This document shows, in pieces, positions 1 through 21,618 of a stretch of 21,618 bases of DNA; positions within the stretch are counted from its first letter, which is position 1; each line of letters starts with the position of its first letter. The DNA comes from a virus: positions 1 to 21,618 of the IMG/VR virus record IMGVR_UViG_3300025425_001035; one strand, given 5' to 3'. Made by a program: the position numbers and the translations under genes. The notes under the pieces are model-generated. The model worked only from the letters and a program-made list of their open reading frames with translations, searched no databases and had not been told where the DNA came from.

Positions 1-1
1 T

Positions 2-28
2 TTAAGAGGGATAGCTTTAGCTGTATAA
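2..28 (+). CDS. Possible 3' end of an upstream gene (partial)
   Basis: Frame 2 is open from the window edge and reads LRGIALAV before a TAA at 26-28, one base before the next ATG at 30. That spacing fits the tight packing of the rest of the window, so this may be the C-terminus of a gene entering from the left. Frame 1 is also open to a TAA at 43-45. With only eight residues visible, neither frame can be assigned. Confidence 0.35.
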   Translation, partial: LRGIALAV

Positions 29-29
29 C

Positions 30-254
30 ATGTCACATAGATTAAAAGTTCAAGGGTTTACAAGTCTAGTTAGAGAAGTCAATTCTAAAGGTATTGTCAA
101 TACCAATGTAACTGAATATGAAACTTATATGAGAAGAATTAAATCAAGAGAACAACATGGCGACCAAATTAGAAATGCGGTAAAAGATATAAATAGTTTA
201 AAGAACGAATTAAGAGAAATTAAAGACTTATTAAAAGAGATGATTAAAAACTAA
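30..254 (+). CDS. Small protein with C-terminal coiled coil, unknown function
   Basis: This 74-residue protein is not recognised with certainty. Residues 1-45 are basic and mixed. Residues 46-74 form a heptad-like, charged helix (INSLKNELREIKDLLKEM) that should make a coiled coil. The ATG at 30 is favoured because an in-frame TAG lies at 18-20. The stop TAA at 252-254 shares one base with the ATG of the next gene (TAATG), so translation is probably coupled. Placement directly before tail-fibre-like genes suggests a virion, assembly or chaperone role, but that rests on position alone. A TATAAATA box lies inside the gene at 188-195. Confidence 0.75.
   Translation: MSHRLKVQGFTSLVREVNSKGIVNTNVTEYETYMRRIKSREQHGDQIRNAVKDINSLKNELREIKDLLKEMIKN
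188..195 (+). promoter_or_regulatory. Possible internal T4-like late promoter box
   Basis: An exact TATAAATA lies within the small coiled-coil gene, 59 bases before the ATG at 254. Marine T4-like phages use this core for late genes and the downstream gene is virion-type, so use is plausible. In such AT-rich coding sequence a chance match is also possible. Confidence 0.35.
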
Positions 255-1198
255 TGGCAGTACGAAATATAGCAATAACGGATACACTCGAAACATTTAG
301 AACCGAATTTAATGATTTGGCACTAAATGACTTCGGTGATAAAGCAAATCTATCAGCTTCTATTACGGCAACAAATTTAGTTGACGCAATGAATGAAACG
401 ATTAGTATTGCTACATCTACTGCTGGTTGGAAAATAGAAGATAGTACATCAACACAACAGATTATTGGTGGTGGTGATGTATTAAGAGTTTTTGGTACTT
501 CAAATGAAATTGAAGCTACAGTAAGTGCAACAGACTTATTAACTATTGGTCTACCTAATGCAGTTGTTGTTACAGCCTCTGTTACAGCACCAACTATAAA
601 AGCAGGTACAGGATCCACAACGCTGTCATTATCAACTGGTTCTATTACAGATTCAACTGGTAGCATATCTTTTGGTGATGAAAATTTAACTACAACAGGT
701 TCACTTACAGCAAATACTATTACAGGTTCAGGTGCAACACACACATTAGGAACAGTAGAAATTTCTGGTAATACAATTCGTTCTACAGATTCAACAGAAT
801 TAAATATAAATGATGGTGTACAAGTTCAAGGTACCGTTAAAACAAATACTATTAATGCTCGTTCAGGTAACACAGTAGATTTTGGTAATACAAATATTTC
901 AACAAACGGATTTATTTACCTATCAGGAACTTTTGATAGTGCAGGTATTGGTTTTGAAGGTTCTACAGTAAATGCTTTTCAAATATTTTTAAATGCTGCT
1001 GACGCAACAGCAGATAGAAATGTTACTTTACCAAATGAAACGGGAACAATTATTACAACAGGAACAATTGATGGTATAACAGAGTCTATGATAGCCGCAG
1101 ATTCAATAGGACAAAATGAATTGAAATCATTAACTACACTACAAATATTAAACTCATCCGGTACCACTTTGAAAACTCTTTATGGCGCTGGTGCTTAA
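254..1198 (+). CDS. Tail-fibre-like virion protein
   Basis: This 314-residue protein is rich in Thr, Ser, Gly and Asn and low in Cys and charged residues, as in beta-structured phage fibres. Residues about 110-215 contain short repeating strand-and-turn units (SLSTGSITDSTGS, SLTANTITGSG, GTVEISGNTI, GTVKTNTINA), consistent with a beta-helix or triple-beta fibre. Residues about 245-275 hold the NAADATADRNVTLPNETGT segment, a type common in fibre proteins of marine T4-like phages. The tail end (TTLKTLYGAGA) is short and neutral. The ATG overlaps the previous stop by one base. I infer a fibre or other surface-exposed part of the virion; the exact position in the particle cannot be told. No chaperone or peptidase domain is seen. 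Confidence 0.75.
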   Translation: MAVRNIAITDTLETFRTEFNDLALNDFGDKANLSASITATNLVDAMNETISIATSTAGWKIEDSTSTQQIIGGGDVLRVFGTSNEIEATVSATDLLTIGLPNAVVVTASVTAPTIKAGTGSTTLSLSTGSITDSTGSISFGDENLTTTGSLTANTITGSGATHTLGTVEISGNTIRSTDSTELNINDGVQVQGTVKTNTINARSGNTVDFGNTNISTNGFIYLSGTFDSAGIGFEGSTVNAFQIFLNAADATADRNVTLPNETGTIITTGTIDGITESMIAADSIGQNELKSLTTLQILNSSGTTLKTLYGAGA

Positions 1199-1217
1199 AA
1201 ATAAATGGAATTAGATT

Positions 1218-2135
1218 ATGGCTGTAAGACAACCTCTATATTATAACTCTGGCAATCTACAAGAGATGACCACAGCTATGGTCGGTGAAGTAGTCGACCA
1301 GATAATTTATCAATATTCATTAAATCCAAGTGTTAGTCTTTCAGTTGTTGGTACAAGTGGAAATTTAGCCGCTATGTCTGATACAAGATTACAGGCAGGA
1401 GCTACTTCAACAAGTGTTTCATCATTACCGAGTGAAGCAACAACAGCTGAACCATCAGTTGTCACAGTATCTTACGATAAAATTACAGAAACAAGAACCA
1501 CTTTAACACCAACAACAGATACAGGTAAAACATGGCCTGTTTATTATACTTCAAGTGGTGCAATTCAATCAATGAATTTACAAGATGTCAAAGACACATT
1601 TTTACATCCTGCTATAGATTTATTAACTTCAGGTTCAACTGGTACACAACAAGCCGGAACTTATCAAATCACCACATCAAGTTCAGGTGCCGTAAGTGCA
1701 ACTGCTGTATTTGCAAACACACAAGCAGACACTTCATTATATACGGCTGGAGGTATTGGCGAAACTTTAGACCAACCTACGACATTAACAAGTTACTATT
1801 TACATCAAATAGCTGGTTCAGATACATCATATACTTTACCTATGATTTTAGACGCTTCAAATAATATTCAAGTATATCCTGAAGCTACTTTTGAATCTTT
1901 AATACAAGAATGGATAAGACACACAGCAGTTTCATCAACAGACGGATATTCTGTAAATTACAATACTAATGGTTCTGGTAATAATAGAGGTTCTGGTATG
2001 GCAGATACAAGATTAAACGGTACTGGTAATTATCAAACAAGATTTGTAAATACAGACGATTACAGAGCACAAGAATTTCCTAACGGAACAGCTACAGCAA
2101 TTAACACATATTATTTGAAAATTAATAAGCAGTGA
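1218..2135 (+). CDS. Virion structural-type protein
   Basis: This 305-residue protein starts MAVRQPLYYNSGNLQEMT, a start style seen in structural proteins of marine T4-like phages. Residues about 15-40 (TTAMVGEVVDQIIYQYSL) look helical. The rest is Thr/Ser/Gly/Asn-rich with many short predicted strands, and a glycine- and asparagine-rich loop lies at about 255-280. No catalytic motif is visible. It follows the fibre-like gene after 19 bases; GGA at 1207-1209 may serve as a weak ribosome site. The MAVR start is shared with the preceding protein, which hints at a common N-terminal recognition element but is too short to prove homology. A tail or neck component is the most likely role, inferred from composition and context. 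Confidence 0.7.
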   Translation: MAVRQPLYYNSGNLQEMTTAMVGEVVDQIIYQYSLNPSVSLSVVGTSGNLAAMSDTRLQAGATSTSVSSLPSEATTAEPSVVTVSYDKITETRTTLTPTTDTGKTWPVYYTSSGAIQSMNLQDVKDTFLHPAIDLLTSGSTGTQQAGTYQITTSSSGAVSATAVFANTQADTSLYTAGGIGETLDQPTTLTSYYLHQIAGSDTSYTLPMILDASNNIQVYPEATFESLIQEWIRHTAVSSTDGYSVNYNTNGSGNNRGSGMADTRLNGTGNYQTRFVNTDDYRAQEFPNGTATAINTYYLKINKQ

Positions 2136-2141
2136 TGAAGA

Positions 2142-2870
2142 ATGAATATATTATTAACTGGAAGTGATGGCTTCATAGGAAGTCATTTATTTTATAATTT
2201 AAAAGAAAAACATAATGTTATTGGTTTTGATTTAAAACATGGCCATGATATTTTAACGAGTGATTTTCCTAAAGATATTGATTTAGTAATTCATCTAGCA
2301 GGATTATCTGGTGTAAGAGATAGTCTTGAAAGACCTACTGAATATTGGAAAACAAATGTTATAGGTAGTCAAAGATTATTTGAACACTATAAAGATACAA
2401 GAATTCTTTATGCTAGTTCTTCCACGGCACATGAACCTTGGAAAAATCCATATGCAATGAGTAAATATAGTATGGAACAATTAGACCATAAGAATTGTGT
2501 AGGTATGAGATTTACCACAGTTTATGGACCTGGCGCTAGAAAAGAAATGTTGATACCAAAAATATTAAATAATGATGTACAATATATCAATGTAAATCAT
2601 TTAAGAGATTTTATACATGTAAATGATATAATAAGTGCTGTTGAAGTGTTAATGAATAATACCTTTAGAGGTGTAATGGATATAGGCACAGGCATAAGTA
2701 ATAAACTTGTAGATATAACTGATTATTTTAAGATTGATTATAAACCAGTTATAGGTGGCGAAACAGAAAGACTTGATAACATAGCAGACACATCTATCCT
2801 AAATAAGTTTGGGTGGAGAGCTAAAATTAATTTATATAATTATATAGAGGAGAACAGAAATGTTAACTAA
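2142..2870 (+). CDS. NAD-dependent sugar epimerase/dehydratase (extended SDR)
   Basis: The 242-residue protein carries the NAD-binding glycine motif at residues 7-13 (GSDGFIG), an Asp at 30 after the second strand that would bind the ribose, HLAG at 51-54, the serine region ASSST at 91-95 and the catalytic pair Y104xxxK108 (YAMSK). R123 in the GMRFTTVYGPG segment is also typical. Such enzymes act on nucleotide sugars as 4-epimerases, 4,6-dehydratases or reductases; the exact reaction cannot be read. Usual length is 310-340, so the C-terminal substrate domain is trimmed. The gene begins six bases after a virion gene and overlaps the next by 11 bases. It probably supplies an activated sugar to the glycosyltransferases encoded on the opposite strand. 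Confidence 0.85.
   Translation: MNILLTGSDGFIGSHLFYNLKEKHNVIGFDLKHGHDILTSDFPKDIDLVIHLAGLSGVRDSLERPTEYWKTNVIGSQRLFEHYKDTRILYASSSTAHEPWKNPYAMSKYSMEQLDHKNCVGMRFTTVYGPGARKEMLIPKILNNDVQYINVNHLRDFIHVNDIISAVEVLMNNTFRGVMDIGTGISNKLVDITDYFKIDYKPVIGGETERLDNIADTSILNKFGWRAKINLYNYIEENRNVN
2847..2852 (+). promoter_or_regulatory. Strong ribosome binding site for the 168-residue protein
   Basis: GAGGAG lies seven bases before the ATG at 2860, inside the end of the epimerase gene. It is one of the best Shine-Dalgarno matches in the window and fixes the start of the downstream gene. Confidence 0.7.
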
Positions 2871-3366
2871 CATAAAAGAAAACTTTATTGACGCTTACTT
2901 TGTTGATGAAGATAGGCAAAATATTGAAATATTACAAAAATCAGATGACGGCAAAAAGATAATTCCTACTATCATTGCATTTGAAAAACCTGATGAAACA
3001 GGTAAAACTTCAACAGGCAATATGGAGATATTAAAAGAAGTGATGTCTGTAGATGAATTGCACGAAAGAACCTATACCAAAAAGAAAGACGAAAGAAAAC
3101 TTTTTGAAGACCAGGTTTTAAGAATTGCTAAAAAAGACGGAATGGTAATTGGTGAAACAACTAAACCAGAAGATTTGTTTCCTAGTGTTGTAAAAGCTAT
3201 TACAGATAATTTAACAAATGAAGACCATATTTTTGCATTGAAACTGGCATTGTTTGAAGTAGAAAAAATTAGAGATTCGGAAAACGCAGAATTAAAAACT
3301 GCCATGAGGCAAGGTAAAGATAAAACCGAAGTTTTAATTAATGCTTTAAAAATTATTGCTGAATAA
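2860..3366 (+). CDS. Unknown 168-residue acidic-helical protein
   Basis: I do not recognise this protein. It is highly charged and lacks a signal peptide, membrane segment or obvious catalytic motif. Residues 1-45 look beta-rich (FIDAYFVDE, IIPTIIAFEKP), while residues about 60-168 look mainly helical (LHERTYTKKKDERKLFEDQVLRI, then HIFALKLALFEVEKIRD and the final KTEVLINALKIIAE). The fold suggests a binding or scaffolding protein rather than an enzyme. A strong ribosome site precedes it and its first 11 bases overlap the epimerase. Its last 14 bases run into the end of the leftward glycosyltransferase gene, so two long transcription units converge here with no room for an intergenic terminator. 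Confidence 0.7.
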   Translation: MLTNIKENFIDAYFVDEDRQNIEILQKSDDGKKIIPTIIAFEKPDETGKTSTGNMEILKEVMSVDELHERTYTKKKDERKLFEDQVLRIAKKDGMVIGETTKPEDLFPSVVKAITDNLTNEDHIFALKLALFEVEKIRDSENAELKTAMRQGKDKTEVLINALKIIAE

Positions 3367-3919
3367 AGTAATCAGAGTACCAACCTGACCAACCTTTTTC
3401 TTGGAGGTGGTGCATTTGACCTAAGGTCACAATACTGTAATCAGGTTTCTTATATAGATAATCTTTAATTGAAGGACATACTTTACCGTATGTTTCATAT
3501 TCTATTTCTTTAAAATAAAACTCATCACTACCTTTATTGTATTTTTCTAAATACTCTTTCTCATTCGATTTAAATTTATCCCATATGTACGATACATCAC
3601 CTGTCCATGATACGATAGACGAGTTTAAAGGTGTATGAGCAGGTTCTCTCCACCAAGTATCATCTAATAATGTAAAGTATTTTCTTACCAGATTAGGTAA
3701 CTTATTAAATATAACAACATCTAAATCAAAGTATAGATTTTCACCGTCTTTAAACTTACTATACATTTGAAGTTTGTTAAACCAGTTGCCATATGGGTTG
3801 TCTTCAATAACTTCAAAACTGTCATACTTTAGACCTGAATAAGTGTCTATCATATGTTTTAAGTTATCTACATGCCAATCAGTAAATTTATCACCGAACT
3901 TACAACAAATTATTCTCAT
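3353..3919 (-). CDS. GT-A-type glycosyltransferase-like protein
   Basis: The 188-residue protein has a D65-L-D67 motif at the end of a hydrophobic strand (LYFDLDVVIFNKL), the DxD signature by which GT-A glycosyltransferases bind a metal and nucleotide sugar. The order of elements parallels the protein encoded at 4790-5530: W..KL..YSKF, then the DxD strand, then TWW with a nearby Arg, then NSSI and GDVSYIWDKF. The two therefore look like diverged copies. At 188 residues it is a minimal catalytic domain with no membrane segment. It is the last gene of the leftward run; its ATG overlaps the preceding stop (ATGA). Its 3' end overlaps the converging gene by 14 bases. Donor and acceptor are unknown. 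Confidence 0.7.
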   Translation of the reverse strand: MRIICCKFGDKFTDWHVDNLKHMIDTYSGLKYDSFEVIEDNPYGNWFNKLQMYSKFKDGENLYFDLDVVIFNKLPNLVRKYFTLLDDTWWREPAHTPLNSSIVSWTGDVSYIWDKFKSNEKEYLEKYNKGSDEFYFKEIEYETYGKVCPSIKDYLYKKPDYSIVTLGQMHHLQEKGWSGWYSDYFIQQ

Positions 3920-4797
3920 TTTATTTCTTTAATTTCAATACCTCTGTTTCTGAATGAATTGATTTTGAATTCAGCCTTTTCAGGTATGTTGTGAACATTA
4001 CCATAAGGGTCTTTTACTTGTTTACCACCTTGTTCAGTTAAACTAACAATCTCGGCCTTTCGCATTTTCTTGCCTTTTTTAATTTCACTAGGACTTATTT
4101 CTTGACCAGTAGTTGATATTCTTCCGCCATTACCAGTACCTATCATAAGTTCCGTTTCGTCTGACAAATATCTTTCAACACCTTCTTTCCCAAAACCAAC
4201 ACCTAATCCATAACATATTTCTTTTTTACCTGCTTTAACATCTTCTAATATGCCTAATCTTTTTTCCCAATAATCATTGCCATTTAAATCATTATGACTT
4301 TTATTACAACCTGTTTTAAAACCCATTTTAGAAGCTGCTCTCATAGTTAAACCAATTGCTATACCAATACTACAGTAAGCATTTTGCCATCTGTTTTTAT
4401 CTGTATTTACCTTTAGAGAACCATCAGCATTGCAGTTTAATTGACTGTCAGGTTCTTTTGCAACAAATAAAAAATAAACACTAGCGTTTGCTTGAGAGTT
4501 ACGCCATGTTGCTGGTGGATTTCTTCTATGTGTATAACCCCAAGTATATCTTGATATTTCTTCAATTACTTTTCTATCAGCTGTATAATACACATCATAA
4601 TAACCTTCATGTTGTTTTGATGGTGCATTTGTAGCTACCCATAATAATTCATTAACAATTTGAGTTCTTAGTTCATCATTAATTGTAAACCATTTATCGT
4701 GGTCCCAATTTCTTTGGCATTTTTGTATTTCAAGCATAGTTTTTCTTTCACTATCCCAATCATAAAACATATGTTTGATACTATCTTCTCTATCCAT
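3916..4797 (-). CDS. Nitroreductase-fold protein with C-terminal extension
   Basis: This 293-residue protein has nitroreductase-like features. WVATNAPSKQHEGYYDVYYT (residues about 53-72) matches the segment after the first helices where Ser/Lys contact FMN phosphate. YCSIGIAIGLTMRAASKMGF (141-160) matches the buried helix, and GFKTGC (159-164) leads into the flavin-side strand. The classic N-terminal RRSVRxF is replaced by QRNWDHDKWF at about 29-37, so flavin binding could differ. Residues about 220-293 form an extra basic tail (KIKSF/NRGIEIKEIK type) absent from ordinary nitroreductases. Family members reduce nitro groups, quinones or flavins, or act as dehydrogenases on cyclic substrates. 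It overlaps both neighbours (8 and 4 bases). Function in the pathway is uncertain; redox tailoring is the best guess. Confidence 0.65.
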   Translation of the reverse strand: MDREDSIKHMFYDWDSERKTMLEIQKCQRNWDHDKWFTINDELRTQIVNELLWVATNAPSKQHEGYYDVYYTADRKVIEEISRYTWGYTHRRNPPATWRNSQANASVYFLFVAKEPDSQLNCNADGSLKVNTDKNRWQNAYCSIGIAIGLTMRAASKMGFKTGCNKSHNDLNGNDYWEKRLGILEDVKAGKKEICYGLGVGFGKEGVERYLSDETELMIGTGNGGRISTTGQEISPSEIKKGKKMRKAEIVSLTEQGGKQVKDPYGNVHNIPEKAEFKINSFRNRGIEIKEIK

Positions 4798-5530
4798 TCC
4801 AATTATCCTTTATAAACTTTTGATTATATTTATGTATCGTGTTACCAACACCATTCATATGCACAACTTTGATTTTTTTATTAACTTCATCTAATATCAT
4901 GTAGTCTGTATTAAAGAGTTTTGAATATAGTTTATTCATCTCTATCATATCCTTTGTATTATCAGTATATTTGCCTAACCATTCTCTAGGTGTTTTGGTA
5001 ACTTTTATATTTTTTTCATGCATTTTCCAATTAACATAATTTTGTTCTCCATAATATTTGTAGTGAACATCACCATTGTTGTAATAGTGTGTTTGCCAAT
5101 ATTCAGGATTTAATGCAAAATCATTCCACACATAATCAAAATCACCAGACTTAAATTTATAGAATCCACCATTAACTTGTAATTTTCTAGGCCACCATGT
5201 ACCATAACTTACAAACTCATTATCAGATACGGGATAACCAATCAAGTCATCTATGTTATTTGTTATGATTTGGTCAATATCCATAATAATAATATCATCA
5301 CCAGGATTTTGATTAGCAAATTGAGAGCTAAAAAACTTTAACTTATGCCAATGTAATTTTATATTACTATGTTTGTTATAAGGCAATACAACATCAGCCT
5401 CTACATCTGTATCACTTAAACAAATAAATTCAAAAGGTAATGAAGTATTACTTTTTAAACTTCTATAAAGTTTAGAAACATAATCTGGTGTATAGATACC
5501 ATCAAAATAAACAGTACATATTTTAATCAT
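4790..5530 (-). CDS. GT-A-type glycosyltransferase
   Basis: The 246-residue protein opens with a GT-A-like first strand (KICTVYFDGIYTPDYVSKLYRSL), followed by FEFICLSDT, a segment often seen where the uridine is held. D84-I-D86 in IIIMDIDQIITNNI is the metal-binding DxD. Downstream NGGFYKFKSGDFDYVWNDF and a His-containing C-terminal segment (VVHMNG at about 223-228) fit acceptor binding. Overall this resembles small bacterial and phage glycosyltransferases that use nucleotide sugars. It looks related to the 188-residue protein at 3353-3919. It overlaps both neighbours by 8 bases. Substrates cannot be predicted from sequence; a role in building the same glycan as the other transferases here is inferred from the run of genes. 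Confidence 0.75.
   Translation of the reverse strand: MIKICTVYFDGIYTPDYVSKLYRSLKSNTSLPFEFICLSDTDVEADVVLPYNKHSNIKLHWHKLKFFSSQFANQNPGDDIIIMDIDQIITNNIDDLIGYPVSDNEFVSYGTWWPRKLQVNGGFYKFKSGDFDYVWNDFALNPEYWQTHYYNNGDVHYKYYGEQNYVNWKMHEKNIKVTKTPREWLGKYTDNTKDMIEMNKLYSKLFNTDYMILDEVNKKIKVVHMNGVGNTIHKYNQKFIKDNWNG
4827..4834 (-). promoter_or_regulatory. Weak internal late-promoter-like box
   Basis: Read leftward this is CATAAATA, matching the NATAAATA form of marine T4-like late boxes, 29 bases before the ATG at 4797. An AAGGA-type ribosome site lies between them. It is inside a coding region, so it may be chance or an internal booster for the last two genes of the run. Confidence 0.25.
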
Positions 5531-6368
5531 ATCTTCTCCAAACTAAATCAAAGTCTTTACTTATAGCGTGTACAATCTTTGTTTCTTCAGGTATAAATTT
5601 TTGAGTATCTAAAAAGTAATGCCATTGATTATCTAACCATTGTATGTTCACCTGATTTACTTTTGTTTTAAAAGAAAAGATTGTTTCATTATCATATCTA
5701 AACATATCAACAATATTATCAGGATATAAACCACCTCTGTCATTTCTTAGTCTAGTCATCATATCAATTACATCTCTAAATTTGCCAAAGTAATTTAGTT
5801 TTTGTATATCTTCTTTTCTGGCGCCTATGATACCTGTATTGATAACATCATTACTAGGATTTAAACCATAGTTTAAAAGCATGGCATGACAATTAAAGTA
5901 TTTTGCAGTAGGACTTCTTATACCTTGTACTGTATTGTAATCTTTTCTTACATGGTCATTGTTATTATAAACACATATACCTTTAGATAAGTCCCATGTG
6001 TCAAAAAAAGACTCGTTTGTTAATGGCACAGCGTCAAAGTCTAAGTATAATATCTCATCATATTTTTTAGATAACTCATATAGTAAATGTATCTTATAAA
6101 AATTGATTATTTCATAGCCTGTTAACTCAGGAAAATCAGATTTAAAATTCTTTTCAAATGATTGATAGTCTTCTTGTTCAAACATAATAAAATCAGCATC
6201 TATCTTATTGGCATAATGTCTCTTACAATCAATTAATTTCTTATAATGTTTTTTAAATGCATTAACAGTAATACTAGCTTTGTCTACCGTATCGTGTTGA
6301 TTTTTAGATTTGCCATAGTGCTCATCTGCTGGCACATCTACATATAAACTATAGATAACTCTATTCAT
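5523..6368 (-). CDS. GT-A-type glycosyltransferase
   Basis: This 281-residue protein contains YDEILYLDFDAVPLTNESFF, with D110-F-D112 as the DxD motif after a hydrophobic strand. Before it, KKLIDCKRHYANKIDADFIMFE forms an early helix and strand typical of GT-A enzymes. After it come VINTGIIGARKEDIQKLNYF (residues about 176-195), which resembles the acceptor-side N-x-G segment, and a late VHAIS. No membrane segment is present, so it should be cytosolic. It is longer than the other two DxD enzymes and its flanks differ, suggesting another sugar or acceptor. It overlaps its neighbours by 8 bases each. Confidence 0.75.
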   Translation of the reverse strand: MNRVIYSLYVDVPADEHYGKSKNQHDTVDKASITVNAFKKHYKKLIDCKRHYANKIDADFIMFEQEDYQSFEKNFKSDFPELTGYEIINFYKIHLLYELSKKYDEILYLDFDAVPLTNESFFDTWDLSKGICVYNNNDHVRKDYNTVQGIRSPTAKYFNCHAMLLNYGLNPSNDVINTGIIGARKEDIQKLNYFGKFRDVIDMMTRLRNDRGGLYPDNIVDMFRYDNETIFSFKTKVNQVNIQWLDNQWHYFLDTQKFIPEETKIVHAISKDFDLVWRRYD

Positions 6369-6948
6369 ATTTACCTACTAATAAAAACCTAGTGCCTCTA
6401 TCATCTTTTATTTCATCTTCAATTAAAACCTTTGCGTTGTCTGGTAATTGATTTTTAAATTCTTCAATATTATTAACACAATTAATGTGACCTTCAATGT
6501 TAGTCATATTATTAGATTGATAAGCAAAATAAGATTTAGTATCTAATTTTAATTCTTTCATAGGTCGCATATGTTCACACGAGGTATTAATTATTAAATT
6601 AGCGTTTTGTATTCTACCATTTCTATCTTTATGAAATACATCACTTGTTATAAAGTCAACATTTTTATAATGTTTGAATAATCTATTTTTAGCAATACTA
6701 ATTACTTTTTCATCTATATCTATTAAAGAAATTCTTTTTACTTCTTTAAATGCAGGTATTAATATACTACCATACCAACCACCTAATATAGTGATTTCAG
6801 ATTTTTTATTTACAATATTCAAATCTCTAATATAATTAATTAATATTTCTTTAGATTTAAACTGATTAGGACTAAAAGAATCTAATAAGTTTGAATTGTG
6901 TCTGGCTTCTGCCATTATATTTTTAAATAATTGTAGGTCTATATCCAT
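6361..6948 (-). CDS. SAM-dependent methyltransferase-like protein
   Basis: The 195-residue protein fits a class I methyltransferase. ITILGGWYGSILIPAF at about 52-67 stands at the SAM-binding motif I position, with GGWYG in place of GxGxG. SLIDIDEKVISIAKNRL at 74-90 has the acidic residue after the second strand that binds the ribose, VDFITSDVF at 97-105 is the adenine-side segment, and NLIINTSCEHM at 117-127 is motif IV. The NTSCEHM form with Cys, Glu and His together is unusual and may mark the substrate or metal site. It sits between a glycosyltransferase and a nitroreductase-like gene with overlaps of 8 and 10 bases. Methyl acceptor unknown: a sugar hydroxyl or carboxylate is a guess from context. 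Confidence 0.65.
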   Translation of the reverse strand: MDIDLQLFKNIMAEARHNSNLLDSFSPNQFKSKEILINYIRDLNIVNKKSEITILGGWYGSILIPAFKEVKRISLIDIDEKVISIAKNRLFKHYKNVDFITSDVFHKDRNGRIQNANLIINTSCEHMRPMKELKLDTKSYFAYQSNNMTNIEGHINCVNNIEEFKNQLPDNAKVLIEDEIKDDRGTRFLLVGKYE

Positions 6949-7622
6949 TTTATCACTTCATCAATAGGAGGTTTAATATCATCTTGTAATTCTCCTCTTT
7001 CTTCAAGGTCTTCATATCTATATCTATCTGAATAACCTAATGACATTAATAGTAAAGGTCTATATTTTACATAAGGTACATCTTTCCATTTATCTACACC
7101 TCTAGGAAAACAAGATGTATAAGAAACATCAATGCCTTTTTCCATTGCATACATTGTCATATTACTAATAAACATTCCTACTTCAATACATGCTGTATCG
7201 GCAATTCTTTCAACCCATTCAGGAAATAATTGTTCAGCAAAGTGACCTGTTTTAATTTGTCTTTCATAATATGGATTTGGTTTCTCACACACTCTACTAC
7301 TAAAAACTAATAGATATGAATTAAACTTTACATGTTCATAATAAGGATTTGCAAAACCTTGAACCTGTGAATTGTAACCATTTTTAACGGCGTCTTTTTC
7401 CATATTAGTATGATTCATAACAGATTTATTCCACACTTTTACTTTTTCCTCATGTTTGTCAGGTCCTAAAACATGACAATTGTAAGGCATAAAATTGTTT
7501 TTTGATGGTGTTGTTTTCCATGTTTTCCATAAAAGATTTTCAATTACTTCATATGGTGGATGTTTGTCAGTTTTATATTTTCTGACATGTTTTCTTTTTT
7601 CTAATAAATCAAATGTAGTCAT
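6939..7622 (-). CDS. Nitroreductase-family protein
   Basis: With the ATG at 7622 the protein has 227 residues; a longer form from an in-frame TTG at 7637 is possible. The ATG is preferred because it overlaps the carbamoyltransferase stop as ATGA, the usual arrangement here. LLEKRKHVRKYKTD matches the N-terminal RRSVRxF flavin-binding motif. TTPSKNNFMPYNCHVLGP matches the phosphate-side segment, and ACIEVGMFISNMTMYAMEKGI matches the core helix. VSYTSCFPRGVDKW and LLLMSLGYSDRY supply the late strands. Such enzymes bind FMN as dimers and reduce or oxidise small molecules with NAD(P)H. It is clearly the sister of the protein at 12846-13421 (shared PYN..VLGP, GMF and VSY..CF segments). Its redox substrate is unknown. 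Confidence 0.75.
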   Translation of the reverse strand: MTTFDLLEKRKHVRKYKTDKHPPYEVIENLLWKTWKTTPSKNNFMPYNCHVLGPDKHEEKVKVWNKSVMNHTNMEKDAVKNGYNSQVQGFANPYYEHVKFNSYLLVFSSRVCEKPNPYYERQIKTGHFAEQLFPEWVERIADTACIEVGMFISNMTMYAMEKGIDVSYTSCFPRGVDKWKDVPYVKYRPLLLMSLGYSDRYRYEDLEERGELQDDIKPPIDEVIKWI

Positions 7623-9100
7623 TTTCTTACTATCCAATCGTTAATTATTAATAGGTCTAATGATGTTCTTTTAAATGTTCTCATAGCCTGTTGAGGTGTT
7701 TCTACAATAGGTTCTTGACAATTGAAACTTGTATTAAGTAACATAGGTATGCCTGTGATTTTGTAAAACTCATTTATGATATTATAAAACTTCTCATTAA
7801 ACTCTTTATTGACAGTTTGTATTCTAGCAGTACCATCAACATGAGTAATACCAGGCACCTTATCTGTTTTTACTTTACATATTCTTGACATATAAGGACT
7901 AGGACTATTTGTATCAAAGTATTCTTTGTAATGTTCTTCTAATACAGCAGGTGCGAATGGTCTAAAATCTTCTCTCTTTTTAATCGTACTATTGATTATG
8001 TCTTTGATATTAGGATTGCGAGGGTCAGCTAATATACTTCTATTACCTAATGCTCGATTACCACTTTCTGATTTGCCTTGATACCAACCAACTATCTTGC
8101 CATCAGCAATAGATTGTGCTATTACTTTATAGTTAACTCTTTCATCACCTTCAAAATTATATTCATTACCAGCAAATGTTTCTGTTTTGTGAATATTATT
8201 ATTAATAGTATAATCGGCATGTTGATATGTACCTAATGCTTGGCCTTCATCACCAACAGCAGGTGGTATATAAACATTGTCATAATGTTTTGTAAACTCT
8301 TCATTAACATAACCGTTATATGCAACACCACCAGCAATACATAAGTTATCACAAGTCTTTAACGGATATACATGTTCTTTTATTTTATCAATAGTAAACT
8401 TTTGTAGTGTACAAGCTAAATCATTTATGTTGTCTAGTCTAATATGTTTGAAATGTTTTTGTTTCTTTTCTGTAATAGGTCCATCTAGTATTGTTTCAAA
8501 CACATCATAATAATATTGACTAAAATTACCATAACCTACTTTACCCATAAGTTTACTTGCACCTAATGTTCCAAAACCTGTTAGATTAGACATATGATTC
8601 CATAACCATCCGATTGGTAGTTTATCAGATAAGTCAATTAGATTTTGGTCTTTATCAAAGAATACACATCTGTACTTTGCACCTATACCGTCTATGGCCA
8701 GAATATCCGACTTATCAAAACCTGAATTTAAAAAGGCATATGTAGCATGTGATTGATGATGGTCTATGTAATAGATATTATCTTCAAAATAAAAATCCCA
8801 TAGTGTTTTAGGTTCAAAATCAAACACACCTTTTGGTAATAAGTCTTTACACATTCTTATACCACCAAGTGTATAAGTAAATGCCAGTACATCATCTGTC
8901 TTTTTAAAATACTCTTTTACAAACTCATTATTTAAACGATAATCAGCTGAGTTTAATATGTCTGATTGATGAGCATACGCTTCAGCGTGATAAGGTAGAT
9001 TGTGTTTAAATCTAGTTTCCCTCTCTCGTTGGTTGTGCCATACACCATCATATGTATTATGGTCGTGTAGATTTACGGCGACAGCGAATATCTTTCTCAT
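7619..9100 (-). CDS. NodU/CmcH-type O-carbamoyltransferase
   Basis: The 493-residue protein matches the carbamoyltransferase family, which moves a carbamoyl group from carbamoyl phosphate through an adenylate to a hydroxyl, as in NodU, CmcH and TobZ. The N-terminal Kae1-like domain has metal-binding H114, H115 and H118 (IDHHQSHAT), then AIDGIGAKYRC, GKLMGKVGYG-like ASKLMGKVGYG, and CIAGGVAYNGYVN with PPAVGDEGQALG. The C-terminal domain has SGNRALGNRSILADPR, REDFRPFAPAV, DGTARIQTV, LLNTSFN and EPIVETPQQAM, all hallmark segments. It is shorter than the usual 550-600 residues but keeps every block. It overlaps both neighbours by four bases. The likely acceptor is a sugar or other hydroxyl on the product built by this gene run; that is inference. 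Confidence 0.92.
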   Translation of the reverse strand: MRKIFAVAVNLHDHNTYDGVWHNQRERETRFKHNLPYHAEAYAHQSDILNSADYRLNNEFVKEYFKKTDDVLAFTYTLGGIRMCKDLLPKGVFDFEPKTLWDFYFEDNIYYIDHHQSHATYAFLNSGFDKSDILAIDGIGAKYRCVFFDKDQNLIDLSDKLPIGWLWNHMSNLTGFGTLGASKLMGKVGYGNFSQYYYDVFETILDGPITEKKQKHFKHIRLDNINDLACTLQKFTIDKIKEHVYPLKTCDNLCIAGGVAYNGYVNEEFTKHYDNVYIPPAVGDEGQALGTYQHADYTINNNIHKTETFAGNEYNFEGDERVNYKVIAQSIADGKIVGWYQGKSESGNRALGNRSILADPRNPNIKDIINSTIKKREDFRPFAPAVLEEHYKEYFDTNSPSPYMSRICKVKTDKVPGITHVDGTARIQTVNKEFNEKFYNIINEFYKITGIPMLLNTSFNCQEPIVETPQQAMRTFKRTSLDLLIINDWIVRK

Positions 9101-9918
9101 TTTAGTAACTTCCCATACTTGCTCATTGGAAAATGACCCTTAGGTTGCACCCATTCAGTACAGGTTTTGCAATAGTTCTCATACTTGAACAATCTAAAGT
9201 TCATCATCTTGTCTATGTTCTCCTGCGTTAGGTCAAAGGTTTTCGATAGTTCTTTATTATTAGCAAACTTCTTACTACAATGTACAATATGCCTTTTTTC
9301 AAAGTCGATAACTGGCACCATAGGAAAAGACGCACACATTTTACGGTCAATCTCAGCTGCCTGTATAACATCTGTAAACTCTGGTGACCTGCCATTAAAA
9401 GCCTTCCACATTGTATTCTTATGGTCTAATTTTTTGATAATCTCTGGATATTTGTCTTTGTATTTAAAATAGTTAGGTGTTCTAAGTACCACATTATAGT
9501 TGTTAAAGTCATTCTCTGGCACATAGTCAAAGTTACCTAATTTCTTAACTTCATCCTCATACCAATCTAGTATATTGTGTTCAACATATAATACATCTTT
9601 ATCTTCTAATATGTGAGGATATCTTTTACGAATAAATGAGTTAGATAATACTGAACAAACATGATTCGGATTCTTTTTAATTTCTGATATTACTTCGTCT
9701 AAATTTTTAATAAGACCTGGTTCGCCACCTAAAAGATTAACTCTAATTTTATATTCTTTTAAATATCCTAGAGTCTGTCTTAAAAAGTCCATATCTACAG
9801 TCAAGTTACGCATTTCTAAAGTGTAACTGGTACAATAGTGACAATCTTTATTACATGACATTGACATAAAGAAGTCTATTGCTAAATAATTTTCTTGTAT
9901 TTCTTTTAGTGTTTTCAT
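9097..9918 (-). CDS. Radical SAM enzyme with possible auxiliary cluster
   Basis: The 273-residue protein has the radical SAM CxxxCxxC motif at C22, C26 and C29 (CNKDCHYC), which holds the [4Fe-4S] cluster that cleaves SAM. NLLGGEPGL at 61-69 is the GGEP SAM-binding motif. Four more cysteines lie in the C-terminal third (C195, C214, C250, C253; the last two as YCKTC), resembling a SPASM- or twitch-like site for a second cluster. Such proteins modify peptides, sugars or other small molecules. The neighbours are a carbamoyltransferase and an unknown 95-residue protein, each overlapping by four bases. The 3' part is visibly richer in G+C than the 5' part, hinting at a different history. Substrate not predictable. 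Confidence 0.85.
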   Translation of the reverse strand: MKTLKEIQENYLAIDFFMSMSCNKDCHYCTSYTLEMRNLTVDMDFLRQTLGYLKEYKIRVNLLGGEPGLIKNLDEVISEIKKNPNHVCSVLSNSFIRKRYPHILEDKDVLYVEHNILDWYEDEVKKLGNFDYVPENDFNNYNVVLRTPNYFKYKDKYPEIIKKLDHKNTMWKAFNGRSPEFTDVIQAAEIDRKMCASFPMVPVIDFEKRHIVHCSKKFANNKELSKTFDLTQENIDKMMNFRLFKYENYCKTCTEWVQPKGHFPMSKYGKLLK

Positions 9919-10202
9919 TTTATAATTTTAAAAAATAATTTGTTAAAGGCTACCTTTAGTTTATTTGGTGATTTAAATGATACATCTTGAATATACTCAG
10001 GCATTTGATACACTTTCTCAACAATATAATCATAAATGTCCTCAGTTGTTTCAGTTATCAAACTCTTATCAATCATATTATCACCTAGAATCTTTGACAT
10101 GTTTTGACAAAATGTAATAGGACATTTATCAGTAATGTCAATCATGTTACCTTTTATATCTACAGTCCAGATTTTTGAGTAATTTTTATTGTGTTCAATC
10201 AT
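9915..10202 (-). CDS. Unknown 95-residue protein between radical SAM and aminotransferase genes
   Basis: I do not recognise this protein. It has a beta-like start (YSKIWTVDIKGNMIDITD), a central region with C28 and C33 (CPITFC), a helical stretch (TTEDIYDYIVEKVYQM) and a basic C-terminus rich in Lys and Phe (KLKVAFNKLFFKIIK). The DSL motif of acyl carriers is absent and it does not look like a PqqD-type peptide-binding domain. Its overlaps of four bases with both neighbours mean it is translated with them. A partner or substrate of the adjacent radical SAM enzyme is one possibility, based only on position. Confidence 0.65.
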   Translation of the reverse strand: MIEHNKNYSKIWTVDIKGNMIDITDKCPITFCQNMSKILGDNMIDKSLITETTEDIYDYIVEKVYQMPEYIQDVSFKSPNKLKVAFNKLFFKIIK

Positions 10203-11245
10203 ACAGTTATCATAATAATTTCTAACATTTTTCTAATTTCATGTTTTGTTAGATATGGATGTAAAGGTAAAGTAAGTATAGTATCACTTACAATTTGACA
10301 ATTCATACAATCATCTTTTTTGTGTGTTATGTTTTTATACATGGCGTTTTCACTTAAAGGTTTATTGTAATGTACCTTTGCGTTTAATACTCTATCTTTT
10401 ACTTTATCTCTTATGGTTTTGTTTTCAAATCTTACAACATATTTGTGGTAGTTATGATTTAAACCGTTTGTAGATTTTTGAGTTACCACAGGAAAATCTT
10501 TTAATGCATTATCATATATCTTGGCAATCTCTTGTCTTTTTGCCTGCCATTCATTCATTCGTTTTAGTCTAAAGTTTATGATTTCAGCATTAAACAATAA
10601 CATTTTAGAATTAAAACCTAAAAACTCATTATTACCATGCTTTCTAATCTTTTTAAAAAACTCCGCTCTATCTTCTTCATCTGTCAGAATTGCACCACCA
10701 CCGGATATTCCTGCCACAACTTTATTTGCATTAAAACTAAGGGTACTAATATCACCTATGGATCCAGCTACAACACCATTATAACTAGAACCTAGAGATT
10801 GGCAAGCGTCCTCTATGATAGGTATTCCTAGTTGTTTAATTTTTTCCATATCAGACATGTTACCAAAAAGATGAGGATAAACTATGGCTTTTGTTTTGTT
10901 ACTTATCATTCTTTTGACACTATTATAAGATAGATGATAACTGTTTAAATCAATGTCACAAAATACAGGTGTTGCCCCGACCATAGAGATACATGAGGCT
11001 GTAGATATCCAAGAAAAGTTTGATGTAATAACTTCATCACCTGGTTTGATACCCATTGACATTAATGAATACGCCAATGCGTCTGTACCACTATTACATG
11101 TTACAGCATATTTTCTATTTGTGATTTCTGCTAGATTTTTTTCAAGAAACTCAACATTTGTTTCTTGTTCTTTTTGCATTACTCTATCAAAGAGTTCTAG
11201 GTATTCACTTTTGTTTGATAAGTATTCTCTATCCCAACCTGTCAT
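10199..11245 (-). CDS. DegT/DnrJ/EryC1/StrS-type sugar aminotransferase
   Basis: The 348-residue protein is a PLP-dependent fold-type I aminotransferase of the nucleotide-sugar family. NSGTDALAYSLMSMGIKPGDEVI at 51-73 binds the cofactor phosphate. ATPVFCDID at 91-99 is a family signature, EDACQSLG at 145-152 holds D146 and Q149 at the pyridine ring, and SFNANK at 170-175 gives the Schiff-base lysine K175. These enzymes convert keto-sugar nucleotides to amino sugars, and some act as dehydratases; the lysine argues for amination here. Length is slightly under the usual 370-390. It overlaps the SGNH gene by 17 bases. With the epimerase at 2142 it suggests that an amino sugar is made. Confidence 0.9.
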   Translation of the reverse strand: MTGWDREYLSNKSEYLELFDRVMQKEQETNVEFLEKNLAEITNRKYAVTCNSGTDALAYSLMSMGIKPGDEVITSNFSWISTASCISMVGATPVFCDIDLNSYHLSYNSVKRMISNKTKAIVYPHLFGNMSDMEKIKQLGIPIIEDACQSLGSSYNGVVAGSIGDISTLSFNANKVVAGISGGGAILTDEEDRAEFFKKIRKHGNNEFLGFNSKMLLFNAEIINFRLKRMNEWQAKRQEIAKIYDNALKDFPVVTQKSTNGLNHNYHKYVVRFENKTIRDKVKDRVLNAKVHYNKPLSENAMYKNITHKKDDCMNCQIVSDTILTLPLHPYLTKHEIRKMLEIIMITV

Positions 11246-11987
11246 GTATATACTCCGCTATTTTTAATTGTCCTTTTGCATTTGGATGGTCATCTAAATC
11301 AGATACTTTTACCGACTTATCACCTCTCTCAAAGATAGGTGTTGCTTGTGAACAAAGTGTAAACCCACCTAGTTCTTTTGCTATTGGCCAACCCATAAAT
11401 TTATTTGTGTTTAGTTTTTTATCGTAACTTAAAATACATTTCAATACTCTTTTTTTATCTTTTTCTTTATCATATTGGTATTTCATTTTTTTATTATTCA
11501 AAGAAGGATTATCATAAATTATTCCATGACCATATCTTAAACCACCTAATAAATCTGAATGAAAATTTATCATCTGTACTTGACAATAATTTAAGTTAAA
11601 TCTTTCACACAGGTATTGAAAACTTAAATAAAATTTTAAACTTTTGTTAGCTAAACTAAAGGCATCGCCGTGTGGGTCGTTTCTTAAATTTGTCCATCTG
11701 CCGGCGTGGCCTTGTTGATAGTCTTTTCTCTGTATTTGAGACCAACCAGCAATGACCAAACCTATACTATCTTTTGATATTGAAGGATTAGAAATGTAAT
11801 CTAATAAAGATGAGTAAATATATTCATTGCCAGCTCCTGCCTTGCCAAGATTTACGCAATTCATATCTAATTTTTTTGCTAAAATTTCTGGCCATTTAGG
11901 CCAACTTGTGTCTATTTCTGGATGAAATTCTGATAACCAATTTGGGTCGGTATAACTATCACCACTAACTAATAATGTCTTTTTCAT
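11229..11987 (-). CDS. SGNH/GDSL-type hydrolase
   Basis: The 252-residue protein has the SGNH blocks: VSGDSYTD with nucleophile S11, LGKAGAGNEY with Gly and N54, IAGWSQIQR at the third block, and DLDDHPNAKG near the C-terminus with H234. These enzymes cleave or transfer acyl esters, often acetyl groups, on carbohydrates or lipids. The catalytic Asp usually stands three residues before the His; here that position is Leu, with Asp at minus 4, minus 2 and minus 1, so the triad may be shifted. No signal peptide is present, so it should act in the cytosol. It overlaps neighbours by 23 and 17 bases. Adding or removing an O-acyl group on the glycan is the natural guess. Confidence 0.78.
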   Translation of the reverse strand: MKKTLLVSGDSYTDPNWLSEFHPEIDTSWPKWPEILAKKLDMNCVNLGKAGAGNEYIYSSLLDYISNPSISKDSIGLVIAGWSQIQRKDYQQGHAGRWTNLRNDPHGDAFSLANKSLKFYLSFQYLCERFNLNYCQVQMINFHSDLLGGLRYGHGIIYDNPSLNNKKMKYQYDKEKDKKRVLKCILSYDKKLNTNKFMGWPIAKELGGFTLCSQATPIFERGDKSVKVSDLDDHPNAKGQLKIAEYIHDRLG

Positions 11988-12849
11988 TTATCACCTTAAT
12001 CATATTAACAAGTATATTTAGGTTGCCGGAATACATCTGTTTTGTAGGTACAGGTCTATTGTAGTATATCGGTCCGCCGTCTTTGATGTTTTTATCTCTT
12101 AAATATATCACTTCTTTTCCTAACCATTTACACTCTTGCATTAATCTAGGTGCTGGGTCAAAGTATGTTTTTGTGTAAACATATGTTTTAAATAGCCCTA
12201 ATAGATTTTTTACAGGTGCAAATATATTATTGTAGTCCATTATAATGTATTTCTCATTATATGTCAATACTCCGTGTGACTTATATTTGTCAATATGTTT
12301 TGAAATTTCGTTGTAATATACATTATTTGTACCTAAAAAGAGATAATCAAATTGTATATTATCTACAATTGGTTTATAGACTTCAAAATTAATCATTTTT
12401 TCATATTGTTCTCCTTCACCATTAGGGTAAACATCATAATCACATAAGTTGTACACTCTTTTGTTTTTAAAATATTTCAATGCAGGTTGCCAAAGGTCGT
12501 GTTGATTTTCAGAATACATTGATATCAGATTACCACCAAATAATAAATGCATTGTTAATAACTGGTCGTAAGTATAATCCTTTTTATCTTTGTAGGATAA
12601 AGTCATCATACTTCTACCCAATATAAAAGATATATCATTAGACGCAGGTGTATATTCATCAAAGATTATGTTTTCACAACGGACATATTTTTCTCTGATA
12701 GAGTTTAGATAATCTTCTTTTGTAAATTTATGATGTGTGATAATTACAACTTGACTTGTGATACCTATAGAGTTTAGGTAACAACAATGTTCATAACTAT
12801 AACACAAGAGACCATCGCCTGGTTTACTTGTACATACTATATTAATCAT
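11965..12849 (-). CDS. GT-B-like glycosyltransferase, tentative
   Basis: This 294-residue protein begins INIVCTSKPGDGLLCYSYEHCCYLNSIGI, a strand, glycine loop and helix like the first unit of GT-B transferases, followed by VVIITHH. The second half has YLFLGTNNVYYNEISKHI and VLTYNEKYIIMDYNNIFAP. The late segment TYFDPAPRLMQECKWLGKEVIYLRD is where GT-B enzymes bind the donor nucleotide, with a Glu in the helix and a following strand. No DxD is seen, as expected for GT-B. It is shorter than typical GT-B proteins (350 or more). It overlaps the next gene by 23 bases and the previous by four. An alternative is a non-catalytic sugar-binding relative. Confidence 0.5.
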   Translation of the reverse strand: MINIVCTSKPGDGLLCYSYEHCCYLNSIGITSQVVIITHHKFTKEDYLNSIREKYVRCENIIFDEYTPASNDISFILGRSMMTLSYKDKKDYTYDQLLTMHLLFGGNLISMYSENQHDLWQPALKYFKNKRVYNLCDYDVYPNGEGEQYEKMINFEVYKPIVDNIQFDYLFLGTNNVYYNEISKHIDKYKSHGVLTYNEKYIIMDYNNIFAPVKNLLGLFKTYVYTKTYFDPAPRLMQECKWLGKEVIYLRDKNIKDGGPIYYNRPVPTKQMYSGNLNILVNMIKVINEKDIIS

Positions 12850-13421
12850 TTAAATTTTATAACATCATCTATATGAGGTTTATAATCTCCTTTTTCTACT
12901 CTCGGTGTGAGAGGATAACCAAATTGCATACTGAACAAAACTTCTTCATTTTCATATTTCCAATCTCTAAAACATAACTGATATGAAACGCCTAGATTAT
13001 TTTCTAAACATAAACCAATTAATACTTTTGCAAACATACCTATTTCTAAAGATATGTTGTGTTTATCTTTTTTATATTTTTGAGGGTCAGTACAAGGCTG
13101 GTCATGTCCTTCATCAATTAATTGTTGAACATGTTGGTTTGGCTTTGTAACTAATCTAGGTGTAAAGATTAAATTATATGGCGCCTTTATATTGTGATTG
13201 TGGCCACCACCTGTTACTTTTTGTACATGTGAATATATCTTTTGTTTTTCATCACTACAATTTGGACCTAAAACATATATATTATATGGTATGATATTCT
13301 GTTTTGAGGCGACAAGATTATATGTTTTTGATAATAAATCTTTCGCTAATGTATCATTCGGTATTTTATCGCTATATCTATATACCTGATACCGTGTTTC
13401 AAATAGTTTTTCCATAATCAT
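12846..13421 (-). CDS. Nitroreductase-family protein (first gene of leftward run)
   Basis: The 191-residue protein is the smaller sister of that at 6939-7622. Shared segments are ETRYQVYRYSD (for RRSVRxF), VASKQNIIPYNIYVLGP, SLEIGMFAKVLIGLCLENNLGVSYQLCF and a final IDDVIKF. In length and motifs it is close to a minimal nitroreductase, so it could bind FMN as a dimer. Two start codons are in frame, at 13421 and 13415. AGGA stands four bases before the first. If the overlapping late box is used, the predicted transcript start falls on the first ATG, which would make the message leaderless or favour the second. It opens a run of thirteen overlapping genes. Confidence 0.72.
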   Translation of the reverse strand: MIMEKLFETRYQVYRYSDKIPNDTLAKDLLSKTYNLVASKQNIIPYNIYVLGPNCSDEKQKIYSHVQKVTGGGHNHNIKAPYNLIFTPRLVTKPNQHVQQLIDEGHDQPCTDPQKYKKDKHNISLEIGMFAKVLIGLCLENNLGVSYQLCFRDWKYENEEVLFSMQFGYPLTPRVEKGDYKPHIDDVIKFK

Positions 13422-13426
13422 GTTCC

Positions 13427-13434
13427 TATTTATA
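13427..13434 (-). promoter_or_regulatory. Late-type promoter box for the leftward run
   Basis: Read leftward this is an exact TATAAATA, the T4-like late promoter core. If spaced as in T4, transcription would begin near 13421, on the first ATG of the leftward run. It is the only good promoter candidate for about 10 kb of leftward genes. Confidence 0.6.
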
Positions 13435-13440
13435 TAAATA
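13433..13440 (+). promoter_or_regulatory. Late-type promoter box for the rightward run
   Basis: An exact TATAAATA shares two bases with the leftward box. Transcription would start near 13446, leaving a short leader with GAGGA at 13450-13454 and the ATG at 13461. It is the likely promoter for the eleven rightward enzyme genes. Confidence 0.65.
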
Positions 13441-13460
13441 GGAGGACATGAGGATTTGAT

Positions 13461-14078
13461 ATGAGTTATAATAGTTTATTATCTTTTGGTGACTTGATAC
13501 CTTTAAAATTAAAGTGTGATGTCAAGAAGTTATTTGACGAAACGGAAAAGTTCGTTTATCTAAAATACAATCCAAGAAAAGATATAGAAAGATATGGTCT
13601 AAGTATTACTAGTTTAGATGGCTCTCTAAACGGTGTAGATTTAGATTCAATAAAAGAATATAATAAAGAAAACAATACAGAGTATGATGAGTTATCCTTT
13701 AACAAGTTCACAGAGGTTTACCATACTAGTTCAGAAATACAAAAAATAGTAGAACCATTTAAAGACCATATTGGCAGGTCACATATACTAAGTTTACAAG
13801 AAGGTGGTTATTTTCCACCACACAGAGATTTGCCTGTTTATGTTGAACAACAAAATAGTTTGAGAATACTGGTACCTTTAAAAGGTTGTAATCCACCAGA
13901 TATGTATTTTATGTATGAAGATAAACCTTTACATTTCGAACATGGTAGAGCGTACTTTTTGAACACAAATAAGTCACACAATTTATTTTCTTTTAAAGGT
14001 AGTGAGATGATAGTATTAAATATTAAAACAAATGAAGAGGTCTATAAGATTATAGGTGACCTTTTCCAGGCTAGATAA
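13461..14078 (+). CDS. Fe(II)/2-oxoglutarate oxygenase-like protein (aspartyl/asparaginyl hydroxylase type)
   Basis: The 205-residue protein has a double-stranded beta-helix core in its second half. FPPHRD places H121 and D123 as the HxD half of the metal site; RILVPLKG at 135-142 is a core strand; HGRAYFLNTNKSHNLFSF supplies the distal H173. This resembles the small Asp/Asn beta-hydroxylase-like oxygenases common in marine phages. The Arg that usually binds 2-oxoglutarate a few residues after the distal His is not in its usual place (FKGSEMIVLNI), so co-substrate binding may differ. The ATG follows GAGGA by six bases. It is the first gene after the palindromic promoter and is related in type to the protein at 20017-20643. 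Target unknown. Confidence 0.7.
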   Translation: MSYNSLLSFGDLIPLKLKCDVKKLFDETEKFVYLKYNPRKDIERYGLSITSLDGSLNGVDLDSIKEYNKENNTEYDELSFNKFTEVYHTSSEIQKIVEPFKDHIGRSHILSLQEGGYFPPHRDLPVYVEQQNSLRILVPLKGCNPPDMYFMYEDKPLHFEHGRAYFLNTNKSHNLFSFKGSEMIVLNIKTNEEVYKIIGDLFQAR

Positions 14079-14081
14079 ATA
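14074..14081 (+). promoter_or_regulatory. Weak late-promoter-like box before the desaturase gene
   Basis: GATAAATA matches the NATAAATA form and overlaps the stop of the preceding gene. If active, transcription would begin about at the desaturase ATG (14087), with no leader. No ribosome site is obvious between these genes. Low confidence. Confidence 0.25.
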
Positions 14082-14086
14082 GTAAT

Positions 14087-14743
14087 ATGTGGTTAACAAT
14101 TTCAATATTAATAGGCATAGTGTGGTCTCAAATTATTTCACACTTTGGCGCTAGCATACTATTACATAGACATTATTGTCATAATCAATTCAAAGTACCT
14201 GTATGGTTTGAAAGAATTGGTTTAGCAATGTTAATGATAGCATGTATTAGAACACCAATAGGGTGGATTGCGAGTCACCGTATGCACCATACACACTCAG
14301 ACGGACCAAAAGACCCACACGCAGCTAAACATATAGGTTTCTGGAAAGTCTTATTGACTACATGGAATATTGAAAAAATACCTATGAAATATGCAAGAGA
14401 TTTATATAAAAATCCTAATTTAGTATTTTGTCATAAGCATTGGTTGAAAATACTAATAGGTGTAAATGTTGTTAGTTACATTATTTGTCCATATCTTTGG
14501 GTGGCCTTTTGTGCCGTACCATTTGTTTTTGCAAAAATAGGATTTGGACTATTGAACACAGTCGGACATAAAACACCAGGTGGCGCTAATGTACCTTGGT
14601 TAAATATGTTTATTGCAGGTGAAGGCTATCATAAAAATCATCACGAAAACTTTAAGAGAATTAGATTACATAAGTTTGATACTGGTGGTTGGTTAGCGGA
14701 GAGATTATTTAAAGATTATGAACCAAACAAAAGAAATACTTAA
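14087..14743 (+). CDS. Membrane fatty-acid desaturase (acyl-CoA/acyl-lipid type)
   Basis: The 218-residue protein has all three histidine boxes of di-iron membrane desaturases: HRHYCH at 27-32, HRMHH at 64-68 and HKNHH at 182-186. N157 with GH at 160-161 in NTVGHKTPGG is also typical. Hydrophobic stretches at about 1-20, 43-58 and 119-155 should span the membrane. The spacing fits the delta-9 type (SCD/DesC-like). These enzymes use O2 and an electron donor to put a double bond in an acyl chain. It is compact beside the usual 270-320 residues and has no fused cytochrome b5, so electrons must come from elsewhere. The gene lies eight bases after the oxygenase gene and overlaps the next by 26. 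Confidence 0.92.
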   Translation: MWLTISILIGIVWSQIISHFGASILLHRHYCHNQFKVPVWFERIGLAMLMIACIRTPIGWIASHRMHHTHSDGPKDPHAAKHIGFWKVLLTTWNIEKIPMKYARDLYKNPNLVFCHKHWLKILIGVNVVSYIICPYLWVAFCAVPFVFAKIGFGLLNTVGHKTPGGANVPWLNMFIAGEGYHKNHHENFKRIRLHKFDTGGWLAERLFKDYEPNKRNT

Positions 14744-15617
14744 AAACAATAAATTCGTAGATGTACCATTAATAAAAGATGTAAGATACCTTTTGTTAAA
14801 TCAAATAACGGCCTATGGTTATATTGCCAGAGGTACTGGTCAAGCTACCAATGAGTTAGATAAACTTGAATATGACCATAGAGAATGGGTCAAAGAGATT
14901 ATAGACCTATCAGATTTTCCTCATTTCTACTTCACTAACGGTACTACAGACGCAATACATCATTGGCGAATCACAGAAACTAGACCATGGCAAAAATTAT
15001 GTTATGGTGAATATCAATATATGGATATGATAGGACCGGAAGGAACAGTTTGTTGTGATGTACCAGGTCAATATATGAAAGATGGTCGTTCAGCATTGCC
15101 ATCTATCATAGACAAAGATAAACCTTTATACATTTCCATACCGTCAGCCGCTGATGGTAATTTTTTTAATCCACAAGAAAGAGGACCTATTGAGGCACCT
15201 GTAATATTAGATTGCACATATATTGGTGCAACAGATAAACAAAAAATAGATGTTCCTAAAAATACTGAACAAGTCTTTTTTAGTTTCTCAAAAGGATTTG
15301 GTGCAGTAGGTCAAAGACTAGGTTTAGTATATACAAAAGAACCACATCCAACTTTAGAAAGATTAAAAAGTGTAGAGTGTTGGAATTATAATGGTGTACA
15401 AACAATAGACTTATTAATAAAGAATTTTGCAGTAGATGATATGTGGAAAAAATATAGAGAAAAACAATTAGAGGTTTGTGAAAAATATAATTTTGAACCA
15501 TCTGACTGTTATTTTTTAGCAACAACAAAAGACCAATATTATAAGGAGAGAAGACGAATGAGATGGAATGATAATGCTAGAATTTGTATCACTCCACTAT
15601 TAGGAGATATTGAATGA
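14718..15617 (+). CDS. Fold-type I PLP-dependent enzyme (aminotransferase-like)
   Basis: The 299-residue protein shows a compact aminotransferase pattern. TNGTTDAIHHW at 73-83 is the phosphate-side helix start. VILDCTYIGA at 162-171 carries D165 at the ring nitrogen. FFSFSKGFGAVGQRLG at 187-202 has the Schiff-base lysine K192 and the R200 seen in class I/II aminotransferases. It is not of the DegT type found at 10199. Usual class I proteins have about 380-420 residues, so the small domain is reduced. An aminotransferase, decarboxylase or lyase role is possible. The start at 14718 overlaps the desaturase gene by 26 bases; the stop overlaps the next ATG (ATGA), which has a good AGGAGA at 15602-15607. 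Confidence 0.72.
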   Translation: MNQTKEILKNNKFVDVPLIKDVRYLLLNQITAYGYIARGTGQATNELDKLEYDHREWVKEIIDLSDFPHFYFTNGTTDAIHHWRITETRPWQKLCYGEYQYMDMIGPEGTVCCDVPGQYMKDGRSALPSIIDKDKPLYISIPSAADGNFFNPQERGPIEAPVILDCTYIGATDKQKIDVPKNTEQVFFSFSKGFGAVGQRLGLVYTKEPHPTLERLKSVECWNYNGVQTIDLLIKNFAVDDMWKKYREKQLEVCEKYNFEPSDCYFLATTKDQYYKERRRMRWNDNARICITPLLGDIE

Positions 15618-16438
15618 AACAAATATTAGACTATACGAAAAACGACTTTAAAGATTTAGTTACAAAGATTGTAAAAGATGGACAAGTTGTATTGCATGAA
15701 CAAAACCTAACACAACAAGAGTTGACCAAAGTTTGTGAGAGAATGGGTAATGTAGAAACAAATGACTACTTTATGAATCCTAAAGGCGCACCAGCAATTA
15801 GTATTGTGTCAGGTCAATTAGATAAAGATAAAAAACCAATAGGAATGTTCAGAGACCAAGAGTTACAATGGCATGCCAACGGAACAGGCAGACATGAATT
15901 CAAAGAAATATGTGTAGGTCTTTATTGTGTGTATGAATGTGTTGATACAGTTCTTTCCATAAACAATAATTGTGAAGCATTTGCAGGTCTATCAAATGAA
16001 AAGAAAGAGTTTTATAGAAACATAGATGTAAAACTTGACAATTCAGGACCTAGAGCTAGACTATGGCCAAAAGATAGTGACTATGAAGGAGTTGGTGAAG
16101 ATACTTTTAGGGTGGGTCAAGAACATTATCAAGAAACTGTTGATAGAAGACCTTTAGTAGAAAAACATCCTTTTGATGGTCGAGAGTATCTATACTTTAT
16201 GGTGCCTTACATAGTAAAAGCATTTACAAAAGATGGTACTGAAATAGAAGACTTTGAAGATTTTTATAATACATTATGGAACGATATGATTAAATCCAAG
16301 TATCAATATCATCATGTATTTAAAGTAGGTGATTTGTTGTTTATGGACCAACTAAATACAATTCATAGACGGTCACCTATTAAAGATAAAGACAGACAAT
16401 TATGGAGAACGGCATTTGATTACAGCAATTTCATTTAG
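15614..16438 (+). CDS. TauD/TfdA-type oxygenase-like protein with Asn in the metal motif
   Basis: The 274-residue protein follows the TauD layout. GMFRDQELQWHANGTGRHE at 77-95 is the first metal segment, and FMDQLNTIHRRSP at 243-255 holds the distal H251. RQLWRTAFDY at 261-270 holds the Arg that binds 2-oxoglutarate (R261 or R265). The first motif reads H87-A-N89, with AAC at 15878-15880, where TauD-type hydroxylases have HxD. Loss of that carboxylate occurs in Fe halogenases, where Ala or Gly leaves room for halide. Here Asn could mean altered chemistry or lost activity. The protein at 18054-18863 has the same change and about the same length, so the two are paralogues. Its ATG overlaps the previous stop. 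Confidence 0.8.
   Translation: MKQILDYTKNDFKDLVTKIVKDGQVVLHEQNLTQQELTKVCERMGNVETNDYFMNPKGAPAISIVSGQLDKDKKPIGMFRDQELQWHANGTGRHEFKEICVGLYCVYECVDTVLSINNNCEAFAGLSNEKKEFYRNIDVKLDNSGPRARLWPKDSDYEGVGEDTFRVGQEHYQETVDRRPLVEKHPFDGREYLYFMVPYIVKAFTKDGTEIEDFEDFYNTLWNDMIKSKYQYHHVFKVGDLLFMDQLNTIHRRSPIKDKDRQLWRTAFDYSNFI
16404..16407 (+). promoter_or_regulatory. Ribosome binding site supporting a TTG start
   Basis: GGAG lies eight bases before the TTG at 16416, inside the end of the preceding gene. It supports the TTG as the start of the FMN reductase-like gene over the later ATG at 16455. Confidence 0.5.
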
Positions 16439-16991
16439 TTATAGTGACGACTCTATGAATTATAGAGGTTTAAAATTAATGAATCATTTTTTAAACTTTG
16501 ATAATTTAGTAAAGATTAATTTACCTATTTGTAATGTCAATGGACCTGAAGGACAAACACCGGAAGAGTTAGATGATTTACATGTGAAGATTAAAGGTAG
16601 TGATAAACTAGTTTTTGCTATACCAGAATACTCTGGTCATTATAGTGTAGGATTTAAAAACTTTATGGATTGGTTAGTTGTAAAATCAAATTATAATGCA
16701 GACTTAGGTCAAGATTATTGCATTACAGATAAACCAATATATGTAATTACATTTACACCATCTAAAGAGGGTGCTGGTGACAGACACTTTGATATGACAA
16801 AAGAGTTAATAGAAAAGTTAGGTGGTAAGGTAAAGAAAATGTATGTAAAAAATGATTGTTGGGATAACTTAAAACCTGATAACTTAAATTTTGTTGAAAA
16901 AGAAAGTAAAGAAATATTAAGAAGTTCAATGAAAAATGAAGTCAACGGTTGGATTAAAAAATATAATGAATGGAATGATAAATGGAAATAA
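16416..16991 (+). CDS. NADPH-dependent FMN reductase-like flavoprotein
   Basis: The 191-residue protein has the flavodoxin-like fold of FMN reductases. The first strand and phosphate loop are ITAISFSYSDDSMNYRG at 2-18. LVFAIPEYSGHYSVGFKNFMDW at 65-86 matches the flavin-side P-x-Y-x-x-x-x-x-G-x-K-N-x-x-D-W segment. The start appears to be TTG at 16416: the first strand would be lost from the next ATG (16455), and GGAG lies eight bases upstream. Such enzymes pass electrons from NAD(P)H to FMN or to partner proteins. Neighbours include oxygenases, a desaturase and a peroxiredoxin, so it could serve as an electron supply. It overlaps its neighbours by 23 and 10 bases. Confidence 0.75.
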   Translation: MITAISFSYSDDSMNYRGLKLMNHFLNFDNLVKINLPICNVNGPEGQTPEELDDLHVKIKGSDKLVFAIPEYSGHYSVGFKNFMDWLVVKSNYNADLGQDYCITDKPIYVITFTPSKEGAGDRHFDMTKELIEKLGGKVKKMYVKNDCWDNLKPDNLNFVEKESKEILRSSMKNEVNGWIKKYNEWNDKWK

Positions 16992-17404
16992 AAGCTTTAT
17001 ACTACTTAAAAGATGGTCATATTAAATCATATGAATTAGATACTAATAAAACAATTATTATGTGTGGTATTCCTGGCGCATTTACTAGTGATTGCACATA
17101 TAAACATTTACCAGGTTTTGTAAACAACTTGCAATATTTAAAAGATAAAGGTATTGATAAGGTTGTATTTGTAGGTGTGAATGACGCTTATGTTATGCAT
17201 GAATGGAATAAATTACATGGCCATGAAGACATTGATAGTGTATCAGACCCATTGGCTAAGTTCGCCAAGTCTATAAAAAAAGATGTAGATTGGGGAGAAA
17301 GTTTTGGTGTAAGAAGTCACAGATATGCCTATCTTATTGAGAATGGAAAAATAACAAAAGAATTTAAAGACGCATTGATTGAAGGTATTAAAAAAGAATT
17401 ATGA
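16982..17404 (+). CDS. Peroxiredoxin (Prx5-type)
   Basis: The 140-residue protein carries PGAFTSDCTYKHLPGF at 31-46, the Prx5/AhpC-TSA active site with T35 and peroxidatic C38. VVFVGVNDAYVMHEW at 61-75 is a Prx5 hallmark, and R111/R114 in GVRSHRYAYLIENG fit the catalytic Arg. No second Cys suits a resolving role, so it should be of the 1-Cys type and need an outside thiol. It is a little short (about 160 is usual). It would reduce H2O2 or organic peroxides in the cytosol, which makes sense next to several O2-using enzymes and a flavin reductase. It overlaps its neighbours by 10 and 4 bases. Confidence 0.88.
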   Translation: MEIKALYYLKDGHIKSYELDTNKTIIMCGIPGAFTSDCTYKHLPGFVNNLQYLKDKGIDKVVFVGVNDAYVMHEWNKLHGHEDIDSVSDPLAKFAKSIKKDVDWGESFGVRSHRYAYLIENGKITKEFKDALIEGIKKEL

Positions 17405-18057
17405 TAAAAGGTATTGCTGAGTATCTTGACATTGACATTGATAAAGATTTATTTCTTTCAATGTATAATAAAGTTAAGATAGAAAACAATAATACATTTG
17501 GTAAAACTCCATTTGTTAGTTATTCTTTAGAAGAGAATAGAACAGGTAAACCTACAGGTTATGAAAAAGTATTTGACCCTATATTATCTCAACATAGAAA
17601 AGTACATACTAACTATCAATTCAGGTCGACAGGTTTTAATACAGCAGATAGTACAGAGAAAGATGTCTTTGCTCACACAGATATAGATTTAGATACTGAA
17701 CATCCAAATGGTTACAATATTGTTGTTCCTGTATTAGGCAATTCTCGTATAGATTATTTTGAAACTATAGATGAAGAAGTTTACTTACCAGAAAAAAATG
17801 CTCATGGTCATGCTTACTACCATGAATTTTATGCTCAGAAAGAATTGGGTCAAGGCACACCTGAATTTGAAAAGTTTTTGAGTAATAGAAAGATAGGTCA
17901 TATTATTGTTGATAAACCTTTATTAATACAAACCACCATTATGCATAGAGTGGTAGTTACAGAGGCGCCTAGATGTGCTTGGGTAACAAGATGGAATAAT
18001 ATACCTAAAGATGTAAGCTTTCAAGAATTTAAACAGAGGGTAGAAAATATATTATGA
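17401..18057 (+). CDS. Fe(II)-dependent oxygenase-like protein with complete HxD...H
   Basis: The 218-residue protein looks like a cupin-fold Fe(II) oxygenase. FAHTD at 90-94 gives H92 and D94; YNIVVPVLGNSRIDYFE at 105-121 forms core strands; IIVDKPLLIQTTIMHRVVVTEAPRCAWVTRW at 168-198 includes the distal H182 and R191, the probable 2-oxoglutarate contact. Unlike the two TauD-type neighbours, its carboxylate is intact. A His-rich insert lies at about 135-142 (HGHAYYH). It overlaps both flanking genes by four bases, and sits between the peroxiredoxin and the second TauD-type gene. The substrate is unknown; it does not group clearly with the other oxygenases here. Confidence 0.65.
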   Translation: MIKGIAEYLDIDIDKDLFLSMYNKVKIENNNTFGKTPFVSYSLEENRTGKPTGYEKVFDPILSQHRKVHTNYQFRSTGFNTADSTEKDVFAHTDIDLDTEHPNGYNIVVPVLGNSRIDYFETIDEEVYLPEKNAHGHAYYHEFYAQKELGQGTPEFEKFLSNRKIGHIIVDKPLLIQTTIMHRVVVTEAPRCAWVTRWNNIPKDVSFQEFKQRVENIL

Positions 18058-18863
18058 TTAATCCAGAAAAAATTGATGTACAAATTAAAGAGTTCTCAAA
18101 AGAACAATTGATTGATATATCTAAAGGTATACACAAACAAGGTGTAACAGTATTCTATAATCAAAAATTAAATGAAACAGAATATACAAATGTAATGAAG
18201 AAGTTTGGTGAGTGTGAAACACCTAATTTGTTTATGAATCCTAAAGAGTATCCAGAAATCTTTTTAGTTACAGGTAAAAAAGTAGATGGTAAAAAATTAG
18301 GCATGTTTGGTGATACAGAATTAGGTTGGCATTCTAACGGTAATTCAAGACATCTTATAGATAAAATATTGATTGCTTTGTATTGTGTAAAAGAAGATAT
18401 TAATACAACTTTAAGTGTTTGTAATACTCAACAACCTTTTTATGATATGTCTAAAGATGAACAAGAATATTATCGTTCAATTACAATTAGACTTAAATTT
18501 AAAAACAATACAATATACGATTTAGAAGAAGGCGACCCCGAGTTAGAGTTTATGAGTAAAAACAAAGGTAGTATTCGTAAGTTAGTTGGTCAACATCCAC
18601 ATACTGGTTTAGAATACTTTTATTTTCCTTATCATTTTATAACTAAAGCATGGCAAGGTAAAAAACAAATTGACGCTGAAGAGATGATTAATAAGTTAAT
18701 GCCTAAAATATTTAAATCACAATATCAATATCATCATATATTTAAAGAAGGAGATTTGTTATTAATGGACCAATTTACAAGTTTACACCGTAGAACACCA
18801 GTTATGGATAACAATCGTTTATTATGGCGAATAGCATCGGATTTTAAAAATGTCTATAAGTAA
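18054..18863 (+). CDS. Second TauD/TfdA-type oxygenase-like protein with Asn in the metal motif
   Basis: This 269-residue protein parallels that at 15614-16438 throughout. Shared segments include MNPKxxPxI near residue 61, GMFxDxEL then WHxNGxxRH at 92-100, LYCVxE, QYQYHHxFKxGDLLxMDQ and xHRRxPxxDxxRxLWRxAxDxxN. The metal motif is H93-S-N95, with AAC at 18336-18338, again Asn in place of Asp. H245 and R255/R259 complete the expected site. Keeping the Asn in both copies while other residues have drifted suggests that it is selected, not decay. The gene overlaps its neighbours by 4 and 14 bases. The two could act in turn on one substrate, or as a heterodimer. Confidence 0.8.
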   Translation: MINPEKIDVQIKEFSKEQLIDISKGIHKQGVTVFYNQKLNETEYTNVMKKFGECETPNLFMNPKEYPEIFLVTGKKVDGKKLGMFGDTELGWHSNGNSRHLIDKILIALYCVKEDINTTLSVCNTQQPFYDMSKDEQEYYRSITIRLKFKNNTIYDLEEGDPELEFMSKNKGSIRKLVGQHPHTGLEYFYFPYHFITKAWQGKKQIDAEEMINKLMPKIFKSQYQYHHIFKEGDLLLMDQFTSLHRRTPVMDNNRLLWRIASDFKNVYK

Positions 18864-19458
18864 AGAAGTGCCTTGGCCAAAAATCGTAACTGACTCTGGT
18901 GAAATACCCATGAAAAGAAGATATGCATTTAGAGATATGTCATATCTCGACACAATAGAAGCAAGACCTATTTTTGAAACACAATCAGATATAATAATTA
19001 AAAATAATTTCAAAGGTATTGTAGATATAGGTTGTAGGCATGGACCTATTAACGACTTTCTACATGAAAAGAATTACAAAGACTATGAGTATTATGGTTT
19101 TGATACATCACCTGAACCTATAGAGTTAGCACAAAAAAGATGGCCAAACTATCAATATGAAGTTAGAGATTGGGCAACATTAAAAAAGGTTAATTTTAAT
19201 GTCGATTGTATAATTTTTAGTGGTGTATTGTTATATGAAAAAGACCATTATAAAATGTTTACTAATATTATGAAATATTATAATTGTAATAATGCAGTAA
19301 TTCAAGAGCCTTATCACAATCAAAAGTATTACGAAGAAAGATTAAAATTAAAATCAATTACAAATGATATGCAACAATATAGTTTTTGGGAAGAACACAT
19401 TGTAGAGGCAGAAATTTTTTGTGGTAGAAGATTAGTCGCCCACGCTAAATTACTATGA
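18850..19458 (+). CDS. Class I SAM-dependent methyltransferase
   Basis: The 202-residue protein has a clear SAM-binding core: IVDIGCRHGPINDFL at 57-71 (motif I, DxGCxxG), YYGFDTSPEPIELAQKRW at 81-98 with D85 for the ribose, YEVRDWATL at 103-111, and IIFSGVLLYEKDHY at about 116-129 as motif IV and post-motif helix. The first 45 residues form a cap that would contact the substrate (MKRRYAFRDMSYLDT). It differs from the methyltransferase at 6361. It overlaps the TauD-type gene by 14 bases and the next gene by four. O- or N-methylation of the pathway product is the likely job; substrate unknown. Confidence 0.82.
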   Translation: MSISKEVPWPKIVTDSGEIPMKRRYAFRDMSYLDTIEARPIFETQSDIIIKNNFKGIVDIGCRHGPINDFLHEKNYKDYEYYGFDTSPEPIELAQKRWPNYQYEVRDWATLKKVNFNVDCIIFSGVLLYEKDHYKMFTNIMKYYNCNNAVIQEPYHNQKYYEERLKLKSITNDMQQYSFWEEHIVEAEIFCGRRLVAHAKLL

Positions 19459-20036
19459 TTGTAAAAAGATATTCAGAGGACCCCAATAAGTATTGGCCAA
19501 TGATTGAAAGGTTTAGACTACAGACCTTTGAAGAAGGTAATGATAGTTTAACACATAAGAAGTACAATCCAGATAATCCTGAAATAGAAACATGGTTAAC
19601 TTTTAAAGATGATAAACTAATATCTATATCAGCCGCCGAAAGTTCACACTATACAAATGACTCTGATATTGCAGTTAGAGTTTGTCGTTATCATATACTA
19701 AAAGAGTTTAGACATACTCATTGTGGTTTAATTATGGCTGAACACCAAATAAAGTGGGCAAGAGAAAGAGGATTTAAAATATTATATATCACACATGACA
19801 TAAGAAATAAAGCCATAAATAACCTATATCAAAGAAAAAAGATGATGACTGATAAAGAGTTTAAAAAGTTTATAACAGGAGAATGGTGGACAAAACTACA
19901 ATTAGAGAAAGGTTTTTTATTCACTACAGGAAAGATGTTACAATATGTGTATAGCATTAGACTACAAGGTGATTTTGATTGGCAACCTGAATCAGATTTT
20001 ATAATTAAAAGGAAACATGATGGACAAATTATCTAA
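19455..20036 (+). CDS. GNAT-like acyltransferase
   Basis: The 193-residue protein matches the GNAT layout. WLTFKDDKLISISAAESS at about 47-64 gives beta-4-like strands, and RVCRYHILKEFRHTHCGLIMAEHQIKWARERGFK at 75-108 fits the strand, acetyl-CoA pyrophosphate loop and helix (motif A). ILYITHD with NKAINNLYQRKK at 109-129 fits motif B. The loop lacks the ideal Q/R-x-x-G-x-G/A, so the assignment is moderate. Family members transfer an acyl group, usually acetyl, to an amine; an amino sugar from the DegT enzyme is an attractive but unproved acceptor. The ATG overlaps the methyltransferase stop as ATGA; the 3' end overlaps the next gene by 20 bases. Confidence 0.6.
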   Translation: MIVKRYSEDPNKYWPMIERFRLQTFEEGNDSLTHKKYNPDNPEIETWLTFKDDKLISISAAESSHYTNDSDIAVRVCRYHILKEFRHTHCGLIMAEHQIKWARERGFKILYITHDIRNKAINNLYQRKKMMTDKEFKKFITGEWWTKLQLEKGFLFTTGKMLQYVYSIRLQGDFDWQPESDFIIKRKHDGQII

Positions 20037-20643
20037 ACACAGTTTACCAACAGTAAAAGAATTAAATCTTAATATAGATTTGGATAAGTTAAGAAAGGCT
20101 ACAGACGAGTTGGCTGAAAAGTTTACAGATGTGAGGTCTGCTAATCCTATGTTATGTATGAACCATGAGGAGTTGGTCAAAAGTGTATATGATAATTTTG
20201 AACAAATCAATTTGACTACACCAAGTGAGATATTGCCACATACTACAAGTATAAAAGAAAGATTGAGAAGAAAAGAAGAACACCTATATAATATACCTAC
20301 ACCAGAATATACAGGTAGTTATTTTGAGGAGATAGTTACTCAATGTAAATCTCCAGCTAGTAGAATTAGAATTACAAAATTGGCACCAGGCAAAATGATA
20401 CCATGGCATGTTGATTATGATGTATCGTATGGGGTACGAGTTATTGTTCCTATCTATGGAGATACAAATGTTATTAATCTATTTAAAAGAGATAATAAAA
20501 TAGAAGCATATAATCTTAAAAATGGAGTTGCCAATTTCTTAAATATAGGTTATACTCACGGTGTCGTGTCTATGAGTAAAAAGGCTAGGTTAGCTTTGAT
20601 GTTTACATTAAATGGCACAAAAGACATAGAAAAACTATTATAA
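20017..20643 (+). CDS. Fe(II)/2-oxoglutarate oxygenase-like protein (aspartyl/asparaginyl hydroxylase type)
   Basis: The 208-residue protein has the full small-oxygenase site: MIPWHVDYD with H131 and D133, RVIVPIYGD at 141-149 as core strand, and NFLNIGYTHGVVSMSKKARLALMF with distal H181 and the 2-oxoglutarate Arg R191. It resembles the protein at 13461-14078 in domain layout but keeps the Arg that one lacks. Residues 1-95 are a helical N-terminal part with no clear relative. Two adjacent ATGs (20017 and 20020) can start it; AAGGA just upstream fits the second slightly better. It is the last gene of the rightward enzyme run, after which a late promoter and virion genes follow. Confidence 0.75.
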   Translation: MMDKLSKHSLPTVKELNLNIDLDKLRKATDELAEKFTDVRSANPMLCMNHEELVKSVYDNFEQINLTTPSEILPHTTSIKERLRRKEEHLYNIPTPEYTGSYFEEIVTQCKSPASRIRITKLAPGKMIPWHVDYDVSYGVRVIVPIYGDTNVINLFKRDNKIEAYNLKNGVANFLNIGYTHGVVSMSKKARLALMFTLNGTKDIEKLL

Positions 20644-20646
20644 ATA
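20639..20646 (+). promoter_or_regulatory. T4-like late promoter box
   Basis: An exact TATAAATA overlaps the stop of the last oxygenase gene and stands 20 bases before the ATG at 20667. The leader carries AGGAG at 20656-20660. The layout matches that at 21232, so both probably fire as late promoters for virion genes. Confidence 0.7.
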
Positions 20647-20666
20647 TAAGCTAATAGGAGATAATT

Positions 20667-20870
20667 ATGAATACAGTAATGATTGATGGCAAAGAGTTTG
20701 ATGTCGCAAAATTGAGTCCTGAATTGCAGAATTACTTAACGGTAAGACAAGAAATTCAGTTATCAAAGATTAGACACACCTTAGAGCTTGAAAAGATTGA
20801 TGTTTTAACAGCACATTATAATCAAAAAATTGCAGAATTAGTAAAAAAAGAAATACCAGAAGAGAAATAA
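20667..20870 (+). CDS. Small helical protein, DUF6447-like
   Basis: The 67-residue protein begins with a short beta hairpin (TVMIDGKEFDVAKLSPE), followed by one long charged helix to the C-terminus (LTVRQEIQLSKIRHTLELEKIDVLTAHYNQ). The IDGKEYDV-start-plus-helix pattern resembles the small DUF6447 family of marine bacteria and phages; this match is from memory and is tentative. No function is known. It has its own late promoter and a strong AGGAG, so it should be well expressed late in infection. Three bases separate it from the next virion-type gene. Confidence 0.7.
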   Translation: MNTVMIDGKEFDVAKLSPELQNYLTVRQEIQLSKIRHTLELEKIDVLTAHYNQKIAELVKKEIPEEK

Positions 20871-20873
20871 TAG

Positions 20874-21215
20874 ATGGCCGCAATAGCAAACTTAACATTA
20901 GACCAAGGCGCAACATTTAATTCAGATGTTACAGTCAAAGACGCAAATGGAAATGCTTTCGATTTGACAGGATATACAGCTGCCGCTAAGATGGCTAAGG
21001 GTTATTCGTCAACTAGAACAAGAACAGTTATTACAACAACTGTTAATGGTGACCCTACAACAGGTATTGTCACACTCTCATTAACAGCTGATGAAACAGC
21101 AGCTCTTGATGGCGAAAGATATCTTTACGATTTAGAGATTTTACAGACTTCTACTAGTACCGTTACTAGAGTTATTGAAGGTATTATTACAGTTCGACCA
21201 CAAGTATCCATTTAA
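20874..21215 (+). CDS. Virion structural-type protein with small beta domain
   Basis: The 113-residue protein has a Thr/Ala/Asp-rich, strand-rich sequence. The segment LDQGATFNSDVTVKDANGNA (8-27) then FDLTGYTAAAKMAKGY (29-44) is a form I associate with small structural or baseplate-associated proteins in marine T4-like phages and with Ig-like beta domains. YLYDLEILQ and VIEGIITVRPQ form the last strands. No catalytic residues are seen. The gene follows the small helical protein after three bases and probably shares its transcript. A tail, baseplate or capsid-decoration role is inferred. Confidence 0.72.
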   Translation: MAAIANLTLDQGATFNSDVTVKDANGNAFDLTGYTAAAKMAKGYSSTRTRTVITTTVNGDPTTGIVTLSLTADETAALDGERYLYDLEILQTSTSTVTRVIEGIITVRPQVSI

Positions 21216-21231
21216 TTCGCAGTTTTATTAT

Positions 21232-21239
21232 TATAAATA
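21232..21239 (+). promoter_or_regulatory. T4-like late promoter box
   Basis: An exact TATAAATA stands 18 bases before the ATG at 21258, in the 42-base gap after the previous gene. AGGAGA at 21245-21250 follows. The box-to-ribosome-site arrangement repeats that at 20639. Confidence 0.72.
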
Positions 21240-21257
21240 TAGATAGGAGAGAATTAT

Positions 21258-21536
21258 ATGGCAGATATTACAGCTACTGTAGGACAAAATAATAGTACAA
21301 CAGCTAATATTGGTGTTAATACGGCCTCTGGTCCTCAAACGGTATCAGTTTCCCTACCCTCAGCTCAGGCTGCTCAAAATTCTTCTCTTCAATTAAAACT
21401 GCTCGGTGATGTTGATACAACTACATTAGATGATGGAGCGTTATTACAATATAGGTCAAGTGATGGAAAGTTTGTAGCTAGAACAGAAATATCTACTACA
21501 ACAGGTACATTGACCTTAAACGCAGGAGCATTTTAG
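21258..21536 (+). CDS. Small virion-type protein
   Basis: The 92-residue protein is rich in Thr, Ser, Ala, Gln and Leu. It starts MADITATVGQNNSTT and has a middle segment KLLGDVDTTTLDDGALLQYRSSDGKFVAR at about 47-75. That LGDVD-to-G-ALLQYxSxxGKF form is common in fibre and other structural proteins of marine T4-like phages. The C-terminus (TLTLNAGAF) is strand-like. It has its own late promoter and good ribosome site. It is short for a fibre, so it may be a small head or tail fibre component. No enzyme motif is seen. Confidence 0.72.
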   Translation: MADITATVGQNNSTTANIGVNTASGPQTVSVSLPSAQAAQNSSLQLKLLGDVDTTTLDDGALLQYRSSDGKFVARTEISTTTGTLTLNAGAF

Positions 21537-21545
21537 GAGTTTTAG

Positions 21546-21618
21546 ATGGCAACAGTAATACAGATAAAAAGAAGTTCGGGTACAACCGCCCCAGCAACAC
21601 TCAAATTAGGTGAAATTG
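21546..21618 (+). CDS. Start of a tail-fibre-like virion gene (partial)
   Basis: An ATG at 21546, six bases after AGGAG (21535-21539), opens a frame reading MATVIQIKRSSGTTAPATLK and on to the window edge. This start is typical of fibre or structural proteins in marine T4-like phages, where a short IQIKRS strand is followed by a Pro/Ala/Thr linker. Only 24 residues are visible, so size and role cannot be judged. Confidence 0.65.
   Translation, partial: MATVIQIKRSSGTTAPATLKLGEI

Follow-up and report, generated by a model that had tools for sequence, protein, structure and literature searches.

The enzyme island of this viral DNA consists of two independent modules, not one system. It lies in a pelagimyophage host recognition cluster, where the two modules diverge from a single bidirectional promoter. 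On balance, we favor the reading in which both modules act late, module A producing a glycan and module B a small product. Few biological entities in the sea are as abundant as SAR11 and its phages, and a conserved fibre-coupled glycan operon, if confirmed, would offer a handle on host recognition or sealing by these phages; a phage-restricted oxidative pathway, if confirmed, would represent a rare case of a biosynthetic cluster retained by viruses only.

Setting and gene content of the island

We analyzed a window of 21,618 nucleotides (the whole stretch of DNA), in which the island (positions 3353–20643) contained exactly 24 ORFs, 13 on the minus strand (13421–3353, module A) and 11 on the plus strand (13461–20643, module B), flanked by fibre genes of a T4-like pelagimyophage (Table 1). 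The ORFs are compact, and most overlap a neighbor by a few bases. The window showed 83% nucleotide identity to Pelagibacter phage Mosig EXVC030M (MT647606.1; positions 39,760–88,646 of the record were compared), in which the island is flanked by virion genes, namely baseplate genes and VrlC upstream and fibre genes downstream. The match begins at the end of VrlC, so that the island occupies the position downstream of VrlC that characterizes the host recognition cluster. The opposite boundary of such clusters is gp14; the far end of the window falls among fibre genes. A preliminary description had placed 24 enzyme-type genes among virion genes, and both the gene number and the neighbors were confirmed.

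Pfam matches supported the epimerase (2142, just outside the island) and the GT8, carbamoyltransferase, radical SAM, DegT aminotransferase, nitroreductase, fatty-acid desaturase, FMN reductase, Redoxin, methyltransferase, GNAT and two TauD genes, and two more glycosyltransferases were recognized via PHROG. At a threshold of 1e-3, no Pfam match was obtained for the SGNH esterase, the GT-B gene, the PLP gene and both Asp_Arg_Hydrox genes; their assignments draw on motifs, profiles, a fold model or the annotation of Mosig. The dN/dS values of well-aligning orthologue pairs with Mosig ranged from 0.06 to 0.31, which indicates that the island genes are real and under purifying selection. One Mosig protein was rejected as the orthologue of the 95-aa protein (24% identical, and located elsewhere in the operon) and was excluded from dN/dS.

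Table 1. Features of the island and its upstream partner gene, in order of position
Feature	Module	Position	Strand	Evidence
Nucleotide-sugar epimerase	upstream fibre transcription unit	2142..2870	+	PF01370 4.8e-25; phrog_540
Glycosyltransferase GT13	A	3353..3919	-	phrog_1962 5e-5; 61/66 module A loci
Nitroreductase-like NTR12	A, variable	3916..4797	-	Mosig annotation, 94% identity; no Pfam match
Glycosyltransferase GT11	A	4790..5530	-	phrog_1962 8e-11
GT8-type glycosyltransferase GT10	A	5523..6368	-	PF01501 1.3e-5
Methyltransferase-like MT9	A	6361..6948	-	PF01564 5.7e-5; 63/66 loci
Nitroreductase NTR8	A	6939..7637	-	PF00881 3.7e-12; no counterpart annotated at corresponding place in Mosig
NodU/CmcH-type O-carbamoyltransferase CARB7	A	7619..9100	-	PF16861 2.1e-67, PF02543 3.4e-18; phrog_1601
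Radical SAM enzyme RSAM6	A	9097..9918	-	PF04055 1.6e-8; 64/66 loci
Divergent 95-aa protein	A	9915..10202	-	place between DEGT4 and RSAM6 kept in relatives; no family matches
DegT sugar aminotransferase, PseC-like	A	10199..11245	-	PF01041 1.8e-81
SGNH/GDSL-like hydrolase	A	11229..11987	-	motif GDSYTD only; 50/66 loci
GT-B-like protein GTB2	A, usual first gene in relatives	11965..12849	-	synteny; no database match
Nitroreductase-like NTR1	A, first gene here	12846..13421	-	Mosig annotation, 82% identity
Overlapping bidirectional T4-type late promoter TATTTATATAAATA		13427..13440	.	motif in 39-bp divergent gap
Asp_Arg_Hydrox-like 2OG oxygenase AAH1	B accessory	13461..14078	+	Mosig annotation; HxD in commonest sequences
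Membrane fatty-acid desaturase	B core	14087..14743	+	PF00487 1e-9; all His boxes present
PLP enzyme, fold-type I	B core	14718..15617	+	AF2 pLDDT 85; Foldseek E 1.6e-9
TAUD4, TauD-like with HxN	B variable	15614..16438	+	PF02668 1.6e-19
NADPH-dependent FMN reductase	B	16416..16991	+	PF03358 1.1e-12
Redoxin/peroxiredoxin	B	16982..17404	+	PF08534 4e-19
DSBH 2OG oxygenase, HxD...H	B	17401..18057	+	AF2 pLDDT 87; Foldseek to JMJD5/KanJ/TYW5
TAUD8, TauD-like, HxN replacing HxD	B core	18054..18863	+	PF02668 6.5e-20
SAM methyltransferase	B core	18850..19458	+	PF13847 8e-8
GNAT acyltransferase	B accessory	19455..20036	+	PF00583 9.7e-5
AAH11, Asp/Arg-hydroxylase-like 2OG oxygenase	B core	20017..20643	+	profile match to beta-hydroxylase 7v4f 0.004

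Module A and the late promoters

Module A is a fixed glycan operon tied to the fibA, fibB and epimerase genes. A near-invariant gene order (GTB-SGNH-DEGT-s95-RSAM-CARB-NTR-MT-GT-GT-GT) was observed in dozens of contigs, and in relatives the operon adjoins g168-epim-fibB-fibA. The 66 carbamoyltransferase loci were accompanied by a radical SAM gene in 64 cases, a methyltransferase in 63, an aminotransferase in 56 and the epimerase, a syntenic partner of the module, in 48. CARB7 contains both the N- and C-terminal NodU/CmcH domains (PF02543, PF16861), and the best NCBIfam match of the DegT aminotransferase was PseC, with a score below the PseC cut-off. Together with the epimerase, module A would make and transfer a short glycan carrying amino and O-carbamoyl substituents, which may be added late to the fibre or tail proteins encoded next to it or to a glycan of the host envelope. 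The most likely function of module A is the late decoration of a surface, be it the fibre or the host envelope.

The motif TATAAATA lies just upstream of the first gene, as in a T4-type late transcription unit, and the overlapping motifs on both strands are kept in Mosig and in four other divergent relatives. Within 48.9 kb of Mosig, 8 of 12 TATAAATA sites fell 18–45 nt before a start (binomial P ~1e-12); the raw count of the octamer was not above chance, and only its position is informative. Upstream of the desaturase gene (within 60 nt), TAAATA was found in 17 of 30 distinct loci, compared with 2 of 30 for the opposite strand. Each of the other module B genes had it in 0–2 loci, except for AAH1, the first gene here. 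At the usual first gene of module A, ATAAATA was present in 13 of 21 cases. The earlier proposal of a late-type promoter was thus borne out by site position in Mosig and by conservation in relatives, and promoter type and position indicate that both modules are probably transcribed late.

We regard it as quite possible, if short of probable, that module A modifies host LPS or another surface glycan to block superinfection and leaves virions unmodified. PseC-like aminotransferases and NodU-like carbamoyltransferases are typical of surface glycans, and the same interpretation has been proposed for pelagimyophage glycosyltransferases from GT8 abundance and the absence of restriction systems from SAR11 (PMC7029224). 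However, the tight synteny with fibre genes, the position of the epimerase within the fibre unit and the late-type promoter argue against it, and the window showed no sign of a flippase, a polymerase or a lipid-linked starter. A hydropathy scan of 12 module A proteins gave no peak at the transmembrane level, so that no flippase or polymerase was recognized in this module, and the 22 island proteins scanned included no flippase, polymerase or lipid-carrier membrane protein of the kind that marks O-antigen polymer or gtr-type conversion cassettes. A host LPS glycan explains module A about equally well as a virion glycan.

Module B and the separation of the two modules

The core of module B comprises five genes, which encode a desaturase, a PLP enzyme, a TauD-like enzyme, an Asp-hydroxylase-like enzyme and a methyltransferase. 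In 16 distinct desaturase lineages (those with 6 kb on both sides), TAUD8 and the methyltransferase each co-occurred in 15, and the PLP enzyme and AAH11 each in 14; the core genes stay grouped despite shuffled order and orientation, across several genome contexts. TAUD4 co-travels with one PLP type. The desaturase motifs HX4H, HXXHH and HXXHH plus an extra His were invariant in the alignment (H27, H32, H64, H67, H68, H161, H182, H185 and H186), and this protein alone among the 22 scanned had a transmembrane-level hydropathy peak. The desaturase by itself could act on ordinary host lipids. Comparison of the PLP enzyme with VIA gave Z 19.9 and rmsd 3.8–3.9 over 276–281 aligned residues, and its SFSK motif provides a nearly invariant Schiff-base lysine (Lys192). 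AAH11 has the motif HVD...H, with HVD in all copies listed.

In the TauD-like enzymes of module B, the iron-ligand Asp is replaced by Asn. TAUD8 matches the TauD/TfdA family profile and retains invariant 2OG-side arginines (R255 and R259), and in place of the H-x-D/E iron motif we observed H-x-N in 48/48 TAUD8 and 22/25 TAUD4 sequences, compared with H-x-D in four plasmid-borne cellular homologues. Oxygenases with such an H-x-N motif would be a test of how much change the iron-binding triad tolerates.

Module B is found almost only in viruses, as far as the searched sequences indicate. Among 50,697 phage records, the core was detected only in Mosig, a cultivated phage grown on HTCC1062. A GTDB scan with the TAUD8 profile yielded one 8.6-kb contig, from a Ca. 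Paceibacter MAG, with DES-PLP-TAUD8-MT-GNAT-AAH11, which is most likely a misbinned virus, and a cellular parent cluster was accordingly rejected; the scan was a single run with two short peptide patterns, which could miss distant cellular relatives. The gene set was not found in the searched literature, where subscription journals were thinly covered.

These genes suggest a self-contained oxidative tailoring pathway, in which the membrane desaturase, the PLP enzyme, several 2OG-type oxygenases, the methyltransferase and flavin and thiol partners would act on one acyl or amino-acid-derived scaffold. Its product is most likely small, heavily oxidized and separate from that of module A. More tentatively, and with rather less confidence than doubt, module B might represent a virus-exclusive, site-mobile, late natural-product-like pathway of marine T4-like phages, whose HxN Fe/2OG enzymes would yield either a small molecule or a lipid, to be released or installed as infection ends. 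It is unlikely that module B instead hydroxylates tail-fibre proteins and that module A then glycosylates the resulting hydroxyl groups: several copies adjoin an Mtd_N fibre gene, and Asp/Asn-hydroxylase-like and JmjC-like oxygenases are present, but other copies lie beside ThyX (thymidylate synthase), cell-wall hydrolase, NT5C-like nucleotidase or terminase genes, and a desaturase, a PLP enzyme and an FMN reductase would be out of place in protein hydroxylation.

The preliminary description had treated the 24 genes as one system conserved together in marine relatives; co-conservation was indeed found, but as two separately distributed modules. The TauD marker of module B was absent from 12 of 14 large contigs carrying module A, and 5 of 14 module B phages had a carbamoyltransferase with at least 54% identity, so that the modules are not mutually exclusive; these counts are approximate because the contigs are fragments. 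One integrated 24-gene system was rejected on the basis of these distributions, and we consider it slightly less likely still than fibre hydroxylation that all 24 genes decorate virions. The modules do share a bidirectional promoter and are adjacent in the window, in Mosig and in close relatives, but the missing TauD marker, the several T4-like contigs with module B and no close carbamoyltransferase, and the non-virion contexts of module B all oppose it.

Carbamoyltransferase, PLP, radical SAM and 2OG genes are also known in DNA-hypermodification clusters. That carbamoyl or glycosyl groups are placed on modified bases is nevertheless very improbable, given the late promoters and the lack of a thymidylate-synthase-type (hydroxymethylase) PF00303 match in Mosig; Tet_JBP gave no match in a search in which the controls were equally silent. 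Equally hard to credit is a pile-up of unrelated morons: published comparisons show hypervariability at this site (PMC7029224), but module B co-occurrence despite shuffled order, the fixed synteny of module A and purifying selection contradict it.

Comparison with known systems

ScoE and related TauD-fold natural-product oxygenases gave a nearly full-length profile match to TAUD8 (E 3.5e-6). ScoE has H-x-D where TAUD8 has H-x-N, and the match, which is at the superfamily level, implies no substrate; isonitrile chemistry was set aside for these reasons. Cyanomyophages are likewise marine and T4-like, and they encode numerous 2OG oxygenases and carbamoyltransferases (Sullivan 2010, PMC3037559). 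The TauD of cyanomyophage P-HM2 has HxN like those of module B, but it is only 25% identical, no other module B gene is annotated near it, and tblastn gave no match to the other core genes in cyanophages.

The preliminary description had suggested an undescribed system, which does not hold for the site: it corresponds to the pelagimyophage host recognition cluster (Zaragoza-Solas 2020, PMC7029224), whose glycosyltransferases are read in that paper as modifying the host O-chain. The resemblance lies in the place downstream of VrlC and in the combination of fibres and glycosyltransferases, with radical SAM cassettes noted there as variable. That text presents the cluster as hypervariable with O-chain genes, whereas a fixed module A operon and the module B set are not described in the passages considered.

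The closest counterpart is Mosig, whose deposited annotation names no pathway. It differs from the window in lacking NTR8, TAUD4 and, at the expected position, the 95-aa gene, in its diverged PLP gene (37%) and in two extra small genes, but both modules are present in it at the corresponding site and in matching orientation, at the 83% nucleotide identity given above.

Gene content and naming

The 24 ORFs, their strands and their compact packing, as claimed in the preliminary description, were borne out when the window sequence was re-examined. Of 50,697 phage records, only that of Pelagibacter phage Mosig EXVC030M is closely related to this 21.6-kb virus fragment (82.7% identity over 83% coverage), and orthologous pairs showed dN/dS values of 0.06–0.31. 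The PLP gene was an outlier (37% identity, dN/dS 0.51) and is probably a replaced allele, and the 95-aa gene has no true Mosig counterpart at its place. Most gene names were backed by family searches; these searches returned no database matches for the SGNH hydrolase, the GT-B gene and two nitroreductases, the naming of which rests on motif, synteny or Mosig annotation, and the PLP and DSBH genes were assigned via fold models. In Mosig, the GT-B-like gene has an 84% identical orthologue that was deposited as a molybdenum cofactor enzyme, probably a misannotation; the window protein matched no radical SAM family.

Coordinates of modules and individual genes
Feature	Sequence	Positions
Module A (minus strand)	window	13421-3353
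Module B (plus strand)	window	13461-20643
GT-B-like gene	window	11965-12849
95-aa protein	window	9915-10202
Mosig_00083, GT-B-like orthologue	Mosig (L002)	26219-27085
Oxygenase and bilin gene set	Mosig (L002)	43912-48887
TauD	P-HM2 (L191)	1090-2148
QueC-like gene	L102	5550-6251
Radical SAM gene	L152	10310-11422
Module B contig	L190, JABAAK010000084.1

Two modules and their transcription

The genes had been described as one late-expressed system. Late-type transcription is likely from promoter positions; the single system was not borne out, since the two modules are distributed separately and TAUD8, a TauD-like gene of module B, is absent from 12 of 14 module A contigs, taken from among the larger ones and searched whole. 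TATAAATA was not over-represented in raw counts; in Mosig, the distance from site to following start codon was 18–45 nt for 8/12 sites (P about 1e-12 for random placement). The 39-bp gap separating the two window operons contains TATTTATATAAATA, the late motif on both strands, and overlapping both-strand motifs are kept at the divergent junctions of five other sequences, namely Mosig, L083, L118, L122 and L123. The minus-strand copy in the window lies so near the first ATG that its transcript would have a leader of just a few bases. ATAAATA precedes GTB2, the usual first gene of module A, in 13/21 cases, and TAAATA precedes the module B desaturase in 17/30 distinct loci, compared with 2/30 on the reverse strand, and is almost missing ahead of module B genes other than the desaturase and AAH1. 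These motif positions make late transcription of both modules likely.

The order GTB2-SGNH3-DEGT4-s95-RSAM6-CARB7-NTR8-MT9-GT10-GT11-(NTR12)-GT13 recurs, nearly invariant, in dozens of IMG/VR contigs, where it adjoins g168-epim-fibB-fibA. At the 66 loci of at least 9 kb retrieved via the carbamoyltransferase, we found RSAM6 in 64, MT9 in 63, GT10 and GT11 in 62 each and DEGT4 in 56, and the module B genes PLP3, TAUD4 and AAH11 in 0, 0 and 1, respectively. Among isolate phages, RSAM6 and GT10 match Mosig only; cyanophages commonly carry members of the carbamoyltransferase family. The divergent 95-aa protein, which lies between the sugar aminotransferase and radical SAM genes in most copies, may serve as a carrier, a partner or a peptide substrate. 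An activated amino sugar would be formed by the epimerase and the PseC-like aminotransferase and attached by the glycosyltransferases; three further enzymes, the carbamoyltransferase, the methyltransferase and the SGNH enzyme, may trim or cap the glycan. We lean slightly towards the virion or fibre as the target, because the operon tracks fibre genes, is likely late and was seen with neither flippase nor polymerase; the same features weigh against host LPS, which is nearly as favoured.

Module B and its H-x-N enzymes

Desaturases were clustered at 95%, and 16 of the resulting lineages had at least 6 kb of sequence to either side; of these, 15 each carried TAUD8 and MT9p, 14 each PLP3 and AAH11, 13 FMNR5, 9 each PRX6 and DSBH7 and 8 TAUD4, in varying order and orientation. 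In one context the neighbour was an Mtd_N fibre gene preceded by AAA-ATPase (CobS-like) and exonuclease genes; in others the module lay beside ThyX and a cell-wall hydrolase, beside an NT5C-like gene or beside the terminase. T4 gp23 was present in 6 of the 15 contigs searched. The shuffled order, varied neighbours and gp23 carriage indicate that module B is a mobile unit of T4-like phages, unattached to virion genes. The desaturase, PLP, TAUD8, AAH11 and methyltransferase match Mosig alone among isolate phages, except for a TauD of Prochlorococcus phage P-HM2 (25% identical to TAUD8), and the one GTDB contig with module B, binned as Candidatus Paceibacter, looks like a misbinned phage contig.

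TAUD8 has W-H-x-N in 48/48 sequences, compared with W-H-x-D in the family, and TAUD4 has it in 22/25. The iron-binding motif is likewise H-x-N in the P-HM2 TauD and another phage paralogue; Asp is retained in a related paralogue (L144) and in four plasmid-borne cellular homologues. Neither the 2OG-side arginines nor the distal His vary. The PLP gene exists in several types; the window type (55% identity or more) adjoins TAUD4 in 45/50 cases, whereas the diverged types do so in 0/29, and therefore PLP and TAUD4 are exchanged together. The scaffold, product and role of module B are inferred: one scaffold would undergo desaturation, PLP chemistry and serial 2OG oxidation, with redox support from the FMN reductase and peroxiredoxin.

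Further 2OG-type genes are repeatedly found next to module B; among those tested, two were confirmed by Pfam (2OG-FeII_Oxy_3 and Asp_Arg_Hydrox), and others were identified by motif only. Some copies of the module also have QueC-like and radical SAM genes nearby. Downstream of the Mosig fibres are four annotated 2OG oxygenases, a ferrochelatase, a heme oxygenase and a phycocyanobilin:ferredoxin oxidoreductase, an odd set for a phage whose host is not a cyanobacterium.

Relation to the host recognition cluster

By Mosig annotation, the window directly follows the VrlC baseplate gene, ahead of further fibre genes. According to PMC7029224, the pelagimyophage host recognition cluster always lies between VrlC and gp14 and contains fibres and glycosyltransferases, the latter interpreted as host O-chain modifiers. 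Judged from gene order, the window site corresponds to this cluster, and therefore the location and general idea were already known from that source. Within the literature and sequence collections searched, the features that seem to be new are the division into two modules, the fixed gene order of the module A operon, the restriction of module B to viruses and the H-x-N enzymes.

Follow-up and report, generated by a model that had tools for sequence, protein, structure and literature searches.

Late promoters of T4-type phages are read by host RNA polymerase carrying the late sigma factor gp55, assisted by gp33 and the sliding clamp gp45, and consist of a box (TATAAATA) at -13 to -6 (PMC1524935), with no identified -35 element, located upstream of genes. 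In marine T4-like cyanophages, NATAAATA is the accepted late box (PMC2984593), and a CTAAATA variant is known from Aeh1 (PMC1524935). An earlier published effort at late-promoter prediction in pelagimyophages was unsuccessful (PMC7029224).

Late boxes on opposite strands within one short divergent gap between late genes are present in RB18, a T4 relative, in which the gp53/gp4 gap holds an inward-facing pair (TATAAATATATTATCTATTTATA) and an outward-facing pair with a 5-bp spacer, including one variant box, is located at 113070. At the gp2/gp4 junction of HTVC008M (CATGTTACTATTTATATCTAAATAAGGATATG), a gap of 26 bp contains two back-to-back late boxes, with an ATG 5 nt past each of them (CAT-GTTAC-TATTTATATCTAAATA-AGGAT-ATG). 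Bacterial bidirectional promoters, as described by Warman, Grainger and colleagues (PMC12825309, PMC10268837), initiate divergent transcripts at a single symmetric element, where polymerases may compete; the element is of the sigma-70 -10 type, and the two starts are separated by 18, 10 or 23 bp.

The locus analysed here is part of a 21,618-nt stretch of viral DNA (IMG/VR record IMGVR_UViG_3300025425_001035, positions 1 to 21,618; referred to as the window). Its palindrome is very probably a T4-type late promoter that acts in both directions through overlapping boxes and is recognized by gp55-RNA polymerase. As in T4-type late promoters, the box is located upstream of genes, and late sigma genes are present in Pelagibacter phage Mosig EXVC030M, the nearest isolate. 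Unlike those promoters, two complete boxes form a palindrome with a 2-bp overlap, the predicted leftward start falls on the ATG, and the genes concerned are metabolic rather than structural. Neither RB18 pair is a perfect back-to-back palindrome or leaderless, and the HTVC008M junction, a near copy of the arrangement, differs in that its palindrome is imperfect, its plus-strand box is the CTAAATA variant, and its boxes abut without overlapping. Compared with the bacterial promoters, the present site carries a phage late sigma box with operons on both sides, and its starts are predicted by the T4 rule to be 25 bp apart, a distance outside the sigma-70 class. Among open-licence papers, no divergent overlapping T4-like late promoters were found. 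A preliminary description of this DNA had stated that no such case was known in this phage group; this is only partly correct, since a T4 relative possesses close divergent late boxes and bacteria are known to have bidirectional promoters.

Organization of the divergent gap

The gap between the leftward ATG (13421) and the rightward ATG (13461) is 39 bp in length. Its features and those of the flanking genes, whose functions were assigned by family match or from the Mosig annotation, are as follows:

3353..13421, minus strand: leftward run of 13 ORFs, including a DegT-family aminotransferase, a radical SAM protein and a carbamoyltransferase
12846..13421, minus strand: first leftward gene (191 aa), predicted to be leaderless; Mosig homologue annotated as a nitroreductase-domain protein
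13422..13426, minus strand: spacer from leftward box to ATG, fixed at 5 nt with variable letters; the ATG lies on the predicted +1
13424..13443, no strand: perfect 20-bp palindrome TCCTATTTATATAAATAGGA, its own reverse complement; the outermost 3 bp at either end differ among relatives
13427..13440, no strand: conserved core TATTTATATAAATA, two back-to-back late boxes with 2 bp in common, delineated from relatives and a controlled IMG/VR scan
13427..13434, minus strand: leftward T4-type late box TATAAATA; predicted +1 at 13421 (-13 to -6 rule, PMC1524935)
13433..13440, plus strand: rightward T4-type late box TATAAATA; predicted +1 at 13446 (-13 to -6 rule, PMC1524935)
13446..13460, plus strand: 15-nt leader of the rightward message, predicted from sequence and the T4 late rule, with GAGG at 13450-13453
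13461..14078, plus strand: first rightward gene (205 aa), with weak similarity to Asp/Arg beta-hydroxylases (Pfam E 0.007, which does not reach the curated cut-off), a name that its Mosig counterpart also bears
13461..20643, plus strand: rightward run of 11 ORFs, including a fatty-acid desaturase, a TauD-type dioxygenase, an FMN reductase and a redoxin
14074..14081, plus strand: GATAAATA, located 5 nt before the ATG at 14087; also present in Mosig

The palindrome had been described as identical on both strands with one box per strand, and both statements were confirmed, the exact boxes occupying 13433-13440 (plus) and 13427-13434 (minus). The 20-bp unit proposed at that time is present as a palindrome, but only its inner 14 bp are kept in relatives. 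It is the longest perfect palindrome of the window (69% A+T), in which palindromes of at least 20 bp arose in 7 of 100 dinucleotide shuffles, and its length by itself is weak evidence. Its position is considered non-random because it sits in the single divergent gap, which accounts for 39 of 21618 bp. The window shows no enrichment of the box itself (5 occurrences versus 7 expected). The predicted starts at 13446 and 13421 are consistent with the T4 rule.

On the same rule, the AGGA arms of the palindrome would fall at about -6 to -3. As this position precedes both predicted starts, the arms were rejected as ribosome sites on the mRNAs; they are also not conserved. A hairpin or terminator was likewise rejected, as the palindrome lacks a loop and no terminator-like site was found at it, and so was a sigma-70 promoter, as no hexamer pair coincided with the boxes. 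A three-codon reading frame (ATG AGG ATT TGA) is located at 13448-13459, close to the 5' end of the predicted rightward leader, and is also observed at loci L123 and L124.

The gap was previously considered the only one between the two runs; it is indeed the sole promoter-sized gap among them, although 8 bp separate the first rightward gene from the next. No Pfam match was obtained for the first leftward gene. The metabolic genes of both runs, which are not classical late genes, would be expressed late if the boxes function as predicted. At the far end of the leftward run, head-on leftward and rightward genes overlap by 14 bp of coding sequence (3353-3366), as they do in Mosig (71292-71305). 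Two further TATAAATA boxes (20639-20646 and 21232-21239), positioned 20 and 18 nt before the ATGs at 20667 and 21258, are likely to be ordinary leadered late promoters 3' of the rightward run.

Conservation and recurrence of the core

A single GenBank phage record matched the window, namely that of Mosig, a T4-like phage of SAR11 (Kyanoviridae), which exhibited 80% identity across 75% of a 7-kb query and a similar gene order. The window, a virus fragment, does not contain gp55, and the annotation of Mosig includes gp55, gp33 and gp45 genes. The TATAAATA box occurs 30 times in Mosig, with 21 of these lying in sense orientation 4-60 nt 5' of an annotated start; this upstream placement was the best among 56 same-letter permutations in a genome that is ~97% coding.

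Ten junctions in which the rightward gene heads a run were compared, Mosig included; as these sequences are related, the counts represent non-independent events. The 14-bp core was intact in nine of the ten junctions and a late box was present on each strand in all ten, while nucleotide identity of the rightward gene dropped to 66-69%. The outer arms vary, and the complete 20-bp form was observed only in the window and in L129. In the remaining junction (L130:3120-3147), the right arm is lost and the gap is represented by CATATAAATATTTATATG, which places 12 bp between the two start codons and forms an inward palindromic box pair, one box per strand, each 5 nt from its ATG; both flanking genes are accordingly predicted to be leaderless. 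The alignment of this gap in relatives, which had been proposed as a check on whether both arms are kept, thus revealed one box per strand throughout. The refuting outcome named there, relatives that keep a single arm, was not realised, as L130 possesses a plus-strand box 5 nt before the ATG despite the missing arm. Two unrelated kinds of gene occupy the leftward position, encoding either a nitroreductase-like protein of 191-204 aa or a protein of 292-300 aa starting with MINI/V-C-SKPGDG. The form of the gap sequence does not track the kind of leftward gene, indicating that genes have been exchanged beside a kept promoter. In four close relatives (L125-L128), where the same rightward gene is preceded by a gene in the same direction, a late box before it is absent.

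A scan of IMG/VR for the core identified at least 120 sites, for which divergent ORFs of at least 100 aa were counted as neighbours. Among the 120 sites listed, 16 were located between such ORFs, three of them corresponding to the present junction, compared with 0 of 122 for a neutral palindrome of identical composition (ATTAATATATTAAT). At others of these 16 sites, the core was flanked by genes for gp4 head closure and the baseplate tail tube cap (L020 and L082), or adjoined gp4 (also L033, L035, L039 and L074), a head-tail adaptor with portal (L061), a gp5-like hub (L064), a tail-fibre-like gene (L102) or an endolysin (L056). The control palindrome used initially, ATAAATATATTTAT, was unsuitable, as it contains two inward NATAAATA boxes, and was replaced by ATTAATATATTAAT; it was itself found between divergent genes at 8 of 121 sites, some adjoining gp4, indicating that two layouts exist, the second of which is crossed. 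Across 14 reference T4-like genomes, the exact core was absent from 13 and present only in Mosig; a loose search for box pairs in these genomes returned about as many matches as a reversed control and provided no evidence.

In the gap upstream of pelagimyophage gp4 (L157-L236; Mosig 101418-101466), two late boxes face each other as crossed divergent promoters, an arrangement retained in most of the 80 loci; both messages would therefore overlap at their 5' ends.

The two-way late promoter of the preliminary description is well supported by these comparisons, i.e. by the boxes of the relatives, the occurrence of the core between other T4-like late genes, the neutral control and the gp55, gp33 and gp45 genes of Mosig.

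Box-to-start spacing and predicted unequal outputs

The distance from the leftward box to the ATG was 5 nt in all ten related junctions, with differing spacer letters. In bacteria, a -10-like box ~12 bp 5' of the start codon is an accepted sign of leaderless genes (PMC3160421). The box likewise places the predicted +1 on the start codon here and in all ten relatives, in line with a genome-wide peak at 5 nt, and the leftward message is probably leaderless, starting on the A of the ATG at 13421. The predicted rightward leader of the relatives carries a ribosome site (AAGG or GAGG), except in L130. A comparable asymmetry was observed in five of the six gp4 cases (the exception being L074), where the gp4 ATG is 5-6 nt from its box and that of the partner gene 28-38 nt from its own.

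Spacing was quantified for boxes with the ATG of a predicted gene within 45 nt; matches to a core-N4-8-ATG pattern, which are biased by design, were excluded. A distance of exactly 5 nt was found for 8 of 17 boxes in HTVC008M, 6 of 30 in Mosig and 3 of 23 in Melnitz-3, and this spacing is general in pelagimyophages and relatives. It is nearly absent from S-PM2, with 1 of 28 boxes, and from the T4-like RB18, with 0 of 29; permuted motifs gave 0.15-0.85 each. The depositors' start calls agreed in all seven HTVC008M cases checked, the eighth (142360) being left out. This class of boxes, at loci in Mosig, HTVC008M and Melnitz-3 (L154-L156 and L626-L641) and at window positions 14074-14087, corresponds to predicted leaderless late mRNAs and includes gp2, a tail tube gene, the tape measure gene and gp25. 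Within the rightward run, GATAAATA is likely to specify a second leaderless late start.

The suggestion that both runs would fire equally found no support, given that a predicted leaderless message on one side is opposed to a predicted leader with a Shine-Dalgarno sequence on the other, and that overlapping promoters should be mutually exclusive.

Alternative explanations and proposed mechanism

The palindrome could arise if one box alone works as a promoter, the other being a by-product of a near-symmetric box that is kept through the overlap. The box is AT-rich and partly symmetric, so that a common centre provides some symmetry free, and bacterial -10 elements often yield a divergent partner transcript (PMC12825309). 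However, only two of the eight bp of each box are held in common, and the second box is therefore not forced; all ten relatives possess a complete box per strand, L130 has substituted its lost right arm with another plus-strand box 5 nt from the ATG, and the leftward spacing is fixed although its letters change. We thus regard this explanation as improbable, though less so than the following two.

Perfect two-fold symmetry between two operons is also the classic pattern of an operator, here for a dimeric regulator of both runs. Against this, the conserved part corresponds exactly to two late boxes while the outer arms drift, the core recurs between unrelated T4-like late genes, and no regulator family was detected among the neighbouring proteins scanned. 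An operator is consequently very unlikely, and the earlier idea that a bound dimer could silence both runs found no support. It is just as unlikely that the palindrome is a chance product of AT-rich DNA, with transcription entering the runs from elsewhere or starting at host sigma-70 promoters: palindromes of this length do appear in shuffled windows, yet this one occupies the sole divergent gap, is kept down to 66% identity of the adjacent gene, contrasts with the neutral palindrome in the IMG/VR scan and does not coincide with any sigma-70 pair fitting the boxes.

For the overlapping two-way late promoter, the box on each strand would be read by host RNA polymerase with gp55, helped by gp33 and gp45. 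The boxes share 2 bp and the site lies inside one polymerase footprint, and it would therefore be occupied by one polymerase at a time; every initiation would thus proceed either to the left or to the right. In T4, the nicked strand sets how the gp45 clamp is oriented, and this orientation decides the activated direction (PMC2988020); a site with a promoter on both strands could accept clamps of either orientation. Initiation at 13421 would generate a leaderless message, and initiation at 13446 a message with a 15-nt leader containing GAGG. We infer that gp55-polymerase may use both boxes, with mutual exclusion, clamp-orientation choice and leaderless translation. Bacterial bidirectional promoters fire too rarely at the basal level for the two sides to compete, but one side can be repressed when the other is strongly activated (PMC12825309); clamp-activated late promoters may belong to the strong-activation regime, with one side repressing the other.

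A wider proposal, which we put forward tentatively and consider rather less likely than its opposite, is that many late messages of SAR11 and OM43 phages are leaderless (box, exactly 5 nt, ATG) and that palindromic boxes allow a single 14-bp site to serve two operons in these phages, the direction of each firing being chosen by how the replication clamp is oriented. The hosts of pelagimyophages rank among the most abundant bacteria of the ocean. The analysis provides a candidate rule for their late promoters, i.e. a box followed by an ATG at +1 or ~15-32 nt past the box, and clamp-orientation control of a divergent promoter becomes a directly testable question. If late messages are often leaderless, this would bear on how these phages use host ribosomes, and under the two-way reading of the promoter, 39 bp would be enough to switch on two long metabolic runs.

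Follow-up and report, generated by a model that had tools for sequence, protein, structure and literature searches.

Phage TauD-fold proteins with asparagine at the metal-binding aspartate position form a conserved family

The two TauD-type proteins analyzed here, TauD-A and TauD-B, are predicted TauD/TfdA-fold proteins in which the carboxylate of the HxD motif is replaced by asparagine. What appears to be new is a whole TauD-fold family that departs from HxD in this way, and its HxN members point to an oxygenase that works, but with altered chemistry. The window, i.e., the whole stretch of DNA analyzed, is a 21.6-kb viral record akin to the Pelagibacter phage Mosig EXVC030M (Kyanoviridae). 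Its TauD genes and their motifs, with residues counted from the starts at 15614 and 18054, are the following:

15614..16438, plus strand: TauD-A, 274 aa, TauD/TfdA-fold; H87-A-N89, distal H251, R261, R265
15872..15880, plus strand: HAN motif of TauD-A, CAT GCC AAC; Asn89 at the TauD D101 position
18054..18863, plus strand: TauD-B, 269 aa, TauD/TfdA-fold; H93-S-N95, distal H245, R255, R259
18330..18338, plus strand: HSN motif of TauD-B, CAT TCT AAC; Asn95 at the TauD D101 position

The two proteins are 41% identical to each other, and Mosig carries the B copy only, which is 91.5% identical to TauD-B.

Both proteins score above the curated cut-off of 27 bits for the Pfam TauD profile PF02668 (71.3 bits for TauD-A and 72.6 bits for TauD-B), adopt the family fold in their models, and keep the 2-oxoglutarate (2OG)-binding Arg near the distal His. 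At the 2-His-1-carboxylate triad of this superfamily, HxD...H, both read HxN...H. The AlphaFold2 models (pLDDT of 87.7 for TauD-A and 85.8 for TauD-B) were compared with known structures using Foldseek. The best matches of TauD-A were SfaA, ScoE, Rv0097, and TauD, and TauD-B matched the same four proteins, in both cases over nearly the full length, with Z of about 25 between TauD-B and ScoE or TauD. These structural neighbors are metabolite oxygenases. The taurine-site residues H70, Y73, N95, S158, F159, and F206 are not conserved as a set in TauD-A or TauD-B, and both proteins reach 21 to 23 bits against the NCBIfam taurine dioxygenase equivalog, for which 313 bits are needed.

The active site was mapped by MAFFT alignment with E. 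coli TauD; the PDB-chain sequence alignments shown stop short of the HxD stretch. In this alignment, TauD H99, D101, and H255 correspond to H87, N89, and H251 of TauD-A and to H93, N95, and H245 of TauD-B. The 2OG-binding R266, invariant in the clade, corresponds to R261 and R255, and R270 corresponds to R265 and R259. The motif follows the strand of the first metal His in both models (residues 84 to 87 in TauD-A and 90 to 93 in TauD-B), which are metal free, so that the geometry at Asn is derived from the alignment and not from measured distances. The initial annotation had read Asn at the metal-Asp position of both proteins, with the distal His and Arg kept. Both readings hold: the AAC codons lie exactly where it placed them, and equivalents of TauD H255, R266, and R270 are present.

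Asparagine at this position extends far beyond the window. Among 136 distinct TauD-type sequences, 102 carry HxN and 34 carry HxD; in an extended set of 194, the numbers are 159 (two of which end further on) and 34, with one sequence falling short of the site. The 34 HxD sequences comprise 31 distant cellular TauDs and 3 from one phage subclade, and apart from these 3, all distinct sequences of the clade that span the site have HxN, even though identity within the clade falls to about 25%. The HxN proteins are found on viral contigs and a Methylomagnum plasmid, in isolated phages, and in Bdellovibrionota genomes; among them are those of P-HM1 and P-HM2, two cyanophages, and of about 60 contigs related to these. 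In cyanophage MED4-213, the P-HM2-type TauD is split into two annotated frames (L141:1001-2070), by frameshift or decay. By comparison, the tree contains 28 TauDs of a cellular outgroup (plasmids, Bdellovibrionota), and all of these have HxD. A wider profile scan gave 252 relatives, of which 80 were kept. The counts from the genome-contig scan and from the alignment-based viral scan are biased, since the search patterns contained the Asn motif. The single-protein scans of IMG/VR are unbiased, as their peptide patterns lacked the motif; they returned 10 and 34 loci, in which every TauD spanning the motif has HxN.

The middle residue of the motif varies (S, A, T, V, or C), while Asn is constant and the two His and two Arg are invariant across the HxN clade. 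Asn is encoded by AAT in 100 cases and by AAC in 45, and the use of both synonymous codons indicates that selection acts on the residue. Family-wide HxN with both codons rules out a local loss or a sequencing error; indeed, no close relative was found that shows HxD as the ancestral state of such a loss. The homologue search and the tree thus establish Asn as a conserved trait of the lineage, of which altered chemistry, as first proposed, is the natural reading.

In a maximum-likelihood tree of 89 sequences, the ligand changes twice, once where the HxN clade parts from the HxD outgroup and once in a return to Asp. The return is found in a phage paralogue of loci L109, L110, and L115 (motif stretch DVDWHSDL), which is nested in HxN with support of 100/98 within 100/100. 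The nested return holds when the trait residue is masked and the longest branches are removed (100/99 within 100/100); in the masked tree, the P-HM2/Methylomagnum clade shifts position. The 89-sequence tree suggests a single origin of Asn, and a second origin in the P-HM2/Methylomagnum branch is possible. The HxD paralogue lies at L110:1710-2710 and L115:1698-2650, and the phage locus that holds it also has an HxN TauD-B. Since phages with the Asp paralogue keep HxN in TauD-B, the choice of ligand seems to be tied to the enzyme and not to the host or its iron supply. A genome-wide Asp-to-Asn bias or an iron-poor host was considered and rejected: one and the same phage carries both an HxD and an HxN TauD, and three oxygenase-like families of the gene cassette described below keep HxD. 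Up to four HxN paralogues occur in one phage locus (L120, L122).

No replacement Asp or Glu at the metal emerged, which leaves the original reading standing. Judged by sequence, no column that is acidic in the HxN clade and not in the HxD outgroup could supply a clade-specific Asp or Glu able to stand in at the metal. A compensating carboxylate was therefore set aside, as no conserved, clade-specific acidic column lies near the motif apart from E89 of TauD-B (E83 of TauD-A). This conserved Glu occupies the TauD N95 position, near the pocket on the substrate side, and could play a part at the site. Some HxD enzymes, too, have an acidic residue (Glu or Asp) in the TauD N95 column, and D234 and D239 are acidic in the HxD outgroup as well.

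The TauD genes are part of a cassette at 13461-20643. The other members are given below, with their occurrence among 100 TauD-B cassette loci that include many close relatives or overlaps and are not independent; a TauD-A-type gene is present in 47 of these 100 loci.

13461..14078, plus strand: putative Asp/Arg-hydroxylase-like oxygenase; H121-R-D123...H173; PF05118 E 0.007, below cut-off
14087..14743, plus strand: small fatty-acid-desaturase-like protein; PF00487 39 bits; 88 of 100 loci
14718..15617, plus strand: PLP-enzyme-like (aminotransferase I/II fold) protein; its relative L125:8312-9187 is above the PF00155 cut-off; 91 of 100 loci
16416..16991, plus strand: NADPH-dependent FMN reductase-like protein; PF03358 47.9 bits; 67 of 100 loci
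16982..17404, plus strand: peroxiredoxin; PF08534 69.3 bits; 50 of 100 loci
17401..18057, plus strand: unclassified protein with the oxygenase-like pattern H92-T-D94...H182; no Pfam match; 55 of 100 loci
18850..19458, plus strand: SAM-dependent methyltransferase; PF13847; 99 of 100 loci, the most constant TauD-B partner
19455..20036, plus strand: GNAT acetyltransferase; PF00583; 75 of 100 loci
20017..20643, plus strand: putative Asp/Arg-hydroxylase-like oxygenase; H131-V-D133...H181; PF05118 E 0.0066, below cut-off; 88 of 100 loci

The families at 13461, 17401, and 20017, which may be oxygenases, were used as HxD controls within the cassette. HxD...H is invariant in the 14 sequences of the first, conserved in the 24 sequences (one gapped) of the second, and present in 45 of the 45 ungapped sequences (49 rows) of the third.

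The cassette appears to be mobile, being common to many marine phages and Bdellovibrionota MAG contigs; parts of it lie on long Bdellovibrionota MAG contigs (L124, L125). An 8.6-kb contig binned as Candidatus Paceibacter (L123) also bears the phage cassette and looks like a phage contig, not a bacterial locus. Elsewhere in the window, the minus strand at 3353-13421 encodes a NodU/TobZ-type carbamoyltransferase, nitroreductases, a radical SAM protein, a DegT aminotransferase, and glycosyltransferase-like proteins; this second block is also found in Mosig. The genes on either side of the Methylomagnum homologue (L245) encode an acyl carrier protein and an NRPS. This setting is matched in cyanophage P-HM2, itself a carrier of an HxN TauD, by genes for an acyl carrier protein and a 4'-phosphopantetheinyl transferase (L247:18917-19411 and 41648-42106). 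These biosynthetic surroundings, both in the cassette and at the Methylomagnum locus, argue for tailoring of a small molecule or peptide.

Taken together, TauD-A, TauD-B, and their relatives are probably active Fe(II)/2OG oxygenases with a 2-His-1-Asn site that tailor a small molecule or peptide within the phage cassette. We infer iron binding, 2OG turnover, Asn coordination, and the reaction outcome as follows. The iron would be held by the two His and the neutral carboxamide of Asn, whose side-chain oxygen may coordinate weakly, or Asn may hydrogen-bond a water or an anion in that place. With 2OG bound in the usual way, the ferryl could still form, in a site that has one charge less and a labile or anion-accessible position. 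The substrate may be made or modified by the other products of the cassette (PLP enzyme, desaturase, flavin reductase, methyltransferase, acetyltransferase, and further oxygenases), and hydroxylation, desaturation, and anion transfer are candidate reactions. Loss of the Asp abolished activity in the P4H variants D414A/G, among which a change to Asn was not included (PMC2767507), and TauD D101A is also inactive, as cited in the same paper. However, an amide oxygen ligates nonheme iron in IPNS, through Gln330 (PMC5637899), and AspH is an active 2OG oxygenase without an acid iron ligand (PMC10947486). These two precedents make activity without the Asp plausible, despite the dead P4H variants.

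A more specific and rather doubtful extension of this proposal is that the HxN TauDs transfer halide or another anion, or run another non-hydroxylating reaction, at a natural 2-His-1-Asn iron site, for which the nested return to Asp would provide a built-in comparison. The halogenase form of this idea, in which losing the carboxylate would let chloride, bromide, or some other anion reach the iron and be taken up by the substrate radical in place of OH, seems unlikely. The marine setting is rich in halide, an acyl carrier protein and an NRPS flank the Methylomagnum homologue, and HxN cyanophages carry the carrier protein with its phosphopantetheinyl transferase. SyrB2-type halogenases act on carrier-bound substrates. 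Moreover, the defining mark of Fe/2OG halogenases is a missing HxD carboxylate (PMC2767507; PMC13244439). The characterized enzymes, however, have Ala or Gly at this position, and the Asn of TauD-A and TauD-B, as large as Asp, would fill the halide site. Changing the carboxylate alone gave no halogenation in P4H (PMC2767507), and no halogenase is among the top 50 Foldseek matches, although fold ranking is no test of function.

The initial annotation had also raised a regulatory pseudoenzyme pair; in such a reading, catalysis would be lost and the TauDs would act as regulatory or structural partners. A normally essential ligand is indeed gone, and model enzymes are usually inactivated by losses of this kind. 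The idea is disfavored, however, by the invariance of the two His and two Arg across the clade, where relaxed conservation would be expected, and by the presence of several HxN paralogues per phage. No residue other than Asn has taken the place of the Asp, and the recovery of HxD in one paralogue makes more sense if the enzyme was active; a pair of dead enzymes is therefore quite improbable. Deamidation, by which Asn-Gly would convert quickly to Asp and leave the mature TauD-A/TauD-B-type members with a conventional HxD site, is very improbable: N-G, the classic deamidation sequence, is present in both proteins, and Gly96 does not vary across the A/B alignment, but the residue after the Asn is Leu, Glu, Val, Met, or Asn in other HxN clades, and an encoded Asp is only one base away and is used once (GAT).

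How far the Fe/2OG triad tolerates change, and how this affects the reaction outcome, is a long-standing question that has mostly been explored with engineered mutants. A large conserved HxN family, with several paralogues per genome and a nested return to HxD, makes the role of the ligand testable on natural pairs. Our literature search found no description of a natural HxN Fe/2OG enzyme, which is weak evidence of novelty since most subscription journals lay outside it. The analysis also flags a phage-borne biosynthetic cassette in marine viruses.

The HxN proteins share with the TauD/TfdA Fe(II)/2OG dioxygenases (TauD, ScoE, SfaA, Rv0097, and AtsK) the full-length fold, the metal His pair, the 2OG Arg, and the second Arg. 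They differ from the solved members in having Asn as the metal residue, and identity to these is only about 13 to 20%. As in the Fe/2OG halogenases SyrB2, CytC3, and BesD, the HxD/E carboxylate is absent, but the residue is Asn here and Ala or Gly there, and no close sequence relation to these enzymes was found. AspH, a 2-His Fe/2OG hydroxylase, likewise has no acidic iron ligand; it belongs to another family, and an Asn ligand is not described for it in the available text (PMC10947486). A parallel in motif is T4-GC447 of cyanophages P-HM1 and P-HM2, annotated as a taurine catabolism dioxygenase since 2010, with the missing Asp not mentioned in the available portion of that report (PMC3037559). 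Although about 25% identical to TauD-A and TauD-B and found in another genomic setting, these cyanophage proteins carry the same HxN with the distal HRR.
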